Shown one piece after another: positions 1 to 64,000 of a stretch of 64,000 nt of DNA. Every line of letters starts with the position of its first letter. The stretch's first letter is position 1. The position numbers and the translations under genes were made by a program. The notes below the pieces were generated by a model, which was given only the letters and a program-made list of their open reading frames with translations, did not search any database and was not told the DNA's origin. Origin of the DNA: Hymenobacter sedentarius (lineage in GTDB: Bacteria; Bacteroidota; Bacteroidia; Cytophagales; Hymenobacteraceae); the NCBI RefSeq assembly GCF_001507645.1, contig NZ_CP013909.1:1302001-1366000 (forward strand), given 5' to 3'.

Positions 1-27
1 AAGCCACCCTGAAACAGAGTGGCTTTT
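1..27 (+). terminator. Rho-independent terminator of an upstream gene
   Basis: A 7-bp stem AAGCCAC (1-7) pairs with GTGGCTT (19-25) and is followed by a short T run. The gene it ends lies to the left of the window. It may also serve the minus-strand LysM gene, because the stem starts with A residues. Confidence 0.55.
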
Positions 28-53
28 CTCACCTTTTTTCTGCAAAAAAGTAC

Positions 54-344
54 CTAGAGACTAGGTAGGGTCAACACCTGGCCCACTTCGATGTGGTCAG
101 GGTTGTTGCCGATGAGGGCCTTGTTGGCCTCGTATATCTGGTGCCACTTGGCCGCGTCGCCGTAGTGGTGTTTGGCAATTTTGGAAAGCGAGTCGCCGCT
201 TACTACGGTATACGACTCACCGGTGGTAGCTGGATTGGCTGCGTTGTTATTCCCGAAAAAATCGGTGCCGCCAGCGGCTGGTTTGGCTGCCGGCTCTGCG
301 GGCTTTTGCTCGCCTTTGTCGCTAAGAAAATCAAAGAGTCCCAT
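54..344 (-). CDS. Small LysM-domain protein
   Basis: The 96-residue product has a low-complexity Ala/Pro/Asn linker (about residues 12-42) and one LysM domain at about residues 45-94, beginning YTVVSGDSLSKIAKHHYGD and ending in a typical VGQVLTLP. LysM domains bind N-acetylglucosamine-containing polymers such as peptidoglycan. The N-terminus MGLFDFL resembles the start of YgaU-type proteins, but the BON domain of that family is absent. There is no signal peptide, so the protein is probably cytoplasmic or exported in another way. It is divergently oriented to the next gene. The domain call is firm; the physiological role is unknown. Confidence 0.85.
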   Translation of the reverse strand: MGLFDFLSDKGEQKPAEPAAKPAAGGTDFFGNNNAANPATTGESYTVVSGDSLSKIAKHHYGDAAKWHQIYEANKALIGNNPDHIEVGQVLTLPSL

Positions 345-528
345 GAGTGCGGTCGGTTAAATGAAAAATTGACTGGACTGGAATGCCTTCGGCTGGCCCA
401 ACGAAGCTACTATACGGAGGATGCCAGACGAGGTTTCGTCCTAAACCCTTTTGCGTGTGGGCCGTAAGCCGACGAGCCCGCTTTGCCGGGCCAGCCATCT
501 TATTTCTTTCACCAACACCTCTGTACCC

Positions 529-948
529 ATGAAAACCCAGTCGCTTTTTTCGCTTCGTTATTTCGCCAGCTTGTTGCTCTTGCTATCGCTGTTTGCTACG
601 GCCTGCAACAACGACAAAGGTAAAGTTGAGGGTGTAAATATGCTGTACGGCACCGATAGCAAGGTGTGGAAAACGGCGAAAGAAACTAGCTCTACCGGCG
701 ACAAAGTGAAGCAGACCGATGCACAAAAGCAAGAGGAACTGCGCATTTTTGCCAACGGCACCTACAACATGACTGGGGCCAACGGCGCCGTATCGGGCAA
801 GTACACGTTTGACCAGACCGGCAAAACCCTCACCATGACCCCCGATAACGCTACCACCAGCAACACGTTCACCGTGGAAACCCTCACCGACAAAAAGCTC
901 ACGCTGAAGTCGGCCGATGGGGCTGCCTTGATGCTGGAAGCTGAGTAA
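529..948 (+). CDS. Lipocalin-like lipoprotein
   Basis: The 139-residue product starts with MKTQSLFSL and a type II signal peptide with a lipobox ending FATAC (Cys at about residue 24). An upstream in-frame start at 451 would add 26 residues without signal character, so the ATG at 529 was chosen. The mature part is rich in short beta segments such as GTYNMTGANGAVSGKYTF and TLTMTP, the pattern of the lipocalin-like proteins common in Bacteroidota. It is probably anchored in the outer or inner membrane and faces the periplasm. No ligand can be deduced. A strong terminator follows at 970. Confidence 0.75.
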   Translation: MKTQSLFSLRYFASLLLLLSLFATACNNDKGKVEGVNMLYGTDSKVWKTAKETSSTGDKVKQTDAQKQEELRIFANGTYNMTGANGAVSGKYTFDQTGKTLTMTPDNATTSNTFTVETLTDKKLTLKSADGAALMLEAE

Positions 949-969
949 TAGCCGCTTGCTAATTAGGGA

Positions 970-1002
970 AAAGGCCCCGAACCACTGCGGTTCGGGGCCT
1001 TT
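970..1002. terminator. Bidirectional terminator between converging genes
   Basis: A perfect 12-bp stem (972-983 with 989-1000, loop ACTGC) is flanked by A residues on the left and T residues on the right. It can therefore stop both the lipoprotein gene on the plus strand and the flippase gene on the minus strand. Confidence 0.85.
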
Positions 1003-1033
1003 TCTTGTTTACGGGTACCTGGTTTTCCGAGGC

Positions 1034-2119
1034 TTATTGCTCGGGCTTCGCGGGGTGGCGGAGGAATACCCGCGCCACCCAGCGCGGCAAAAACACCATG
1101 CCCAGCACCAGGTAGAGATAGTAAGTGAACACGCGGTACAGCAGCACCATGAAGCTGGTCATGGTGGCCGTGCCGATGAATTTGCCGAAGAACGTAGGGA
1201 AGGCGCCCTCTGCAATGCCCGCGCCGCCGGGCGTGATGGCTATCAGCAGGATGACTTTGTAGGTGATGTTGCGGGCGAAAATGAACAGGAACGTGCCCGC
1301 ATCCATGGGCACAAAGGCCGCAATGAGGCAGCCAATGATGGCGTAGCGCGCCGTCCAGACAAAGACCGTGCTCACCGACGCGTGCCACCAGTAGCGCGGC
1401 CCGTTGCCCCGCAGCTGCACCGAAGCCAGCACCATTTCCTGGCCGTGGCGGTAGGCTTTGCGCCGCCAGCGCCGCAGCAGCCGAAACGAAAACAGCCGCA
1501 CCAGCAGCCGGCGCACCGAGCGCGGGTTGACGAAAATGGCGTAGAGCATGAGCCCAGCGTAGAGCAGCACAAAAAAGTAGCTCAACCCAAAGGCGATTCG
1601 CAGCGTGGCCACGAAGTTGGTTTGCAGGGCCTCGTGCGGGTACAGCCCGGCCCCGGCCACCAGCACCACCAGCGGCACCATGAGCACGTAGTACAGGTTG
1701 TCGAGCAGCGCCGTGACCATGATGTAGGCCAAGCCCTTGCCCAACGGAATGCCTTCTTTTTCCAGAATAAACGGCGCCACCCCCGTACCGCCCTGCCCCG
1801 AGGGCAGCACGCAGGAGGCAAACTCCCAAATCATAATCACGTCCAGTGCCTGCCGGTAGGTCAGCTCGTCCTCGGCAATGTGGCGGATGCGGTAGATGTA
1901 GCCAAAGTCGCGGGCCACCAGCACGAGCAGCGCGGCCAGCAGCCAGCGCCAGTCGGCGTTGCGCAGGGGCGCCAAGTCGCCGGGCTGGTAGCTTTTGTAA
2001 AACAAGAAGATGACCACGCCCAGGCCGATGACGACGGGCAGGATGAGGCGCGAAGGCCGCAACCGATGCAGAAAATGCGCGTCGTGTTCGGGGTGAGCAG
2101 GGAGCAGCTTGTAGGGCAT
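1034..2119 (-). CDS. Flippase-like integral membrane protein (LPG_synthase_TM/UPF0104 family)
   Basis: The 361-residue protein has about eight hydrophobic segments and ends in a basic tail. Family hallmarks are visible: a central charged loop after the fourth segment, the segment VLPSGQGGTGVAPFIL and the late motif ITPGGAGIAEGAFPTFF, both conserved in the lysylphosphatidylglycerol synthase transmembrane family that includes the flippase half of MprF and AglD-like proteins. It lacks the cytoplasmic aminoacyl-transferase domain of MprF, so it is likely to flip or move a lipid-linked molecule in the inner membrane. It lies 54 bases downstream of the TonB-dependent receptor on the same strand and may be co-transcribed. 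The substrate is unknown. Confidence 0.85.
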   Translation of the reverse strand: MPYKLLPAHPEHDAHFLHRLRPSRLILPVVIGLGVVIFLFYKSYQPGDLAPLRNADWRWLLAALLVLVARDFGYIYRIRHIAEDELTYRQALDVIMIWEFASCVLPSGQGGTGVAPFILEKEGIPLGKGLAYIMVTALLDNLYYVLMVPLVVLVAGAGLYPHEALQTNFVATLRIAFGLSYFFVLLYAGLMLYAIFVNPRSVRRLLVRLFSFRLLRRWRRKAYRHGQEMVLASVQLRGNGPRYWWHASVSTVFVWTARYAIIGCLIAAFVPMDAGTFLFIFARNITYKVILLIAITPGGAGIAEGAFPTFFGKFIGTATMTSFMVLLYRVFTYYLYLVLGMVFLPRWVARVFLRHPAKPEQ

Positions 2120-2173
2120 TGAGGGGAGGTACGGCAGCCGGGCAAAAGTAGGGCCTAGCTCGGCAGCCCGCCG

Positions 2174-5104
2174 CTAGGGCCGGCCACCGGGGCTGCCCGC
2201 GGGCGTGGTACCGGCCGGCGTGGTGGTGCCGGGCGACGGCGCATTGGCCGGTGCATCGATGGGATTAGCAGGCGTAGTAGGCAGGCTGGCGGGCCGGCGC
2301 TGCGTAGAATCTTGCGGCTGCGCTGTGGGACGCGCTTGGCCCGGAATGGTACCGGGTAGCGTCTTGGTTGCGTCAGTAGCAGTGCTGTCGGTGGCCGTGG
2401 CGGGCTGGGCGCCGGGCATGGCCGTGGGGGCAGCGCCAGCCGGCGCACCGGCAGGCCGTACACCGGAAGCGCCAGCGGGACGCGTACCGGGCATTCCGGC
2501 TGGGCGCTGACCGCCGCCGCTCGGCCGGGCGCCGCCCGCGGGAGCACCGCTGGGGACATCGCCCGCGCCCGCGTCGTTGCCGCCACCGTCGCCTTTCAGG
2601 TCATCGTTGTTGATGCTCTTGGCGCGGCGCGGCTGGGTGGCTGTGAGCTTGCCAATGCGGTAGCTAACGTTCACCTGAAAGCTCATGTTGTGCAACACGT
2701 TGGTGCTGGCCTGGTCCAGGAGCGGGGAGGTGACTTGGTTGCGGACGTTGATGGAATTCGTGAAGAAGTTCGACGCCCCGAATCCGAAGGTGCCTTTTTT
2801 CTCATTAAAGTCGTGCCGCAAGCTCAGGCCGTAGAAGCCCATGCCGGTTTGGTAGCCTTGCAGCTGCACCTGCCGCCCACGGTAGAAGCTGAAGCCTTGC
2901 AGTGCCCACTTGTCGGTGAAGCGGTAGTTGCCCATTAGGCGGCCGCTGACCACAAACCCTTCGTTGCTGGCATTGTATAGTGGGTTTGGCACGTTGTTGT
3001 TCAGCACCGCATAGTACGTGTCCACGCCGCCGTTGAGGCTGAACTTGCCGCTGTTCAAGCTGGCAAACACGTTGCCGCCATAAGCATCTTCCTGGCCAAT
3101 GTTTTCGTACTTAATGCTTTGTGCGCCAGTGGCTTTGCCGAATTCATCAAGCACCGGGGTGCGCACCGACTGAATGGCGCCGGTGGTGTTGCGCGCGAAT
3201 ACGGAGAGGTTCAGGTTTACTTTCTTCACGAGGGTGCTGTAGCCCATCTCGTAGTTATTGGTGTATTCGGGGCTCAGCGTGGGAGTGCCCACCGTCACGA
3301 TAAGGGGGTTCGATTGCTGTGGGTTCGGGTTCAGGAATTGCAGCGAAGGGCGCTGAATGCGGCGGTTATAAGCCAGTTTCACCACGTTGCCGTTCTCAAG
3401 CTTACGCGAAAAGTTCACGCTGGGCACCAGCACACCATAGTCGGGGATGACCACCGCTTTGTCATCGTTGAAATTGGCGGCAATCGAGGTGTACTCGTAG
3501 CGCAGGCCCGGCTTTAGGGTAAAGCCCTTGGGCAGGCCCAGCGTGTACGACGCGTAGGCGGCCGCCACGTTCTGGCGGTAGTTGAAGCCGTTGTTCAGCC
3601 CCACGCCGCTTTTCACGGTATAGGGGCCGTCGGCGCCCGTGGCCTGGTAATAATTGTAGTCGCTGTTCACCCGGCGCACAATGTCCTTGCCGCCGAACTC
3701 CAGCACCTGGTTTTCGGCTACTGGCGACTGGTAATCGGCCTGGATGGTAAATTCCTCGTTGGCGCTGGGGTTTTCGTTGCGCAGGCGGCTGGCCGTATTA
3801 AAATCCGCGTTCAGGATGTTGTTCGTGAAGTCGTTCGTGCGGTCGTTGCGGCTATACAGGGTCAGGATGCTGAGTTCCTGCTGCGGCTTCTCGAAGGTGT
3901 GCGTGTAGTTCAGGCTTGCGTCGACTGCGCGCGAGTTGTCTACCACGCTTACATCGCGCACCGAGTTGCCCTGTGTAGAAGTTGAAAGGGTGGTTAGCCG
4001 GTCCTGGTAGTTGTGCGAAAGCCGGGCGCCGTAGGTCAGCGATGCCGTCAGCGAGTTGTGCTTGTTGATATCATAGTCCCAGCCCAGTGTCGCGCGGCCC
4101 CCGCCTTGGTTCAGGCGTGTGTCGGCCGACTGGATGGTGGAGGATAATTCTTTGCCGTAGCCGTCCTTGATGGTTTGGCGGTTGATGAAGCTGCCCGGTA
4201 CGTTGTATTGGCCCCGTCCGCCGCTGCTCAGCGAAAAGCCCATTTTCCCCGTCCGGTAGCTGGCGTTTAGCCCCAGGTTTGCTTGGCGGGTGCCCACGCT
4301 GGCGTCTACACCCAGCGAGCCGCCGCTTAGGGTATTCTGCTTGGTGATGATGTTGATGATGCCGCCCGACCCTTCGGCGTCGTACTTGGCCGAGGGCGAA
4401 GTGATGACCTCGACGGTCTTAATCTGGTCGGCTGGAATTTGCTTTAGGGCGTCGGCAATGCTGCTGGCCGCGATGGCCGAGGGCTTGTTGTTGATGAGCA
4501 CCCGAATGTTGGAACTGCCGCGCAGGCTCACGTTGCCGTCGAGGTCCACACTCAGCAGGGGCACGCGTTTAAGCACGTCGGTGGCATCGCCGCCCCGGGC
4601 CGTCTGGTCGTTTTCGGCGTTGTATATCGTGCGGTCTACCTTCTCTTCAATCAGCGACTTCTGTGCGGTTACCACCACTTCACCCAGCTTTTGAGCAGCG
4701 GCGGCCATGGTTACCGTGCCCAGGTCTACTGGGCTACCGGCGAGTACGGCCACCCCGGTGCGCTCCTCGTTCTTATACCCAATGAAGCTGAATTGAACGG
4801 TGTAAGTGCCCGCTGGAATGCCAGCCAGCACAAATTTGCCGTCGTCGCCGGCCGCACCGCCGTTCACCACCTTGCCGGCTGCATCGAGCACGGCCACGGT
4901 CGCATAAGAAACGGGCTTGCCGGTGCCTGCCTCCGTTACCGTGCCGGTGATGCGGCCGGCGGCCGTGCGGGCGGGAGCTGGGGCCGCCGCCGTGGCCGTG
5001 GGACGGCCGCCGGGGCTTTGTTGGGCCGAAGCCAAAATGCTGGTACCCAGCAGGGCGGTGAACAGGACGGCAGCGGCCGGTAATTTTTGTATCATACAAT
5101 GCAT
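2174..5104 (-). CDS. TonB-dependent receptor with long Ala/Pro/Gly C-terminal tail
   Basis: The product has about 976 residues from the ATG at 5104; an extension to 5191 would add 29 residues before the signal peptide, so it was not used. A signal peptide ending ILASAQ leads into a carboxypeptidase-like regulatory domain (GRITGTVTEAGTGKPVSYAT), a plug with RVPLLSVDLDGNVSLRGSSN and an outer-membrane beta-barrel of the OMP_b-brl_3 type with LKPGLRYEYT and FSRKLENGNVVKLAYNRR. The barrel closes near VNVSYRIGKL. After it comes a tail of about 130 residues rich in Ala, Pro, Gly and Thr. It acts as an outer-membrane importer energised by TonB. The substrate is not evident, because no SusD partner is adjacent. 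Confidence 0.9.
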   Translation of the reverse strand: MHCMIQKLPAAAVLFTALLGTSILASAQQSPGGRPTATAAAPAPARTAAGRITGTVTEAGTGKPVSYATVAVLDAAGKVVNGGAAGDDGKFVLAGIPAGTYTVQFSFIGYKNEERTGVAVLAGSPVDLGTVTMAAAAQKLGEVVVTAQKSLIEEKVDRTIYNAENDQTARGGDATDVLKRVPLLSVDLDGNVSLRGSSNIRVLINNKPSAIAASSIADALKQIPADQIKTVEVITSPSAKYDAEGSGGIINIITKQNTLSGGSLGVDASVGTRQANLGLNASYRTGKMGFSLSSGGRGQYNVPGSFINRQTIKDGYGKELSSTIQSADTRLNQGGGRATLGWDYDINKHNSLTASLTYGARLSHNYQDRLTTLSTSTQGNSVRDVSVVDNSRAVDASLNYTHTFEKPQQELSILTLYSRNDRTNDFTNNILNADFNTASRLRNENPSANEEFTIQADYQSPVAENQVLEFGGKDIVRRVNSDYNYYQATGADGPYTVKSGVGLNNGFNYRQNVAAAYASYTLGLPKGFTLKPGLRYEYTSIAANFNDDKAVVIPDYGVLVPSVNFSRKLENGNVVKLAYNRRIQRPSLQFLNPNPQQSNPLIVTVGTPTLSPEYTNNYEMGYSTLVKKVNLNLSVFARNTTGAIQSVRTPVLDEFGKATGAQSIKYENIGQEDAYGGNVFASLNSGKFSLNGGVDTYYAVLNNNVPNPLYNASNEGFVVSGRLMGNYRFTDKWALQGFSFYRGRQVQLQGYQTGMGFYGLSLRHDFNEKKGTFGFGASNFFTNSINVRNQVTSPLLDQASTNVLHNMSFQVNVSYRIGKLTATQPRRAKSINNDDLKGDGGGNDAGAGDVPSGAPAGGARPSGGGQRPAGMPGTRPAGASGVRPAGAPAGAAPTAMPGAQPATATDSTATDATKTLPGTIPGQARPTAQPQDSTQRRPASLPTTPANPIDAPANAPSPGTTTPAGTTPAGSPGGRP

Positions 5105-5321
5105 AGTGGCCAAAGTGCCACCGTTTGGGCCGGAGGTTGCATCCGGCGTCTTTTTTAGATAATAAAACGTAGCAATAGGTAACCGGCTCAATCGGCTTGC
5201 CGATACGCAAAGGTCCCTATGAAAGCCGCGGGCTTGGGCATAAACTAGATTACCAACGGGTAAACCCCGACAAACACCCTGATTCTGCCGGTGCTCAACA
5301 ACCGCTGTTAGCTCGGCATCG

Positions 5322-5329
5322 TACCTTTG
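5322..5329 (+). promoter_or_regulatory. Probable -7 promoter element of dxs
   Basis: TACCTTTG is an exact match to the Bacteroidota -7 consensus TAnnTTTG and lies 72 bases before the dxs ATG. No clear -33 TTTG is seen at the usual distance. The position supports the start at 5401 over the longer reading frame from 5197. Confidence 0.5.
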
Positions 5330-5400
5330 TGCCGGCCCGACAATCTTTTAGCTGGCCAGGCGGTTACACTCCGTCACCCATTCCCACCACGCCTGCCCCG

Positions 5401-7347
5401 ATGATAGTTGAACCCGGCCCGCTCCTGGCGGCGATTGACTCGCCCGACGACCTTAAAAAGCTTGCTCCCGAGCAGTTAGTCCAACTTAGCACCGAGCTGC
5501 GCGAGTTTATTATCGACTCCGTGAGCATTTACGGCGGGCACTTCGGCGCCTCGCTGGGCGTGGTGGAGCTGACGGTGGCCATGCACTACGTCTTCAACAC
5601 GCCCTACGACCAGCTGGTGTGGGACGTGGGCCACCAGGCCTACGGCCACAAAATTCTGACCGGCCGCCGCGATAAATTCCCGACCAACCGCCGCTACCAC
5701 GGCATGTCGGGCTTCCCGAAGCGCAGCGAAAGCGAGTACGACGCTTTCGGCGTGGGCCACAGCAGCACCAGCATCGGGGCGGCGCTGGGCATGGCCGTGG
5801 CCTCGGACTATAAGGGCGAGAAAGACCGCCAGCACATTGCTGTAATCGGCGACGGTGCCATGACGGCGGGCATGGCCTTCGAGGCGCTGAACCACGCCGG
5901 CGTGGCCAACTCCAATCTGCTGGTTATCCTCAACGACAACTGCATGAGCATCGACCCCAACGTGGGCGCGCTCAAGGAATACCTCACCGACATCACCACC
6001 TCCCGCACCTACAACAAAGTGCGCGACGAGCTGTGGAACGTGCTCGGCAAGCTCAGCAAGTTCGGGCCCAACCCCCAGCACATTGCCCGCAAAGTAGAGG
6101 CCGCCATGAAGGCGACTCTGCTCAAGCAAAGCAACCTGTTTGAGGCGCTGAAATTCCGCTACTTCGGCCCCGTGGATGGGCACGACGTGCAGCATCTCGT
6201 CACCATCCTCAACGACCTCAAAACTATTCCCGGGCCCAAAATCCTGCACTGCGTGACGGTGAAAGGCAAGGGCTACGCGCTGGCCGAAAAAGACCAGACG
6301 CTGTGGCACGCGCCGGGCTTATTCGATAAAATCACCGGGGAGATTTACAAAAAGACTCCCGACAAGCCCCAGCCGCCCAAGTACCAAGACGTGTTTGGCC
6401 ACACCATGGTGGAATTGGCTGAGGCCAATCCCAAAGTCATGGGCGTGACGCCGGCCATGCCCTCGGGCTCGTCGCTGAACATCATGATGGCCGCCATGCC
6501 CGACCGCGCTTTCGACGTGGGCATTGCCGAGCAGCACGCCGTCACGTTCTCGGCCGGCCTGGCTACCCAGGGCCTGGTGCCGTTCTGCAACATCTACTCC
6601 TCGTTTATGCAGCGGGGCTACGACCAGGTGGTGCACGACGTGGCCCTGCAAAACCTGCACGTGGTGTTCTGCCTCGACCGGGCCGGTTTTGCCGGTGCCG
6701 ACGGCCCCACTCACCACGGCTGCTACGACTTGGCCTACATGCGCTGCATACCCAACATCGTGGTATCGGCCCCGATGAACGAGCAGGAGCTGCGCAACCT
6801 GATGTACACCGCCACCCTGCCCGAAAACGCTGGCCCGTTCAGCATTCGCTACCCGCGCGGCGAGGGCGTGATGCCGCAGTGGCGCACGCCGTTGCAGCGC
6901 ATCGCCATCGGCACGGGCCGCGTGGTGCGCGAGGGCGAGGAGGGCGGCGTGGCCATCCTCAGCATCGGTCATATCGGCAACTACGCCGTGAAAGCCACCG
7001 AAACGCTGCGGGCCGAAGGCCTCGACGCGGGCCACTACGACATGCGCTTCTGCAAGCCGCTGGACGAGGAAATGCTGCGCGACATTGCCCGCCGCTACCG
7101 CGCCATCGTGACCGTGGAAGATGGCTGCCTGCCCGGCGGCTTCGGCTCGGCCGTGCTCGAGTTCCTGACGGACCACGGCTTCCACCTGCCCGTGCGGCGC
7201 CTCGGCATCCCCGACCGCGTGGTGGAGCACGGCACCCAGGACGAGCTGTACAAAGAGTGCGGTTTTGATGCCGCCGGCATTGCCGCCGCCGTGCGCGAGA
7301 TGAGCGGGAAATTAGCGACCGATGCCCTGGCTACGGTGCTGCGGTAG
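5401..7347 (+). CDS. dxs: 1-deoxy-D-xylulose-5-phosphate synthase
   Basis: DXS condenses pyruvate and glyceraldehyde 3-phosphate to 1-deoxyxylulose 5-phosphate, the first step of the MEP isoprenoid pathway; it also feeds thiamine and pyridoxal synthesis. The 648-residue product is close to the usual length. Visible motifs are VWDVGHQAYGHKI (about 71-83), the thiamine diphosphate motif GDGAMTAGM with LNDN downstream, the catalytic glutamate E377 in FDVGIAEQHAVTFSAG, and DRAGFAGADGPTHHG (about 426-440), followed by the transketolase C-terminal domain. The frame is open back to 5197, but that region is less protein-like and holds a promoter-like TACCTTTG, so ATG 5401 was chosen. A terminator follows. 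Confidence 0.97.
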   Translation: MIVEPGPLLAAIDSPDDLKKLAPEQLVQLSTELREFIIDSVSIYGGHFGASLGVVELTVAMHYVFNTPYDQLVWDVGHQAYGHKILTGRRDKFPTNRRYHGMSGFPKRSESEYDAFGVGHSSTSIGAALGMAVASDYKGEKDRQHIAVIGDGAMTAGMAFEALNHAGVANSNLLVILNDNCMSIDPNVGALKEYLTDITTSRTYNKVRDELWNVLGKLSKFGPNPQHIARKVEAAMKATLLKQSNLFEALKFRYFGPVDGHDVQHLVTILNDLKTIPGPKILHCVTVKGKGYALAEKDQTLWHAPGLFDKITGEIYKKTPDKPQPPKYQDVFGHTMVELAEANPKVMGVTPAMPSGSSLNIMMAAMPDRAFDVGIAEQHAVTFSAGLATQGLVPFCNIYSSFMQRGYDQVVHDVALQNLHVVFCLDRAGFAGADGPTHHGCYDLAYMRCIPNIVVSAPMNEQELRNLMYTATLPENAGPFSIRYPRGEGVMPQWRTPLQRIAIGTGRVVREGEEGGVAILSIGHIGNYAVKATETLRAEGLDAGHYDMRFCKPLDEEMLRDIARRYRAIVTVEDGCLPGGFGSAVLEFLTDHGFHLPVRRLGIPDRVVEHGTQDELYKECGFDAAGIAAAVREMSGKLATDALATVLR

Positions 7348-7401
7348 GCTCAGGCTTTGGTAAGCTCATCGGTAAACAATAGGCCTGCGGATTGACTTTT
7401 G

Positions 7402-7440
7402 AAACACCACCGGCTGGGAAATCCTGGTCGGTGGTGTTTT
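7402..7440 (+). terminator. Terminator after dxs
   Basis: An 11-bp perfect stem (7402-7412 with 7429-7439, AAACACCACCG with CGGTGGTGTTT) has a 16-base loop and a short T run. It ends only 21 bases before the next ATG. Confidence 0.7.
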
Positions 7441-7460
7441 CATTTAAAGCACTTCAATTC

Positions 7461-8324
7461 ATGGCAACTACCACCACGTCAACATACCCTACCACATTCA
7501 CCCTCGGCGGCGACCTCACCATTAACCGACTCGGCTACGGGGCCATGCGCATCACCGGCCAGGGCATCTGGGGCCCGCCGGCCGACCACGACGAATCCAT
7601 CCGCGTGCTGCAGCGGGCCGTGGAGCTGGGCGTGAACTTCATTGATACTGCCGACAGCTACGGGCCCAACGTTTCGGAAGAGTTGATTGCCGAGGCGCTG
7701 TACCCGTACCAGCCGGGCCTCGTCATTGCCACCAAGGGCGGCCTGCTGCGCACCGGCCCCAACGAGTGGCCCATCGACGCTAGTCCCGAGCACCTCGAAG
7801 AAGTGCTGCACGGCAGCCTGAAGCGTCTGCAGCTCGACCAGATTGACCTCTACCAGCTCCACCGCGTCGACCCGGAAGTGCCCTTTGAAAAGACCCTGGA
7901 GTTTCTGCAAAAAGCGCAGGAAGAAGGCCTGGTAAAGCACATTGGCCTGTCGGAAGTCACGGTTGAGCAGATTAAAAAGGCCCAGGAATACGTGAAAGTG
8001 GTGGCTGTGCAGAATATGTACAGCATCGAAAACCGGAAGTGGGAAGCTGAGCTGACATATACCCGCGAGCAAGGCATGGCCTTCATTCCGTGGTACCCGT
8101 TGGCTGGCGGCAATTCGGAGGCACTGGCTGCCTTGGGCCAGCTGGCGCACAAGCACCAGGCCACGTCGCCGCAGATTGCGTTGAGCTGGCTGCTCCACCA
8201 CTCGCCCAACATCCTGCTCATTCCCGGTACCTCCAAGGTGAAACACCTGGAAGAGAACATGAAAACGGCGGATATCCAGCTGTCGACCGAGGATATGGCG
8301 GTTTTGGACCGCATCGGCGCATAG
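7461..8324 (+). CDS. Aldo/keto reductase
   Basis: The 287-residue product is a single TIM-barrel aldo/keto reductase that would use NADPH to reduce aldehydes or ketones in the cytoplasm. The catalytic tetrad is complete: D62 and Y67 in FIDTADSYG, K92 in IATKGG and H134 in LYQLHRVD. A C-terminal nucleotide-binding segment LIPGTSKVKHLEENM fits the family. The start was set at 7461 because the upstream extension to 7392 overlaps the dxs terminator. It resembles the YajO/general stress protein 69 branch in overall pattern, but the substrate cannot be named. It converges on the oxidoreductase at 8603 across a repeat element with a terminator. Confidence 0.92.
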   Translation: MATTTTSTYPTTFTLGGDLTINRLGYGAMRITGQGIWGPPADHDESIRVLQRAVELGVNFIDTADSYGPNVSEELIAEALYPYQPGLVIATKGGLLRTGPNEWPIDASPEHLEEVLHGSLKRLQLDQIDLYQLHRVDPEVPFEKTLEFLQKAQEEGLVKHIGLSEVTVEQIKKAQEYVKVVAVQNMYSIENRKWEAELTYTREQGMAFIPWYPLAGGNSEALAALGQLAHKHQATSPQIALSWLLHHSPNILLIPGTSKVKHLEENMKTADIQLSTEDMAVLDRIGA

Positions 8325-8375
8325 CGGGATTTGATGTAGCTATAAACGCCAAAAAAGCTCTGCAACAGTAGTTGC

Positions 8376-8576
8376 GGGGAACCTCACCCCCGGCCCCTCT
8401 CCAAAAGAGAGGGGAGCCTGACGCTACTCCAATGAAAAAGCCCCAGCTCAATCTTGAGCTGGGGCTTTTGGTTTTCAGGAATTGAGCTAAATGCTTGTGC
8501 CGTGGCTCCCCTCTCTTTTGGAGAGGGGCCGGGGGCGAGGTTCCCCCGCGAGATACTTCGCTACGCTCTGCATGAC
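8376..8576. repeat. Composite palindromic element, copy 1
   Basis: About 200 bases built as nested inverted repeats: an outer CCTCACCCCCGGCCCCTCTC arm with its complement near 8515-8541, inner GGGGAGCC/GGCTCCCC arms, and in the centre a strong hairpin (8435-8469). It ends in a half copy of the CGCGAGATGCTTCGCT repeat family. The same arrangement in opposite orientation occurs at 38749-38945, aligned over nearly its full length. Both copies lie between converging genes. No coding potential is seen. Confidence 0.85.
8435..8469. terminator. Bidirectional terminator inside composite element
   Basis: A perfect 16-bp stem (8435-8450 with 8454-8469, three-base loop) begins with AAAA and ends with TTTT, so it can act in both directions between the aldo/keto reductase and the minus-strand oxidoreductase. 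Confidence 0.9.
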
Positions 8577-8602
8577 TGGCGAATAGCATGATGGCCAAAT
8601 GA

Positions 8603-9772
8603 TTACTTCTTGCCCACTTTATCCAGTACCGACGCCACGTCTTTGGTTGAAACCTTCTGGCCAGTCTCAGCGGCGCGGTAGATGGCTTCGAGCAGCTGCA
8701 CGTCGCGCAGGCCCATTTCGCCAGGCACGCGGGTGGGCTTGTTGTGGAGCACGCAATCGGCAAAGTCGTCCATCTGGGCGGCTTGCTGGTTGACGTTGGG
8801 GATGTTCATGGGGCCTTGGCTGGTGCGGCCCTGCAGGCCCCCGTAGCCGAACGCTGGGGCCAGCTCAGCCCAACCCTTGGGGGCTTCGGCGCGCAGGCGG
8901 CTGGCCATGTTTTCGGCGTAGGTGGTGCGGCAGTCGGCGGTAGCGCCATCGGCAAATTGCAACTGCCAGTTCACGCCGGCTTCCACTTCCTTGAACAGCA
9001 TGGGGTCGGTTTTCGGGGTGAACTTCGCCGTGACCGATACCGGCACCTGCCCCTTGGTGTAAATGCAGCCCTGCAGGCAGTAGATGCCCATGTCCATGAG
9101 CGGGCCGCCGCCACTCAGGGCCTTGTTCACGCGCCAGGGCGTGTCGTTGTTAAAGCGAAAGCCGTTGTCGGCCAGCAGGTGCTGCACCGGACCAAACACC
9201 TGCTGCTGGCCCAGGCGCATCATTTCGCGGTGGTGGGGCTCGAAGTGCAGCCGGTAGCCGATGCCCAGTTTCTTGCCCGCCTTTTGCATGGCTGCAATCA
9301 TTCGGGCGGCATCGGCCACCGACGTGGCCATAGGCTTCTCGCAGATGACGTGCTTGCCGGCCTGCGCCGCCCGCACCACGTACTCGGCGTGCAGGGCGTT
9401 GGGCAGCACCACGTACACAATGTCGATGTCGGGGTTGTCGGCTATCCGGTCGAAGGTCTTGTAATCGTAGATGTTCTTATCCGCGATATTGTACTGCTGC
9501 TTCCACCGCGCTGCTTTGGCCGGCGAGCCAGTCACGATGCCCGCCAGCCGGCACAGCTTGGTTTGCTGCAGGGCCGGGGCCAGTTCGTCGGTGCTGTACT
9601 TGCCCAGCCCCACCAGCGCCACGCCCAGCTTGCGGTCGGCCGTAAGGCCCTCGGCCAGCGTGCGCAGGGGCTTGGCCAGGGATGCCGAGCCGGCGATGGT
9701 GGCGCCCGCGCCCAGCGAGAGCAGGCGCATAAAATGGCGGCGGGAAGGCAGGTGGTCAGCTGAAGCTTTCAT
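8603..9772 (-). CDS. Tat-exported Gfo/Idh/MocA family oxidoreductase
   Basis: The 389-residue product begins with a twin-arginine signal peptide (SRRHFMR at residues 10-16, then a hydrophobic LLSLGAGATIAG). It then has an N-terminal Rossmann domain with VALVGLGKYS and the family motif CEKPMATS, whose Lys contacts cofactor and substrate, followed by the alpha/beta C-terminal domain (GGGPLMDMGIYCLQ). It resembles glucose-fructose oxidoreductase, which is exported with its NADP bound. Exported members in Bacteroidota act on sugars in the periplasm, but the substrate is unknown. ATG 9772 was chosen because it places the RR motif at the normal distance; the frame runs on to 9880 without signal features. 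Confidence 0.92.
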   Translation of the reverse strand: MKASADHLPSRRHFMRLLSLGAGATIAGSASLAKPLRTLAEGLTADRKLGVALVGLGKYSTDELAPALQQTKLCRLAGIVTGSPAKAARWKQQYNIADKNIYDYKTFDRIADNPDIDIVYVVLPNALHAEYVVRAAQAGKHVICEKPMATSVADAARMIAAMQKAGKKLGIGYRLHFEPHHREMMRLGQQQVFGPVQHLLADNGFRFNNDTPWRVNKALSGGGPLMDMGIYCLQGCIYTKGQVPVSVTAKFTPKTDPMLFKEVEAGVNWQLQFADGATADCRTTYAENMASRLRAEAPKGWAELAPAFGYGGLQGRTSQGPMNIPNVNQQAAQMDDFADCVLHNKPTRVPGEMGLRDVQLLEAIYRAAETGQKVSTKDVASVLDKVGKK

Positions 9773-9890
9773 AAGGCAGGCCGTTGGCGATAAACAAGCG
9801 TACCGCCTGGGGCAACCACGGGTTATGGTTGAGCTAACTGGGACTAATGGTTTTGTGCGGCTTAGCGCGCCGACTCCCAACGTTTTCAGT

Positions 9891-9923
9891 GTTGGCTTAT
9901 AGTAGCCTCACCGGTTAAGTTTG
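9891..9923 (+). promoter_or_regulatory. Bacteroidota-type promoter of the MetX-like gene
   Basis: GTTG (9891-9894) is followed after 21 bases by TAAGTTTG (9916-9923), a full match to the TTG-N19-21-TAnnTTTG consensus. It lies 33 bases before the ATG at 9957 and rules out the longer start at 9921. Confidence 0.7.
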
Positions 9924-9956
9924 CCACCGTACCAAGCGCCCTTTTCACTCCTCGCC

Positions 9957-11084
9957 ATGCTCTCATTTTTACGACATTTCACACTGGCTGCGGCTCTTAT
10001 TGCCGGAGTCAGCAGTCGCGTGCCCGCTCAGGATGCGCCCGCTACCAAGCGCCCGGACCGTGCCCAGCACCACGTCTTTGTTATCAATAATTTCCGGACC
10101 GAAAGCGGCGTGACCTTGCCGCAGGCCCGCGTGGTGTACGGCACCTACGGCCACCTCAACGCCGCCCGCGACAACGCCATTCTGCTGCCTTCGCACTACA
10201 TGGCCAACCACCACGGCTACGAGTGGCTCATTGGCCCGGGCAAGGCGCTCGATACCGCCAAGGTGTTTTTGGTGGCCACCGAGCTGTTTGGCAACGGCAA
10301 GTCGTCGTCGCCCAGCAACACGCCCGAGCCCTACCACGGCCCTCGCTTCCCGGTCATGACCATTCGCGACAACGTGGAGGCCGTGCACCAGCTGCTGGGC
10401 CAGGGCCTGAAAATCACCCACCTCAAGGCCATCATTGGTTTCTCGATGGGCGCCCAGCAGGCGTTTCAGTGGGCCGTGAGCTACCCCCGCTTCGCCGACC
10501 GACTGGTGGCCACTTCGGGCACCGCCAAAACCTATCCCCACGGCGTGGTGCGCCTCGAAGGGCAAATTGCCGCCCTCACCGCCGATGCCGCCTTCAACAA
10601 CGGCGACTACACAGCTCCGCCCACCAAAGGCCTGGAGGCCTTTGCCATGGTCTGGACCGGCTGGCTGTACTCGCAGGAATGGTGGCGGCGCGAGCTCTGG
10701 CGCGCCGGCGCCAAGCCCGGCACCACGTTTGAGCAAGTGCTGCACGAGTACCGCACCAACTTCATTCCCGGCGCCGATGCCAACGACCTGATTCTGCAGA
10801 TGCGCACCTGGGAGCGGCACGACGTGGGCGCCACGCCCGCCTTTGGCGGCAACGTAGAAAAGGCCCTGCGCTCCATCCAGGTGCCCATTCTGTACATGCC
10901 TTCGGAAACGGATTTGTATTTCCCGCTCACCGATGCACGCTACGAAGCCGCCTTCATCCCCGGGGTGGTGCTGAAGCCGATTCCGTCGTTGTGGGGCCAC
11001 ACCGCGGGCGCCGCGCCCAACCCCGCCGATGCGAAGTTTCTGAACGACAACATCCGCAGCTTCCTAGCCGCGAAGGGCCGGTAG
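9957..11084 (+). CDS. Exported alpha/beta hydrolase of the homoserine acetyltransferase (MetX)-like type
   Basis: The product has 375 residues. A signal peptide (SFLRHFTLAAALIAGVSSRVPAQ) shows that it is exported, unlike true MetX. The catalytic triad can be placed: S163 in the elbow GFSMGAQQ, D319 in PSETDLYFP and H348 in LWGHTAG. The overall layout (VVYGTYGHLNAARDNAILLPSHY, then NTPEPYHGPRFP) is that of MetX-fold proteins, but the extracytoplasmic location and changed elbow argue against homoserine acetylation. It is probably a periplasmic hydrolase or acyltransferase of unknown substrate. The start agrees with the promoter at 9891-9923. Confidence 0.85.
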   Translation: MLSFLRHFTLAAALIAGVSSRVPAQDAPATKRPDRAQHHVFVINNFRTESGVTLPQARVVYGTYGHLNAARDNAILLPSHYMANHHGYEWLIGPGKALDTAKVFLVATELFGNGKSSSPSNTPEPYHGPRFPVMTIRDNVEAVHQLLGQGLKITHLKAIIGFSMGAQQAFQWAVSYPRFADRLVATSGTAKTYPHGVVRLEGQIAALTADAAFNNGDYTAPPTKGLEAFAMVWTGWLYSQEWWRRELWRAGAKPGTTFEQVLHEYRTNFIPGADANDLILQMRTWERHDVGATPAFGGNVEKALRSIQVPILYMPSETDLYFPLTDARYEAAFIPGVVLKPIPSLWGHTAGAAPNPADAKFLNDNIRSFLAAKGR

Positions 11085-11140
11085 TTATTTCGAACCTCTG
11101 GCTTTTAGAGCATGTTTGGATTTTGATAAAATCACTTTCC

Positions 11141-11236
11141 GAACGTCATGCTGAGCTTGTCGAAGCATCTCTACCGCTTCGGTTGGGCCGTTCAACGAAG
11201 CGGTAGAGATGCTTCGACAAGCTCAGCATGACGTTC
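11141..11236. repeat. Dispersed palindromic repeat, perfect 41-bp arms
   Basis: Arms 11141-11181 and 11196-11236 are exact inverse complements with a 14-base loop. The core is GTCATGCTGAGCTTGTCGAA. Weaker complementary flanks (CATGTTTGG at 11111 and CCAAACACG near 11248) extend the structure. It belongs to the same family as the repeats at 25784, 29981, 32245, 36396, 42975, 51897 and 55889. Confidence 0.95.
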
Positions 11237-11306
11237 TGTTAAATTCCCAAACACGTTCTTAGACTGAGCAGCGACTGGTTTTACCCTACTCAGATGCGGG
11301 CCGGGT

Positions 11307-11660
11307 TCACCAAAGCCGGATATCGGTAATGCCTGTGGGGATGGGCGGGAGGTCGCTGAAGCCCAGCACACACCAGTTGGGCTGAATGCCGAAGGCGCCG
11401 CCCTGCAGCACGTAGCTGACCCAGCGGGTAATGGTTTGGCCGGTGTCGTGCTCGTTTTCCGGCTCCACTTCGTGGAGCAGCAGCATGTCGCCTACCTGGA
11501 AGTTGCGGTCGTTTTCGCGCACATCGAAGGGCTTGTTGCCGGCCTTAACGGCGGCAAAGCACGAGGGCCAGATTTTCAGGTCGTGCGTCTGGCGCTGGGC
11601 AGGGTTCGAAATCTGAAACTGGGGAACGAACTGCTCGGGGAATACAATATTGGTGTTCAT
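11307..11660 (-). CDS. DUF3850 (ASCH-like) protein
   Basis: The 117-residue product contains the DUF3850 signature: HDLKIWPSCFAAVKAGNKPF, then DVRENDRNFQVGDMLLLHEV and a late WCVLGF. ASCH-superfamily domains are thought to bind RNA or modified nucleotides, and DUF3850 proteins are frequent in phages and mobile regions. Starts at 11690, 11672 and 11660 are all possible; 11660 is used because the extra residues are not family-like. The gene stands alone, with a long palindrome downstream and an AT-richer stretch upstream, so recent arrival is possible but not shown. Confidence 0.8.
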   Translation of the reverse strand: MNTNIVFPEQFVPQFQISNPAQRQTHDLKIWPSCFAAVKAGNKPFDVRENDRNFQVGDMLLLHEVEPENEHDTGQTITRWVSYVLQGGAFGIQPNWCVLGFSDLPPIPTGITDIRLW

Positions 11661-12130
11661 GGCAAGGGGCATAATTAGGATAAAGCTCACCGCTCGTTAA
11701 GGCGCTCACTGTGCTGGCTTAACGTGGCGGCATGGGCTTAGGTGGTTACACAAGTATGTTCTTAAGATAGCGAAAAGATAGGAAAATAAAATAGCTCAAG
11801 GGCGTTTAACAGCAAGCAAATCAGGATGGTTCACTGGGAAAAGGCCGCGGTGTGTTTTGGCCAGACGGATGAGCTTCAATCGTTTCTATACTCATCTAAA
11901 ACGATTGCGCAGCCAACCTTGCAGCAAATTGAGCTGGCTGCAAGCGTTTGCATTCTGGCTTGACACCCGGCTCCGGCTCGTATCACCCGCGAATAAAAAA
12001 ATGGAAACGGGGGCAGCTGCGGCCGTTTTTTCAGGCTCTGGGGCACATTCTTTCCTTGTACCAGCCATTGGGCGGACGGGCAGCTACTCATTCCGAAATC
12101 GTGGAAACACGCCCGCCGAGAGGGCGCCGC
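11661..12130. other. Intergenic stretch without a convincing gene
   Basis: About 470 bases, AT-rich in the first half. Short reading frames here (for example 11857-12201 plus) have no family features and overlap the next gene. A 9-bp inverted repeat CAATCGTTT (11877-11885) and AAACGATTG (11899-11907) is present; its core resembles half of the LacI-type operator found near the arabinose genes, but the spacing is different. Confidence 0.6.
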
Positions 12131-13552
12131 TTAATTCAAGCCCACCTTCGCTTTCATCGACTCAAAAAGCTTTGCCGAGTCGAAACCCACGCCGTTTTTG
12201 AACACGATTTCCATCTGGCGCACCTGCTTGATGTCCTTCTCTGGGTCGCCGTTGATAAGGATTAAGTCGGCCTGCTTGCCCGCTTCGATGGTGCCAATCT
12301 CCCGCTCCCGGCCCAGGTAAACAGCGCCGTTGAGCGTGCTGATTTTGATGGCCTGCACGGGCGTGAAACCTGCTTCCACCAACAGCTCAATTTGCCGGCG
12401 ATTGGAGTAGCCGGCAATGGTGCGGCCCGCGCCCGTGGGGTCGGTGCCGGCCACCAGCAGGCCGCCGGCGTCGTAAAACTGCTTTTCCCAGGCCATCTCC
12501 TTCTTAAACAGCCGCACGCTGGCGGTGTCCTTGAGTTGGTTTTGCTTCCAGGTGGCCGTTTCGCGCTCCTGCAGCTGCGGAACGAGGGCGTCGAGCCCGC
12601 CGCCCAGCACCACTTCGCGGTTGGTGTAAGGCTCGAACACCGGCAGGGTAGAGGTAAGCGCCACTTTCTTGCTCACCAAGAAGCTGATGAGGCTTTTCAT
12701 CTCGGGGCTGTTCTGGGGCAGCCGTAGCAGCGACTGGCGCGTGGCATTGTCGCACACATCGGGGGCTTTGTTGGGTACGAAATCGGAGCTGGCCATGAAG
12801 CCGTGCTCCAGGTTGTCGATGCCAATCTCGGCGGCTTCCCGGTACGTGATGGAGCAGAGGTGCCCGGTCACCTTGAGGTGGCGCTGGTGGGCTTCCCGCA
12901 CCACGGCCGCGAGGTCGGCGCGGGTGGCGTGCATGTACATTTTGAAGGAGGTGCAGCCTTTGTCGGCCCAGAACTTAGTGGCTGCCGCCGCTTCTTCGGG
13001 GCCGTGTATGGTGTTCAGGGCCGGAATGTCCATGCTGGGCTCTTCCATATAGGGCGCGGTCACGTCCATGTCGGGCCCGATGAGCTTGCCTTCGCCTATC
13101 ATGCGCTTGATGGCCAGGTCGGTTTGCGGCTCGATGCTACCGGCCGTACGGATGGTGGTGGCGCCGCCGGCCAGGTATAGCCGCGGGAAGGAGTACGGCA
13201 TCTGGGCAATGTTGAAGTATCCGCCCACTGGCATGGTGTAATACAGGTGCTCGTGCAGCATCACCAGGCCCGGAATTAACGTCTTGCCCGCGCAGTTGAT
13301 AACCTGCGCATCGGCGGGCACCTTCACTTTCTTCATTGGTCCCACCTGTACAATGCGGCCCTTCTGCAGCAGCACGGTCTGGTGAAGTTGGGCTGGCTTG
13401 CCGGTGCCGTCTATCACCTTGGCATCGGTGAGGGCCACCGTCGGGGCATTCACCTTGATATACTCCTGCACCTGCGGCGTAAACTGTTGGGCTTTGCTGT
13501 AAATGGCTGCGCAAAGCAGGAGGACCGCTGACAGTAGGAATCGGATAGCCAT
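12131..13552 (-). CDS. Exported amidohydrolase (imidazolonepropionase-like)
   Basis: The 473-residue product carries a signal peptide (residues 1-21, ending YSKAQ) and the composite beta-sandwich plus TIM-barrel layout of the amidohydrolase superfamily. Metal-site motifs are visible: H100 and H102 in PGLVMLHEHLYY, the candidate bridging Lys in FKMYMH, His in TGHLCS and LEHGF, and Asp in VAGTDPTGAGR. The first motif is HEH where HTH or HSH is common. The end of the protein (IGTIEAGKQADLILINGDP) is typical of the imidazolonepropionase-like/prolidase group. It would hydrolyse an amide or cyclic substrate in the periplasm. The substrate is not known. Confidence 0.9.
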   Translation of the reverse strand: MAIRFLLSAVLLLCAAIYSKAQQFTPQVQEYIKVNAPTVALTDAKVIDGTGKPAQLHQTVLLQKGRIVQVGPMKKVKVPADAQVINCAGKTLIPGLVMLHEHLYYTMPVGGYFNIAQMPYSFPRLYLAGGATTIRTAGSIEPQTDLAIKRMIGEGKLIGPDMDVTAPYMEEPSMDIPALNTIHGPEEAAAATKFWADKGCTSFKMYMHATRADLAAVVREAHQRHLKVTGHLCSITYREAAEIGIDNLEHGFMASSDFVPNKAPDVCDNATRQSLLRLPQNSPEMKSLISFLVSKKVALTSTLPVFEPYTNREVVLGGGLDALVPQLQERETATWKQNQLKDTASVRLFKKEMAWEKQFYDAGGLLVAGTDPTGAGRTIAGYSNRRQIELLVEAGFTPVQAIKISTLNGAVYLGREREIGTIEAGKQADLILINGDPEKDIKQVRQMEIVFKNGVGFDSAKLFESMKAKVGLN

Positions 13553-13870
13553 ATGAATGACTTGTATGAATTGTTAAAATGCTAATATACAGCCTCCTCA
13601 ACTTTGGGAAACGGTTGGGGTAGATTTCAATTTAATTGAGCAAAGTAAATTAAACCCTTGTTCCCCGATGGTGGTGGATTCAAAAAGACGATATGCATCA
13701 CATGATAATTGAATTTTTTTTAATATTGAAATAAAAACATAATTTAATCATACACAAAATCCATTTTGACAAATTATATAAGCAGAAAGTGTAATATGAT
13801 TTACTGTTGAGTTGTATGTTTGCACCACTTTGGAATGATTTGTTCTGTCACTACTTAAATACTTGCTAAC
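13553..13870. other. AT-rich divergent intergenic region
   Basis: This 318-base stretch is markedly AT-rich compared with the window and separates the divergent amidohydrolase and Ig-repeat genes. Apart from one -7-like element at 13815-13822 nothing further is recognised. Its base composition continues into the first part of the downstream gene. Confidence 0.6.
13815..13822 (+). promoter_or_regulatory. -7-like promoter element before the Ig-repeat gene
   Basis: TATGTTTG matches TAnnTTTG exactly, 49 bases before the ATG at 13871. No -33 element was found at the usual distance, so the call is tentative. Confidence 0.4.
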
Positions 13871-16150
13871 GTGAAAAAACTACACAGTCTTTTGAGTTGC
13901 TTAGGTTTGCTCTTGCTTTTAACACCCTTTTACGGGTTTGGACAGTGCTCTAATCAGATTACGCTTGATTATTACAATAATGGCACCTTTGTAGCGGGTA
14001 CGTCCACAAACAATGGCCAAAGTGGCTATACTGCTTCGATTTGCCCCGTTGCAGGAGCGATGTATACATTTGACGGATATTCATCTTCGAATGCCATTAT
14101 AACTTGGTCTAAAGTCATTACGAAAGGCGTGCTTGCAGACCACTCTGATGATGTATTGCAAAACATTATAAGTGCTAATTTGGTGGCAGGTAATAAACTT
14201 AGCTTAAGTGTTGAGCTTACCACCAGCACTATTTATCGGCTTAAAGCAGACTCAAAGAACTACCCAACCGGCAACTGTAACAAAATCGATTACGTTTATT
14301 TGACCCTCAATCCGGCGCTTACACTCACATCTAACCTTACCTCAGTTGGGACTGGTATTTGTGCAAACGATATAAATGGGGTAACGCTAACCGCTTCAGG
14401 AGCTACAGATGGTAAGTATACCTGGTCTGCTCCTGGGGTGACCACTAAGTATACTACTAGCACATCCACAGATCCTGCTAAACCTAGCAGCTTAGTTGTA
14501 TTTCCGACTACTACCACTACTTACACGGTCACTGCAACTACTAGCTGCGGAACTAGTTCCCAGCAGATTACAGTACCGGTAAAAGAAGTGACTGTGTCGC
14601 CCAGTGCGCCTGTTATTTGCTCGGGCCAATCTACCACTCTCACGGCCAGCTATAGCGGCGCCAGTGCCACATATCAATGGTTTGTAAAAGGGGCCTCAAC
14701 ACCTATTTCTTCAAGCAATAGCGTATCAGTTAATCCTACAGCTACCACTACTTATCAGGTTGTGGCAACTACTACGGATTGCTCCACTATCACCAAAGAG
14801 GTAACGGTAACGGTAGGCACTCCTACTGTAGCTATTGCTCCCAGTGCGGTTACCGCATGCTCGGGGAACTCAACTACGCTGACTGCAAGCTCTAATAACC
14901 CCGCTGCGACTTATTCTTGGACTTCCACTACCGGTGGTACAACGACTGCTCTTCCAAACACGACCGCAGCGATAACGGTGAGCCCAACGGCCACTACCAC
15001 CTACACCGTAACCGCAACTACACCCAACTGCGGCACTGCTACTGACCAAAGAGTGGTAACTGTTGTGCAGTCCACGGCTGTATCGAACACCGCAACGGCA
15101 AGTCCGGCAGCTATTTGTTCGGGTGGCTCCACTACGTTGACAGCTACCTCTAACATCACGGGTGCGACATATCAGTGGTATAAGACAACTGACCTTGGAA
15201 CCATTATTTCAACTGCTTCGAGCTTCGACGTGTCGCCTACCCAAAGCACTACATATCGGGTATTTATCACAACGCCATGCACCAGCGCTGCACCCCTTGA
15301 CGTTCCAGTATCTGTGGGAACTGGTGTAGCAGTTACGCCCTCGCAACAAACGATAGATTTTGGAGGCTCTACTACGTTGACCGCTAGCGGAAGCACCAAC
15401 GGTTTGTATTCATGGATGGCTAGTGTTAAGAATTCTGCTACTGGCACTTCTACTGATACTCCAATAGCATCAACTGCGGCTAGCATCACAGTAACACCTG
15501 CTTACACCACTACTTACACGGTAACGGGCACTACTGCGACCGGCGGATGCAACACAGCTCAATCTACGGTTACGGTGCTGCGTCCCCTGCCAGTTGAGCT
15601 AATCAGCTTTGAAGCAGTAAAAAGCGACAAAGTGGCCGTTCTCACTTGGGCTACTGCTTCCGAGAAAAACAGTGCCTACTTCGAAATTGAGCGCAGCTTC
15701 GATGGGGAAAGCTTTGAGTCGGTAGGCCAACGCGCTGGCGCAGGTACTACCAGTGCCCGCACCAACTACCAGTTCGTCGATACTCGCCTCGCCCAATCTG
15801 CCGGCACGGTGTACTATCGCCTGCGTCAGGTAGACGCAACGGGGGAAACCAACTACTCGCCGGTCCGCGCTTTACAGTCTTCTGCAACGGCTCGTGCTAT
15901 CAAGGCAGAAGTATTCCCGAACCCTTTCGATAAGACCGTAACAGTGCAGTACTACTCGTTGGGCACCGATGCGGTAACGCTTACCGTGCGCAACGTACTT
16001 GGTCAGACCGTCCTCACTCAGACGGTTTCAACCGCCGAAGGTGTGCAGGAAATCAAATTGTCGGATGCCGCTTCCTTGACCCGCGGAATGTATTACCTGA
16101 CCATTCGTCAAGGCACTCAGCAGCAAGCAGTGCGGATTAGCCGCCAGTAG
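13871..16150 (+). CDS. Secreted Ig-like repeat protein with type IX sorting domain
   Basis: The 759-residue product has a signal peptide (ending FYGFGQ), an N-terminal domain, then about five Ig-like modules of roughly 80 residues, each with a variant of CSGGSTTLTA, TYQWY and TTTYTVTATT. A conserved linker follows (PLPVELISFEAVKSDKVAVL, about residue 575), then a T9SS type A sorting domain (about 680-759) with VFPNPFDKTVTVQYYS and YYLTIRQGTQQQAVRI. Such proteins are secreted across the outer membrane and attached to the surface, often as adhesins. The first 560 codons use many A/T third bases, unlike the C-terminal part and unlike neighbouring genes, suggesting a transferred or fast-changing repeat region joined to a resident sorting domain. 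Confidence 0.9.
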   Translation: MKKLHSLLSCLGLLLLLTPFYGFGQCSNQITLDYYNNGTFVAGTSTNNGQSGYTASICPVAGAMYTFDGYSSSNAIITWSKVITKGVLADHSDDVLQNIISANLVAGNKLSLSVELTTSTIYRLKADSKNYPTGNCNKIDYVYLTLNPALTLTSNLTSVGTGICANDINGVTLTASGATDGKYTWSAPGVTTKYTTSTSTDPAKPSSLVVFPTTTTTYTVTATTSCGTSSQQITVPVKEVTVSPSAPVICSGQSTTLTASYSGASATYQWFVKGASTPISSSNSVSVNPTATTTYQVVATTTDCSTITKEVTVTVGTPTVAIAPSAVTACSGNSTTLTASSNNPAATYSWTSTTGGTTTALPNTTAAITVSPTATTTYTVTATTPNCGTATDQRVVTVVQSTAVSNTATASPAAICSGGSTTLTATSNITGATYQWYKTTDLGTIISTASSFDVSPTQSTTYRVFITTPCTSAAPLDVPVSVGTGVAVTPSQQTIDFGGSTTLTASGSTNGLYSWMASVKNSATGTSTDTPIASTAASITVTPAYTTTYTVTGTTATGGCNTAQSTVTVLRPLPVELISFEAVKSDKVAVLTWATASEKNSAYFEIERSFDGESFESVGQRAGAGTTSARTNYQFVDTRLAQSAGTVYYRLRQVDATGETNYSPVRALQSSATARAIKAEVFPNPFDKTVTVQYYSLGTDAVTLTVRNVLGQTVLTQTVSTAEGVQEIKLSDAASLTRGMYYLTIRQGTQQQAVRISRQ

Positions 16151-16180
16151 CATTCCTTGTCTCGACAACCCGTGGTCAAT

Positions 16181-16216
16181 AAAAAACCCAGGGCCTTCAT
16201 TGGTCCTGGGTTTTTT
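16181..16216 (+). terminator. Terminator after the Ig-repeat gene
   Basis: AAAAAACCCAGG (16181-16192) pairs with CCTGGGTTTTTT (16205-16216); a further three pairs including one G-U leave a six-base loop. A long T run on the plus strand and A run upstream make it effective in either direction. Confidence 0.9.
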
Positions 16217-16690
16217 GTTGGCATTGCTGCCAGTGTCTGGCAACTGGTACCACCGGAGCCGTGCCGCCTGTGAAGCGCTACCTGGGCATGCTTATCTTAA
16301 CCGGCAGTTAGCGGGGCCAGCTAATGGCAAGCGAGCGGCTAGCTGGGCAACGGGTACATGGCCCGCAACGGCCCGTAGGTGGCCGCAATTTCGGGCCTGG
16401 CCGATGGGCGTATTTATCTCATCGCTCGCGAAACTTTGCCATTCTCGCGATTAGTAAGAAAAACTTAAGTGTTGTGAAAAAAAACAATCGATAAATTGAT
16501 AATTCCACCAATTTGCATTAACATTGTCAGCCTTATGGCAGTTTGGACTGAACCATTGCCCCAACGATGGGCAACGGCAATAAGAACGAAAAGCTCTTAT
16601 TTTAACTCTAGACAGCCTTTTTGGTATGCTTTAGCTCAGCATTAACCTTTAGCTCGTGCTTCCCGGACTCCTCTCTTCCGTCTAATGATA
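16217..16690. other. Intergenic stretch upstream of susC
   Basis: About 470 bases without a credible gene; an 84-codon frame at 16200-16454 starts inside the terminator and has no protein-like features. A weak match to the arabinose operator core (ACAATCGAT, 16484-16492) lies here, about 240 bases before the main operator, and could be an auxiliary site. The rest is unassigned. Confidence 0.5.
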
Positions 16691-16697
16691 CCGCCAG

Positions 16698-16731
16698 TTT
16701 TGGCATCTCATTACACAATCGATTGTGTTTG
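16698..16731 (+). promoter_or_regulatory. Promoter of susC overlapping the operator
   Basis: TTTTG (16698-16702) is followed after 21 bases by TGTGTTTG (16724-16731), which matches the -7 consensus TAnnTTTG except at the second base. The -7 element shares bases with the right half of the operator, so a bound repressor would block RNA polymerase. The ATG at 16758 lies 26 bases downstream. Confidence 0.6.
16713..16728. promoter_or_regulatory. LacI-type operator at susC (site A)
   Basis: ACACAATCGATTGTGT is a perfect 16-bp palindrome with a central CpG, the form expected for a LacI-family binding site. Close relatives stand before araA (28420), two GH43 genes (39983 and 44128) and in the regulator region (44195). 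The LacI-family gene at 44438 is the likely binder. Confidence 0.8.
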
Positions 16732-16757
16732 TTCTCACCAATTCCCACCAAGTTTTT

Positions 16758-19700
16758 ATGAAAAAGTCAGTACCCAAGTTAAATGGGTTAGCAGTACCAG
16801 CCTTGCTCGGAGGCTTGCTACTGCTGCCTGTGGTTGGCCAGGCAACTTCCCTGGCACCCGAAAGCCGGTCGGCCGCCTTGCTGCATGCCGACGATGCCCC
16901 CGTTACCGGGCGGATTACCGATGAGAGCGGCGCGGGCATTCCCGGCGTTACGGTGCTGGTGAAAGGCACCAGTACGGCCACGCAAACCGACGCCGACGGC
17001 CGCTACAGCATTGTGGCGCCCGCCGGGGCCACGTTGGTGTTCTCTTTCGTGGGCTATGCCTCACAAGAAGTGGCCGTGGGCGGCCGCACCAGCATCGACG
17101 CAAAACTAGCGGTAGACGCCCAGGGCTTGTCGGAAGTAGTGGTAGTGGGGTACCTGACCCAGAACCGCCAAAATGTGAGCAGCGCCGTGAGCAGCCTCGA
17201 CGTGAAAGAAGCCACCAAGGCGCCCGTGCCCACCGTTACGCAAGCCCTGCAGGGCCGTTTGCCCGGCGTGCAGGTGCAGGGCTCGGGCGGACCGGGGGCT
17301 GCCCCAGTGGTCACCATTCGGGGAATTGGCACGCTGGGCGCGGCCGGCAGTTCGCCGCTGTACGTGATTGACGGGCTATGGACGTTCAACATCCGGGATT
17401 TGAACACCAACGATATTGAGTCGCTCACGGTGCTGAAGGACGCTTCCTCCACCGCGGTGTACGGCTCGAGCGGCGCCAACGGGGTGATACTTATTACCAC
17501 GAAGAAAGGCAAGGCGGGCCGCCCTTCGGTTAGCTTCAACGGCTACCGCGGCTTCGACCAGGTGTACAAGCGCTACAACCTGACCAACGCCAGCCAGTGG
17601 GCCGACCGCGCGGTGATTGCCTACAGCAACGCCGGGCTCAACCCCTTGAACAACGGCCAGAACGGCCTCGCCGGGGCCGTAAAAGGACCGGGCGGCGCCT
17701 TTAACCCCAACATTGACACCGACTGGCAGAAAGAGTTCTTCCAGACGGGCACGCTTGAGGACTACAACGTGGCGTTTTCGGGCGGCAACGTTGGCGAAAA
17801 GAGCGCCAGCAACTTCCTGATTTCCGGCGAGTACTTTCACCAGGAGGGCATTGTGAAGGGCCCGGACTTTCAGCGCTTTAGCCTACGCCTCAACTCGGGC
17901 CTGACCCGCGGCCGGTTCAAGTTTCAGCAAAACGCGCAGCTCACCCACCTCGACGTGACGCTGCTCAACGGCGGCCCGTTCATCGATGTGCTGACCATCA
18001 TCCCGACCATTCCGGTGCACGACCCGGCCAATGAGGGCGGTTTTGGTACCGGCTCGCCGATACTCAACACCTTTGCCACCAACCCCATTGGGGCACAGGA
18101 GCTGCTGCGGCGCACCCAGGCCGATAACCGGCTGGCGGGCAACGCCAGCCTGGACGTGTCTATCTTCGACTTCCTGAGCTACCGGCTCAACGCGGCCATC
18201 GACGGGCACATGTACAGCAACGCCGATGCGCAAAAGTCGGGCATCCTGCGCCAGAACACCCGCATCAACACGTCGTCGCTGAACGAGTTCCTGGGCTACG
18301 ACGTGTTCCTGCTGGCCGAAAACACGCTGAATTTCACCAAGAACTTCGGCGACCACCACGTAAACGTGCTGGGCGGCTACTCGGAGCAGCGCTACCGGCA
18401 GCACAACGTGCAGGCCGGCACGCAGGGCTTCACCAGCCTGCCCCAGTACTACTTTGAGCTGGATGCCGGCTCAACGAAGGGCGTAATCGGCGGCTCTACC
18501 ACCGAGAATGCCAAACGCTCCTTCTTCAGCCAGGCTACCTACGACTACAAAAACCGCTACCTGATTTCGGGCAGCTTCCGCCGCGACGGCTCTTCTAAAT
18601 TTGCGCCGCAAAACCGGTGGGCGAACTTCGGGGCCGCCTCGTTGGGCTGGCGCATCAGCGAAGAAGACTTCTTCAAGTCGGCCCTGCCTCAGGTCAACAA
18701 CCTGAAGCTGCGCGTGAGCTACGGCGGCAATGGCAACGACGGCCTGGCCGGTCGCTACGGCGGCAACTACCTCACCACGCCCATCATCGGCCAGAACGTG
18801 AACTACGTGATTGGCACGGGCCAAACCATTGTGAACGGCTCAACGCAGCTGGCCCTGAGCAGCCCCGACCTGCAGTGGGAGGAGCGGTTTACCAAAAATG
18901 GCGGCCTGGACCTGAGTGTCCTTGACAACCGCCTCACCTTGTCGGCCGACTACTACATCGCCGAGACCCGCAAGGCCCTGGCGCCAGTGCAGGTGCCCAC
19001 GTACCTGGGCCACTTTGGCGACGTGCTGTACCAGAACGCCGGCAACATCGAAAACCGGGGCTTCGAACTGGCGTTGGGCTACCACGCCGGCAAGAAGGAC
19101 TTTACCTACGGCGCCGACTTCACGCTGACCACCATCAAAAACAAGATTACGGCGCTGCCCGTGAAGGGGCAGGCCTTTGAAGGCGGCGAGGGCGTGACCC
19201 GTTCGGAGCTGGGCACTGGCCTGGGCGAGTTTTACCTGATTCCCTTCGCCGGCATTTTCCAGTCGAAAGAGGAAGTACTGGCCTACAAGAACGCGGCGGG
19301 CACCGTTATCCAGCCCTACGCTTCGGCGGGCGACGTGCGCTACACCGACGTGAACGGCGACGGCAAGATTGACAACGCCGACCGGGTGTACTCGGGCAGC
19401 GCCATTCCGAAGCTGCAGCTGGGCCTGAACCTGAACGCCGCTTACAAGGGCTTCGACTTGTCGCTGTTTCTGCAGTCGGCCACCGGCAATAAGATTTACA
19501 ACACGGCGCGCGTGGCGTTGGAGAGCTACAACGGCCCCAACAACTACAACGCCGACGTAACCCCCTGGTCGCCGAGCAACCCCTCGACCACCACGCCTCG
19601 CCTGCTGCAGGGCGGCGGCGCCACGCCCGACCTAATTGCCGCGGCCGCTTCCAATGCCCGGTTCAACTCGACGCGGTGGCTGGAAGATGGCAGCTACCTG

Positions 19701-19931
19701 CGCCTGAAAAACGTGCAGCTCGGCTACACCTTCCCCCAGACCATGACGAGCTTCATGCCCAGCCTGGGCAGTGTGCGGGTGTACGTGACGGGCCGCAACG
19801 TGGTGACCTTCACGAAGTACACGGGCTTCGACCCGGAAATTACGGGCACGGGCTTCTACAGCCGTGGTGTCGATAACAGCGCTTACCCCAATGTGCGCAG
19901 CTTCATCGGGGGCCTGCAAGTCAACTTCTAA
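16758..19931 (+). CDS. SusC/RagA-type TonB-linked outer-membrane oligosaccharide importer
   Basis: The 1057-residue product starts at ATG 16758 (an upstream in-frame codon at 16725 lies within the operator). It has a signal peptide, a carboxypeptidase-like domain (VTGRITDESGAGIPGVTVLV, about 47-130), a TonB-box-like segment (EVVVVGYLTQNRQNV), a plug with TQALQGRLPGVQVQ and ITTKKGKAG, and a large beta-barrel ending in the usual aromatic-rich FIGGLQVNF. With the SusD protein 39 bases downstream it forms the SusCD pair that imports oligosaccharides. The surrounding glycoside hydrolases suggest arabinose-containing oligosaccharides. Transcription is likely repressed by the LacI-type regulator at 44438 through site A. 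Confidence 0.96.
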   Translation: MKKSVPKLNGLAVPALLGGLLLLPVVGQATSLAPESRSAALLHADDAPVTGRITDESGAGIPGVTVLVKGTSTATQTDADGRYSIVAPAGATLVFSFVGYASQEVAVGGRTSIDAKLAVDAQGLSEVVVVGYLTQNRQNVSSAVSSLDVKEATKAPVPTVTQALQGRLPGVQVQGSGGPGAAPVVTIRGIGTLGAAGSSPLYVIDGLWTFNIRDLNTNDIESLTVLKDASSTAVYGSSGANGVILITTKKGKAGRPSVSFNGYRGFDQVYKRYNLTNASQWADRAVIAYSNAGLNPLNNGQNGLAGAVKGPGGAFNPNIDTDWQKEFFQTGTLEDYNVAFSGGNVGEKSASNFLISGEYFHQEGIVKGPDFQRFSLRLNSGLTRGRFKFQQNAQLTHLDVTLLNGGPFIDVLTIIPTIPVHDPANEGGFGTGSPILNTFATNPIGAQELLRRTQADNRLAGNASLDVSIFDFLSYRLNAAIDGHMYSNADAQKSGILRQNTRINTSSLNEFLGYDVFLLAENTLNFTKNFGDHHVNVLGGYSEQRYRQHNVQAGTQGFTSLPQYYFELDAGSTKGVIGGSTTENAKRSFFSQATYDYKNRYLISGSFRRDGSSKFAPQNRWANFGAASLGWRISEEDFFKSALPQVNNLKLRVSYGGNGNDGLAGRYGGNYLTTPIIGQNVNYVIGTGQTIVNGSTQLALSSPDLQWEERFTKNGGLDLSVLDNRLTLSADYYIAETRKALAPVQVPTYLGHFGDVLYQNAGNIENRGFELALGYHAGKKDFTYGADFTLTTIKNKITALPVKGQAFEGGEGVTRSELGTGLGEFYLIPFAGIFQSKEEVLAYKNAAGTVIQPYASAGDVRYTDVNGDGKIDNADRVYSGSAIPKLQLGLNLNAAYKGFDLSLFLQSATGNKIYNTARVALESYNGPNNYNADVTPWSPSNPSTTTPRLLQGGGATPDLIAAAASNARFNSTRWLEDGSYLRLKNVQLGYTFPQTMTSFMPSLGSVRVYVTGRNVVTFTKYTGFDPEITGTGFYSRGVDNSAYPNVRSFIGGLQVNF

Positions 19932-19970
19932 GCACCTGGTGCTTAGCCCATTCTTATTCATCGCCTCCCC

Positions 19971-21503
19971 ATGAAATTCCCTAAAATTCCCGCTTTGTTG
20001 CTAGCCGGCAGCTTGTTGCTGACCACGGGCTGCGAAAAAGATTTGCTGGACAAAACCAACCCCAACGCGCCCTCCACGGCTCAATTCTGGAAAACCCAGG
20101 ACGACGCCGTGAAAGGGGTGTACGCCTGCTACTCCGGCCTGCAGCAGTTTGCCTGCTACTACCGCAGCTGGCACTTCATGGTGCACCGCTCCGACGAGTC
20201 CTACAGCCAGAGCCCCTTCGTGGAGCTGGCCAACTTCACGCGCTTTGTGACGCCGGACAACAACTTCTTCATCTCGTCTTTCGCCTGGAACGACTACTAT
20301 CGGACCATTTTCCGGACCAACCAGGTGGTAACACACGTGCCCGAGATTTCGATGGACGGCACCCTGAAAAAGCGCCTGATAGCCGAAGCCAAGTTCGTGC
20401 GGGCCCTGTCGTACTTCGACCTGGTGTACCTGTTCGGCAACGTGCCGCTGATAGTGGAGGAGCCCATCGTGACCACCCGCGTGAAGCAGGCCACGCCGGC
20501 CGAGACCGAAGCGCAAATCATCGCGGACCTGCAGTCGGCCATCCCCGACCTGCCGTTGTCGTACCCCGACGCCGAGAAGGGCCGCGCCACCAAAGGGTCA
20601 GCCCAGGCCTTGCTGGCCAAGGTGTACATGCAGCAGCGCAAGTGGGCCGAGGCCTCTGCGCTCTTCACCAGCATTATCGACTCGAAGCAGTACTCGTTGG
20701 TGAACAACTACCTCGACAACTTCACCGATGCCAACGAGAACAACCAGGAATCGGTGTTTGAGGTGCAGTTTACCGGCGCGGTGCTGGAAGTAGGCCAGGG
20801 GCAGGACAACGCGTCGTCGTCGGAAAGCCACGACCGTCCCAACTTTTTCGGCCCTCCCGGCCCCACGTTTGCCGACGTGCAGCCCCGCCGCTGGCTGCTG
20901 GACGAGTACAAGGACTCGACCGTGAACTTTGCGCCCAACAGCACCAAAAAGCACCTGATTGACCCGCGCCGCGACATCAGCATAATCCACGCCGGCAACC
21001 CCGACAAGTTCTACGGCAAAACCTTTGCCCAGTGGAACTGGAACCCCAACCAGCAGTACTGGCGCAAGTACCTCAATGACCGGACCCGCACCAACGAGAA
21101 CTTCACTTCCGGCATCAACCACCGCGTGATTCGCTACGCCGACGTGCTCCTGATGCAGGCCGAAGCCCTGACGGAACTCAACCAGATGAGCGCCGCCGTG
21201 CCGCTCATCAATCAGGTACGCCAGCGCCCTTCCGTGAACCTGGCGCCCCTAACGGGCACCTACACGCAGAACGCGCTACGCCTGCTCATCCGCAGCGAGC
21301 GGGCCAAGGAACTGGCCGGCGAAGGCACGCGCTGGTTCGACATTCTGCGCTGGGGCCTGATGGACAACCAAGCCGGCATCGACGAGCTGAAAACCCGCGA
21401 CTCCGACTTTGCTAACTTCCGCCTGGGCATCTCGAAGCTGCTGCCCATTCCCCAGCGCGATATCGACATCGACCCGGGCATCAAGCAAAACCCGGGGTAT
21501 TAA
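19971..21503 (+). CDS. SusD/RagB-type surface glycan-binding lipoprotein
   Basis: The 510-residue lipoprotein has a lipobox LLTTGC (Cys at about 21) and typical SusD features: an early NPNAPSTAQFWKTQDDAVKG, tetratricopeptide-like helices with AEAKFVRALSYFDLVYLFG and AQALLAKVYMQQRKW, and the C-terminal RSERAKELAGEGTRWFDILR followed by KLLPIPQRDIDIDPGIKQNP. It covers the SusC barrel and binds the glycan before import. It is translated from the same transcript as susC (39-base gap). Substrate specificity cannot be read directly; the locus points to arabinan or arabinogalactan fragments. Confidence 0.96.
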   Translation: MKFPKIPALLLAGSLLLTTGCEKDLLDKTNPNAPSTAQFWKTQDDAVKGVYACYSGLQQFACYYRSWHFMVHRSDESYSQSPFVELANFTRFVTPDNNFFISSFAWNDYYRTIFRTNQVVTHVPEISMDGTLKKRLIAEAKFVRALSYFDLVYLFGNVPLIVEEPIVTTRVKQATPAETEAQIIADLQSAIPDLPLSYPDAEKGRATKGSAQALLAKVYMQQRKWAEASALFTSIIDSKQYSLVNNYLDNFTDANENNQESVFEVQFTGAVLEVGQGQDNASSSESHDRPNFFGPPGPTFADVQPRRWLLDEYKDSTVNFAPNSTKKHLIDPRRDISIIHAGNPDKFYGKTFAQWNWNPNQQYWRKYLNDRTRTNENFTSGINHRVIRYADVLLMQAEALTELNQMSAAVPLINQVRQRPSVNLAPLTGTYTQNALRLLIRSERAKELAGEGTRWFDILRWGLMDNQAGIDELKTRDSDFANFRLGISKLLPIPQRDIDIDPGIKQNPGY

Positions 21504-21516
21504 GTGAGGTGGTGAG

Positions 21517-21550
21517 AAGGCCGTCCTGGGCTGCAACCCGGGGCGGCTTT
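21517..21550 (+). terminator. Imperfect hairpin after susD, possible partial terminator
   Basis: A 14-bp stem with three G-U pairs (21517-21530 with 21537-21550) has a six-base loop but only a weak T run. It could lower expression of the downstream GH43 genes relative to susCD, or protect the susCD 3' end. Confidence 0.5.
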
Positions 21551-21611
21551 ATCGCTCTTGAGCCCAATTAAGTAATTCCTTCCGCTACCCGGTGCCTGTC
21601 CCGCTTTTTAC

Positions 21612-22694
21612 ATGAGTCTATCCCTCTTTGTTCTCTTGCGCCGGCACCTGCCGCTACTGTTCCTGCTGGGCGTGCTCAGCTGCAAAAGCGGCGGTGAGGC
21701 GGCGGTGGCGCCGGCCCCGCCGGTCGCGCCGCCCACGAGCACGGCCACCTTCACCAACCCACTGCTGGCCTCCGGGCCCGACCCGTGGGTGTACCAGAAG
21801 GACGGCTATTACTACTACATGCACACCACGAACACCAACCTGCGCATCTGGAAAACCGCGAACATGTCGGACCTGTCGCAAACCTCCAGCGTGGTGGCCT
21901 GGACGCCGCCGGTGTCCGGCCCGGCCTCGGGCAACCTCTGGGCGCCGGAGCTGTATTTTCTGGATGGCAAGTGGTACATCTACTACTCGGCCGGCCCCGA
22001 GGGCACCAACCTGGGCCAGCAGCGCACCTGGGTGCTGGAAAACACCGCCGCCGACCCCACCACGGGCAGCTGGGTGGATAAAGGCCGCCTGTACAATCCA
22101 ACGGCCGATTATTGGGCCATCGACGGCACGGTGCTGGAGCAAAACGGCAACCGCTACTTCATCTGGTCGGGGCACAACGGCATCGATGGCATTCAGCGCC
22201 TCTACATCTCGCAGATGAGCAATCCCTGGACCCTCACGGGCCCGCGGGTGGAGCTCTCGCACCCGGAGTACAGCTGGGAAAACGTGGGCCCGCCCTTCGT
22301 GAACGAGGGGCCCGAAACCATCAAGCACGGCGGCAAAACCTTCCTCGTGTACTCGGCCAGCTTCTGCGGTACCGACCAGTACGCGCTGGGCCTGCTCACC
22401 GCCAGCACCACCGCCGACCCCATGCTGCCGGCTTCCTGGACAAAATCAGCTCAACCCGTCTTCTCCCAGAGCCCCGCCAACCGGGCCTACGCTACCGGCC
22501 ACAATGCCTTCTTCAAGTCCAAAGACGGGCAGGAAGACTGGATTATCTACCACGCCAATTCGAACCCCAGCGAAGGCTGCGTCGAAAAGCGCAACCCCCG
22601 CATACAGAAGTTCACCTGGAACGCCGACGGCACGCCCAGCTTTGGGGTACCCGTGGCCATCAGCACGCCCATCGCCAAACCCGGCGGGGAGTAG
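21612..22694 (+). CDS. GH43 family lipoprotein, probable alpha-L-arabinofuranosidase
   Basis: The 360-residue lipoprotein (Cys24 in LLGVLSC) is one five-bladed GH43 domain. Candidate catalytic residues are the general base D57 in SGPDPWV, the pKa-modulating Asp in WAIDGTV and the general acid Glu in VNEGPETIKHGG; LWAPELYFLDGKWYIYYSA is a characteristic GH43 blade. GH43 enzymes are inverting and act on arabinofuranose or xylose linkages; the arabinose context favours arabinofuranosidase. Anchoring in the outer membrane would place it next to SusCD. It lies 108 bases after susD and 51 bases before a second GH43 gene, in one likely operon. The exact subfamily was not determined. Confidence 0.9.
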   Translation: MSLSLFVLLRRHLPLLFLLGVLSCKSGGEAAVAPAPPVAPPTSTATFTNPLLASGPDPWVYQKDGYYYYMHTTNTNLRIWKTANMSDLSQTSSVVAWTPPVSGPASGNLWAPELYFLDGKWYIYYSAGPEGTNLGQQRTWVLENTAADPTTGSWVDKGRLYNPTADYWAIDGTVLEQNGNRYFIWSGHNGIDGIQRLYISQMSNPWTLTGPRVELSHPEYSWENVGPPFVNEGPETIKHGGKTFLVYSASFCGTDQYALGLLTASTTADPMLPASWTKSAQPVFSQSPANRAYATGHNAFFKSKDGQEDWIIYHANSNPSEGCVEKRNPRIQKFTWNADGTPSFGVPVAISTPIAKPGGE

Positions 22695-22745
22695 CCCCGG
22701 CCACTTATCCGTCCTTCCTTTTTTACTTAAAAATCCCACCCCCTG

Positions 22746-24491
22746 ATGCCGACTTTACTTCTACTTGCTCCGTCCCGATTTACTGTGCCTCGCTCCGGCG
22801 GGCGGTGGTTGCGGGTGGGAGCGTTGCTGTTGCTGCTCCTGGGCTGGGCCGGACCCCAGGCGCAAGCGCTGCAAGGTCCGATTGGCGCCCACGACCCGTC
22901 CACCATTGTGAAAGACGGCAACAAGTACTGGGTTTTTGCCACCGGCCAGGGCATCTACAGCATGTATTCGACCGACTTGGTCAAATGGACGCCGGGGCCG
23001 CGCACGGTGTTTGTCAATAATGCCTACCCGGGCTGGATTAACACCAAGGTTCCTGGATTTCAGGGTAATTTCTGGGCGCCGGAGTGCGTGTTTATGAACG
23101 GCAAGTTCTACCTGTACTATTCCTGCTCCACGTTTGGCTCCAAAGTATCGGCCATTGGGCTGGCCACCAACGTGACGCTGGACCCCACCAGCCCCAACTA
23201 CAACTGGGTAGACGAGGGCGAGGTAATCTCTACCAACGCCAACAGCACCGTCAATGCCATTGACCCGGCCGTGTTCAAGGACACCAACAACGACGTGTGG
23301 TTCACCTATGGCTCGTTTTTCGGGGGCATCCGCATCACCCAGCTCAACGCGGCCACCGGCAAGCCCCTGGGCGGCACCAGCTACGCCGTGGCCAACGGTG
23401 GGGTTGAGGCAGCCTACCTAAAAAAGCACGATAACTTCTACTACCTCTTCATCAACCGCGGCGCCTGCTGCAACGGCATCAACAGCACCTACCACATTCT
23501 GGTGGGCCGCTCGGCCTCGCCCACCGGCCCGTTTCTGGACCAGAGCGGCACCGACCTCAACAACAACGGCGGCACCGTGCTGCTCAACTCGGCCGGCCGC
23601 TACACGGGGCCCGGCCACACCGGCATTTTCGAGGAAAACGGTACGTCCTATTTCTCGCACCATTACTACGACTCTTACGACAACGGCGCCCCCAAGCTCG
23701 GCCTCGCCAAGCTCACCTGGGACGCGGCGGGCTGGCCCGTGGTGAGCCGCGACTGGCTGGCCCCGGCCACCGGGGCGGGCGCTGCCGGCCGCTACACTAT
23801 TGCCACCTCTTCGGCCGCCAACAGCCTGGTGTGGCAGTCGCAGGGCTGCACCGGCGCGGTCGGCCAGGGCATTACGCAGGACACCCGCACGGGCAGCGCC
23901 TGCCAGCAGTGGGACTTCACGGCGCTGGGCAATGGCGACTACAAAATCACCAGCGCGCTGGGCGGCCTGGCCGCCAGCGTAGCCAGCTGCTCCGATGCCA
24001 ACTTCGCGCTGCTGCAGCTTGGGGCTTACGCCAGTCAGGATTGCCAGCAGTTTCACCTGGACCGGGCCAGCGATGGCAGCCTGGTGTTTGCGACGCTGAA
24101 TAGCAACCGCGTGGTGGAAGTGCCCTACGCCTCCACCGCGGCCGGTGCGCAGCTGGGCATCTTCGACTACAACGGCTGCACCTGCCAGCACTGGTTCCTG
24201 ACGGCGGCCACGAGCGTTACAGCCACTACGCCCGCTACGGCCCTGACGGGCCTGAGCATTTACCCCATCCCGGCGGAGCGGGGCACCTTCACGCTCGACC
24301 TGAGCGCGCGGAAAGCGACGGAAGCCGTGACGGTGGAAGTCCTCGACCTGCAGGGCCGCTCGGTGTATCGGCAAGTAATTGCGCACCCGCAGGCCCGGCA
24401 GGCCGTAGCGCCGGCCTTGTGGCCGGGGCTGTTTCTGGTGCAGGTGCGCCAGGGAACGGCATTGTTTACCCAGAAGCTGACTGTGTTGTAA
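22746..24491 (+). CDS. Secreted GH43 endo-1,5-alpha-L-arabinanase-like enzyme with beta-trefoil and T9SS domain
   Basis: The 581-residue product has a signal peptide (ending GPQAQA), a GH43 domain (about 40-345) with IGAHDPSTIVKDG (base Asp about 52), NFWAPECVFMNGKFYLYYS, NAIDPAVFKD and GGVEAAYLKK (acid Glu about 222), a ricin-type beta-trefoil carbohydrate-binding module (about 350-490, repeated QQWDF, QQFHL and QHWFL), and a T9SS type A sorting domain at the end (IYPIPAERGTFTLDLS). This layout predicts a cell-surface or released arabinan-cutting enzyme that makes the oligosaccharides taken up by SusCD. It is the only enzyme of the locus with a T9SS domain. Confidence 0.92.
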   Translation: MPTLLLLAPSRFTVPRSGGRWLRVGALLLLLLGWAGPQAQALQGPIGAHDPSTIVKDGNKYWVFATGQGIYSMYSTDLVKWTPGPRTVFVNNAYPGWINTKVPGFQGNFWAPECVFMNGKFYLYYSCSTFGSKVSAIGLATNVTLDPTSPNYNWVDEGEVISTNANSTVNAIDPAVFKDTNNDVWFTYGSFFGGIRITQLNAATGKPLGGTSYAVANGGVEAAYLKKHDNFYYLFINRGACCNGINSTYHILVGRSASPTGPFLDQSGTDLNNNGGTVLLNSAGRYTGPGHTGIFEENGTSYFSHHYYDSYDNGAPKLGLAKLTWDAAGWPVVSRDWLAPATGAGAAGRYTIATSSAANSLVWQSQGCTGAVGQGITQDTRTGSACQQWDFTALGNGDYKITSALGGLAASVASCSDANFALLQLGAYASQDCQQFHLDRASDGSLVFATLNSNRVVEVPYASTAAGAQLGIFDYNGCTCQHWFLTAATSVTATTPATALTGLSIYPIPAERGTFTLDLSARKATEAVTVEVLDLQGRSVYRQVIAHPQARQAVAPALWPGLFLVQVRQGTALFTQKLTVL

Positions 24492-24549
24492 CCTTGCTTT
24501 TGCTTTTGCCAAAATCCCACTCAACCCACTGTTCCCCCAGCTCAATTTT

Positions 24550-25752
24550 ATGACCCATTCCTTTCGTGCCGTGCGTTTGGCCGTACCCTTCTCCAGCCTG
24601 CTGTTGCTGGCCGCCTGCGGCTCCAATAAATCCGCCGACCAAACTTCGGCATCGTCGCCCGCCGCTGCCGATTCCACCCAAACGAAATCTACCGCCATGC
24701 CCACCTCCGCATCCTTTGGCAAAACCAACGATGGCACCGAAGTGCAGCTTTTTACCCTCACCAACGCCAGCGGGGCTAAGGCCACCATTACCAATTTTGG
24801 CGGCACGCTCACCAGCCTCATCGTGCCCGACAAAAACGGCAAGATGGGCGACGTCATCCTCGGCTTCGACAACGTGAGCGGCTACCAGAGCCCCGAGTTC
24901 CTGAAGTCCGGCCCGTACTTCGGCGCTCTGATTGGGCGCTACGGCAACCGCATCAAAGGCGGCAAATTCGCCCTCGACGGCAAGACTTATACTCTGGCTA
25001 CAAACAATGGCCCTAACACCCTGCACGGCGGCAAAGTGGGCTTCGACAAGGTGGTGTGGAAGGCCGAGCCTGGCACCTCGGCCGACGGCCAAACCCTGAA
25101 ATTGAGCTACCTGAGCAAGGACGGCGAAGAAGGCTACCCCGGCAACCTGAACGTGGCAGTGGTGTACACCCTCACCAACGACAACGCCCTCAAAATCGAC
25201 TACACGGCCACAACCGATAAGGCCACGCCCATCAACCTGACCAACCACGCCTACTTCAACCTGAACCACGGCGCCGGCAAGGACATTCTGGGTCACGAAG
25301 TAACCATCCCCGCCGACCGCTACACCGTGGTTGACGCCACCCTGATTCCGACCGGTGAGCTGCGCCCCGTGAAGGGCACGCCCTTCGACTTCACCACGCC
25401 CCACGCCATCGGCGAGCGCATCGCGCAGGTGCCCGGCGGCTATGACCACAACTGGGTGCTGAACAACGCCGCCACGCCGCAACACGCGGCCGCCACGGTG
25501 TATGAGCCCATCACCGGCCGCACGATGGAAGTGACCACCGACGAGCCCGGTATCCAGTTCTACACCGGCAACTTCCTCGACGGTACCCTCAAGGGCAAAG
25601 GCGGCACCGTGTACGGCAAGCACGCCGGCTTCTGCCTCGAAACCCAGCACTTCCCCGACTCGCCCAACCAGCCCAAGTTCCCCAGCACGGTGCTTAAGCC
25701 GGGCGAGACTTTCCACTCCGTGAGCACCTACAAGTTTGGCGTCCGGAAATAG
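24550..25752 (+). CDS. Aldose 1-epimerase (mutarotase), lipoprotein
   Basis: The 400-residue product interconverts alpha and beta anomers of free sugars, here probably arabinose or galactose released by the neighbouring hydrolases. A lipobox LLLLAACG (Cys about 23) and a Ser/Ala linker precede the galactose mutarotase-like beta-sandwich. Expected residues are present: His in NTLHGGKVGFD, His in PINLTNHAYFNL and the catalytic base Glu in GFCLETQHFPDSPNQP. It lies 58 bases after the GH43 gene and ends the first, repeat-free part of the locus. Being a lipoprotein it works in the periplasm or at the surface, unlike cytoplasmic GalM. Confidence 0.94.
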   Translation: MTHSFRAVRLAVPFSSLLLLAACGSNKSADQTSASSPAAADSTQTKSTAMPTSASFGKTNDGTEVQLFTLTNASGAKATITNFGGTLTSLIVPDKNGKMGDVILGFDNVSGYQSPEFLKSGPYFGALIGRYGNRIKGGKFALDGKTYTLATNNGPNTLHGGKVGFDKVVWKAEPGTSADGQTLKLSYLSKDGEEGYPGNLNVAVVYTLTNDNALKIDYTATTDKATPINLTNHAYFNLNHGAGKDILGHEVTIPADRYTVVDATLIPTGELRPVKGTPFDFTTPHAIGERIAQVPGGYDHNWVLNNAATPQHAAATVYEPITGRTMEVTTDEPGIQFYTGNFLDGTLKGKGGTVYGKHAGFCLETQHFPDSPNQPKFPSTVLKPGETFHSVSTYKFGVRK

Positions 25753-25783
25753 GGAAGTAGCAAGCCTATAGAAATATAAGCCC

Positions 25784-25877
25784 GTCATGCCGAGCGTAGC
25801 CGAGGCATCTCGCGTGCAGCAGTAATCAAGCTAGCTCAACGAAGCGGGCGAGATGCTTCGGCTACACTCAGCATGAC
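25784..25877. repeat. Dispersed palindromic repeat
   Basis: Arms of 30 bases (25784-25813 and 25848-25877) pair with three mismatches around a 34-base loop. Core GTCATGCCGAGCGTAGCCGA. It fills the gap between the mutarotase and araB. Confidence 0.92.
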
Positions 25878-25909
25878 AGCCGAAAACTGAAACTTATCTA
25901 TCAATTACT

Positions 25910-27637
25910 GTGGAACAACAAGCTGCCACTCCCGCCTACGTCATCGGCGTTGACTACGGCACGGACTCGGTGCGCGCCGTGCTTATCGATGCCCGCACGG
26001 GCGCCGAAAAGGCCCAGGCCGTGCACCACTACGCGCGCTGGAAAACCCTGCAATACTGCAACCCCGCCCGCAACCAGTTTCGCCAGCACCCGCTCGACTA
26101 CATCGAAGGGCTGGAGGCCGTGGTGCGCCGCGTGGCCCAGCAAGTGCCCGCTGCCGACATTCGGGGCCTGGCCGTGGATACCACTGGCTCAACTCCGGGC
26201 CCAGTAAACGCGCAGGGCGTGGCCCTGGGCTTGCTGCCTGAGTTTGCCGAAAACCCCAACGCCCAGTTCGTGCTCTGGAAAGACCACACCGCCCTGGACG
26301 AGGCCGCCGAAATCAACCACAAAGCCCGCACCTGGGGCGGCGAGGATTACACCAAGTTTGAAGGCGGCATCTACTCCTCGGAGTGGTTCTGGGCTAAAAT
26401 CATGCACGTGCTGCGCGAAGACTCCGCCGTGGCCCAAGCCGCCCACTCCTGGATGGAGCACTGCGACTGGATAACGCTGCTGCTCACCGGCGGCGACCTG
26501 GCCAGCTTCAAGCGCAGCCGCTGCGCCGCCGGCCACAAGGCCATGTGGCACGAGAGCTGGGGCGGCCTGCCCGCCGAAGAGTTTCTCACGCACCTCGAGC
26601 CCAAGCTGGCCGGCCTACGCGCCCGCCTCTTCACCGAAACCTACACCGCCGACGAAGTAGCCGGACGCCTCTCCCAAGAGTGGGCCCAGCGCCTGGGCCT
26701 GACCACCGACACCGTGGTGGCCGTGGGCTCGTTCGATGCGCACGCCGGCGCGGTGGCGGGCGAGATTGAAGCCTACTCGATGGTGAAGGTGATGGGCACT
26801 AGCACCTGCGACATCGTGGTAGCGCCGACCGCCGAAGTGGGCAGCCACCTTGTGGCCGGCATCTGCGGGCAGGTGGATGGCTCCGTGATTCCGGGCATGC
26901 TGGGCCTGGAGGCCGGGCAGTCGGCCTTTGGCGACTTGCTGGCCTGGTTCCGCCAGATTCTGGAGTGGCCCCTGCACAACGTGTTGAGCAGCTCCAAGGT
27001 GCTCACGCCGGAGCTGCAAGCCGCCCTGCGCGATGAAATGAGTGATACGCTGCTCGTGCAGCTGAGCGCGGCCGCCGCGGCTGTCGACCCGGCCGAATCG
27101 CATGTGCTGGCTCTGGACTGGGTGAACGGCCGCCGCACGCCCGACGCCAACCAAGCCCTGAAAGGCGCCATCATGAACCTGACCATGGGCAGCGGCGCCC
27201 CCCAGATTTTCCGGGCGCTGGTGGAGGCCATCTGCTACGGCTCCAAGCAAATCGTGGAACGGTTCGAGCAGGAAGGTATTGCCATCAAGCAGGTTATCGG
27301 CATTGGCGGCGTGGCCAAGAAGTCGCAGTTTGTGATGCAGACTCTGGCCGACGTGCTCAACCGGCCCATCAAAATCGCGGTGTCGGAGCAGGCGCCGGCC
27401 TTGGGCTCGGCCATGTACGCGGCCGTGGCGGCCGGCATCTACCCCGACGTGCTCACGGCCCAGAAAGCCATGGGCAGCGGCTTTGCCGAAACCTACGAGC
27501 CCAACCCCGCCCGCGTGGCCGACTACCAGTCCCGCTACCAGCAATACCAAGCCTTTGGGCAGTTTGTGGAAGCCGCCACCCTGGGCCAGTCCGAGCCGGT
27601 AATGGAACCCGAAACGCCCGCCATCACCACCGCATGA
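25910..27637 (+). CDS. araB: Ribulokinase
   Basis: The enzyme phosphorylates L-ribulose with ATP to L-ribulose 5-phosphate in the cytoplasm, the second step of arabinose breakdown. The 575-residue product matches the family length (E. coli AraB has 566). N-terminal FGGY-kinase motif YVIGVDYGTDSVRAVLIDA, the substrate-region GGIYSSEWFWAKIMH, VGSFDAHAGAVAGEI and MVKVMGTSTCDIV, and the C-terminal QVIGIGGVAKKSQFVMQTLA are all typical. It starts with GTG at 25910; no in-frame ATG is near. The stop overlaps the araD start by four bases, so the two are translationally coupled. Confidence 0.97.
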   Translation: MEQQAATPAYVIGVDYGTDSVRAVLIDARTGAEKAQAVHHYARWKTLQYCNPARNQFRQHPLDYIEGLEAVVRRVAQQVPAADIRGLAVDTTGSTPGPVNAQGVALGLLPEFAENPNAQFVLWKDHTALDEAAEINHKARTWGGEDYTKFEGGIYSSEWFWAKIMHVLREDSAVAQAAHSWMEHCDWITLLLTGGDLASFKRSRCAAGHKAMWHESWGGLPAEEFLTHLEPKLAGLRARLFTETYTADEVAGRLSQEWAQRLGLTTDTVVAVGSFDAHAGAVAGEIEAYSMVKVMGTSTCDIVVAPTAEVGSHLVAGICGQVDGSVIPGMLGLEAGQSAFGDLLAWFRQILEWPLHNVLSSSKVLTPELQAALRDEMSDTLLVQLSAAAAAVDPAESHVLALDWVNGRRTPDANQALKGAIMNLTMGSGAPQIFRALVEAICYGSKQIVERFEQEGIAIKQVIGIGGVAKKSQFVMQTLADVLNRPIKIAVSEQAPALGSAMYAAVAAGIYPDVLTAQKAMGSGFAETYEPNPARVADYQSRYQQYQAFGQFVEAATLGQSEPVMEPETPAITTA

Positions 27638-28335
27638 GCCAGTACCAAGACCTGAAACAGGCGTGCTACGACGCCAACATGCAGCTGCCCAAGCTTGGGC
27701 TGGTGCTCTTCACCTTCGGCAACGCCAGCGTGGTCGACCGGGAGCGGGGCGTGTTTGCTATCAAGCCCAGCGGCGTGCCCTACGACACGCTCAAGGCCGA
27801 GGACATTGTCATTCTCGACTTCGCCAACAACGTGCTGGAAGGGGAGAGGCGGCCTTCGTCAGATACCAAAACCCACGCCGTGCTCTACAGCCACTGGGAG
27901 CACATTGGCGGCATCGTGCACACGCACAGCACTTACGCCACGTCGTGGGCGCAGGCTCAACTCGATATTCCGATTCTGGGCACCACCCACGCCGACCACC
28001 TCACCGCCGACATTCCCTGCGCCCCGCCCATGGACGACGCCATGATAGCCGGCGACTACGAGCACCAAACCGGCTGGCAAATCCTCAACGAGTTCCAGCG
28101 CCGCGGCCTCTCGCCTTCGGAAGTGGAAATGGTGCTGCTGGCCAACCATGCGCCCTTTACCTGGGGCAAAACCGTGGAGAAGGCCGTGTACAATAGTGCA
28201 GTACTCGAAGAAGTAGCCCGCATGGCTTACCTCAGCTGCACGCTGCGCCCCAACGTGCCGCGCCTGAAAGATGCCCTCATTCGCAAGCACTACGAGCGCA
28301 AGCACGGCGTGAATTCCTACTACGGCCAGTCGTGA
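27634..28335 (+). CDS. araD: L-ribulose-5-phosphate 4-epimerase
   Basis: The enzyme converts L-ribulose 5-phosphate to D-xylulose 5-phosphate, which enters the pentose phosphate pathway. The 233-residue class II aldolase-fold product shows the zinc-binding residues H96 and H98 in IVHTHSTYATSW and H172 in LLANHAPFTWGK, close to H95, H97 and H171 of the E. coli enzyme, and SSDTKTHAVLYSHW with the expected Asp. The ATGA overlap with araB couples their translation. The order here is araB-araD-araA, with araA separated by a palindromic repeat and its own operator. Confidence 0.97.
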   Translation: MSQYQDLKQACYDANMQLPKLGLVLFTFGNASVVDRERGVFAIKPSGVPYDTLKAEDIVILDFANNVLEGERRPSSDTKTHAVLYSHWEHIGGIVHTHSTYATSWAQAQLDIPILGTTHADHLTADIPCAPPMDDAMIAGDYEHQTGWQILNEFQRRGLSPSEVEMVLLANHAPFTWGKTVEKAVYNSAVLEEVARMAYLSCTLRPNVPRLKDALIRKHYERKHGVNSYYGQS

Positions 28336-28336
28336 T

Positions 28337-28407
28337 GTAGCGCGGACTTTTAGTCCGCGCCGGAACAACACCTAATGATTTAGGCGCGGACTAAAAGTCC
28401 GCGCTAC
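28337..28407. repeat. Palindromic repeat of the GCGCGGACTTTTAGTCCGCG family
   Basis: Perfect 24-base inverted arms (28337-28360 and 28384-28407) with a 23-base loop; each arm is itself nearly palindromic. It lies directly behind araD and ends 12 bases before the araA operator, so it may also end or process the araBD transcript. Confidence 0.92.
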
Positions 28408-28419
28408 TTTTTGACCAAC

Positions 28420-28439
28420 TTAGATTAACGATTGTGTAA
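28420..28439. promoter_or_regulatory. LacI-type operator at araA (site B)
   Basis: TTAGATTAACGATTGTGTAA: the right half GATTGTGTAA is a full match to the operator half-site, the left half is degenerate. It is 19/20 identical to site C at 39983. It lies 31 bases before the araA ATG, which suggests an independently regulated araA promoter. Confidence 0.7.
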
Positions 28440-28470
28440 GCTTCGGCTTCCCCTAATTCCACCCCAATCC

Positions 28471-29958
28471 ATGATTGATATTTCGCATTACGAAGCCTGG
28501 TTCATCACCGGCAGCCAGCATCTCTACGGCCCCGAAACCCTCGAGCAAGTAGCCCAACACTCGCAGCAGATTGCCGCCGAGCTCGGTACCAAGCTGCCCA
28601 TTAGGATTGTGTACAAGCCGGTGCTCACCGGCCCGCAGGAGATTTACAAACTCATGCAGGAGGCCAATACCACCGAAAACTGCGTGGGCCTGATTGCGTG
28701 GATGCACACCTTCTCGCCGGCCAAAATGTGGATAAATGGCCTGAAGATTCTGCAAAAGCCGCTGGCGCACCTGCACACCCAGTTCAACCGCGACATTCCG
28801 TGGGCCGACATCGACATGGACTTTATGAACACCAACCAATCGGCGCACGGCGACCGGGAGTTTGGCTTCATCGGCACGCGCATGCGGCTCAATCGCAAGG
28901 TAGTAGTAGGCCATTGGCAGAGCGAGGCGGTACATAACAGCCTCAGCATCTGGTCGCGCGTGGCCTCGGCCTGGTCCGACTGGCAGGGTGCCAAGTTCGT
29001 GCGCTTCGGCGACAACATGCGCTACGTAGCCGTGACCGAAGGCGACAAAGTGGAAGCCGAAATCAAATTTGGTTACTCGGTAAACACCTACGGCATCGGC
29101 GATTTGGTGGCGGTTATTAACCAGGTGAGCGACGAGCAGGTGAACGAGCTGCTGAGCACCTACGAGCAGGAATACGAGCTGAGCGACGAGCTGAAAGACG
29201 GCGGCGCGAAGCGCGACAGCTTGCGCGAAGCGGCCCGCATCGAAGCCGGCATGCGCAAGTTTCTGCAGGACACCGGCGCCAAAGGCTTCACCGACACCTT
29301 CGAGGACCTACACGGCATGGCCCAGCTGCCCGGCATCGCCACCCAGCGGCTCATGGCCGAGGGCTACGGCTTTGGCGGCGAGGGCGACTGGAAGACCTCG
29401 GCCCTGGTGCGCGCTATGAAGGTGATGGGCGCCGGCCTGCCCGGCGGCAACTCCTTCATGGAGGACTACACCTACCACTTTGCGCCTGGCAACGAGCAGG
29501 TGCTCGGCTCGCACATGCTCGAAATCTGCCCGACTATTTCGGAAGGCAAGGTGAAAGTGGAAGTGCACCCTCTGGGCATTGGCGGCAAGGCCGACCCGGC
29601 CCGCCTGGTGTTCAACTGCCCCGCCGGCCCGGCCCTGAACGCCACCATCGTGGACCTGGGCAACCGCTTCCGCATGATTGTGAACGAAGTGGAAGCCGTA
29701 GCGCCCGAGCAGGACCTGCCCAAGCTGCCCGTGGCCCGCGTGCTCTGGAAAGTGAAGCCCGACCTAGCCACCGGCGCAGCCGCCTGGATTCTGGCGGGCG
29801 GTGCCCACCACACCGGCTACAGCCAAAACCTGACCGCCGAATACCTGGAAGACTTCGCCGAAATGGCCGGCATCGAGTTCGTGATTATCGACGCCGACAC
29901 CAAACTGCGCACCTTCAAAAACGAGCTGCGCTACAACGAGGTAGCCTTCCGCGGCTAA
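28471..29958 (+). CDS. araA: L-arabinose isomerase
   Basis: AraA converts L-arabinose to L-ribulose, the first cytoplasmic step. The 495-residue product matches the family length (E. coli 500). Manganese-binding residues can be placed as E304 ([15 protein letters not shown]), E331 (FMEDYTYHF), H348 (GSHMLEICP) and H446 or H447 ([10 protein letters not shown]). The N-terminus [18 protein letters not shown] is characteristic. A TTG in the same frame at 28432 lies inside the operator, so ATG 28471 was chosen. Separate control from araBD is suggested by the operator and repeat upstream. Confidence 0.98.
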
Positions 29959-29980
29959 GCCGAACGAATTATAAAAAACG

Positions 29981-30075
29981 GTCATGCTGAGCGCAGCCGA
30001 AGCATCTCGCGTGCAGCAGTAATCCAGATAATTGCAACGAAACGAGCGAGATGCTTCGGCTGCGCTCAGCATGAC
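29981..30075. repeat. Dispersed palindromic repeat, perfect arms
   Basis: Perfect 30-base arms (29981-30010 and 30046-30075; core GTCATGCTGAGCGCAGCCGA) with a 35-base loop, between araA and the GH51 gene. Confidence 0.94.
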
Positions 30076-30120
30076 AACCTGGTAGTCACTGACGCACAAA
30101 TCAATTAATTCCCACCAACC

Positions 30121-32208
30121 ATGACTTTCTCTAATTCCCGATTCTTGCTCAGCGCGGCGGGACTGGCCCTGGCCGGCTTGCTGCCGGGCCACGCCGCCCG
30201 TGCCCAAAGCGCCAGCCCGGCCACCCTCACCGTGCAGGTGCACAAGCCGGGCGCGGCCGTTTCCAAGAACATGTACGGCCTGTTTTTCGAGGACATCAAC
30301 TTCGCGGCCGACGGCGGCTTGTACCCCGAGCTGGTGAAGAACAAGTCGTTTGAAACCGACGACCACCTCATCGGCTGGAAGGCCATTCGGGGCGCCGCCG
30401 GGCTGGAGAGCTACATCATCTCCAGCGACAAGCCCATCAGCAACAGCAACAACCACTTCCTGCGGATGAGCGCCCGGACAGTCGGTCCCGATGCCGGCTT
30501 CGTGAACGAAGGCTTCCGGGGCATGGGCGTAAAGCAGGGCGCCGAGTACACGTTTTCGATTTACGCACGTAAAGGCCCCGGCAGTGTGAGCGGCCTGAAC
30601 GTGACGCTGGAAGAGACGCGCCGGCCGGGCCCGGGCCCCGAAACGCCGCCCTCGGGCCAGGCGTTAGCTCAAGCCCAGGTGATGGGACTCACCAATGATT
30701 GGAAGAAGTACACCGTGGTGATGACGCCTTCGGCCACGGCCTCCCACGCCCGGCTCAAGCTGACGCTGGAAGGCGCCGGCACCGTGGACCTCGACGTGGT
30801 ATCGCTCTTTCCCAAAGACACTTGGATGAAGCGCGAAAACGGCCTGCGGCCCGACCTCGTGCAGCTGCTCAAGGACATGAAGCCCGGCTTCCTGCGCTTT
30901 CCCGGCGGCTGCATTGTGGAGGGTATTACCCTTGACAACCGCTACCAGTGGAAGGAAACCATTGGCGACGTGGCCTCACGCAAGCCCATGATAAACCGCT
31001 GGAACAAGGAGTTCAAGCACCGCTACACGCCCGACTATTACCAGTCGTTTGGCCTGGGCTTCTTCGAGTATTTCCAGCTGTCGGAAGACATTGGCGCCGA
31101 GCCGCTGCCAATTCTTAACGTGGGGATGGCCTGCCAGTTCAACTCGGCCGAGCTTGCGCCTATTACCAGCAGCGCGGCCAAGGGCCCGAACGCAGCCGGC
31201 CAGGGCGACGAGCCTACCCTGGATACATTCATTCAGGACGCCATCGACTTGATTGAGTTTGCCAACGGCCCGGCCAGCAGCCCCTGGGGCGCTAAGCGCG
31301 TGGCCATGGGCCACCCCGCGCCCTTCAACCTCAAGATGATTGGCATTGGCAACGAGCAGTGGGGCCCGCAGTACCTGGAGCGTTACGAGCCGTTTGCCAA
31401 GGCCGTGAAGGCCAAGTACCCGAACATGCAAATCGTGAGCAGCGCCGGCCCAGCGCCCGAAGGCGAGCTGTTCGACAAAGCCACACTGAAGCTGCGCGAG
31501 CTCAAGGCCGAGTTCATCGACGAGCACTACTACGCCAAGCCCGACTGGTTCCGCCAGAACGTGGGCCGCTACGACAACTACCCCCGCACCGGCCCCAAAA
31601 TCTTCGCCGGCGAATATGCCGCCCAGAGCGTGGGCATCGCCAGCGAAAACAACAAGAACAACTGGGACTGCGCCATTTCCGAAGCCGCCTTCATGACCGG
31701 CCTGGAGCGCAACGCGGGCGTGGTGGCCATGGCCTCCTACGCGCCCATGCTGGCCCACGTAGATGCCTGGCAGTGGACGCCAAACATGATTTGGTTCGAT
31801 AACCTGACCTGCTACGGCACGGTGAACTACTACGTGCAGAAGCTCTACGCCCTCAACAAAGGCACCAGCGTGCTGCCCGTGGAGCTGCCCGGCAATGCCA
31901 AAAACGGCACCGATAACCTTTTCGCCAGCGCCGTGGCCGATGCCCCCACTGGCGACGTCATCGTGAAGCTGGTGAACTACTCCACCACGCCCCGCGCCGT
32001 GAAAGTGAACCTGGCCGGGGCCAAGAAAGTGGGCAAAGCCGGCACCGCCTTCGTGATGGCCAGCGACGACCTGAACACCCAAAACAGCATTCAGGAGCCT
32101 AAGAAGCTCACGCCTAAAGAGGAGAAGTTCAGTGTATCCGGTTCCACGGTCAGCTACACGCTGGCGCCAAATTCCTTTACGGTGCTGCGCATTCCGGGCA
32201 AGAAGTAG
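30121..32208 (+). CDS. GH51 alpha-L-arabinofuranosidase
   Basis: The 695-residue exported enzyme (signal peptide ending HAARAQ) removes alpha-L-arabinofuranosyl residues by a retaining mechanism. It begins with the GH51 N-terminal motif MYGLFFEDINFAADGGLYPE, has an inserted carbohydrate-binding-like beta domain (about 110-230), a TIM barrel with acid/base E412 in IGIGNEQWGPQYLERY and nucleophile E498 in IFAGEYAAQS, and a C-terminal beta-sandwich ending in SYTLAPNSFTVLRI. Unlike many GH51 enzymes it is not cytoplasmic and should work in the periplasm on imported arabino-oligosaccharides. It is flanked on both sides by palindromic repeats. Confidence 0.96.
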   Translation: MTFSNSRFLLSAAGLALAGLLPGHAARAQSASPATLTVQVHKPGAAVSKNMYGLFFEDINFAADGGLYPELVKNKSFETDDHLIGWKAIRGAAGLESYIISSDKPISNSNNHFLRMSARTVGPDAGFVNEGFRGMGVKQGAEYTFSIYARKGPGSVSGLNVTLEETRRPGPGPETPPSGQALAQAQVMGLTNDWKKYTVVMTPSATASHARLKLTLEGAGTVDLDVVSLFPKDTWMKRENGLRPDLVQLLKDMKPGFLRFPGGCIVEGITLDNRYQWKETIGDVASRKPMINRWNKEFKHRYTPDYYQSFGLGFFEYFQLSEDIGAEPLPILNVGMACQFNSAELAPITSSAAKGPNAAGQGDEPTLDTFIQDAIDLIEFANGPASSPWGAKRVAMGHPAPFNLKMIGIGNEQWGPQYLERYEPFAKAVKAKYPNMQIVSSAGPAPEGELFDKATLKLRELKAEFIDEHYYAKPDWFRQNVGRYDNYPRTGPKIFAGEYAAQSVGIASENNKNNWDCAISEAAFMTGLERNAGVVAMASYAPMLAHVDAWQWTPNMIWFDNLTCYGTVNYYVQKLYALNKGTSVLPVELPGNAKNGTDNLFASAVADAPTGDVIVKLVNYSTTPRAVKVNLAGAKKVGKAGTAFVMASDDLNTQNSIQEPKKLTPKEEKFSVSGSTVSYTLAPNSFTVLRIPGKK

Positions 32209-32244
32209 GGGCGTAGAGTCCCGCTACCTAGCACGCTAAATGAA

Positions 32245-32352
32245 CGTCATGCTGAGCGCAGTCGAAGCATCTCGCGTGTGGTGGTAATCCTTTCGATTGA
32301 ACGATTGAATTACTGCCCCGAGCGAGATGCTTCGACTGCGCTCAGCATGACG
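32245..32352. repeat. Dispersed palindromic repeat, perfect arms
   Basis: Perfect 31-base arms (32245-32275 and 32322-32352) around a 46-base spacer, between the GH51 and GH27 genes. Core GTCATGCTGAGCGCAGTCGA. Confidence 0.94.
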
Positions 32353-32391
32353 GGCTGGTATTAAAATGGTTATAAGACGCAGCAAGTACCT

Positions 32392-34230
32392 ATGAAACCA
32401 GCCCAACAACTGCTTGCATTGGCGGCTTTCGTAGGAAGCCTTGCTCCGGTGCAGGCCCAGAAAGCCCCCCCTAAAGCGGATTTCCACCAGTGGGCCGCAA
32501 CACCGCCCATGGGCTGGAACAGCTGGGACTGCTACGGCCCCACCGTGACCGAAGCCGAGGTGAAAGCCAACGCCGACTACATGGCCAAAAACCTGAAAAG
32601 CAGCGGCTGGGAATACGTGGTGGTGGACATTCGCTGGTACGTGGGCAACGACACCGCCCACGGCTACAACGAGAAAAACCCCGAGTGGAACCTTGATGCC
32701 TACGGCCGCTTCATCCCGGCCGTGAACCGGTTTCCCTCGGCCGCGGGCGGCCAAGGCTTCCGGCCGCTGGCTGATTACCTGCACGCCAGGGGGCTGAAAT
32801 TCGGCATTCACATCATGCGCGGCGTGCCGGTGGCGGCGGTGCAGCGCAAGCTGCCCATCCTCGGCACCAAGCTCACGGCCACCGACATCTACAGCAAAGA
32901 AGGCCAGGCCCGCTGGCTGCACGACATGTACACGGTGAAAGCCGGGCCCGGCGCGCAGGAATACTACGATTCGCTTTTCAAGCTTTACGCCTCGTGGGGG
33001 CTGGATTTTGTGAAAGTCGACGACCTGTCGGAGCCCTACCATAAGCCGGAAGTGGAGATGATTCGACGAGCCATCGACCGCTCGGGGCGCAAAATTGTGC
33101 TGAGCACTTCGCCGGGCGAAACACCCATTGCCGAAGCCAAGCACGTGGCCGCCAATGCCAACATGTGGCGCACCGTGGGTGACTTCTGGGACAGCTGGGA
33201 GCAGCTCAAGGAGCACTTCGACGTGTGCGAGCGGTGGGCGTCGCACATCGCGCCCGGCGCCTGGCCCGATGCCGACATGCTGCCGTTGGGCCGCCTGGGC
33301 ATCCGCGCCGAGCGGGGCGATGACCGCATGACCCGCTTCACCCGCGACGAGCAATTCACCCTGATGACGCTGTGGAGCATCTTCCGCTCGCCGCTCATGT
33401 TCGGCGGCGACTTGCCCAGCAACGACGCCTTCACCCTGGGCTTGCTCACCAACCAAAACGTGCTGGCTGTGCACCGGCGTAGCACCCACAACCGCCAGCT
33501 GTTCCGCCGCGACAACCTAGTGGCCTGGACGGGCGACGACCCCGCTACCGGCGACAAATTCCTGGCCCTCTTCAATGTCCAGGACCAGGAACTGGCTCCC
33601 GAAACCGAAGCCGCCTGGGCCAGCGGCCCCATTACCCGCCAAACCGCGGGCCAAAGCAAAGCCGCCGACGTCGACATCACCGGCGCTACCAAATTGTACC
33701 TGAACGTGCGCAACGGCGGCGATGACATCGCCTGGGACCACGCCGACTGGCTCAACCCGGTGCTCAGCGGCAGCGGCAAAACCACGCCCCTAAGCACGCT
33801 GCCCTGGAAGTCGGCCACGGCCGGCTGGGGCAAGGCCACCGTCAACAAAAGCGTATCGGGCGCCAGCCTGATGGTGGGAGGGAAGCGGTACGAAACCGGC
33901 ATCGGCACGCACGCCAACTCCATCATCGAGTACGACTTGCCGGCCGGCTACACGCGCTTCTCGGCCACCGTGGGCCTGGACCAGGCCGGCGCGGCGCAGA
34001 ACACCGGCGGCACGCTCAGCTTTCTGGTATTTACCAAGAACCCCTACCGGCCCGCCCCCGCCGATTCGGTGCGCGTGCCAGTGACGCTGGCGGAACTTGG
34101 GCTGGCCAGCGGCGGTAGTATCCAAGACTTGTGGACGGATAAAAACCTGGGACCAATGACGGGCGATTTTGCGCCTTACGTCCGGCGGCACGGCGCTAAG
34201 CTGTACCGCATTGTGAAAGTCAAAAAGTAA
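32392..34230 (+). CDS. GH27 glycosidase with NPCBM domain; candidate beta-L-arabinopyranosidase or alpha-galactosidase
   Basis: The 612-residue exported product (signal peptide ending APVQAQ) has a GH27 TIM barrel starting TPPMGWNSWDCYG (37-49). Nucleophile D210 lies in LDFVKVDDLS and the acid/base in WPDADMLPLG. In alpha-galactosidases the second strand reads IDDCW; here residues 79-82 read D-I-R-W, with Ile in place of the second Asp that contacts the galactose hydroxymethyl group. The same replacement is known from the GH27 beta-L-arabinopyranosidase of Streptomyces avermitilis (recalled, not checked). After a linker, an NPCBM domain follows (about 465-560, GKRYETGIGTHANSIIEYDL). In an arabinose locus the arabinopyranosidase reading is attractive but unproven. 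Confidence 0.88.
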   Translation: MKPAQQLLALAAFVGSLAPVQAQKAPPKADFHQWAATPPMGWNSWDCYGPTVTEAEVKANADYMAKNLKSSGWEYVVVDIRWYVGNDTAHGYNEKNPEWNLDAYGRFIPAVNRFPSAAGGQGFRPLADYLHARGLKFGIHIMRGVPVAAVQRKLPILGTKLTATDIYSKEGQARWLHDMYTVKAGPGAQEYYDSLFKLYASWGLDFVKVDDLSEPYHKPEVEMIRRAIDRSGRKIVLSTSPGETPIAEAKHVAANANMWRTVGDFWDSWEQLKEHFDVCERWASHIAPGAWPDADMLPLGRLGIRAERGDDRMTRFTRDEQFTLMTLWSIFRSPLMFGGDLPSNDAFTLGLLTNQNVLAVHRRSTHNRQLFRRDNLVAWTGDDPATGDKFLALFNVQDQELAPETEAAWASGPITRQTAGQSKAADVDITGATKLYLNVRNGGDDIAWDHADWLNPVLSGSGKTTPLSTLPWKSATAGWGKATVNKSVSGASLMVGGKRYETGIGTHANSIIEYDLPAGYTRFSATVGLDQAGAAQNTGGTLSFLVFTKNPYRPAPADSVRVPVTLAELGLASGGSIQDLWTDKNLGPMTGDFAPYVRRHGAKLYRIVKVKK

Positions 34231-34243
34231 CTCTTAGAACCTT

Positions 34244-34271
34244 GTAGAGACGCGAAGCTTCGCGTCTCTAC
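34244..34271. repeat. Perfect 28-bp palindrome of the GTAGAGACGCG family
   Basis: GTAGAGACGCGAAG followed by its exact complement. It begins 13 bases after the GH27 stop and ends 25 bases before the GH127 start. A longer split version occurs at 58011-58109. Confidence 0.93.
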
Positions 34272-34296
34272 CCCGGATTCATAACTACGGACTGCC

Positions 34297-36342
34297 ATGA
34301 TATCTCCGAAAACTTTCCTGCTGGTGTTGGGCCTGAGCGGCGCGCTGCCCGCCCTGGCCCAACGCGCCGACTACCCCATTCAGGCCGTGCCGTTCACCAA
34401 GGTGAAGCTAACGGATAACTTCTGGCAGCCGCGGCTCAAAACGAATACTACCGTCACCATTCCGGCCTCGTTCCAGCGCTGCGAAGCCACGAATCGGGTA
34501 AAGAATTTCGAGATGGCGGCAGCGCATTCGGGCAAATTCGCCACCACATTTCCCTTTGACGACACCGACATTTACAAGACGCTGGAAGGGGCGGCGTACT
34601 CGCTTAGCCTGTGCCCGGACAAGGAGTTATCGGCCTACATGGATGCGCTGATTGCCAAAGTCGGGGCGGCCCAGGAGCCCGACGGCTACCTCTACACGGC
34701 CCGCACCATCGACCCGGCCCACCCGCACGCCTGGGCCGGCCAGGAACGGTGGGAAAAGGAGCGCGAGTTGAGCCACGAGCTCTACAACTCCGGCCACCTC
34801 TACGAAGCGGCCGTGGCCCACTACCAGGCCACTGGCAAGAAAACCCTGCTCAACATCGCCCTGAAAAACGCCGACCTCGTGTGCTCGGTATTTGGCCCCG
34901 GCAAGCGCGTGGTGGCGCCCGGCCACGAAATCGCGGAAATGGGCCTCGTGAAGCTCTACCGTGTAACCGGCAAGCCCGAATACCTGCAAACGGCCAAGTT
35001 TTTCCTTGATGCGCGCGGCCAGCACAAGGGCTACGACCCCAAGAGCCCAGACCCCTTCCGCAACGGCCAGTACTGGCAGGACGACAAGCCCGTGGTGGCC
35101 CAAAAAGAAGCCGAAGGCCACGCCGTGCGCGCCGAATACCTGTACTCGGCCATGGCCGATGTGGCCGCCCTCACCGGCGACAAGCAGCTGCTGGCTGCCG
35201 TGGATACCATCTGGCAGAACATGGTGAGCAAGAAGTTCTACGTGACTGGCGGCACCGGCGCGGTGCCCGGCGGCGAGCGGTTTGGCCAGAACTACGAGCT
35301 GCCCAACGCCACGGCCTACAACGAAACCTGCGCCTCGGTGGCCGACATCTACTGGAACCAGCGCATGTTCCAGCTGCACGGCGAGGCCAAGTACGCCGAC
35401 ATCATCGAGAAGGTGCTCTACAACGGCCTGCTCTCGGGCGTGGGGCTCGACGGCAAATCGTTCTTCTACTCCAACGCCATGCAGATTAAAAACAGCGCCA
35501 GCTTTGCCCAGACCGAGCCGGCGCGGGCGGGCTGGTTTGAGTGCTCGTGCTGCCCCACCAACCTGGCGCGGCTGTTTCCCGCGCTGCCGGGTTACGTGTA
35601 CGGGCAGAAAGACCGGGACATTTACGTAAACCTCTTCGTGAGCGGCAGCACCGATTTGGCCGTGAAAAACAAGGCCGTACGTCTCACCCAGCAGAACAAT
35701 TACCCCTGGAGCGGCGACCTGAAATTCACCGTGAATCAGGCTTCGACTTCGGATTTTAACCTGCTGGTGCGTATTCCGGGTTGGGCGCGCAACGAGGCTA
35801 TGCCGTCGGATTTGTACCGGTTTGCCCAGCCTTCTGACGCGAAGGTGACCGTTCGGGTAAATGGCAAGGCCGTGGAATATCAGCTGAAAAACGGCTACGC
35901 CGTCCTGGCCCGCAAGTGGAAGAAAGACGACGTAGTAGACGTGCGCCTGCCCATGGACGTGCGCACCGTGGTGGCCCACCCCAACGTGCGCGACAACGTG
36001 GGCAAAGTTGCCCTGCAGCGCGGCCCGGTCATGTACTGCGCCGAGTGGAAGGACAACGAAGGCAAAGCCAGCAACATCATCGTGCCCGCCGGCACCACCT
36101 TCACTACCGTCGAAAAACCCGACCTGCTGAACGGCATCACGGCGCTCACGGCCACCGTGCCCGTGGTGAAAGTCGATGCCGCCACCAACACCATCAGCAC
36201 CGTGCGCCAGACCCTAACGGCCATCCCGTACTACGCCTGGGCCAACCGTGGCAAGGGCGAAATGATGGTCTGGTTTCCGCAGCGCGTGACCGACGTGGAC
36301 CTGGTGACCCGCCAAGCCGAAGAAGTGACGCACGCCAAGTAG
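34297..36342 (+). CDS. GH127 beta-L-arabinofuranosidase
   Basis: The 681-residue exported enzyme (signal peptide ending ALPALAQ) is predicted to cleave beta-L-arabinofuranosides, as in plant hydroxyproline-linked arabino-oligosaccharides and some pectic side chains. The core is an (alpha/alpha)6 barrel. The zinc-cysteine active site of the family is complete: E343 and C345 in AYNETCASV, and C418 and C419 in ECSCCPTNLARLFP, corresponding to E338, C340, C417 (nucleophile) and C418 of Bifidobacterium HypBA1. The beta-sandwich tail includes VALQRGPVMYCAEWKDN. It lies between repeats and next to GH27 and GH36 genes. Confidence 0.95.
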   Translation: MISPKTFLLVLGLSGALPALAQRADYPIQAVPFTKVKLTDNFWQPRLKTNTTVTIPASFQRCEATNRVKNFEMAAAHSGKFATTFPFDDTDIYKTLEGAAYSLSLCPDKELSAYMDALIAKVGAAQEPDGYLYTARTIDPAHPHAWAGQERWEKERELSHELYNSGHLYEAAVAHYQATGKKTLLNIALKNADLVCSVFGPGKRVVAPGHEIAEMGLVKLYRVTGKPEYLQTAKFFLDARGQHKGYDPKSPDPFRNGQYWQDDKPVVAQKEAEGHAVRAEYLYSAMADVAALTGDKQLLAAVDTIWQNMVSKKFYVTGGTGAVPGGERFGQNYELPNATAYNETCASVADIYWNQRMFQLHGEAKYADIIEKVLYNGLLSGVGLDGKSFFYSNAMQIKNSASFAQTEPARAGWFECSCCPTNLARLFPALPGYVYGQKDRDIYVNLFVSGSTDLAVKNKAVRLTQQNNYPWSGDLKFTVNQASTSDFNLLVRIPGWARNEAMPSDLYRFAQPSDAKVTVRVNGKAVEYQLKNGYAVLARKWKKDDVVDVRLPMDVRTVVAHPNVRDNVGKVALQRGPVMYCAEWKDNEGKASNIIVPAGTTFTTVEKPDLLNGITALTATVPVVKVDAATNTISTVRQTLTAIPYYAWANRGKGEMMVWFPQRVTDVDLVTRQAEEVTHAK

Positions 36343-36395
36343 GTCAGCTTCTACAAGTGACTGTGTGTTAGAATAATTAGAATAGCAAAAAAGGC

Positions 36396-36490
36396 CGTCA
36401 TGCCGAGCGCAGCCGAGGCATCTCGCGTGGGGTAGTAATCAGGCTGGCTCAACGAAGCGGGCGAGATGCCTCGGCTGCGCTCGGCATGAA
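36396..36490. repeat. Dispersed palindromic repeat
   Basis: Perfect 29-base arms (36398-36426 and 36461-36489), core GCCGAGCGCAGCCGAGGCAT. The right arm ends 16 bases before the first possible start codon of the GH36 gene. Confidence 0.94.
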
Positions 36491-36505
36491 GTTCCTGCGC
36501 TTTGC

Positions 36506-38734
36506 ATGACGACCTATTCGATAAACCCCCATCCCAAAACCACTCTGCATACCCGCCGGCTTCCTACGTATCACATGCTTCTTTGCTACCTCTGCTGCTT
36601 TCTGTTGCTCTTCACCCGTTTCGTGCCCGCCATGGCGCAAACCACACCTCCCATTGCCATCGAAACCGAACACGTGAGCCTGGTGCTGGCTGTGGGCGAT
36701 AAGCAGCGCATTTTTCAGACTTACCTTGGACCCAAGCTAGCCGCTACCGACCACCAGGTGCTGCCCAACCGCCACGAGGCCTATGTGCCGGCCGGCACCG
36801 ACAACCTGTTTGAGCCTGCCCTGCGCGTGGTGCACACTGATGGCAACCCCTCGCTGGCGCTGGCATTTGCCGACGTGAAAACCAGCAAGCCGGCCGATGG
36901 CGTGACCACAACCACCATCCGCCTGCGCGACCCCAGATACCCGGTAGACGTGCAGCTGCACTTCACAGCTTACTACAAAGAGGACGTCATCAAAACCTGG
37001 ACGGAAATCACGCACCGCGAAAACCAGCCGGTGGTGCTCACCAGCTACGCCTCGGCCATGCTGCACTTCGACGCCCGGCAGTACTGGCTAACCCAGTTCC
37101 ACGGCGATTGGGCCGAGGAAGCCAAGCAGGTGGAAAGCCAGCTCACCAGTGGCATCAAGGTCATTGACACCAAGCTGGGCACCCGCGCCGGCTGGTACCA
37201 GACGCCGAGCTTCTTCCTGGGCCTCGACAAGCCCGCCGAGGAAACCACCGGCGACGTGCTGGCCGGTTCCCTGGCTTGGACCGGCAACTTCCGCCTGGCG
37301 TTTGAACTGGACAATCAGAACTCGCTGCGGATGTCGGCGGGCATCAACCCTTACGCCTCGGAGTATACGCTGCCGGCCAATCAGCCGTTCGTGACGCCGG
37401 AGTTCATCTTCACCTACAGCACCACCGGCAAGGGCCAGGCCTCGCGCAATCTGCACCGCTGGGCCCGCCGCCACGGCGGCACCCTCGACGGCACCCAGCC
37501 ACGCCTCACGCTGCTCAACAACTGGGAAGCCACGTTTTTTGACTTCAACGAAGCCAAGCTCGACCGCCTGATGGGCGACGCCGCTAAGCTCGGTGTTGAC
37601 CTATTCTTGCTCGACGACGGCTGGTTTGGCAACAAGTACCCGCGCAAGGACGACACCCAGGGCCTCGGCGACTGGCAAACCACCAAAAGCAAGCTGCCCA
37701 ACGGCGTGGGCCATCTGGTGAAAACCGCTACCAAGCAAGGCATCAAATTCGGCATCTGGCTGGAGCCCGAAATGGTGAACCCCAAGAGCGAGCTGGCCGA
37801 AAAACATCCCGACTGGCTGCTCAAACTGCCCAACCGCCCCGACGACCTCTACCGCAACCAGCTGGTGCTGGACCTCAACAATCCCAAGGTGCAGGATTTC
37901 GTGTATCGCACCGTGGACGAGCAGCTCAGCCAAGGCGTGGCCTACGTGAAGTGGGACTGCAACCGCATGATTAGCAGCGGCTACTCACAGTACCTGGGCA
38001 AAGACCAGTCGCACCTCTACGTTGACTACGTGCGCGGCCTGTACAAAGTGCTCGAGCGCGTGCGCCAGAAGTACCCGCACCTGCCCATGATGCTCTGCTC
38101 CGGTGGCGGCGCCCGCGCCGAGTACGGGGGGCTGAAATACTTCACCGAATTCTGGGCCTCCGACAACACCGATGCCTTCGAGCGCATCTTCATTCAGTGG
38201 GGCTTCTCGCAATTTTTCCCCTCGAACACCATCGCCAGCCACGTCACCAACTGGAACCGCCAGCACACCCTGAAATTCCGCACCGACGTGGCCATGATGG
38301 GCAAGTTGGGCTATGACATCGAGGTGGAGAAAATGACCAGTGACGAGCTCAAATTCAGCCAGCAGGCCGTGAAGGAATACAAGCGCCTGAGCCCCATTAT
38401 CTGGCAGGGCGACCTGTTCCGCCTGCGCTCGCCCTACGAGGGCAACCAAGCCTCGCTGCTGTACGTGGACGAAGCCCAGCGCCAGGCCGTGCTCTTCGGC
38501 TACAACCTGCACACCCGTTTCCTCGAAACCGTGCTGCCCGTAAAGCTCCAGGGCCTCGACCCTGCCAAACGCTACAAGCTCACGGAAATCAACCTCATGC
38601 CCGGCCAGAAGTCTGAGCTGGCTGCCAACGGCCAAACCTACTCCGGCGACTACCTGATGAAGGTCGGCGTGGTGCTGAGCGACCGCGAAGCCAAGCCCCT
38701 CACCAGCCACGTCTTTGAGTTGACGGCGGAGTAA
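36506..38734 (+). CDS. GH36 alpha-galactosidase
   Basis: The product has up to 742 residues. It hydrolyses alpha-D-galactosides (possibly beta-L-arabinopyranosides, which are stereochemically similar). An N-terminal beta-supersandwich is followed by the TIM barrel with LFLLDDGWFG, GIWLEPEMVNPKSELAEKHP, nucleophile D484 in YVKWDCNR, and the acid/base region EFWASDNTDAFER (D553-D556). The signal peptide ends FVPAMAQ. Either the ATG at 36506 (arginine-containing n-region) or at 36575 could be the start; the first is given because the second leaves no basic residue before the hydrophobic core. It is the last plus-strand enzyme before a convergent boundary. Confidence 0.93.
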   Translation: MTTYSINPHPKTTLHTRRLPTYHMLLCYLCCFLLLFTRFVPAMAQTTPPIAIETEHVSLVLAVGDKQRIFQTYLGPKLAATDHQVLPNRHEAYVPAGTDNLFEPALRVVHTDGNPSLALAFADVKTSKPADGVTTTTIRLRDPRYPVDVQLHFTAYYKEDVIKTWTEITHRENQPVVLTSYASAMLHFDARQYWLTQFHGDWAEEAKQVESQLTSGIKVIDTKLGTRAGWYQTPSFFLGLDKPAEETTGDVLAGSLAWTGNFRLAFELDNQNSLRMSAGINPYASEYTLPANQPFVTPEFIFTYSTTGKGQASRNLHRWARRHGGTLDGTQPRLTLLNNWEATFFDFNEAKLDRLMGDAAKLGVDLFLLDDGWFGNKYPRKDDTQGLGDWQTTKSKLPNGVGHLVKTATKQGIKFGIWLEPEMVNPKSELAEKHPDWLLKLPNRPDDLYRNQLVLDLNNPKVQDFVYRTVDEQLSQGVAYVKWDCNRMISSGYSQYLGKDQSHLYVDYVRGLYKVLERVRQKYPHLPMMLCSGGGARAEYGGLKYFTEFWASDNTDAFERIFIQWGFSQFFPSNTIASHVTNWNRQHTLKFRTDVAMMGKLGYDIEVEKMTSDELKFSQQAVKEYKRLSPIIWQGDLFRLRSPYEGNQASLLYVDEAQRQAVLFGYNLHTRFLETVLPVKLQGLDPAKRYKLTEINLMPGQKSELAANGQTYSGDYLMKVGVVLSDREAKPLTSHVFELTAE

Positions 38735-38748
38735 GTTTTAAAAGGCTC

Positions 38749-38945
38749 CATGCAGCGCTCAGCGAAGCATCTCGCGTGAGGAACCTCACCCCCGGCCCCT
38801 CTCCCAAGGAGAGGGGAGCCACGGCACAAGCTTTAGCTCAATTCTTAAAAAAACAGAATGCCCCGGCTCAATTGAGCCGGGGCTTTTTACTTGCAGAATT
38901 TGTCAGGCTCCCCTCTCCGCAGGAGAGGGGCCGGGGGTGAGGTGC
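38749..38945. repeat. Composite palindromic element, copy 2
   Basis: Inverse-complement relative of the element at 8376-8576: it starts with a half repeat (GCGAAGCATCTCGCG), then CCTCACCCCCGGCCCCTCTC, GGGGAGCCACGGCACAAGC, a central terminator hairpin, and closes with complementary arms. Like copy 1 it separates converging genes (GH36 plus, GH43 minus). Confidence 0.85.
38860..38888. terminator. Terminator inside composite element copy 2
   Basis: A perfect 24-bp palindrome GCCCCGGCTCAA plus complement (38860-38883) is followed by five T residues. It ends the GH36 transcript; A residues further left could support weak action on the minus strand. Confidence 0.85.
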
Positions 38946-38947
38946 CT

Positions 38948-39979
38948 TTACTTCGCTGCCTTCACACCTTCCGTCGTCATCACCACACGCTTCATGGTGC
39001 CGTCCTTGTTGTAATACAGGTTGTCGATACACACCGAACGGCGGAAGCTGCCGCCGTCGGGGTTGATACTGCCGTTGTGGTAGATGAAGTACGACTGGCC
39101 TTTGAAGTCGATGATAGCCTGGTGGTTGGTGTTGGAATTGCCAGCTATTTCATTCAAAATTCCCTTGTATTCCCACGGCCCTTCGAGGCTGCGGCTCATG
39201 GCGTACACGATTTTCTCGGGGAATTGTGAGGCGTAGCTCAAGTAGTACCAGCCGTTGTGCTCATGCACCCACGGCGCTTCGGTAAACTGCGGCAATTTCA
39301 CGGTTTGGATGGGGCCGTCGAGCTCGGTCATGTTCGGTTTGAGCTTGGCGTAGTAGCAGGTCACGTTGCCCCAAAAAAGGTACGCTTGGCCCTTGCTGTC
39401 GATGAAAACCGTTGGGTCGATGTCGTCCCACGGGTGCTTGTCGTCCGTGGTCATGTTGTTGGCAATGAGCGCCGAGCCGCGGGCGTCTTTGAATGGCCCG
39501 GTCGGGCTATCGGCCACGGCCACCCCAATGGACTTGCCCGGAATGGTGCCGTGCTCTACGGCCGCGTACCAGTAGAACTTGCCGTTGCGCGCAATCACCT
39601 GCGAGGCCCAGGCATCGCCCTTAGCCCAAGCAAAGTCCAACACCTTGAGCGGCACCGGGTGCTCGGTCCAGTTCACCATGTCCGTCGAGGAAAAGCACAA
39701 CCACTCGTTCATAACGTAGCGCTCCTGACGGGCGGGGGCTTCGTCGTGGCCGGTGTAGAGGTACACCGTGCCCTTCTGCACCATGGCCGCGGGGTCGGCG
39801 GTGTACTTGCTTTTGATGATGGGGTTGCCGCCCACCGTCGCGCCCAGCGTAGCGGGGGCAGCCGGCACGGTTTGCGCCACCGCTGCCGATGCTGACAGGG
39901 CGAGGGCCAGCAAGCCGGGCAGCCGAAGGCCGAGTGCCGAGCGAATAGACAGTTTGTGAGTAATCTGAGGAGCCTGCAT
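38948..39979 (-). CDS. GH43 family beta-xylosidase/arabinofuranosidase-like enzyme
   Basis: The 343-residue exported protein (signal peptide ending SAAVAQ, residue 36) is a single GH43 domain. Candidate residues are base D62 in YTADPAAMV, the modulating Asp in WDDIDPTVFID and the acid Glu in FTEAPWVHEHNGWYYLSYA. This motif set differs from the other three GH43 proteins of the locus and resembles the arabinofuranosidase/xylosidase group. It is transcribed against the GH36 gene. Its ATG is directly preceded by a LacI-type operator (site C) and, before that, by the terminator of the transaldolase fusion, leaving little room for a separate promoter. Confidence 0.9.
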   Translation of the reverse strand: MQAPQITHKLSIRSALGLRLPGLLALALSASAAVAQTVPAAPATLGATVGGNPIIKSKYTADPAAMVQKGTVYLYTGHDEAPARQERYVMNEWLCFSSTDMVNWTEHPVPLKVLDFAWAKGDAWASQVIARNGKFYWYAAVEHGTIPGKSIGVAVADSPTGPFKDARGSALIANNMTTDDKHPWDDIDPTVFIDSKGQAYLFWGNVTCYYAKLKPNMTELDGPIQTVKLPQFTEAPWVHEHNGWYYLSYASQFPEKIVYAMSRSLEGPWEYKGILNEIAGNSNTNHQAIIDFKGQSYFIYHNGSINPDGGSFRRSVCIDNLYYNKDGTMKRVVMTTEGVKAAK

Positions 39980-39982
39980 ACG

Positions 39983-40002
39983 TTAGATTATCGATTGTGT
40001 AA
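39983..40002. promoter_or_regulatory. LacI-type operator at the minus-strand GH43 gene (site C)
   Basis: TTAGATTATCGATTGTGTAA differs from site B at araA in a single base. It lies four bases from the GH43 ATG (39979), so a bound regulator would block entry into the gene itself. Confidence 0.7.
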
Positions 40003-40010
40003 ATGGAGCT

Positions 40011-40048
40011 AAAAAAGGCGGCTGAGCATGAAGCCCGCCGCCTTTTTT
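40011..40048 (-). terminator. Terminator after the transaldolase/isomerase fusion gene
   Basis: AAAAAAGGCGGC (40011-40022) pairs perfectly with GCCGCCTTTTTT (40037-40048). It lies just downstream of the stop at 40059 on the minus strand and has a six-base T run in that direction. Confidence 0.9.
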
Positions 40049-40058
40049 CAATGGGATA

Positions 40059-42881
40059 TTAAGCCAGTGGTAGCGCCGCCAGCATCGTTTTCAGCCCGGC
40101 TTCGGCGCCCTTGCCCAGGTGCACGCGCAGAGTGCGGCGGTGGTAGCTCTGCAGCGCCTCCAGGTCGCCCAGGGCCTGGGCATTCTTGAAGGTGCCGAAG
40201 GTGTAGGAGCGGCCGGGCAGCGCCAGGTCCTGCGGGTTGTCGTCGGTGAACTGCACGAACAGGCCCGTATCGGGGCCGCCTTTGTGGTACTGGCCGGTGC
40301 TGTGCAGGAAGCGCGGGCCGTAGCCCGAGGTGGTGGCAATGTGCAGGGCCTGCTGCACACGGCGGCGCAGCTCCTGGAGGCACTCGCTCACAGCCGGCGT
40401 CTCGGTCAGGTAGGCCTGCAGGCAGAGGAAGTCGCCGGGGCGGGCCTGGGCAAAAAACGCCTTCAGTACTTCAGCGGCGTTGCTGCCGCTCACGGTCGAG
40501 TAGTAGGTTACGCCGTTTTCGTTAGCCACGGGCTGGCTCTTTTCGGGCAGGCTGCCCTGGCTTTCCACCACCTTCATCAGGCCGTCGGTGGCGGTTTTGG
40601 CGGCCTGCACGTTGGGCTGGTCGAAGGGGTTGATGCCGAACACGGCGCTGGCTACGGCCGTGGCCACTTCCCAGCGGTAAAACTCCTGGCCCAGGTCCAG
40701 CGCGTCCTTCATCAGGATGGTGATGACCGGGTGGCCGGCCTGCTGCAATTGCTGCAGTCGGGCCGTGTTGTCGGCATCTGTCTGGCCCTCGTAGCCCACG
40801 TACACAAACACCCGGTCGTTGCCGTAGATGCTCACGTCGCCGAGCGGCTCACCAGCCACCGGCAGAATGCCTTTGCCTTCCTTGCCGGTGCTTTCGGCGA
40901 TGAGTTGCTCCAGCCACAAACCCAGGTCAGCCAGGGAGTTGGGCACGACGAGCGTGAGCTTGTCGCGGCCCTGCTCAGCGAGTACGCCCAGTGCGGCGCC
41001 CAGCTCCAGGCCGGGGTTGGTTTCTACCGCACCATAAGCTCCGCAGGCGCGCATCATCAGAATGGCGCGCTCCAACAGCTCGCCGATGGGCAGGCCATAC
41101 AGCGCGGCCGGCACCAGCCCGAAGTAGGAGAGGGCCGAAAAGCGCCCGCCTACTTCCGGGAAGTTCAGGAAGATGCGGCGGTAGCCGGCAGCCGTGGCGT
41201 CGGTCACGAACTTGGAGCCCGGGTCGGTGATGGCCACGAAGTTTTCGCCGGCTTTGTCGCCCTTCAGCTCCTTCAGTTTGGCGTAGAAATAGTCGCCGAA
41301 GGCCAGCGGCTCGGCCGTGGTGCCGGATTTACTGGCCACGATGAATAGCGTCTCGGCCAGCGGCACCGACGCTTCAATCTGGCGCACCGTGCCGGGGTCG
41401 GTGGTGTCGAGCACCGACATCGGCAGGCCGTTGGTGCCCTGCTCAAACGCGGCTTTGAACACGATGGGCGCCATGGTGCTGCCGCCCATGCCCATCACCA
41501 CCACGTGCTTGAAGCCGGCGGCCTTTATCTCGTTTACAAACTGCTCAATTTCGGGCACGCGGCCCACCATCGTTTCGGCCACGCGCAGCCAGCCCATAAA
41601 GCTGCGGATGCTGTGCTGCCCGGCCTCGTCCTGCACCCAGAGGTCGGCCTTTTTGTCCCAGAAACCGTTGGTGAAATTCTTGTCGTTGAGCTCCTGAATC
41701 TTCGCATCCACGGCGGCCTGGTACTGGCCCAACTGCATGTCCTGTGCCACCACGGTCTGGGTCAGGGCTGCCGCGCGCTTCTTCTCAATCGACTCCATGA
41801 GCTTGCCGAAGGGCTCGTTGAATTTCTTGGCGCCGTCCACTTCCAGGAAGTTGGTTTGCTCTTCCAGGTTAATGCCCAGCTCGGGCAGGCGGCGCAGCAC
41901 TTCGCGGGCCTTGTCGAGGCCTTCTTCGAGGCGTACGGCGGGTTTGCCGCGTTCGCGGAAAATGTCGAGCGTTTCCACGGGCACGGTGTTCACCGTTTTC
42001 GGGCCGATGAGGTTTTCGACGTACTTCAGGTCATCGTATTTCGGGTTTTTGTTGCCGGTGCTGGCCCACAGCAGGCGCTGGGTTTCGGCACCCTGGGCCT
42101 GCAGCGCCTCCCAGCGCGGGCCCGAGAAAATCTCCTTGTACATCTGGTAGGCCAGCTTGGCGCTGGCCAGGGCCACTTCGCCCACCAGGCTCTGCGCCAG
42201 GGCGCCTTTCTCGCCGCCTTCAGCCGCGATGCGCTCCAGCATGGGGTCAATCAGCACGTCGATGCGGCTTAGGAAGAAGCTGGCCACCGAGTCGATGCGG
42301 GCCAGGGGCAGGCCGGCTTGCGCGCGGTCTTCTAGGCCCGCCAAAAAGGCTTCCGTTACCAAACGGTAGCGCTCGAGCCCAAAAATCAGGGTCACGTTCA
42401 CGTTCACGCCCTCGGCAATGAGGCGGCGGATGGCGGGCAGGCCTTCCAACGTGGCCGGCACTTTTATCATCACGTTGGGCCGGTCCACCGTTTTCCACAG
42501 GCGCAGGCCCTCCTCGATGGTGCCTTCCGTGTCATTCACCAGCGTGGGCGATACTTCTAGGCTCACGTAGCCGTCGCTGCTGGTGTGCTCGCGGTCGTAG
42601 AGCGGGCGAAACAGGTCGCAGGCCTGCTGCACGTCGGCCACGGCCAGGCTGGTGTAGATTTCGTCGGTCGTTTTGCCTTGCAGGGCCAGCGCCTTGATGG
42701 CCGAATCGTAGTCGGTGCTGTCGCCGATGGATTTGGCAAAAATGGCCGGGTTGGACGTTACGCCGCGCAGGGCTTCGTCGGTGATGCGGCGCTGCAACTT
42801 GCCGTCAATCAGGATGGGTCGACTGATAAAATCCAGCCAGAGGCTCTGGTCAAACTCGCGAATGGCAACGAGAGGGTTCAT
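40059..42881 (-). CDS. tal-pgi: Bifunctional transaldolase / glucose-6-phosphate isomerase
   Basis: The 940-residue fusion joins a transaldolase (about 1-365) to a glucose-6-phosphate isomerase (about 385-940). The transaldolase carries TSNPAIFAKSI and the Schiff-base lysine K140 in NVMIKVPAT. The isomerase half has VVMGMGGSTMAP, FIVASKSGTTAEPLAFG and GGRFSALSYFGLVPAALYG. It would link the pentose phosphate pathway to fructose 6-phosphate and glucose 6-phosphate, and so carry carbon from arabinose onward. Such fusions are known from several bacteria. A good promoter lies just upstream (42905-42936). It has no LacI-type operator, so it may be constitutive. Confidence 0.95.
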   Translation of the reverse strand: MNPLVAIREFDQSLWLDFISRPILIDGKLQRRITDEALRGVTSNPAIFAKSIGDSTDYDSAIKALALQGKTTDEIYTSLAVADVQQACDLFRPLYDREHTSSDGYVSLEVSPTLVNDTEGTIEEGLRLWKTVDRPNVMIKVPATLEGLPAIRRLIAEGVNVNVTLIFGLERYRLVTEAFLAGLEDRAQAGLPLARIDSVASFFLSRIDVLIDPMLERIAAEGGEKGALAQSLVGEVALASAKLAYQMYKEIFSGPRWEALQAQGAETQRLLWASTGNKNPKYDDLKYVENLIGPKTVNTVPVETLDIFRERGKPAVRLEEGLDKAREVLRRLPELGINLEEQTNFLEVDGAKKFNEPFGKLMESIEKKRAAALTQTVVAQDMQLGQYQAAVDAKIQELNDKNFTNGFWDKKADLWVQDEAGQHSIRSFMGWLRVAETMVGRVPEIEQFVNEIKAAGFKHVVVMGMGGSTMAPIVFKAAFEQGTNGLPMSVLDTTDPGTVRQIEASVPLAETLFIVASKSGTTAEPLAFGDYFYAKLKELKGDKAGENFVAITDPGSKFVTDATAAGYRRIFLNFPEVGGRFSALSYFGLVPAALYGLPIGELLERAILMMRACGAYGAVETNPGLELGAALGVLAEQGRDKLTLVVPNSLADLGLWLEQLIAESTGKEGKGILPVAGEPLGDVSIYGNDRVFVYVGYEGQTDADNTARLQQLQQAGHPVITILMKDALDLGQEFYRWEVATAVASAVFGINPFDQPNVQAAKTATDGLMKVVESQGSLPEKSQPVANENGVTYYSTVSGSNAAEVLKAFFAQARPGDFLCLQAYLTETPAVSECLQELRRRVQQALHIATTSGYGPRFLHSTGQYHKGGPDTGLFVQFTDDNPQDLALPGRSYTFGTFKNAQALGDLEALQSYHRRTLRVHLGKGAEAGLKTMLAALPLA

Positions 42882-42904
42882 AGAATTTCAGTTGGTAAGT
42901 GCGC

Positions 42905-42936
42905 CAAAGGTCCGGAAAGAACCGGTTTGTTTTCAA
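42905..42936 (-). promoter_or_regulatory. Promoter of the transaldolase/isomerase fusion gene
   Basis: Read on the minus strand, TTG (42936-42934) is followed after exactly 21 bases by GACCTTTG (42912-42905), matching TAnnTTTG in all but the first base. The spacing equals that at susC and at 9891. Confidence 0.6.
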
Positions 42937-42974
42937 TTGCTATTGGTGGAATTGCCGTGTCGAAGGAAAAAAGC

Positions 42975-43101
42975 CCGTCATGCCGGGTGTAGCGGAGCAT
43001 CTCGCTCGCGCCTTTTGTCATGCTGACGAAGGAAGCATCTTATCACGTTCGGGCGACTCGTTCAGCGGGGATAAGATGCTTCGCTGCGCTCTGCATGACA
43101 G
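42975..43101. repeat. Compound dispersed palindromic repeat
   Basis: A partial outer arm (CGTCATGCCGGGTGTAGCGG) is followed by a second unit in which GTCATGC...AGCATCTTATC pairs with GATAAGATGCTTCGCTGCGC...GCATGAC near 43070-43099. It appears to be two overlapping or nested copies of the family, like the one at 51853. Confidence 0.85.
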
Positions 43102-43117
43102 GCGATTATCTATGATG

Positions 43118-44119
43118 CTATTGTGCCGCGGCTACGGCCGGCCAGCCCTCCTTGTCCCAGCTCAATTTTTCGATGCGCAGCTTGGGGCGGCCCCGGTCAG
43201 AGGCATCGTAGCCGTGAAAAACCAGGTAGTCCACGTTGTCGAAGCTGCACACGGCGTTGTGGCCCACGCCGTACCACTTGCTGTCGCCGGCCAGCACCAC
43301 GGTGCCGCCGCCCTGGTCCAGCGCCACGCCGGCGCGGTCCACGTACGGGCCGGTGATGCCGGCGGCGCGGCCTACCATCATTTTGTAGGTGCTTTGGGGT
43401 CCGCGGCAGCAGTAGTCAAAGGAGGTGAAGAGGTAGTAAAAACCGCCTTTTTTGAAGATGAACGGGCCTTCGATGGCGCCGTCGCCGGGCAGCGAGTCGT
43501 TGAGCTTGGGGTCGCGCGAGCGGTGGGCGATGGTGCGCCACTGCTCGGGCTGGGCGGGCGCCGTGAGGTCGGGCCGCAGCTTCACGAGCTTGATGCCGTC
43601 CCAAAACGAGCCAAACGTAAGCCAGGGCGCGCCGGCCGCGTCGCGCGCCAGGTTGGGGTCGATGGCGTTCCACATGTCGCGCCCCGGCACCGACTGAATG
43701 ACCCGGCCGTGGTCGACCCACTTGAAGTCGGGCGAGGCTGGGTCCAACGTTTTGTTGGTAGCCAGCCCGATGCACGAGGTGTTCTTGCCAAACGCCGATA
43801 CCGAGTAAAACAGGCTGTACTGGCCGTTGGCAAAGGAAATGTCGGGAGCCCAGATATGCCCTTTAAAGCTGGGCACGGCGGCCACGGCCCAGGCCGGCGG
43901 TGCGGCAAACACCGGTTTCTCCGGCTTCCAGGTTTTGCGGTCGGCCGACGACCACACCGTGATGCCGTTGCCGGTGCAAAACAAATAATACGTGCCCTGT
44001 TGCCGAATCATGACCGGGTCGTGGGCCGGAATGGCTCCCGTAGCAGCGGGCGCGGTTTGGGCGGTGGCCCCGAGGCAGGTTAGCAGCAGCGCAAGTAGAA
44101 GCAGTTTGGGCATAGCCAT
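43118..44119 (-). CDS. GH43 endo-arabinanase-like enzyme
   Basis: The product has 333 residues from ATG 44119 (44113 also possible). The signal peptide ends GATAQ. The GH43 domain resembles the endo-1,5-arabinanase at 22746: IPAHDPVMIRQQG (base D34), GHIWAPDISFANGQYSLFYS, IGLATNKTLDPASPDFKW, NAIDPN and GAIEGPFIFKKG with the acid Glu. It lacks a beta-trefoil and a T9SS domain, so it should act in the periplasm rather than outside. It is divergent from the LacI-family gene. A -7 element TAACTTTG lies at 44189-44182, with operators on both sides of the transcription start (44195-44214 and 44128-44147). Confidence 0.92.
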   Translation of the reverse strand: MAMPKLLLLALLLTCLGATAQTAPAATGAIPAHDPVMIRQQGTYYLFCTGNGITVWSSADRKTWKPEKPVFAAPPAWAVAAVPSFKGHIWAPDISFANGQYSLFYSVSAFGKNTSCIGLATNKTLDPASPDFKWVDHGRVIQSVPGRDMWNAIDPNLARDAAGAPWLTFGSFWDGIKLVKLRPDLTAPAQPEQWRTIAHRSRDPKLNDSLPGDGAIEGPFIFKKGGFYYLFTSFDYCCRGPQSTYKMMVGRAAGITGPYVDRAGVALDQGGGTVVLAGDSKWYGVGHNAVCSFDNVDYLVFHGYDASDRGRPKLRIEKLSWDKEGWPAVAAAQ

Positions 44120-44127
44120 GCGGTAAG

Positions 44128-44147
44128 GTGGATTAACGGTTGTGCAG
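44128..44147. promoter_or_regulatory. Degenerate LacI-type operator in the GH43 leader (site E)
   Basis: GTGGATTAACGGTTGTGCAG matches site B at 15 of 20 positions, including ATTAACG and TTGTG. It lies nine bases from the GH43 ATG, a position similar to that of site C. Confidence 0.5.
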
Positions 44148-44181
44148 CACCTGTCGGCGCCTTCAGTATTTATCAGCCAAT

Positions 44182-44189
44182 CAAAGTTA
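44182..44189 (-). promoter_or_regulatory. -7 promoter element of the minus-strand GH43 gene
   Basis: On the minus strand the sequence reads TAACTTTG, an exact TAnnTTTG match. The region where the -33 element would be is covered by operator D. Confidence 0.55.
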
Positions 44190-44194
44190 TATGC

Positions 44195-44214
44195 TTTCAC
44201 AATCGTTTGTGTAA
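44195..44214. promoter_or_regulatory. LacI-type operator between GH43 and the regulator gene (site D)
   Basis: TTTCACAATCGTTTGTGTAA matches the consensus TTACACAATCGATTGTGTAA at 18 of 20 positions with the central CpG kept. It covers the upstream promoter region of the GH43 gene and could also allow self-control of the regulator. Confidence 0.75.
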
Positions 44215-44437
44215 AATATTTTTTTAAATTGCTGTTTCTTTCGATGAAAAAATGGAAAAACGGGGGTTATAACACCAACAACCAGGCGCCGAGCCCAACC
44301 GCAGGAGCCGTTATTTTCCATTGGCTCAAGGGCCTGCGCAAAACCCGGCCAAAGGCCCCACGGCAGGCGAGCAACGCGAGTGCTTACTCCCCGGACCAGT
44401 AGCTTTACACGACTTTTTACCCTCTTCGCTCTGCAAA

Positions 44438-45505
44438 ATGGCAGCACGCCGCAACCTTCCGAAACCAACCGACGCGGCCAGCAGCCCCGTTTCCATGGCC
44501 GATTTGGCCCGGGAACTGGGCGTGTCCATGACCACGATTTCGCGGGCGCTGAGCGACCACCACAGCATCGGGCCGGCCACCAAGCAGGCCGTGCTCAAGC
44601 TGGCCAAAAAGCTCAATTACCAGCCCAACCACTTGGCCGCGGCCCTGCGCAAGGGCAAGAGCAAGCTGCTGGGCGTCATCGTGCCGTACATCGAGGGGCG
44701 GTTTTTTGCCTCCGTGGTGCACGGCATCGAAACGGCCGCCAGCAAGGCCGGCTACAGCGTGATTATCTGCCAGTCGAGCGAGGACGTGGCCCAGGAGCGC
44801 AAAAACGTGGAAACGCTGCTGAGTGCGCAGGTGGCCGGCATTCTGGTGTCGGTGTCGCGCAACACGCTGGACTTCCGGCATTTTGAGAAGGTGCGCAAGC
44901 ACGGCGTGCCGCTGGTGTTTTTCGACCGCATTCTGGAGGGCGACAACGTGAACGCCGTGGTGCTCAACGACCGGGGCGGGGCCAACCAGGCCACCCGGCA
45001 CCTGCTGGAGCAGGGCTGCCGCCGGGTGGCGCACCTGGCCGGCCCGCTGCACCTGAACATCTACAAAAACCGCCGCCAGGGTTACCTCGACGCCCTGGAA
45101 AGCTTTGGCATCGCGCCCGACGAAAGCCTGATAATGGACTGCGACATGACCCTGGAGAGTGGCGCCGCCTGCATGGCCCAACTGCTGGAACTGCCCAACC
45201 CGCCCGACGCCGTGTTCTCGGCCGGCGACTCGGCCATCCTAGGGGCATTGCAGCTGCTGAAGAGCCGCGGGATTCGGGTGCCGCAGGACGTGGCCCTGGC
45301 CGGTTTCAGCAACGAGGCCCTGACCTCCGTGGCCGAGCCCATGCTCACCTCCGTGGACCAACGCTGCGAGGAAATGGGCCAAGCGGCTTTCCGGCTGTTT
45401 AAGGACCTGGTGGATGCCGAGGGAACGGCGTTTTCGCAGCGGCAGGTGGTGCTGCAGCCCCAGCTGTTTGTGCGGGCCTCGTCGCTGCGCACCGGCCCCG
45501 CCTAA
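44438..45505 (+). CDS. LacI-family transcriptional regulator of the arabinose locus
   Basis: The 355-residue regulator has an N-terminal helix-turn-helix (about 19-38, SMADLARELGVSMTTISRAL), the hinge helix (about 63-78, NYQPNHLAAALRKGKS) and a periplasmic-binding-type effector domain (LLGVIVPYIEGRFFASVVHG through GVPLVFFDRILEGDNVNAVV to QRCEEMGQAAFRLFKDLV). The frame extends to 44321 but the extension is not family-like, so ATG 44438 was chosen. Operators with a central CpG at susC, araA and two GH43 genes are its likely targets; arabinose or an arabino-oligosaccharide is the probable effector (inferred). Locus control by LacI type rather than by a hybrid two-component or AraC-type sensor is the notable point. 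Confidence 0.92.
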   Translation: MAARRNLPKPTDAASSPVSMADLARELGVSMTTISRALSDHHSIGPATKQAVLKLAKKLNYQPNHLAAALRKGKSKLLGVIVPYIEGRFFASVVHGIETAASKAGYSVIICQSSEDVAQERKNVETLLSAQVAGILVSVSRNTLDFRHFEKVRKHGVPLVFFDRILEGDNVNAVVLNDRGGANQATRHLLEQGCRRVAHLAGPLHLNIYKNRRQGYLDALESFGIAPDESLIMDCDMTLESGAACMAQLLELPNPPDAVFSAGDSAILGALQLLKSRGIRVPQDVALAGFSNEALTSVAEPMLTSVDQRCEEMGQAAFRLFKDLVDAEGTAFSQRQVVLQPQLFVRASSLRTGPA

Positions 45506-45614
45506 GGAGTAAGTAAGCCTCATTCCCATGGTTAAAGGCGGCGGCCGGAAGCCCGGGCCGCTACTTCTTGCCCGCAGTAGCTATTGGCTGCTGCGAGGCG
45601 CTACTTTTGCCTTC

Positions 45615-46382
45615 ATGTCTGCTACGCCCAACCAGCCCACCATCGTGTTTCTCCACGGCTTTGCCGAAAGCCGGGAGGTGTGGTCCGATTTCACTCGCTC
45701 CTTTCCCGATGGCTACCGGCTGCTCGCGCCCAACCTGCCCGGCCACGGCACCAACCTGGCGCCCGTGCCCGACTTCTCGATGGAGGCCCAGGCCCGCTAC
45801 GTTATCGATTACCTCAACCAGAAAGGCTGCTCCGAACCCGTGCTGCTGGTGTGCCACAGCATGGGCGGCTACGTGGCCCTGGCCCTGGCCGAGCGCTGGC
45901 CCCAGCGCGTGGCCGGCCTGGCCCTCATCAACTCTTCGGCCCTGGCCGATACCGACGAGAAGCGCCAGAACCGCGAGAAGAACATCGGCTTCGTCGAAAA
46001 ATATGGCGTGGCCAAGTTCATGGAATCCTTTGTGCGCCCGCTCTTTGCGCCCTCCAACCGCGACAAGCTGACCGATGCCCGCGCGCTGCTGGAAGAAATT
46101 GGCAAGGTCACGCCGCCCACCACCATCACCGGGGCGCTGCGCGGCATGGCCGCCCGCCCCGACCGCACGGCCGTGCTCAGCATCGCCCAATTCCCGGTGC
46201 TGATGGTAGCGGGCAAGCACGACGTCGCGGTGCACTTCGAAGACGCCGTGCGCCAGGCCGCGCTGCCCGCCGAGGGCCACGCGCTGTTTCTGGAATGCAG
46301 CGGGCACCAAGCGTATCTGGAGCAGCCGGAGCAGACCCGCCGGAGCGTATTGGCACTGGCGGCGGCCGTGTTTGGGAAGTAA
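45615..46382 (+). CDS. Alpha/beta hydrolase
   Basis: The 255-residue cytoplasmic product has the classical fold: oxyanion motif VFLHGFAESREVW, nucleophile S82 in LLVCHSMGGYVALALAERWP, and the catalytic His in ECSGHQAYLEQPE. The reading frame opens at 45528, but the extra 29 residues are basic and not family-like. It lies 109 bases behind the regulator gene and is related to the next hydrolase over its whole length, which suggests tandem duplication. Substrate unknown; a carboxylesterase or a MenH-like role cannot be separated from sequence. Confidence 0.88.
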   Translation: MSATPNQPTIVFLHGFAESREVWSDFTRSFPDGYRLLAPNLPGHGTNLAPVPDFSMEAQARYVIDYLNQKGCSEPVLLVCHSMGGYVALALAERWPQRVAGLALINSSALADTDEKRQNREKNIGFVEKYGVAKFMESFVRPLFAPSNRDKLTDARALLEEIGKVTPPTTITGALRGMAARPDRTAVLSIAQFPVLMVAGKHDVAVHFEDAVRQAALPAEGHALFLECSGHQAYLEQPEQTRRSVLALAAAVFGK

Positions 46383-46622
46383 CACCGCAGTCAGCCCAAC
46401 AAATTGGGAAATTGAGTCGTCGAAATGAGCGGCTACGTAGAAGCCGTTTTCAGCCGGTTGGCTCAAGAAAACCCTTTATTTGAATTGCCGACAAAGGGAA
46501 TTGGCAAGTAGCTGGCACGCATCGGTTATTGGGCTGTAAGGCGCTGCTTTCCTGTAATCAGGAGTTGATTTTTAAGAGACGCGCGCTGCCCAGCTGATAA
46601 ACGATAGCGCCAGCCGGCGCGT

Positions 46623-47393
46623 ATGGCGGTGCCTATGAGCACTACATCCCGGCCGGTAGTGGTTTTTCTGCACGGCTACCTCGAGAGTCCGGCCATCTGG
46701 GCCGAATTCATCGGCGAACATTTCGCCGACTGCCACGTGCTGACGCCCGCCTTGCCGGGCTACGATGGCCAGGACACACCCGAAGAAGCTTACTCCCTGG
46801 AAGCCGCCGCCGATGCCGTGCGCGCCGCGCTGGAAGGGGCCGGGGCCGGGCACGCCGTACTGGTGGGCCATAGCATGGGCGGCTACGTGGCCCTGGCCTT
46901 TGCCGAAAAATATCCCGGCCTGGTTGCCGGCCTCGGCCTGTTTCACTCCTCATCCCTGCCCGACACCGACCAGGACCGGGAACGCCGCGGCCGCAATCGC
47001 GCTTTTATTGAGGAGCACGGCGTGGCCGCCTTCGCCGAAGAGTTTTTGCAGCCCCAGTTTGCTGCCGAGCACCGCGAATCGATGGCCCACCACTTGGCCC
47101 AACTCAAGACCCTGGCTGCGGCGGTGCCCCAGGCCGTGGCCTTGGCGGGGCTGGAGGCCATGGGCCAGCGCCCCGACCGCCGCCCGGTGCTCGAAAAGGC
47201 CACCTATCCGGTGCTGTTTATCGCCGGGAAGGAAGACAAAGCCGTGCCACCCGAAAAAACGCACGAGGAAAGCCTGCTGCCCGACCACAGCACCGTGCTC
47301 TGGCTGGCCAACGTGGGCCACCTCGGCTTTGTGGAGCGGCCCGCCGATACCCGCCGGGCCGTGCGCCAGCTGGTGCAAGCGGCGTTCGACTAG
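46623..47393 (+). CDS. Alpha/beta hydrolase, paralogue of the preceding gene
   Basis: The 256-residue protein has VVVFLHGYLESPAIW, nucleophile S84 in VLVGHSMGGYVALAFAEKYP and the catalytic His in NVGHLGFVERPADTRR. It shares gene length and motif order, as well as a long shared block (HSSSLPDTDQDRERRGRN here against INSSALADTDEKRQNREKN), with the hydrolase at 45615. The start may be 46623 or 46635. It converges with the TonB-C gene, only 20 bases apart. Substrate unknown. Confidence 0.88.
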   Translation: MAVPMSTTSRPVVVFLHGYLESPAIWAEFIGEHFADCHVLTPALPGYDGQDTPEEAYSLEAAADAVRAALEGAGAGHAVLVGHSMGGYVALAFAEKYPGLVAGLGLFHSSSLPDTDQDRERRGRNRAFIEEHGVAAFAEEFLQPQFAAEHRESMAHHLAQLKTLAAAVPQAVALAGLEAMGQRPDRRPVLEKATYPVLFIAGKEDKAVPPEKTHEESLLPDHSTVLWLANVGHLGFVERPADTRRAVRQLVQAAFD

Positions 47394-47413
47394 TGAGCGT
47401 AGCCGCGGGGCTG

Positions 47414-48205
47414 CTACGCTCCGCCGCGCATCATCATTTTGAAGGTGAGGGGCACCACGTAGAATACGCGCACCGGCCGGCCTTGCAGCATGGCTGGTTT
47501 GGTAGCCGCGGGCAGTGTTTTCAGGGCCCGTAGTACTTCGTTGTCAAGCGCATCGCCGGCCGTGCCCACTATTTCGGTGTGCTCGATTGCGCCCGTTTCG
47601 GCTACCTCGAAGTAAGCGTATACCACGCCCTGCTGGCCTTGGCGCAAGGCCGCCGCGGGGTAGCGGGTGCTTCGTTGAATATAGTGCTGCAGGCTGTGCG
47701 AGGAGTAGTCCAGGGCCGAAAGCGTCTGGGAAACCGGTACCAGCGCGACGGCATCGGGAAACACCGGGTTGGTGTCGGCATACGCGTAGGGGAGGCTGGC
47801 CAGGGGCCGGCTAACATCCAGCGGCAGGAAGATTTTGGGTTCGGCGGTGGCCTTGGGGTCGGGGGTGCCGGGGGCCCAGTTGGGCATCTTGGCCTGCAGT
47901 GGGCCAAGGGCCGCGGTGCCTGCTTTGATAAGCGGCGCTTTAAACGGCCTGGGCGGAGGCAGGAGCTTGAAATTCTGGGGCTGCTGGCCCCCTTTTAGCT
48001 CAAACTGCGCCACCAGCTGCCTATCGGAAGCCGGTGCAGCCAGCCGGGTGCTGCGGTAAACGAAGGTCCGCAAAGAATCGGGGCCACCCGGGAAGCGCGG
48101 ACCATCGTACGCGGCCGATGGCACCGCATCCTGGGCCGAAACGGTGGAGGCTGCCGCCAGAAGCAGCGCACTCATGGTAAAAAGTCTGGTAAACAGCTTT
48201 TTCAT
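47414..48205 (-). CDS. Periplasmic protein with C-terminal TonB-like domain
   Basis: The 263-residue product has a signal peptide (ending TVSAQD), a proline-rich middle and a TonB C-terminal-type domain at about 170-255 (YIQRSTRYPAAALRQGQQGV, VVYAYFEVAETGAIEHTEIV, LDNEVLRALKTLPA). An N-terminal segment YDGPRFPGGPDSLRTFVYRS resembles the start of a second, degenerate TonB unit. There is no inner-membrane anchor like that of classical TonB, so energy coupling is unlikely; such proteins are common in Bacteroidota with unknown function. Confidence 0.8.
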   Translation of the reverse strand: MKKLFTRLFTMSALLLAAASTVSAQDAVPSAAYDGPRFPGGPDSLRTFVYRSTRLAAPASDRQLVAQFELKGGQQPQNFKLLPPPRPFKAPLIKAGTAALGPLQAKMPNWAPGTPDPKATAEPKIFLPLDVSRPLASLPYAYADTNPVFPDAVALVPVSQTLSALDYSSHSLQHYIQRSTRYPAAALRQGQQGVVYAYFEVAETGAIEHTEIVGTAGDALDNEVLRALKTLPAATKPAMLQGRPVRVFYVVPLTFKMMMRGGA

Positions 48206-48261
48206 TAGGGTAGATAATGAGGGTTAGCTCCGCAAGCTAGCATATAATGGTATACAAAAAT

Positions 48262-48290
48262 GCCCGGCCTCCGTGAGGAGAAGGCCGGGC
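48262..48290 (-). terminator. Terminator after the SPW-type membrane protein gene
   Basis: A 9-bp perfect stem (48262-48270 with 48282-48290) is followed on the minus strand by ATTTTTG. It lies 30 bases downstream of the stop at 48320. Confidence 0.8.
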
Positions 48291-48319
48291 TAGATACCGC
48301 TCAATAGAGAGGGATGCCT

Positions 48320-48733
48320 TTACGTAGCGCCGTGCGGCCGGGCGCCCGCTTCGGGCATGGTGCGGCCGTGGCCGGCATCCTGCGTTTGGCCAGCCCAATC
48401 GGTGAGGAAATACACCACCAGCGTAACCAAGCCAATGGCGATGAACAGGTTGCGGGCCGTTGGGCTGTCATCGGCAAAGCCAAACAGCCAGGGCGAGGCC
48501 AGAAATACCAGGCCGCTGACCAGCTCCAGCTTGCCGTGCACCGGAAACGGGATGACACGCAGCAGCCCCAGCGGCATGCTCGTAAGCAGCGATAAGACGA
48601 GGTAGCCGCCCGCCAGCACGTAGCAAACGGTGGCGTAGGCGCCGTGCAGGTTGAACAAGGACGGCGCCAGGGCAAAAAAGGCGCAGGTGGCATAATCGAG
48701 CACGCCGTGCACCTTGGGCGAAATGGGCTTCAT
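48320..48733 (-). CDS. Small SPW-repeat-like membrane protein
   Basis: The 137-residue product has four hydrophobic segments. The segment LASPWLFGFADDSPTARN matches the Ser-Pro-Trp pattern of the SPW repeat family, and a preceding HGVLDYATCAFFALAPSLF could be a diverged first unit. ATG 48733 is preferred to 48742. The function of the family is not known. The C-terminus is short, polar and rich in Gly, Ala and His. Confidence 0.7.
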   Translation of the reverse strand: MKPISPKVHGVLDYATCAFFALAPSLFNLHGAYATVCYVLAGGYLVLSLLTSMPLGLLRVIPFPVHGKLELVSGLVFLASPWLFGFADDSPTARNLFIAIGLVTLVVYFLTDWAGQTQDAGHGRTMPEAGARPHGAT

Positions 48734-48840
48734 AGCAGGCAATAATCAAACGGGTAGAACATGCCTTCGTTTACGACCTGCCCGTGCCAAACGATATGCC
48801 TGAGCTACAAATAAAGGCCTTTCTGCCTTCCCTGCCTGCC

Positions 48841-50055
48841 TTATACCAGCCCGCTCAGCCGGCCGAAACCGGTACCCAGGATGGCCGCGTCGTCGGCCCC
48901 GAGCCAGTCTTTGAGCAGGGTGGCGTAGATGCTGCGAAAATCCACTTGGTGACGCAGGTCGCCCTGGTCGAGGTTGGCCAAATCCGGGGCATCGTTGAGC
49001 ACGCCTTTTTTCTGGAGAGCGCCGCCCAGCAAAAACACGTTGTTGGCGGTGCCGTGGTCGGTGCCGTTGCTGGCATTCTGGCCCACGCGCCGGCCAAATT
49101 CCGAGAACACCAGCACCACGGTGTTGGCCCACTGGTTGTGCTGTTTCAAGTCATCGGCCAGGGCCGCGAGGCCGTCGCCGAGGTCGGTGAACAGGCGCTG
49201 CTGCTCGTGCTGCCGCACGTGGGTGTCGAAGCCGGATAAGGCCAGGTAATACACCCGCGACTCCACGCCGGAGTTAATCAGCTCGGCCGTGGTCTTCAGG
49301 TTTTTGCCGAAATCAGAGTTCGGGTAAGCCACGCCGGACTTGTAGATTTTCGACTTCTCGTACAGATAGTCGGCCGAGGAAGCGGTTTCGGCCAGGGTCT
49401 TGTAGAGGTAATCTACCTGCTCTTGGTGCACCGGCGTGGTTTCCTGGCTCACCTTGGCCAGCAAGCGGTTCTGTTTGAGCTGATGGAATTTGCCGGGGTT
49501 CTTCAGGGCCAGGCCCTTGCGCTGGCTGCCTTTTAGGGCCAAGCTCAGGGTGTCGTCTACTTCCAGGGCGTTGTAGGGGCGCTGGCAGTCGGGGCAATTC
49601 GAGTCGAGGTAGCGGCCAAGCCAGCCGGTACTCACCACCTGGTCGGCACTCGAGCCGCTCTGCCAGATGTCCATGGAGCGGAAGTGCGACCGGTCGGGGT
49701 TGGGGTAGCCTACCGAGTTGAGCACGGCCAGGTGGCCCTGGTCGTAGAGTCCCTTCAGGCCCTTTAGCGCCGGGTGCAGGCCCAGGTCCTTCTCCATCGC
49801 CAGAATTCCCTCGGTTTCCTTAATGCCGAGCGTGGGCCGGGCCTTATAGTACAAATCGTTCCGGAAAGGAATGACAGTGTTCAGGCCGTCATTGCCCCCG
49901 CTGAGCTGCACTACAATGAGGCGCCGCGCACCAGGCGCATCGCTCAGTTGAGCTAAGCCCGGCCCCCGGTCGAGTGCGTGCAAAAACTTGGGCACCAGCA
50001 ACAAGGAGCTGGCCAGGGCAGAGGTGCGGAGGAAGTCGCGGCGGGTGGATGCCAT
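48841..50055 (-). CDS. DUF1501 family Tat-exported protein
   Basis: The 404-residue protein starts with a twin-arginine signal (STRRDFLRTSALASSLLLVP), then the DUF1501 fold with LIVVQLSGGNDGLNTVIPF, NSVGYPNPDRSHFRSMDIWQ, and FSEFGRRVGQNASNGTDHG. The family belongs to the alkaline-phosphatase/sulfatase superfamily by structure; the enzymatic activity is unknown. It is downstream of a DUF1800 gene on the same strand; DUF1800-DUF1501 pairs are a common arrangement, and an extracytoplasmic function for the pair is inferred. A palindromic repeat fills the gap of about 210 bases between the two genes. Confidence 0.93.
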   Translation of the reverse strand: MASTRRDFLRTSALASSLLLVPKFLHALDRGPGLAQLSDAPGARRLIVVQLSGGNDGLNTVIPFRNDLYYKARPTLGIKETEGILAMEKDLGLHPALKGLKGLYDQGHLAVLNSVGYPNPDRSHFRSMDIWQSGSSADQVVSTGWLGRYLDSNCPDCQRPYNALEVDDTLSLALKGSQRKGLALKNPGKFHQLKQNRLLAKVSQETTPVHQEQVDYLYKTLAETASSADYLYEKSKIYKSGVAYPNSDFGKNLKTTAELINSGVESRVYYLALSGFDTHVRQHEQQRLFTDLGDGLAALADDLKQHNQWANTVVLVFSEFGRRVGQNASNGTDHGTANNVFLLGGALQKKGVLNDAPDLANLDQGDLRHQVDFRSIYATLLKDWLGADDAAILGTGFGRLSGLV

Positions 50056-50095
50056 AATTGATATGATAGCGATAAGACGATTGAATGAACTTCAG

Positions 50096-50261
50096 ACTCC
50101 CCTCCTTACCAAGGAGGGGATGCTGGCGCGAAGCGGCAGCTGGGGTGGTTGTGGGCGTAGAACAGCTCGCGTGTTAATCGTTCGGGTATCGTGCAACGAA
50201 TCCAACCACCCCCGTCCGAACCTTCGGTTCGAACATCCCCTCCTTAGCTAAGGAGGGGAGT
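50096..50261. repeat. Palindromic repeat of the CCCCTCCTTA/AAGGAGGGG family
   Basis: Outer hairpins ACTCCCCTCCTTACCAAGGA (from 50096) and TCCCCTCCTTAGCTAAGGAG (from 50235) are each self-complementary and also complement one another; inner arms GCTGGGGTGGTT (50139) and AACCACCCCC (50204) pair as well. It lies between the DUF1800 and DUF1501 genes and contains no gene. Confidence 0.88.
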
Positions 50262-50268
50262 TGTTTAC

Positions 50269-51813
50269 TTACGCCAATTGGTATTCGGGCAGGCTCAACA
50301 GGCTCACAAGCGTGGCGCGCAGGGCCTGCGCGGGCTCCTTTTGCTGCGCGGCTTGCTGCACCAACTGCAGGTTTTCAGGGCGAATGGCGGTTTGCAGCAG
50401 AAAGGCGCTCAGCTTCGCGGGCTGCTGCGGGGCGGGCGTGGCCCCGAGCAGCTGCTGCAGCGGCGCCAGGGGCAGGTGGGCGCCCGCACCGGGCCGCACG
50501 GTGCGCTCGGCCTTGCTGAGGTTGGGCGCGATGTCGTTTTCATCCTGCTTGAGCGCCACGGCAAACTCGGCGTTTTTGAACAGGATGGCCGGCAGCTGCA
50601 GGCGCAGCAGCAGCGACGATGAATCTATCCAGTTGCGGCCGCCGGGCCAGCCCGCCACATTGGGCGGCTGAAACAAGGTTTGGCCCAGGGCTTTCTGGTA
50701 GCCCAGCAGCGGCCAGTCCTTGTCGATTTGCACGCTTAGCGTGCGGCGGATGCCCGCCAGCAGCTCCACCGGCGACTTGATGTGCGTGCCCACATTGGCC
50801 GGCTCATAAAACCAGTCGGCCGAAAACAGTCGCTCCATCAGGTCAGCAATGTCGTAACCACTCTTGCAGAAGGCGTTAGCTAGGGGCTCGATGTGGGCCG
50901 GGTTGGGCACGTCGTTCACAAAGAAGCGGTAGACTTTGGTGACCAAAAACGTAGCGGCTGCCGGCTGCTTTAGGATGAGCTGCAGCACGTCTTCGCCGGT
51001 GAGGTTGCCGGTGGTGCCCAGGAAGGTTTTGGCGCCGGCGTCGTGCTCACGCTCCCGAAATTTGAAGTTGCCCTCGTAGTCGTAGCCCCAGCCGGTGAAG
51101 GCGCGGGCGGCTTCTTTCACGTCCTGCTCGGTGTAGTGACCGCGGCCTAGGGTAAAGAGCTCCATCACTTCGCGGGCGAAGTTTTCGTTGGGGTGCTGCT
51201 TGCGGTTCTGCTGGTTGTTGAGGAACTGCAGCATGGCCGGCTCCTGGCTCACAGCCAGCAGCAGGTCCGGGAATTTGCCCAGCGCGTGGCGGCGCGTGGT
51301 GTTGTGCAGGCTGAGGGCGGCGTTGGGCTGGCGCACGCGGCAGGCAAAGTGCCCGTGCCAGAACAGCGTCATTTTCTCGCGCAGCTGCGCCGGCGAAGTG
51401 GCCATGCGGTCCATCCAGGCCGTGGTCAAGTTCTCGAAGGCATCGCGGATGCCCAGGTTCTGCATTTTGCGCTGTTCGGGGGTGAGGTCGGCGCGGCGCA
51501 GGCGGGGCACGCCGGCCGCGATGCCACCGCCACGCAGCGCCGAGCGCGGCGGCAGGGGCGCCAGCGGCTGGTCGGGCGGGGTGGTGACGGTGCCGTCCGG
51601 CACTGGTTTTTTGGCCATCGTGGGTTCGGCCATCACCATGCCCTGGGGCTCGGTGTAGCTCAGGCCGGGGCCGGTCAGCGGCTCGTACTTCTCCGAATCG
51701 TGCAGCAGCTGCCGCAGGGCTTTGCGGGGGCTGAGGCCAGCGGCCAGCTCCTGCGGCCGCGGCCCAAACCCGGCCCGCCAGTAAAGATGCTGAAGTTGCA
51801 GCGTGCTGTTCAT
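50269..51813 (-). CDS. DUF1800 family protein
   Basis: The 514-residue product shows the family signatures FWHGHFACRVRQPN, QHPNENFAREVMELFTLGRG and YTEQDVKEAARAFTGWGYDY, and a C-terminal GWPGGRNWIDSSSLLLR. No clear signal peptide is visible at the N-terminus (MNSTLQLQHLYWRAGFGPRP), which is usual for the family in Bacteroidota. It is the middle gene of a minus-strand trio: a T9SS-type lamin-tail protein upstream and DUF1501 downstream. Biochemical function unknown. Confidence 0.92.
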   Translation of the reverse strand: MNSTLQLQHLYWRAGFGPRPQELAAGLSPRKALRQLLHDSEKYEPLTGPGLSYTEPQGMVMAEPTMAKKPVPDGTVTTPPDQPLAPLPPRSALRGGGIAAGVPRLRRADLTPEQRKMQNLGIRDAFENLTTAWMDRMATSPAQLREKMTLFWHGHFACRVRQPNAALSLHNTTRRHALGKFPDLLLAVSQEPAMLQFLNNQQNRKQHPNENFAREVMELFTLGRGHYTEQDVKEAARAFTGWGYDYEGNFKFREREHDAGAKTFLGTTGNLTGEDVLQLILKQPAAATFLVTKVYRFFVNDVPNPAHIEPLANAFCKSGYDIADLMERLFSADWFYEPANVGTHIKSPVELLAGIRRTLSVQIDKDWPLLGYQKALGQTLFQPPNVAGWPGGRNWIDSSSLLLRLQLPAILFKNAEFAVALKQDENDIAPNLSKAERTVRPGAGAHLPLAPLQQLLGATPAPQQPAKLSAFLLQTAIRPENLQLVQQAAQQKEPAQALRATLVSLLSLPEYQLA

Positions 51814-51852
51814 GCCTTCTGAGATGCGAAACAGACGCGGGGGTTTAACGCG

Positions 51853-52040
51853 CTGTCATTGCGAGGAGGCACGTGACCGTCATGCTGAGGCCTTTTGTCA
51901 TGCAGAGCGCAGCGAAGCATCTTATCACCGCGGAACGATTGGTTCGAACGTGAGAAGATGCTTCGCTGCGCTCTGCATGACAGTCGATTTTAATTGCTGC
52001 TCCATGCCAGATGCCACGTCCTACGGCCTCGCAAAGACAG
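51853..52040. repeat. Nested palindromes: one repeat family inserted within another
   Basis: Outer arms CTGTCATTGCGAGG (51853-51866) and CCTCGCAAAGACAG (52027-52040) pair with one mismatch. Inside, a full copy of the GTCATGCAGAGCGCAGCGAA family (arms about 51897-51928 and 51950-51982) forms its own long hairpin. This looks like insertion of one repeat into the other. It lies between the lamin-tail and DUF1800 genes. Confidence 0.82.
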
Positions 52041-52046
52041 CTGCGT

Positions 52047-54701
52047 CTAAAATCTTGCGCCAAGCACTACAGTCTTCTTGTACTCGCGCTTCTCACCGCT
52101 GCTGGCCTTGAACAGCTCAACCAGCAAAATATAGTAGCCCACGGCGGCTTTGTGGCCGTGGTCATCGAGGCCGTCCCATTGCAGAAAGCCGGTTGTGGGC
52201 AGGGTTTCGTTGCGCACGAGGCGGCGCGTGAGGCGCCCCAGGGCATCGTATACCGTTACGGAGGCGGCGTAGCCGGGCTGGTCGAGGTGGTAGGTGAGGG
52301 TGGCGAAATCCTGCTGGCCATCGTCGTCGGGGGTAAAGACTTCGGGTTCTACGGTGAGCTCCTGGTTGCCGCCGGGCGTGTCCTGGGCTTGCGAGTTGGG
52401 CCGGCCGGGCGTGGCATAGCCCACGGCCCCAGCCGCCGAATGGAAGTTGCTGCCCAGGCTGGGCCCACTGGCCCGGATGCGCTCCAATGACACGCCTTCT
52501 TGAGAAGCCAGCAAACTCAGGTGCAGGTTTTTATTGTAAGCAAATCGGTCGATTTCCTGGCCGCGGCTGTCGAACAGCAAGGCTGTGCCTGCGTCCGGGA
52601 AGGTGGGCAGGCTGGCCAGCTGTACCAGGTTGGCAGCGTCGCTGCCCGTTGGATATTGTGCTTGCAGAATGCTGCTGCTTGTGCTGAAGGCCAGCAGCTG
52701 CCCGGGGGCCACCAGGAGCGGGCCGGTGCTGAGCACATCGGCGTCGACGCTGCCGTCGGGTTTGAGATTGCCAATCTGCCAGCCTTGCAGGTCGATGAAT
52801 TTGTTGCTGCGATTCAGGATTTCCACAAACCGGACGCCGCCCACGCGCGGGTTGAATAGCAGCTCGTTCAGCACTACGTCGCCGGTCACGGCCGCTTCGG
52901 GCAGGGCAAGCGGAGCCGACTGCAATGGGCCACTGGCATTGCCGGCACAGTCGGTGGCCAGCTGCACGGCCAGTGTGGTAGGGCGGCTGGGCTGCAGCGG
53001 CGCGCTCAGCGTGAGGTCCACCTGCCGGAAATCAGGCCCCAGGGGCGCGGCCCGTACAATGGTTGGGCTGGGTGCAGCCAGCGAATAGCGGCCCATAATG
53101 GCGGCTGTGATGCTGTCCAGCTTTTCCGAGAAATACGCCCGTACGGTGGTGGGCGTGAGCGCCACGGCGCGCAGCAGGGCCGGGGCGACGGCATCGGGGT
53201 GGGCGGCGCGCACGGAATTGAGCCGGCCGGGCGTGCCGCCGCTGGCGTCGGTGCTAGCGGTCCAGTTGTCGGCGCCGGCGCAGTAGTTGCTGGCGTCTAT
53301 CATTTCCAGGCTCCAGCCACCGTCTTTTTTGCGGGCGTCGCGGTACCAGCTATCAGCATACGTAACTTCAAACAGCGTGCGGCCGTCGCGTCCGCGCAGT
53401 ACCAGTTGGTCGCCGCTGTTGTTGAGCGCGGGGAAGTTGGTGAGGCCGTAGACTTTGCCGTAGCTGGCAAATTGCGGCGTGCGGGTGCTGCCGCACACCA
53501 CGGCGTACTGGCCGGGCAGCAGCCGGGCGGTATCGGGAAAGATAGCCACGGTGACGGTACCGCCTTTGCCCAGCCGCACGCCGCCCAGGCTCAGGGTTTT
53601 GGTGGCGCTGCGGTTGTAAATTTCCAGGTACTCAGACAGCGGCAGGCCCACCTGCGGCGTTTCATCGGCAAATATTTCACTGATAACCAAGTCGCCCACC
53701 TGTGGCGCTACCGGCGGGCCAACAAATGCGGCCGTGAGCGGGCCAGCGGCCACATTGCCGTAGAGGTCGGCCACGTTGCGGACTTCGATAACATTGGAAG
53801 GCGCGAAATCGGCGCCGAAGGTGAGGCGCACCACGGCCGGGTTGTTGGGCAGAACTATGGCCGCTGTGGGCACGGCGCCGCTTTGCAGGCGGTAGTTGGC
53901 CGGGGTGGTGGCGCTGGCTGGGGCCACGGCTTCGTTGAAGGCGACATCGAGCCGGCGCGAATCCAGGGGTACGGCCCGCAGCAGGAGCGGCGCGGTGGCA
54001 TCGGTCACGGCAAAATCGTCGAAGTAGAAGTTGCGGTTGTTGGCCGCGGAGTAGAGCAGCGACACACCGAACGCTACGCTGCGCTGATAGGTGGCGTCGG
54101 TGGGCTGGGCGGCCTCGGCCACGAAGGTGCGGCCGCCGGTGAGGTCGCGCTCCAGGGTCCAGCGGTTGGCCGGGCTGCGGGTCACGCGCACGCGCACCAG
54201 GTTGTTGTTAGTGCTGGCCAGGGTGCCGTTGAGGCCGTCGATGACCGGCACGGCGGCGCGGGTCGAGTCTTTCCGGAACAGGCTCACTTCGTCGTCGCTG
54301 CCGCCGAGGCGCACGAAGTAGCCCGTGTTGCTGGGGTTCTTCAGGTCACTTTGGGAGGCCATGAGCCATACATCGGCGAGGTTGCCGGAGCTGGTGGCCA
54401 GCCGCAGATTGGCCCAAAACTCCCACACTGTGCCGGTACTGGCCCGGCTGGGCGTGCTGAGCTGAATCTGGGAGCCGGTTACGGCCGGGCCGTTGCTTTG
54501 CAACTGCTGGGCGGTAACCTGAAAACTGGTGGCGTCGCCGGTCCAAGCGGGGTTGGCGGTGAAATTGCTATCGGCGAAGTCGTCGCGCAGCTGGGCCTTT
54601 GCCAGGCCAGGCAAAAGCAGGAGTGATAGGAAAAGGTATTTCAAACGACGGGGTAGAAAAAGGAAAGAGCAAGGGCCTGGGCACGGCAGCCGGGGCGGCA
54701 A
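52047..54701 (-). CDS. Large secreted lamin-tail-domain protein with C-terminal sorting-type domain
   Basis: The product has up to 884 residues: a signal peptide, an N-terminal beta domain of about 200 residues, a Big/Ig-like unit (LDSRRLDVAFNEAVAP), a first lamin-tail domain (about 330-450, VGDLVISEIFADETPQVGLP), a second Ig-like unit, a second lamin-tail domain (about 640-760, GDVVLNELLFNPRVGGVRFV), and a FlgD-like/type B sorting end (FTPDDDGQQDFATLTYHL). It should be secreted by the type IX system and may hold surface material. A TTG at 54644 gives a compact signal peptide KYLFLSLLLLPGLAKAQ and may be the true start. It heads the DUF1800/DUF1501 trio. Confidence 0.87.
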   Translation of the reverse strand: MPPRLPCPGPCSFLFLPRRLKYLFLSLLLLPGLAKAQLRDDFADSNFTANPAWTGDATSFQVTAQQLQSNGPAVTGSQIQLSTPSRASTGTVWEFWANLRLATSSGNLADVWLMASQSDLKNPSNTGYFVRLGGSDDEVSLFRKDSTRAAVPVIDGLNGTLASTNNNLVRVRVTRSPANRWTLERDLTGGRTFVAEAAQPTDATYQRSVAFGVSLLYSAANNRNFYFDDFAVTDATAPLLLRAVPLDSRRLDVAFNEAVAPASATTPANYRLQSGAVPTAAIVLPNNPAVVRLTFGADFAPSNVIEVRNVADLYGNVAAGPLTAAFVGPPVAPQVGDLVISEIFADETPQVGLPLSEYLEIYNRSATKTLSLGGVRLGKGGTVTVAIFPDTARLLPGQYAVVCGSTRTPQFASYGKVYGLTNFPALNNSGDQLVLRGRDGRTLFEVTYADSWYRDARKKDGGWSLEMIDASNYCAGADNWTASTDASGGTPGRLNSVRAAHPDAVAPALLRAVALTPTTVRAYFSEKLDSITAAIMGRYSLAAPSPTIVRAAPLGPDFRQVDLTLSAPLQPSRPTTLAVQLATDCAGNASGPLQSAPLALPEAAVTGDVVLNELLFNPRVGGVRFVEILNRSNKFIDLQGWQIGNLKPDGSVDADVLSTGPLLVAPGQLLAFSTSSSILQAQYPTGSDAANLVQLASLPTFPDAGTALLFDSRGQEIDRFAYNKNLHLSLLASQEGVSLERIRASGPSLGSNFHSAAGAVGYATPGRPNSQAQDTPGGNQELTVEPEVFTPDDDGQQDFATLTYHLDQPGYAASVTVYDALGRLTRRLVRNETLPTTGFLQWDGLDDHGHKAAVGYYILLVELFKASSGEKREYKKTVVLGARF

Positions 54702-54852
54702 AGGATGCCTCTATCGCCTGCCTATTTGCGGGTTAGGCAACCCGGTAGGGGAGCAAAAGCTGCGAGCGGGGCACCGAAAGTAGCCCAATTATGGCGACAT
54801 TTGTACTTCTGCGCCCGGCTGTGGCGTTGGCTTTTATCTTTTTGGATATTCT

Positions 54853-55851
54853 ATGAAACTCGCAATTGTGGGTGCCACCGGCCTGGTTGGCACCGAGCTG
54901 CTGAAAGTGCTGGCCGAGCGCCAGTTTCCCCTTACTGAACTATTGCCCGTGGCTTCGGCCAAATCGGTGGGCCAGTTGGTTGAATTTTTGGGCAAAAAAT
55001 TCCCCGTGGTGAGCATGGATGACGCCATTGCGGCCCGGCCCGACATCGCCATTTTCTCGGCGGGCGGCTCGGTGAGCAAGGAGCATGCCCCGCGCTTTGC
55101 CGCCGTGGGCACCACCGTTATCGACAACTCCTCGGCCTGGCGCATGGACCCCACCAAGAAGCTGGTGGTGCCCGAGCTGAACGCCGACACCCTCACGGCC
55201 GACGACAAAATCATTGCCAATCCCAACTGCTCCACCATTCAGTTGGTGGTGGCCCTCAACGAGCTACACAAGGCCTACAAGGTGCAGCGCATTGTGGTGA
55301 GCACCTACCAGAGCGTGACCGGCACCGGCAAAAAAGCCGTGGATCAGCTCATGGAGGAGCGCGCCGGCCAAACCGCCAGCAACCCCGCCTACCCGCACCC
55401 CATCGACCTGAACGTGCTGCCCCACATCGACGTGTTTGAGCCCAATGGCTACACCAAGGAGGAGCTGAAGATGGTGAACGAGACCAAGAAAATTATGGGC
55501 GACGACAACATCCGCGTGACGGCCACCTGCGTGCGCATCCCCGTGATGGGCGGCCACTCCGAGGCCGTGAACGTGGAGTTTGAAAAGGAGTTTGACCTGG
55601 CCGAGGTGCGCGAAATCCTGGCCCGCACGCCCGGCGTGGAAGTAGTGGACGACCCCAGCCAGAACCAATACCCCATGCCCAAAGACAGCCACGGCAAAGA
55701 CGCCGTGCTGGTGGGCCGCCTGCGCCGCGACGAAACCCAGCCCCGCACCCTCAACATGTGGGTAGTGGCCGACAACCTGCGCAAAGGCGCCGCCACCAAC
55801 GCCGTGCAAATTGCCGAGTACCTAGTAGGAAAGCTGGAGCCGGTGAGCTGA
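54853..55851 (+). CDS. asd: Aspartate-semialdehyde dehydrogenase
   Basis: The enzyme reduces aspartyl phosphate to aspartate semialdehyde with NADPH, on the path to lysine/diaminopimelate, threonine and methionine. The 332-residue product has the nucleotide motif IVGATGLVGTELLKVL (5-20), IDNSSAWRMDP, the active-site C126 in IANPNCSTIQLVVAL, and the substrate-binding RIPVMGGHSEAVNVEF. Length and motifs are standard. It is followed by a dispersed palindrome. Confidence 0.97.
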   Translation: MKLAIVGATGLVGTELLKVLAERQFPLTELLPVASAKSVGQLVEFLGKKFPVVSMDDAIAARPDIAIFSAGGSVSKEHAPRFAAVGTTVIDNSSAWRMDPTKKLVVPELNADTLTADDKIIANPNCSTIQLVVALNELHKAYKVQRIVVSTYQSVTGTGKKAVDQLMEERAGQTASNPAYPHPIDLNVLPHIDVFEPNGYTKEELKMVNETKKIMGDDNIRVTATCVRIPVMGGHSEAVNVEFEKEFDLAEVREILARTPGVEVVDDPSQNQYPMPKDSHGKDAVLVGRLRRDETQPRTLNMWVVADNLRKGAATNAVQIAEYLVGKLEPVS

Positions 55852-55888
55852 TTTTTTGGGGCGAAACTAGTCGAAACGTTTTCATAGA

Positions 55889-55989
55889 ACGTCATGCTGA
55901 GCGCAGCCGAAGCATCTCTACTGCGTAAGTAATCCTTGTGATTGGTTTACTACTCGGGTAGAGATGTTTCGGCTACGCTCAGCATGACG
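55889..55989. repeat. Dispersed palindromic repeat
   Basis: Arms ACGTCATGCTGAGCGCAGCC...CTCTAC (about 55889-55921) and GTAGAGATG...AGCATGACG (55958-55989) pair with a few mismatches around a 36-base loop. It lies between asd and the DUF5686-like gene. Confidence 0.9.
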
Positions 55990-56023
55990 CTCTTTCTTTG
56001 CGGACTATTTTCAAGCGCTAGGC

Positions 56024-57967
56024 ATGCGGTGGCTACTGAGTATTTGGTTGGTGCTAATGTCCTCCGCTGCCTGGGCGCAAGGGCCCGTGGTGCTGCGCGG
56101 CCGGGTGCTGGATGCCGAAACCCATCAGCCCATTCCCAACGCGCAGGTGGGGGTGGCCGGCAACCGCATCGGCACGAGCACGAACGAGGAAGGACGCTTT
56201 GCGCTGAGCATTCCGGCCCAATACCAGCAGGAGCAACTGGAAGTGGCGCTGTTGGGCTACCGCAAATTCAGCCAGGCGCTACCGCCGCTGCCCGGCCCGG
56301 AGCTGCACATTGAGCTGCGACTCAGCCCGGCCGCGCTGGGCGAGGTGCAGGTCACGGCGTCGGTGGTGGGCATTGTGCGGGAAGCCGTGGCGCGCATTCC
56401 GCGCAACTACCCCACGCGGCCCACCCGCCTCACGGGCTTCTACCGCGAGTCCGACAACGACCCGGCCGGCCGGCCGCGCTACCTCGTCGAGGGCTTGCTC
56501 ACGGTGTTTAAGGCGCCCTACCAGCAGCGGGCCGACGACGGCGACGTGCAGATTCAGCAGTCGCGCAAGGTGGACCTGCGGCCGCACGCGCCGGTGCAGA
56601 TAGACTGGGCCGGGGGGCCGTTTATCGCGCACCGTGCTGATTTTGTGCACCGCCGCGCGCAGTTCATCGACCCGGCCCACTTCCGCGACTACGACTACCG
56701 CCTCGCGCCCGGCAGCACCTACGCCGACCGGCCGGTGTACGTCGTCACCTTCGCGCCGAAGCCCGGCAACCGCCGCGCCGATTTTGCCGGCCGCATGTAC
56801 ATCGACCAGGACAGCTACACCTTTCTGGGGGCCGAGTGGCACTACACGCCCGCCGGCCTGCGTGTCGGCATTCACCGGGCCGATGCCCGGGCCCTGCGCG
56901 TGGCCTACCAGCCCTACGCCGGGCGCTGGCATTTGAAAACCGTGTGGTGGCAAACCCGCTACCGCCCGCCGGTGGGCGAGCCGCTCCAGTACTTCGGCGA
57001 ATTCCTGACTACGGCCATTGACACGGCCCAGGCCCCGCGGCCCCCCTACCTGGAGCGGGCGCAGTACTACGACGTGTTCCTGAACAACGCCGTGCCCTAC
57101 GACTCGGCGTTCTGGCAAAGCCACACCACCCTGCTGCCACCTGAGGCCGTGCAGCAAGCCCTGCTCGACCAGCAGCGCCAGCAACGGGCCGATTCGTTGT
57201 TTCGCCACCCCGCCGCCGTGCCGGCCGCGGCCGCCCAGGCGCCCGCACGGCCCGCCATGCAGTGGCTCAGCCGCATTCGGTATGGGGCTTCGGCAGGGGC
57301 GTGGCCACTGGCGGTGCCCGCTGCGGGCCTGGGCCTGAGCTTTGCCCCGGCCGGCTCCAGCTTTCGGGCCCAAGCCACCACCAACGTAGCAGCGCAGGCC
57401 CTCACCGGCTGGTGGAGCGCGGAATATCAGTTTGATGTAACGCCCGCATTGGCCGTGCGCCTGGCCACGCGGCACGTGTTCCGGCAGTTCGCCGGTGAGG
57501 GCTGGGAAGCCGGCCTGAGCTACGAGCACAACCTCAACCCCCGCCACCGGCCCCTATACGGCCGCGCGGGCCTTTCTTACACGCGCCAAACCGTAGCCCG
57601 CACTTTGGGTAGTTTTGATAATGCTACCGGTGGCGTTTCCGTGGCCGGTACCACCCTCACGGCCCACGAGTTGAGCTTGCAGGTGCAGTCCGTGGCCGAT
57701 GCCCTCCAGCCCAAGTTGGGCCTGGGCCTGGAGTTGAGCCACAAAATTGAGCTGGTGGCCGACCTGGGCTACTTGTGGCCACTCCGCAACCGCACCCAAC
57801 TGCAAGTGAACGAGGAAAGCGGCTTCTTTCTAACCCGTAGCTCCGCCGCCATCACCTTGCCCAGCCCCGATGTAAGCCTGCAAGTAAACGAGCAGCTGAC
57901 CTCTGCCGTACCCTGGCAGCCCAACCGCTGGCTGTTCAACTTCGGACTGCTCTACCGGTTGCGTTAG
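56024..57967 (+). CDS. Outer-membrane protein with carboxypeptidase-like domain (DUF5686-like)
   Basis: The 647-residue product has a signal peptide (MRWLLSIWLVLMSSAAWAQ), a carboxypeptidase-like regulatory domain (about 24-110, LRGRVLDAETHQPIPNAQVG), a mixed domain in the middle with FYRESDNDPAGRPRYLVEG, and a C-terminal part with alternating strands that resembles a beta-barrel, ending in FNFGLLYRLR with C-terminal hydrophobic pattern. This order matches the DUF5686 group of Bacteroidota, which is larger on average. It has no TonB box or plug. A role in the outer membrane is likely; substrate or partner is unknown. Confidence 0.78.
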   Translation: MRWLLSIWLVLMSSAAWAQGPVVLRGRVLDAETHQPIPNAQVGVAGNRIGTSTNEEGRFALSIPAQYQQEQLEVALLGYRKFSQALPPLPGPELHIELRLSPAALGEVQVTASVVGIVREAVARIPRNYPTRPTRLTGFYRESDNDPAGRPRYLVEGLLTVFKAPYQQRADDGDVQIQQSRKVDLRPHAPVQIDWAGGPFIAHRADFVHRRAQFIDPAHFRDYDYRLAPGSTYADRPVYVVTFAPKPGNRRADFAGRMYIDQDSYTFLGAEWHYTPAGLRVGIHRADARALRVAYQPYAGRWHLKTVWWQTRYRPPVGEPLQYFGEFLTTAIDTAQAPRPPYLERAQYYDVFLNNAVPYDSAFWQSHTTLLPPEAVQQALLDQQRQQRADSLFRHPAAVPAAAAQAPARPAMQWLSRIRYGASAGAWPLAVPAAGLGLSFAPAGSSFRAQATTNVAAQALTGWWSAEYQFDVTPALAVRLATRHVFRQFAGEGWEAGLSYEHNLNPRHRPLYGRAGLSYTRQTVARTLGSFDNATGGVSVAGTTLTAHELSLQVQSVADALQPKLGLGLELSHKIELVADLGYLWPLRNRTQLQVNEESGFFLTRSSAAITLPSPDVSLQVNEQLTSAVPWQPNRWLFNFGLLYRLR

Positions 57968-58010
57968 CAGTTGTCAGTTGCAGGTTCTTGATGGACAGCG
58001 TACATCACGA

Positions 58011-58109
58011 TGTAGAGACGCGACACTTCGCGTCTCCGGGACTGCGCCATGTGGGGCTCGTTAAGCCGTCATCGTTCAACGTCGAGACGCGAAGTGTCGC
58101 ATCTCTACA
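58011..58109. repeat. Split palindrome of the GTAGAGACGCG family
   Basis: TGTAGAGACGCGACACTTCG (58011-58030, arm continues to 58036) and its complement at 58084-58109 pair with one mismatch over 26 bases, around a 47-base loop. Related to the compact palindrome at 34244. Confidence 0.9.
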
Positions 58110-58154
58110 GCGAGCTGCGTAAGGAAGTAACAATTGGTATTTTAACCTGCGTCT

Positions 58155-58772
58155 ATGGCCAGTAGATCCCAGAAGTTACCCGCCACCTTTTTTCAGAGGC
58201 CTGATGTGCTGCGTATTGCCCAAGACTTATTGGGCAAGCACTTATACACCAACATTGACGGCGTGGTCACGGCCGGCCGTATTGTCGAAACCGAAGCTTA
58301 CCGGCACGAAGGCGACCACTCGCTGACGCTGCACCTACAGCGCAAGCGACTGCAAGCCCAAGGCCTGCACGTACCCGGCGGCCACGCCTATATCTACACC
58401 GTTTACAACCGCTACGCGCTGTTCAACATCGCCACCCACGATGCTACGCACCCCGATGCGGTGCTGATTCGTGCCGTGGAGCCCGCTATCGGCATTCCTG
58501 AAATGCTGCGACGGCGCGGCCTGCCCACCGCCAAGCGCGCCCTCACCGCCGGCCCCGGCGTGCTGAGCCAAGCCCTGGGCATCACCACGGCGCTCACCGG
58601 CCTGGCCGTTACCGGCGAGGTGCTCTGGTTCGAAGACCACGGCGAGGAAGTAGCCCCAGCCCATATAATAGCCAGCGCCCGGGTTGGGCTGGAATACGCC
58701 GGCCCGGAAGCGGCGGAGCTGCCGTGGCGCTTCCGGCTGCGCAACAGCCAGTGGACCAGCCCGGCGAAATAA
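58155..58772 (+). CDS. DNA-3-methyladenine glycosylase (AAG/MPG family)
   Basis: The 205-residue product matches the AAG fold: LPATFFQRPDVLRIAQDLLG, the active-site strand IVETEAYRHEGD, PGGHAYIYTVYNRYALFNIA, and DAVLIRAVEP. AAG enzymes flip out and remove alkylated purines in base-excision repair. The general-base Glu and the following Tyr of ETEAY are kept, but the usual DxAxH block is changed: an ungapped comparison puts Thr at the place of the conserved His (D-H-S-L-T), with His two residues later. The protein may have altered activity. It converges with the GNAT gene (three bases apart). Confidence 0.88.
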   Translation: MASRSQKLPATFFQRPDVLRIAQDLLGKHLYTNIDGVVTAGRIVETEAYRHEGDHSLTLHLQRKRLQAQGLHVPGGHAYIYTVYNRYALFNIATHDATHPDAVLIRAVEPAIGIPEMLRRRGLPTAKRALTAGPGVLSQALGITTALTGLAVTGEVLWFEDHGEEVAPAHIIASARVGLEYAGPEAAELPWRFRLRNSQWTSPAK

Positions 58773-58775
58773 CCG

Positions 58776-59243
58776 CTAGCTCTGTTCAGGGGCGGGGTAG
58801 GGGTTGGGGTGCTTGATTTCAAGCCAGCGCTCGGGGCGGTCGATGGGCTCGTAGCCGAAACGTTGGTAGAGCGTGTGGGCGTCGAAGGTGGCGAGCAGGT
58901 GGCGGCGCAGGTTTTGCAGGTCGGGATGGGTCAGCATTTGGCCCACCATCCATTTAGAAAGGCCCAGGCCCCGGAACTCGGGCAGCACGAATACGTCGCA
59001 AAGCCAGGCAAACGTAGCCTTGTCCGTTACCACACGGCAAAAGGCGGCGAGGCGGCCATCGGGCGCATACACGCCGAAATTGAGGGAGTTGGCAATGGCG
59101 CGCTCCAGGGTGTCGAGGGGCATGTGCCGGCCCCAGTACGACTCCACGCTCAGCCAGTGGTGAACGGCGGCGATGTCGAGCCGGGCGAGCTCGGTGCTGA
59201 GCACGTAGCCGGAAGGGTGGGTTGCGGTGAAGATGGCAGACAT
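58776..59243 (-). CDS. GNAT family N-acetyltransferase
   Basis: The 155-residue product shows the GNAT core: strand-loop AAFCRVVTDKATFAWLCDVF, the acetyl-CoA motif LPEFRGLGLSKWMVGQML (here R-G-L-G-L in the pyrophosphate-binding loop), and LATFDAHTLYQRFGYEPI at the end. ATG 59243 was chosen over 59273 because the extra ten residues lack family character. The acceptor is unknown. Confidence 0.9.
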   Translation of the reverse strand: MSAIFTATHPSGYVLSTELARLDIAAVHHWLSVESYWGRHMPLDTLERAIANSLNFGVYAPDGRLAAFCRVVTDKATFAWLCDVFVLPEFRGLGLSKWMVGQMLTHPDLQNLRRHLLATFDAHTLYQRFGYEPIDRPERWLEIKHPNPYPAPEQS

Positions 59244-59380
59244 GAGCAGGGGATATGATGAATGCGCCCGCAAGCTACAAAAACAGCCCGCGGCCGGCCC
59301 GGTAGCATCCGAACGGTTTGGGGTTTCGTTTGTTGATTCATCAGAGCAAGTTTCTCGGGATTAACCTTTTGCCTATTGCC

Positions 59381-60796
59381 ATGAAATTTCTACGCAACGC
59401 ATTGCTGGCCTTTTGGGCCGTGGGGCTGCCGCTCACGGCGTGCGCCCAGGCCCCGGCCCTGACCACCTTCCCGGTGGGCGCGACCACCGTCACTGCCTCG
59501 GCCCTGGTCACGAACCTGAGCACCGTCTGGGAGCTGGTGTGGGGGCCGGACAATTTCATCTGGATGACCGAGCGTGGCGGCCGCATCAGCCGCGTGGACC
59601 CGGCCACCGGCCAGGTGCTGCCGCTGCTCACCGTATCCGACGTGACCGAAACCGGCGAGAGCGGCCTGCTGGGCCTGGCCGTGACGGAGCCCTTCCCGGC
59701 GGCCGTGCCACAGGCCGCTACCTACTGGGTGTTTGTGGTGTACAACTACACGGACCAAGGCGTGCTGAAGGAAAAGCTGGTGCGCTACACCTACACCAGC
59801 AGCGGGGGACTGGGCAGTCCGCAGGTGCTGCTCGGCAACATCACGGCCACCACTACGCACAGCGGCTCCCGCCTGCTCGTGCTGCCCGACCACACCCTGC
59901 TCATGACCACCGGCGACGCACAGCAAACGTCGGAAGCCCAGAACCCGGCCTCGCTCAACGGTAAAATCCTCCGGCTCAACTTCGACGGCACCATCCCGGC
60001 CAATAACCCCATCGCCGGCAACCGCCTCTATACCCTGGGCCACCGCAACCCGCAGGGCCTGGTGCAGCTGCCCGATGGCCGCATCTACAGCTCGGAGCAT
60101 GGCCCCAGCAACGACGACGAAATCAACAAGATTGAGGTGGGCCGCAACTACGGCTGGCCCAACGTGGAGGGCAACTGCAACCTGCCCGCCGAGCTGACCT
60201 TTTGTAGCGCCAACAACGTGCGCGAGCCCCTCACCACCTGGACGCCCACCATTGCCCCGGCCGGCCTCACGTACTACGACCACCCCGCCATTCCCGGCTG
60301 GCGCGGCAGCCTGCTGCTGGCCGTGCTCAAAAACAGCAAGCTCACCCAGCTGACCCTTGATGCCACCGGCAACGCCATCACTAACCGCACCGATTTCCTG
60401 TCCGGCTTTGGCCGGCTGCGCGCCATCTGCGTGTCGCCGCAGGGCCGGGTGTACATCGGCACCAGCAACCGCGACGGCCGCGGCAGCCCTGCCGCCACCG
60501 ACGACCGGATTCTGGTGCTCGAAAACCGGGCGTACGTGGCCACCGCCACCCGGCCCACCGCCTCAGGCTTTGCCTTCGAGCTGTTCCCCAACCCGGCCCG
60601 CCGCCAGGCCACCGTGCAGCTGCCCGGCCCCACCACCCGCCTCACCGTGCGCGACCTGCTGGGCCGCACCCTGCTCACGTTTCGGCCCACCGGCCCCGTG
60701 GCCACGCTGGAGCTGGCCACGCTGCGCCCCGGCAGCTACCTGGTGCAGGCCGACGGCCCCGCGGGCAGCCTCACCCGCAAGCTGGTGGTAGAGTAG
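59381..60796 (+). CDS. Secreted PQQ-type sugar dehydrogenase-like protein with T9SS domain
   Basis: The 471-residue product has a signal peptide (ending LTACAQ), a six-bladed beta-propeller of the glucose/sorbosone dehydrogenase type (about 30-385; WELVWGPDNFIWMTERGGRI, GESGLLGLAV, GHRNPQGLVQLPDGRIYSSE, NYGWPNVEGNC) and a T9SS type A sorting domain (FELFPNPARRQATVQLPG to the end). Such propellers oxidise aldoses with PQQ as cofactor; a PQQ biosynthesis operon was not seen in the window. The upstream frame to 59318 is not signal-like, so ATG 59381 was chosen. It converges with the CDF gene at a 21-base gap. Confidence 0.9.
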   Translation: MKFLRNALLAFWAVGLPLTACAQAPALTTFPVGATTVTASALVTNLSTVWELVWGPDNFIWMTERGGRISRVDPATGQVLPLLTVSDVTETGESGLLGLAVTEPFPAAVPQAATYWVFVVYNYTDQGVLKEKLVRYTYTSSGGLGSPQVLLGNITATTTHSGSRLLVLPDHTLLMTTGDAQQTSEAQNPASLNGKILRLNFDGTIPANNPIAGNRLYTLGHRNPQGLVQLPDGRIYSSEHGPSNDDEINKIEVGRNYGWPNVEGNCNLPAELTFCSANNVREPLTTWTPTIAPAGLTYYDHPAIPGWRGSLLLAVLKNSKLTQLTLDATGNAITNRTDFLSGFGRLRAICVSPQGRVYIGTSNRDGRGSPAATDDRILVLENRAYVATATRPTASGFAFELFPNPARRQATVQLPGPTTRLTVRDLLGRTLLTFRPTGPVATLELATLRPGSYLVQADGPAGSLTRKLVVE

Positions 60797-60817
60797 CCCA
60801 ATTTTCAGCTCAACGCG

Positions 60818-61801
60818 CTACAGGTGGTGGCGCTCGTTTTTCACGGCATTGCGCAGGTTCCATTCTACTTCGTGTCGGAACGGGTGCTGGCGCACGGGGC
60901 AGTCGGGCATGAGGCACAGCGAGCACGCCGCAAACGTGCAGGGGTCGGCGTGGACGAACATTTCCACCTCCACATCGAAGCGCGACCGGATGAGCTCCTC
61001 AATGTCGTGCACTTGGGTGTGCACCTGCTCCAGGGTGAAGTAGTAGGGCATCTGCATGTGGCAGTCGATGTGCAGGTTGGAGCCGTAGCGCTGCACGCGC
61101 AGGTTGTGCACGTCAATCCAGGACGTCCGGCGCTGGGCCTGCAGCTCGGCAATCACCTCGGCCACCGTGGCGGTATCGGTCTCGTCCATCAGGCCCGACA
61201 CGGCGTGCCGCAGCATGCGCCCACCGTTCACCAGAATGAAGCCGCCTAGCAGCAGCGCCGCCCCGGAGTCGAAGCGCACGAAGCCGGTGAGGGCCACCAG
61301 CACCAGCGCCCCCGACGACACAATGGACGTAAGCGCGTCGATGTACAGGTGCTGGCCGTCGCCGATGAGGGCCACTGATTTCAGCTGCCGGCCGGTGCGC
61401 ACCAGCAGCAGGCCCACGCCCAGGTTCACGACGGCGGTGCTGGCCAGCAGCGCCACGCCCCAGTCGGGCCGGGCCACCGGGTGCGGGTGCAGCAGGCTCA
61501 GCGTCGAATTGTAGAGGATGAAGACGCCGGCAATAAAAATCAGCGCCCCCTCAAAGCCGATGGACAGGTACTCCACCTTGCCGTGGCCGTAGGGGTGGTT
61601 TTCGTCCTTGGGCAGGCCGGCCAGGTAGAGGCTATACAGCGCAAAGCCGCTGGTAAACACATTAATGATGCTCTCAAGCGCATCGGTGAGCACGGCCTGC
61701 GAGCGGGTGAGGTGGTAGGCGTAAAACTTCACGGCCACGAGCCCGGCGCTCACCACAAGGGAAAGCAGGCCGAGGCGGCGTTTGGTTTGGGAAGGCGTCA
61801 T
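60818..61801 (-). CDS. Cation diffusion facilitator (CDF) family metal exporter
   Basis: The 327-residue product has about six transmembrane segments with the metal-site pattern LTDALESIINVFTSGFALYS in the second and LIGDGQHLYIDALTSIVSSG in the fifth, and a cytoplasmic C-terminal domain (TSWIDVHNLRVQRYGSNLHI, HIDCHMQMP). It exports divalent cations such as Zn2+, Fe2+ or Mn2+ in exchange for protons. The C-terminus carries a cysteine cluster, C-x4-C-x2-C-x4-C, after HADP, possibly an extra metal site. ATG 61801 was chosen. It is divergent from the Nramp importer, so both face one regulatory region. Confidence 0.92.
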   Translation of the reverse strand: MTPSQTKRRLGLLSLVVSAGLVAVKFYAYHLTRSQAVLTDALESIINVFTSGFALYSLYLAGLPKDENHPYGHGKVEYLSIGFEGALIFIAGVFILYNSTLSLLHPHPVARPDWGVALLASTAVVNLGVGLLLVRTGRQLKSVALIGDGQHLYIDALTSIVSSGALVLVALTGFVRFDSGAALLLGGFILVNGGRMLRHAVSGLMDETDTATVAEVIAELQAQRRTSWIDVHNLRVQRYGSNLHIDCHMQMPYYFTLEQVHTQVHDIEELIRSRFDVEVEMFVHADPCTFAACSLCLMPDCPVRQHPFRHEVEWNLRNAVKNERHHL

Positions 61802-61970
61802 GCAAATCGAATTTCCGGGCAAAGGTCGGCAGCCCGCGGCGAGCGCCACCGTAGCGGCCGCCCGACGCCTGGCAGCCACGGCGGGCCGGGTCGCTGGGCG
61901 CTCGGTAAAAACCAGGAGCCTAAGCGAAACCTTTTTGTAAATATTATGTATTTAAGGCAGTCGAAAAATA

Positions 61971-61990
61971 TTTTTAGGTTGCCCTAAAAA
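61971..61990. promoter_or_regulatory. DtxR/MntR-like operator before the Nramp gene
   Basis: TTTTTAGGTTGCCCTAAAAA has perfect 8-bp arms (TTTTTAGG and CCTAAAAA) around TTGC, the TTAGG-type palindrome bound by DtxR/IdeR/MntR-family metal repressors. A -7-like TATCTTTA (61996-62003) lies just behind it, so metal-loaded repressor would block transcription. Confidence 0.75.
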
Positions 61991-62053
61991 TTGCGTATCT
62001 TTATTCAGAATCAATACTCATCCGTGCCTCCATCCACTACAACTCAACCCAAG

Positions 62054-63388
62054 ATGCCCGCGCCCGAGAGCGGCTGGCGGCACGCCCGCCGCGGCAATTC
62101 CCTGAGTGAGGTGTACGCCAGCATCCGGGTGCCGAAGACCGATGCCTCGTTCTGGCGCAAGCTGATGGCCTTCTGGGGCCCCGGCCTGATGGTGGCCGTG
62201 GGCTACATGGACCCCGGCAACTGGGCCACCGACCTGGCCGGCGGCTCGCGCTACGGCTACACGCTGCTGTCGGTGGTGCTGATTTCCAACTTGTTTGCCA
62301 TGCTGCTGCAGCACCTGGCCGCCAAGCTGGGCATCGTGACCGGGCGCGACCTAGCCCAGGCCTGTCGCGACCATTACTCGCGGCCCGTGAGCCTGATGCT
62401 GTGGGTGTTGTGCGAGGTGGCCATTGCCGCCTGCGACCTGGCCGAAGTCATTGGCTCGGCCATTGCCCTCAACCTGCTGTTTGGGCTGCCTCTGGCCTGG
62501 GGCGTGGTGCTCACCACCCTCGACGTGCTGGTGGTGCTGTACTTCCAGAACAAGGGCTTCCGCATCATTGAAAGCCTAGTGGCGGGCCTCACGGTGCTGA
62601 TTTTTGGCTGCTTCGCCTACGAAATCATAGTGTCGCGGCCCGATTGGGTGGCCCTGGCGCACGGCCTGGTGCCGCAGCCGCAGGTGGTTACCAACCCCGG
62701 CATGCTCTACGTGGCCATCGGCATCCTGGGCGCTACGGTGATGCCGCACAACCTGTACCTGCACTCCAGCATCGTGCAAACCCGGCAGATTGAGCAGACC
62801 GAGCCCGGCAAGCGCATGGCCATCAAGTTCGCCACCATCGACTCGACGGTGGCGTTGTTTCTGGCGTTTTTCGTGAACGCGGCCATCCTTGTGACCGCGG
62901 CGGCGGCCTTCCACGGCAAAGGGCACGACAACGTGGCCGACATCGCCGACGCGCACCAGCTGCTCACGCCGGTGCTCGGGGCGGGGGCAGCCAGCGCGCT
63001 GTTTGCCATTGCCCTGCTCGCCTCGGGCCAGAACTCCACCCTGACCGGCACGCTGGCCGGGCAGATTGTGATGGAAGGCTTCCTGGACTGGAAGCTGCCG
63101 CCCTGGCTGCGGCGGCTTATCACGCGGCTGGTGGCCGTGGTACCGGCCCTAATCGTGACGCTGATTTACGGGGAAAAGGGCACCGGCAAGCTGCTGGTGC
63201 TCAGCCAGGTGATTTTGTCCATGCAGCTCAGCTTCGCGGTGGTGCCGCTGGTGCTTTTCACCAGCAGCCGGGCCAAGATGGGCGTGTTTGTGAACCACCC
63301 CGTGGTGCGGGTGCTGGCCTGGACGGTGTCGGCGGTCATCATCTCGCTGAACGTGTTTTTGCTCTGGCAAATGGCCACGGGCCGGTAA
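62054..63388 (+). CDS. mntH: Nramp family Mn2+/Fe2+ transporter
   Basis: The 444-residue protein imports Mn2+ or Fe2+ with protons. It has the transmembrane helix 1 metal motif VAVGYMDPGNWATDLAGG, helix 6 VMPHNLYLHSSIVQTRQIEQ, and eleven or so hydrophobic segments. ATG 62054 is used; GTG 62024 is also possible, while the longer TTG start at 61991 is excluded because it adjoins the operator and precedes the likely -7 element. A DtxR/MntR-like palindrome (61971-61990) suggests repression when Mn or Fe is plentiful. The regulator is not in the window. Confidence 0.94.
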   Translation: MPAPESGWRHARRGNSLSEVYASIRVPKTDASFWRKLMAFWGPGLMVAVGYMDPGNWATDLAGGSRYGYTLLSVVLISNLFAMLLQHLAAKLGIVTGRDLAQACRDHYSRPVSLMLWVLCEVAIAACDLAEVIGSAIALNLLFGLPLAWGVVLTTLDVLVVLYFQNKGFRIIESLVAGLTVLIFGCFAYEIIVSRPDWVALAHGLVPQPQVVTNPGMLYVAIGILGATVMPHNLYLHSSIVQTRQIEQTEPGKRMAIKFATIDSTVALFLAFFVNAAILVTAAAAFHGKGHDNVADIADAHQLLTPVLGAGAASALFAIALLASGQNSTLTGTLAGQIVMEGFLDWKLPPWLRRLITRLVAVVPALIVTLIYGEKGTGKLLVLSQVILSMQLSFAVVPLVLFTSSRAKMGVFVNHPVVRVLAWTVSAVIISLNVFLLWQMATGR

Positions 63389-63457
63389 GCCGGCGGCTGC
63401 TCTATACTATGGTGTATTAATTATTCATCTGAATTATAGCTGTTTGAATCATGGGTT

Positions 63458-64000
63458 ATGAAACGCATCCTACTGCTTTTTTTGATGTTTCCGCAGTTGC
63501 TGCTGGCCCAAACGGGTACGCTCAGCGGCACCGTGCGCGACGAGCAGCGCCGGCCCGTACCGTTTGCTAGCGTAGCGCTGCCTGCCAGCGGCCAGGGCGT
63601 CACGGCCGATACGGAAGGAAATTTCCTGCTGCCCAATGTGCCCGCCGGCCAAGTGCGGCTGGTGGCCAGCGCGGTGGGCTACGCCAGCCGCACGCACAAC
63701 GCCACCCTTGCCGTGGGCCAAACCCTGGAGGTGCCGCTCACGCTGGCAGCCGCCGCGGCCGCGCTCACCGAAGTGGTGGTGACGGGCGTGTCGCGCGCCA
63801 CCGAAATCCGGCGCAGCCCCGTGCCCATCGCCACGCTCAGCCGCCGCGAAATCAGCCTGAACGCCAACACCAACGTCATCGACGCGGCCGTGCGCGGCAT
63901 TCCCGGTCTGAGCGCCGTCACCACCGGCCCCAACGTGTCGAAGCCCTTCATCCGGGGCCTGGGCTACAACCGTGTGCTGACCCTCTACAACGGCCTGCGT
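63458..64000 (+). CDS. TonB-dependent receptor, N-terminal part (cut by window end)
   Basis: The first 181 codons are present: a signal peptide (MKRILLLFLMFPQLLLAQ), a carboxypeptidase-like domain (LSGTVRDEQRRPVPFASVAL), a TonB-box-like LTEVVVTGVSRATEIRR and the start of the plug (RGIPGLSAVTTGPNVSKPFI then RGLGYNRV). It begins 69 bases after mntH on the same strand. Together with the metal-related neighbours an outer-membrane metal or siderophore uptake role is possible but only inferred. Confidence 0.85.
   Translation, partial: MKRILLLFLMFPQLLLAQTGTLSGTVRDEQRRPVPFASVALPASGQGVTADTEGNFLLPNVPAGQVRLVASAVGYASRTHNATLAVGQTLEVPLTLAAAAAALTEVVVTGVSRATEIRRSPVPIATLSRREISLNANTNVIDAAVRGIPGLSAVTTGPNVSKPFIRGLGYNRVLTLYNGLR

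Follow-up and report, generated by a model that had tools for sequence, protein, structure and literature searches.

Structure of the locus and its intergenic palindromes

The window studied here, that is the whole stretch of 64,000 nucleotides from the Hymenobacter sedentarius chromosome (NZ_CP013909.1, positions 1,302,001 to 1,366,000), contains an arabinose locus that divides, by Pfam assignment, into two halves. The sus half (16725..25752, + strand) includes susC, susD, two GH43 genes and a mutarotase gene (mro), and the catabolic half (25910..38734, + strand) includes araB, araD, araA, GH51, GH27, GH127 and GH36; a further GH43 gene lies at 43118-44200. Genes were called with a simple program based on codon usage, which sets some starts too late.

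Palindromes stand in each of six codirectional gaps between the mutarotase and GH36 and in the convergent gap that separates GH36 from GH43: four CGTC-type inverted pairs, two elements of GTAG type and, enclosing a terminator-like hairpin, one CCTC-type pair. The CGTC-type inverted pairs are located in the mutarotase/araB gap (25784..25877; arms 25784-25813 and 25848-25877, 90% complementary, 31 nt past the stop), the araA/GH51 gap (29981..30075; 30-nt arms, 100% complementary, 22 nt past the stop), the GH51/GH27 gap (32246..32351; the longest palindrome of the set, 37 nt past the stop, with a predicted RNA fold of -82.8 kcal/mol) and the GH127/GH36 gap (36397..36489; 29-nt arms, 100% complementary, 54 nt past the stop), a position that holds another CGTC composite in the relative G089. 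The GTAG-type elements are a palindrome pair in the araD/araA gap (28337..28407; 25-nt arms, 100% complementary), 1 nt past the araD stop and followed by a T tract, and a lone palindrome in the GH27/GH127 gap (34244..34271), 13 nt past the stop. The convergent gap is occupied by a CCTC-type inverted pair (38779..38947), which adjoins a degenerate CGTC arm recognised by eye (~38749-38778) and encloses in its loop a bidirectional terminator-like hairpin (38860..38883). Nesting is also found with a CCTC pair in the loop of a CGTC pair.

All the palindromes that the sequence-only reading had placed after the mutarotase, araD, araA, GH51, GH27, GH127 and GH36 are found, as is the one upstream of tal-pgi, though this is a degenerate CGTC-type pair (about 43014-43105) beside a further degenerate arm within 42964-42997. 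Its minimum of three families is exceeded, since at least four are present. It also named two repeat-free junctions: araB/araD, a 4-base overlap, is indeed repeat-free in this genome; the other, the tal-pgi/GH43 gap, to which it assigned a terminator and an operator, contains an inverted repeat bounded by A/T tracts (40011..40048, - strand), which is terminator-like by eye and, having a 14-nt loop, is not among the sites listed by our terminator scan. The gaps from susC to the mutarotase, said to contain no palindrome, are free of dispersed repeats but not of hairpins, for a conserved one lies in the susD/GH43 gap (21517..21550, + strand). Named families occur in four further window gaps (8325-8602, 51814-52046, 55852-56023 and 57968-58154), and the gap 50056-50268 holds one more palindrome outside these families. 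As a whole the observation is confirmed in part: the repeats are real, and they are neither confined to this locus nor the only hairpins in it.

Dispersal and local density

The elements are dispersed REP-like families scattered over the chromosome. The CGTC arm has 224 genome-wide matches with at most three mismatches, 110 and 114 on the two strands, versus none for the reversed pattern, and in a 464-kb sample that includes the window only 3 of 100 arms lie inside called genes. The two GTAG palindromes of the locus have 5 and 14 matches in 464 kb and none in one shuffle; the sample shuffled once gives zero matches to any family.

In 400 kb beyond the window, counting gaps of 15 bp or more, repeats are present in 18 of 189 between codirectional genes, in 13 of 47 between convergent and in 1 of 46 between divergent ones, whereas at this locus all six codirectional gaps of that size are occupied. 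A run of at least seven occupied gaps anywhere has P ~0.0005 if independence is assumed, which overstates the excess because occupied gaps elsewhere are mildly clustered too (6 adjacent pairs versus 2.7 expected, P 0.027). The four repeat-free sus gaps are unremarkable in this genome alone at a base rate of 9.5%; the contrast between the halves becomes clear only across the genus.

Relation to known REP systems

The CGTC-type arms resemble the CGTC-tagged REPs of Di Nocera et al. 2013 (PMC3733652), for which the accessible text lists Bacteroidetes among the host phyla and describes no dedicated transposase. Shared with them are the end tag, CGTC, TGTC or CCTC in those REPs (left arms at 25783, 32245 and 36396 start CGTC; the araA/GH51 arm at 29980 starts GGTC and its partner TGTC), the AT at the unit start (stems ATGC..GCAT), the extragenic inverted dimers, the location in codirectional and convergent gaps, and the host phylum. 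The published unit is a hairpin of 8-9 bp with a loop of 4-5 nt; a lone arm here folds no better than shuffles (z 0.28, 0.91 and 1.07) and could take an 8-6-8 layout, by eye, only when G.A pairs are counted. Its tail is CTCGC and not CCA. Since the paper finds CCA in the majority of tails but not in every one, the arms are probably CGTC-REPs. Hymenobacter does not appear in the main text of that paper.

The GTAG-type elements, like the GTAG-tagged REPs with RAYT transposases (PMC3733652 and PMC3686654), are dispersed and consist of a GTAG tag and, after it, a stable palindrome; predicted folds of single units reach -18 and -21 kcal/mol (z -5.5 and -7.7). The only PF01797 gene in the genome has a GTAG-type palindrome on each side, of another family than the two of the locus. 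The lack of a cognate RAYT is compatible with GTAG-REP membership, since other genomes are reported to have many REPs whose RAYT is missing (PMC3686654).

PF01797 was also considered as mobiliser of the CGTC arms and rejected. Of 120 genus genomes searched, 83 have a match, and in 29 of the 31 loci read (L081 and 30 kept) no CGTC-type sequence is present, the two exceptions being L168 and L169; within PF01797, the sole class searched, no mobilising enzyme for these arms was found. The CCTC-type pair we take to be a common bacterial repeat.

A comparable arrangement is seen in Escherichia coli K-12, where a REP array with 3 matches to the enterobacterial consensus occupies the 284-bp gap between araA and araD. 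The likeness lies in intercistronic palindromes within an arabinose operon; unlike ours, the E. coli array is tandem, unrelated in sequence and set in another gene order.

Contrast between the two halves across Hymenobacter

The genus-wide comparison covers 67 loci including the window; 57 were fetched, picked mostly by identity, from 87 other genomes with an araA match, and 12 named loci were added, minus 3 duplicates. The family patterns were built from this window and miss families of other species, equally in both halves. Overall, named families occupy 94 of 279 catabolic-half gaps versus 1 of 153 sus-half gaps. Among the 49 genomes having both halves, repeats are present in the catabolic half only in 29, in the sus half only in none, in both in one and in neither in 19. 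The contrast is genus-wide, and the non-random pattern proposed from the sequence is supported more strongly over 67 genomes than inside the window. Catabolic junctions reach about 3.5 times the occupancy of the average codirectional gap in this genome.

The transport-gene boundaries were followed in 49 SusD loci: 19 belong to this genome, and 30 were retained out of 59 matches in four relatives. Named repeats are present in none of the 49 susC/susD gaps (11 of them shorter than 15 bp), and CGTC-type repeats are present in 8 of the 49 gaps between susD and the next gene. At susD/GH43, only one of the 31 gaps that are 15 bp or longer has a named family. What this gap does hold is the hairpin at 21517..21550, not a dispersed repeat, whose covarying form is found in all 30 Hymenobacter loci examined (30 of 32 gaps, the two omitted measuring 0 and 222 bp), each hairpin being the best 46-nt window of its gap and the count being made without a shuffle control. 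In the window the entire gap has z of only -0.9 and the 46-nt hairpin segment -4.05; the gap reaches z <=-3 in 23 of the 30 loci that lack a named family. The hairpin is not mentioned in the accessible parts of two Bacteroides transcriptome papers (PMC7366714, PMC10994844).

Turnover at individual junctions

On the araBDA tree, named families require at least 9 changes at mro/araB, 21 at araD/araA and 11 between araA and the next gene, versus 0, 1, 0 and 0 at the four main sus junctions. The same junction carries different palindrome families in different species, and neighbouring junctions are often occupied by unrelated families. Even at araB/araD, 10 of 67 loci have a named element of one of two families while keeping the two genes side by side, versus 0 of 268 slices inside araB. 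Judged by inverted repeats, araD/araA is free of palindromes in 33 of 67 genomes and mro/araB in 39 of 64. Gain and loss at catabolic and almost never at transport-gene boundaries points to boundary-specific tolerance or selection.

Identity profiles were compared with two relatives. Against G089, in 200-bp steps, identity stays near ~94% as far as 34.9 kb, drops to ~88% between there and 40 kb and returns to ~94% beyond, and both junctions in the diverged tract carry other elements. Exchange of gene cassettes was rejected: the change begins inside GH127 and not at a repeat, and the alignment has no identity step at the five repeats common to both genomes. Against G033, identity rises modestly from ~88% to ~92% from araD onward; a protein identity of 99% in araA had hinted at a sharp patch, but the profile shows none.

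Similar persistence is found in a nuo and a transketolase operon and not at four control junctions. The nuo and transketolase junctions, selected for being occupied in this genome, are occupied in 13 of 30, 9 of 30, 10 of 26 and 17 of 26 genomes, our own included (for nuo, 60 genomes had a match and 30 loci were kept; for transketolase, 26 of 30 kept loci, four distant paralogues being left out). Control junctions have named families in 1/13, 0/30, 3/29 and 1/30 and other, unnamed palindromes in 6/13, 3/30, 5/29 and 1/30, after loci that are not codirectional were dropped (17/30 at one control junction, 1/30 at another). Outside Hymenobacter (L013-L080), just 2 of 45 gaps between ara or mutarotase genes have a strong palindrome.

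RNA folding and termination

As RNA, the five inverted pairs have predicted folds of -54 to -83 kcal/mol, and of the two roles first suggested for the repeats, in mRNA stability or in termination, the former is plausible on these predictions. A role in termination fares poorly. Among the repeats in codirectional gaps, that of araD (28383-28405) alone has a T tract directly after the stem, and the other strong terminator-like site belongs to the convergent gap, at the nested palindrome (38860-38883). On the coding strand the scan lists no site in the GH27 palindrome or in any of the four CGTC pairs. Promoter-like matches are no more numerous than in shuffles (4 found, one of them in the GH127/GH36 gap, versus a mean of 3.9).

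With hairpins of any kind counted in gaps of 30-330 bp, z <=-3 is reached at mro/araB in 43 of 63 loci and after araA in 43 of 62, versus 17 of 56 other codirectional gaps of the same loci; after GH27 the excess is absent (9 of 22). The any-hairpin excess amounts to just ~1.5 to 2-fold, because beyond the window 56 of 145 codirectional gaps in this genome reach that value too. At mro/araB, 30 of 49 gaps without a named family do so, a pattern suggestive of selection on the hairpin as such, tempered by the same background.

Explanations for the pattern

Dispersal, local excess, genus-wide boundary preference and family turnover are all observed. We consider it rather probable that REPs land again and again downstream of stop codons where the boundary permits it, are removed from constrained boundaries and act as long hairpins in the mRNA. 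The CGTC-type and GTAG-type REP-like palindromes and the CCTC-type pair would insert, or be copied, repeatedly just past stop codons, and would persist between genes wherever a hairpin in the transcript does no harm or brings a slight benefit. They would be lost where another constraint acts, namely between the paired susC and susD, in the conserved-hairpin gap after susD and in gaps holding promoters, an exclusion that we attribute, provisionally, to purifying selection. The repeats are presumably transcribed and may fold as ~30 bp hairpins that slow 3' exonucleases, and those within 15 nt of a stop (araD, GH27) might affect ribosome release. Against this reading, the ~3.5-fold catabolic occupancy is more than tolerance alone would clearly predict. 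The structured mro/araB gaps that lack a named family, the failure of the PF01797 search to yield a mobiliser for the CGTC arms and the shuffle-level folding of a lone arm also count against it.

A weaker but serious candidate is selection for the hairpin, which would protect or uncouple cistrons and so let kinase, epimerase, isomerase and glycosidases be made in unequal amounts, any family that lands there being kept. The filling of one junction by different families in different species favours it, as do the hairpin excess at mro/araB and after araA, the REP array in the E. coli arabinose operon and the protective 3' structures documented in E. coli operons (PMC5927463). It is opposed by the palindrome-free genomes at araD/araA and mro/araB, which show the hairpin to be dispensable, by the any-hairpin background of this genome and by the near absence of strong palindromes from these gaps outside Hymenobacter. 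We regard as improbable that a mobiliser favours some DNA feature of the boundaries, such as existing hairpins or a replication-strand signal, so that occupancy would reflect insertion rate and not fitness: the nested elements and an occupancy that tracks the junction in three operons agree with it, but no common target sequence was identified, and the hairpin gap after susD is not favoured. That the repeats are terminators delimiting single-gene units is very unlikely, for the T tract at araD and the terminator-like site in the convergent gap are offset by the lack of such sites in the CGTC pairs and the GH27 palindrome and by promoter-like matches at shuffle level. Least credible of all, and mostly contradicted by the sequences compared, is an assembly of the locus one gene at a time with flanking repeats, also offered at first: GH27, GH36 and GH127 do differ in presence and order among species and the G033 profile does rise from araD onward, but repeats come and go at fixed junctions with unchanged neighbours (araB/araD included), adjoining ones are often unrelated, no identity step marks those shared with G089, and the nuo operon has the same pattern.

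It has long been disputed whether REPs are parasites that the cell tolerates or mRNA elements that serve it. Our search, which most subscription papers lay outside, found no published description of unrelated families recurring at the same operon junctions, nor any paper with both 'Hymenobacter' and 'repetitive extragenic palindromic', and the accessible parts of PMC3686654 and PMC5927463 do not describe such recurrence. It is possible, and we put it forward tentatively, that REP occupancy is an inherited property of particular boundaries, some junctions being refilled over and over throughout the genus by any family while others such as susC-susD stay empty, because the hairpin tunes the ratios between cistrons in metabolic operons. 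A genus with unrelated families at the same junctions, a built-in contrast between sus and catabolic halves and two more operons of similar behaviour makes the dispute directly testable.

Repeat families in the arabinose locus

The genome is a single contig of 4.87 Mb, and the window covers its positions 1302001-1366000. According to Pfam, susC-type and susD-type proteins lie upstream of GH43, GH43, an aldose epimerase (the mutarotase), an FGGY kinase (araB), a class II aldolase (araD) and AraA, the series from GH43 to AraA falling within 21.6-38.7 kb; after AraA, up to 38.7 kb, come a GH51-type arabinofuranosidase, a Melibiase_2 protein (GH27-type), GH127 and GH36, and at 38.9-44.2 kb GH43, tal-pgi and GH43 are on the minus strand. 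We call susC to the mutarotase (16725-25752) the sus half and araB to GH36 (25910-38734) the catabolic half, both on the plus strand.

Repeat and inverted-repeat scans of the locus identify four CGTC-type pairs, with arms of ~30 nt and spacers of 34-46 nt; the remaining elements are a pair of GTAGCGCGGACT, a CCTC pair and the palindrome GTAGAGACGCGAAG. Genome-wide, 224 sites match the CGTC arm at ≤3 mismatches and none match its reversed pattern; in an unbiased count over 322 gaps (464 kb, the window plus 20 sampled stretches), of the 70 most widespread 12-mers about 65 are, by our reading of the words, fragments of this family. Folded as RNA, the four CGTC pairs reach -63 to -83 kcal/mol (z against shuffles -9 to -14), the araD GTAG pair -54 kcal/mol (z -13.7) and the GH27 palindrome -21 kcal/mol (z -7.7). 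Since a lone CGTC arm folds no better than its own shuffles (z 0.28 to 1.07), the hairpin is made by the pair. The elements are palindromes scattered over the genome that occur as inverted pairs, follow stop codons and are rare between divergent genes, which agrees with the description of REPs in PMC3733652.

Nested repeats are seen at 38735-38947 and 8325-8602 of the window and in one other locus (L086) between the g22746 homologue and GH27, with a CCTC pair in the loop of a CGTC pair or a terminator-like hairpin within a CCTC pair; at 51814-52046 of the window an outer palindrome beginning GTCATTGCGAGG encloses a CGTC-type pair. The sole match of the genome to PF01797, the RAYT transposase family (locus L081), has a third GTAG-type palindrome (GCGAGTT..AACTCGC) at its flanks.

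Occupancy within the genome

Among gaps of at least 15 bp in 400 kb outside the window, a named family (CGTC, GTAG or CCTC type) is present in 18 of 189 between codirectional genes, 13 of 47 between convergent genes and 1 of 46 between divergent genes. The sequence-only reading placed a palindrome in nearly every gap of the catabolic half, and all six codirectional gaps of this size from the mutarotase to GH36 are indeed occupied, together with the next convergent gap. Simulation at class-specific rates, with the number of gaps estimated at 3368, gives at least seven occupied gaps in a row in 0.05% of draws. Elsewhere, repeat counts per 20 kb show no overdispersion (mean 1.6, variance 1.6), and adjacent occupied gaps are somewhat above chance (6 vs 2.7 expected, P 0.027).

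The persistence of repeats is not special to the arabinose genes. Two further runs of three appear in the sample, in the nuo and the transketolase/aminotransferase operons, and four of their junctions, picked for being occupied here, are occupied in 13/30, 9/30, 10/26 and 17/26 genomes (own included), with copies common by descent among near relatives; four control junctions, repeat-free in this genome, are occupied in 1/13, 0/30, 3/29 and 1/30. Because of this preselection and inheritance, state changes are the fairer measure, being 4 to 6 per nuo or transketolase junction vs 0 to 3 at controls.

Occupancy and turnover in Hymenobacter

Using the window's proteins as tblastn queries, we annotated the loci of 67 genomes (window included); all 12 named relatives belong to Hymenobacter, with araA identity of 85-91%. 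In gaps of 15-900 bp, a named family is present in 94/279 of the catabolic half vs 1/153 of the sus half, which bears out the claim of a non-random pattern. Among the 49 genomes having both halves the figures are 57/209 and 1/153, with repeats in the catabolic half only in 29, in the sus half only in 0, in both in 1 and in neither in 19. Other codirectional gaps of these loci are occupied in 5/68 cases, and slices inside araB hold no named element (0/268). The araB/araD boundary, empty in the window, has one in 10 of 67 loci. In L082 and L003 a GTAG-type palindrome lies at the araB 3' end, and the reading frame appears to cross it, up to the araB/araD junction; a GTAG-type palindrome also lies near this boundary in L089 and L097.

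In a FastTree phylogeny built from araB, araD and araA, the minimum number of state changes is 9 at mutarotase/araB, 21 at araD/araA and 11 after araA; for the four main junctions of the sus half it is 0, 1, 0 and 0. At one and the same junction, different species have CGTC, GTAG or CCTC elements or palindromes unrelated to these. The elements thus turn over at fixed boundaries while the genes stay in place, which argues against the earlier suggestion that the genes were assembled one at a time with flanking repeats. In the mutarotase/araB gaps of L006, L007, L009, L152 and others, the palindromes consist of 7-8-nt words in inverted arrays and differ between species; one of these words is found dispersed in genome G037 (49 matches at ≤3 mismatches; 18 for the reversed pattern, also periodic).

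Counting any structure (z ≤-3, gaps of 30-330 bp), the proportions are 43/63 at mutarotase/araB, 36/63 at araD/araA, 43/62 after araA, 21/32 after GH51, 12/15 after GH127 and just 9/22 after GH27, vs 2/40 at susC/susD, 0/16 at GH43/GH43, 8/28 at GH43/mutarotase and, due to its own hairpin, 24/31 at susD/GH43. In the remaining codirectional gaps of these loci the proportion is 17/56, and the excess of hairpins of any kind is only modest, as the genome background outside the window is 56/145.

The hairpin after susD

The sus-half gaps were described as free of palindromes, which holds for dispersed repeats (none in the four gaps of the window) and not for structure, as the susD/GH43 gap contains a covarying hairpin. 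This conserved hairpin 3' of susD (window 21517-21550) was examined in 30 Hymenobacter loci with a gap of 30-150 bp, of 32 having the junction; their best 46-nt windows fold at -24 to -38 kcal/mol. The consensus stem shows changes on both sides, one pair being A-T in 20, G-T in 5, C-G in 3 and G-C in 1, and another T-A in 20 and C-G in 8. For the window itself, z is -4.05 over the 46-nt segment and only -0.9 over the entire gap. Lying between susCD and the glycosidases, the hairpin may serve as an attenuator or a 3' stabiliser. At 49 SusD loci (19 of this genome and, from four relatives, 30 retained out of 59 matches), no named repeat is found in susC/susD gaps, 11 of which are below 15 bp, and the gap after susD holds CGTC in 8.

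Possible roles of the repeats

A close positional parallel is found in E. coli, where the araA-araD gap is a REP array, with three matches to the enterobacterial consensus. E. coli REPs within 15 nt of the stop codon are reported to stall ribosomes (PMC12306157); here two elements lie so close, the araD repeat at 1 nt and the GH27 repeat at 13 nt. For the four CGTC pairs, at 22-54 nt from the stop codon, a decay barrier would be the more natural effect. It is possible that a hairpin is selected at the catabolic boundaries; the alternative, that hairpins are tolerated where nothing else constrains the boundary, accounts for the sus half no less well, and we give it the higher weight.
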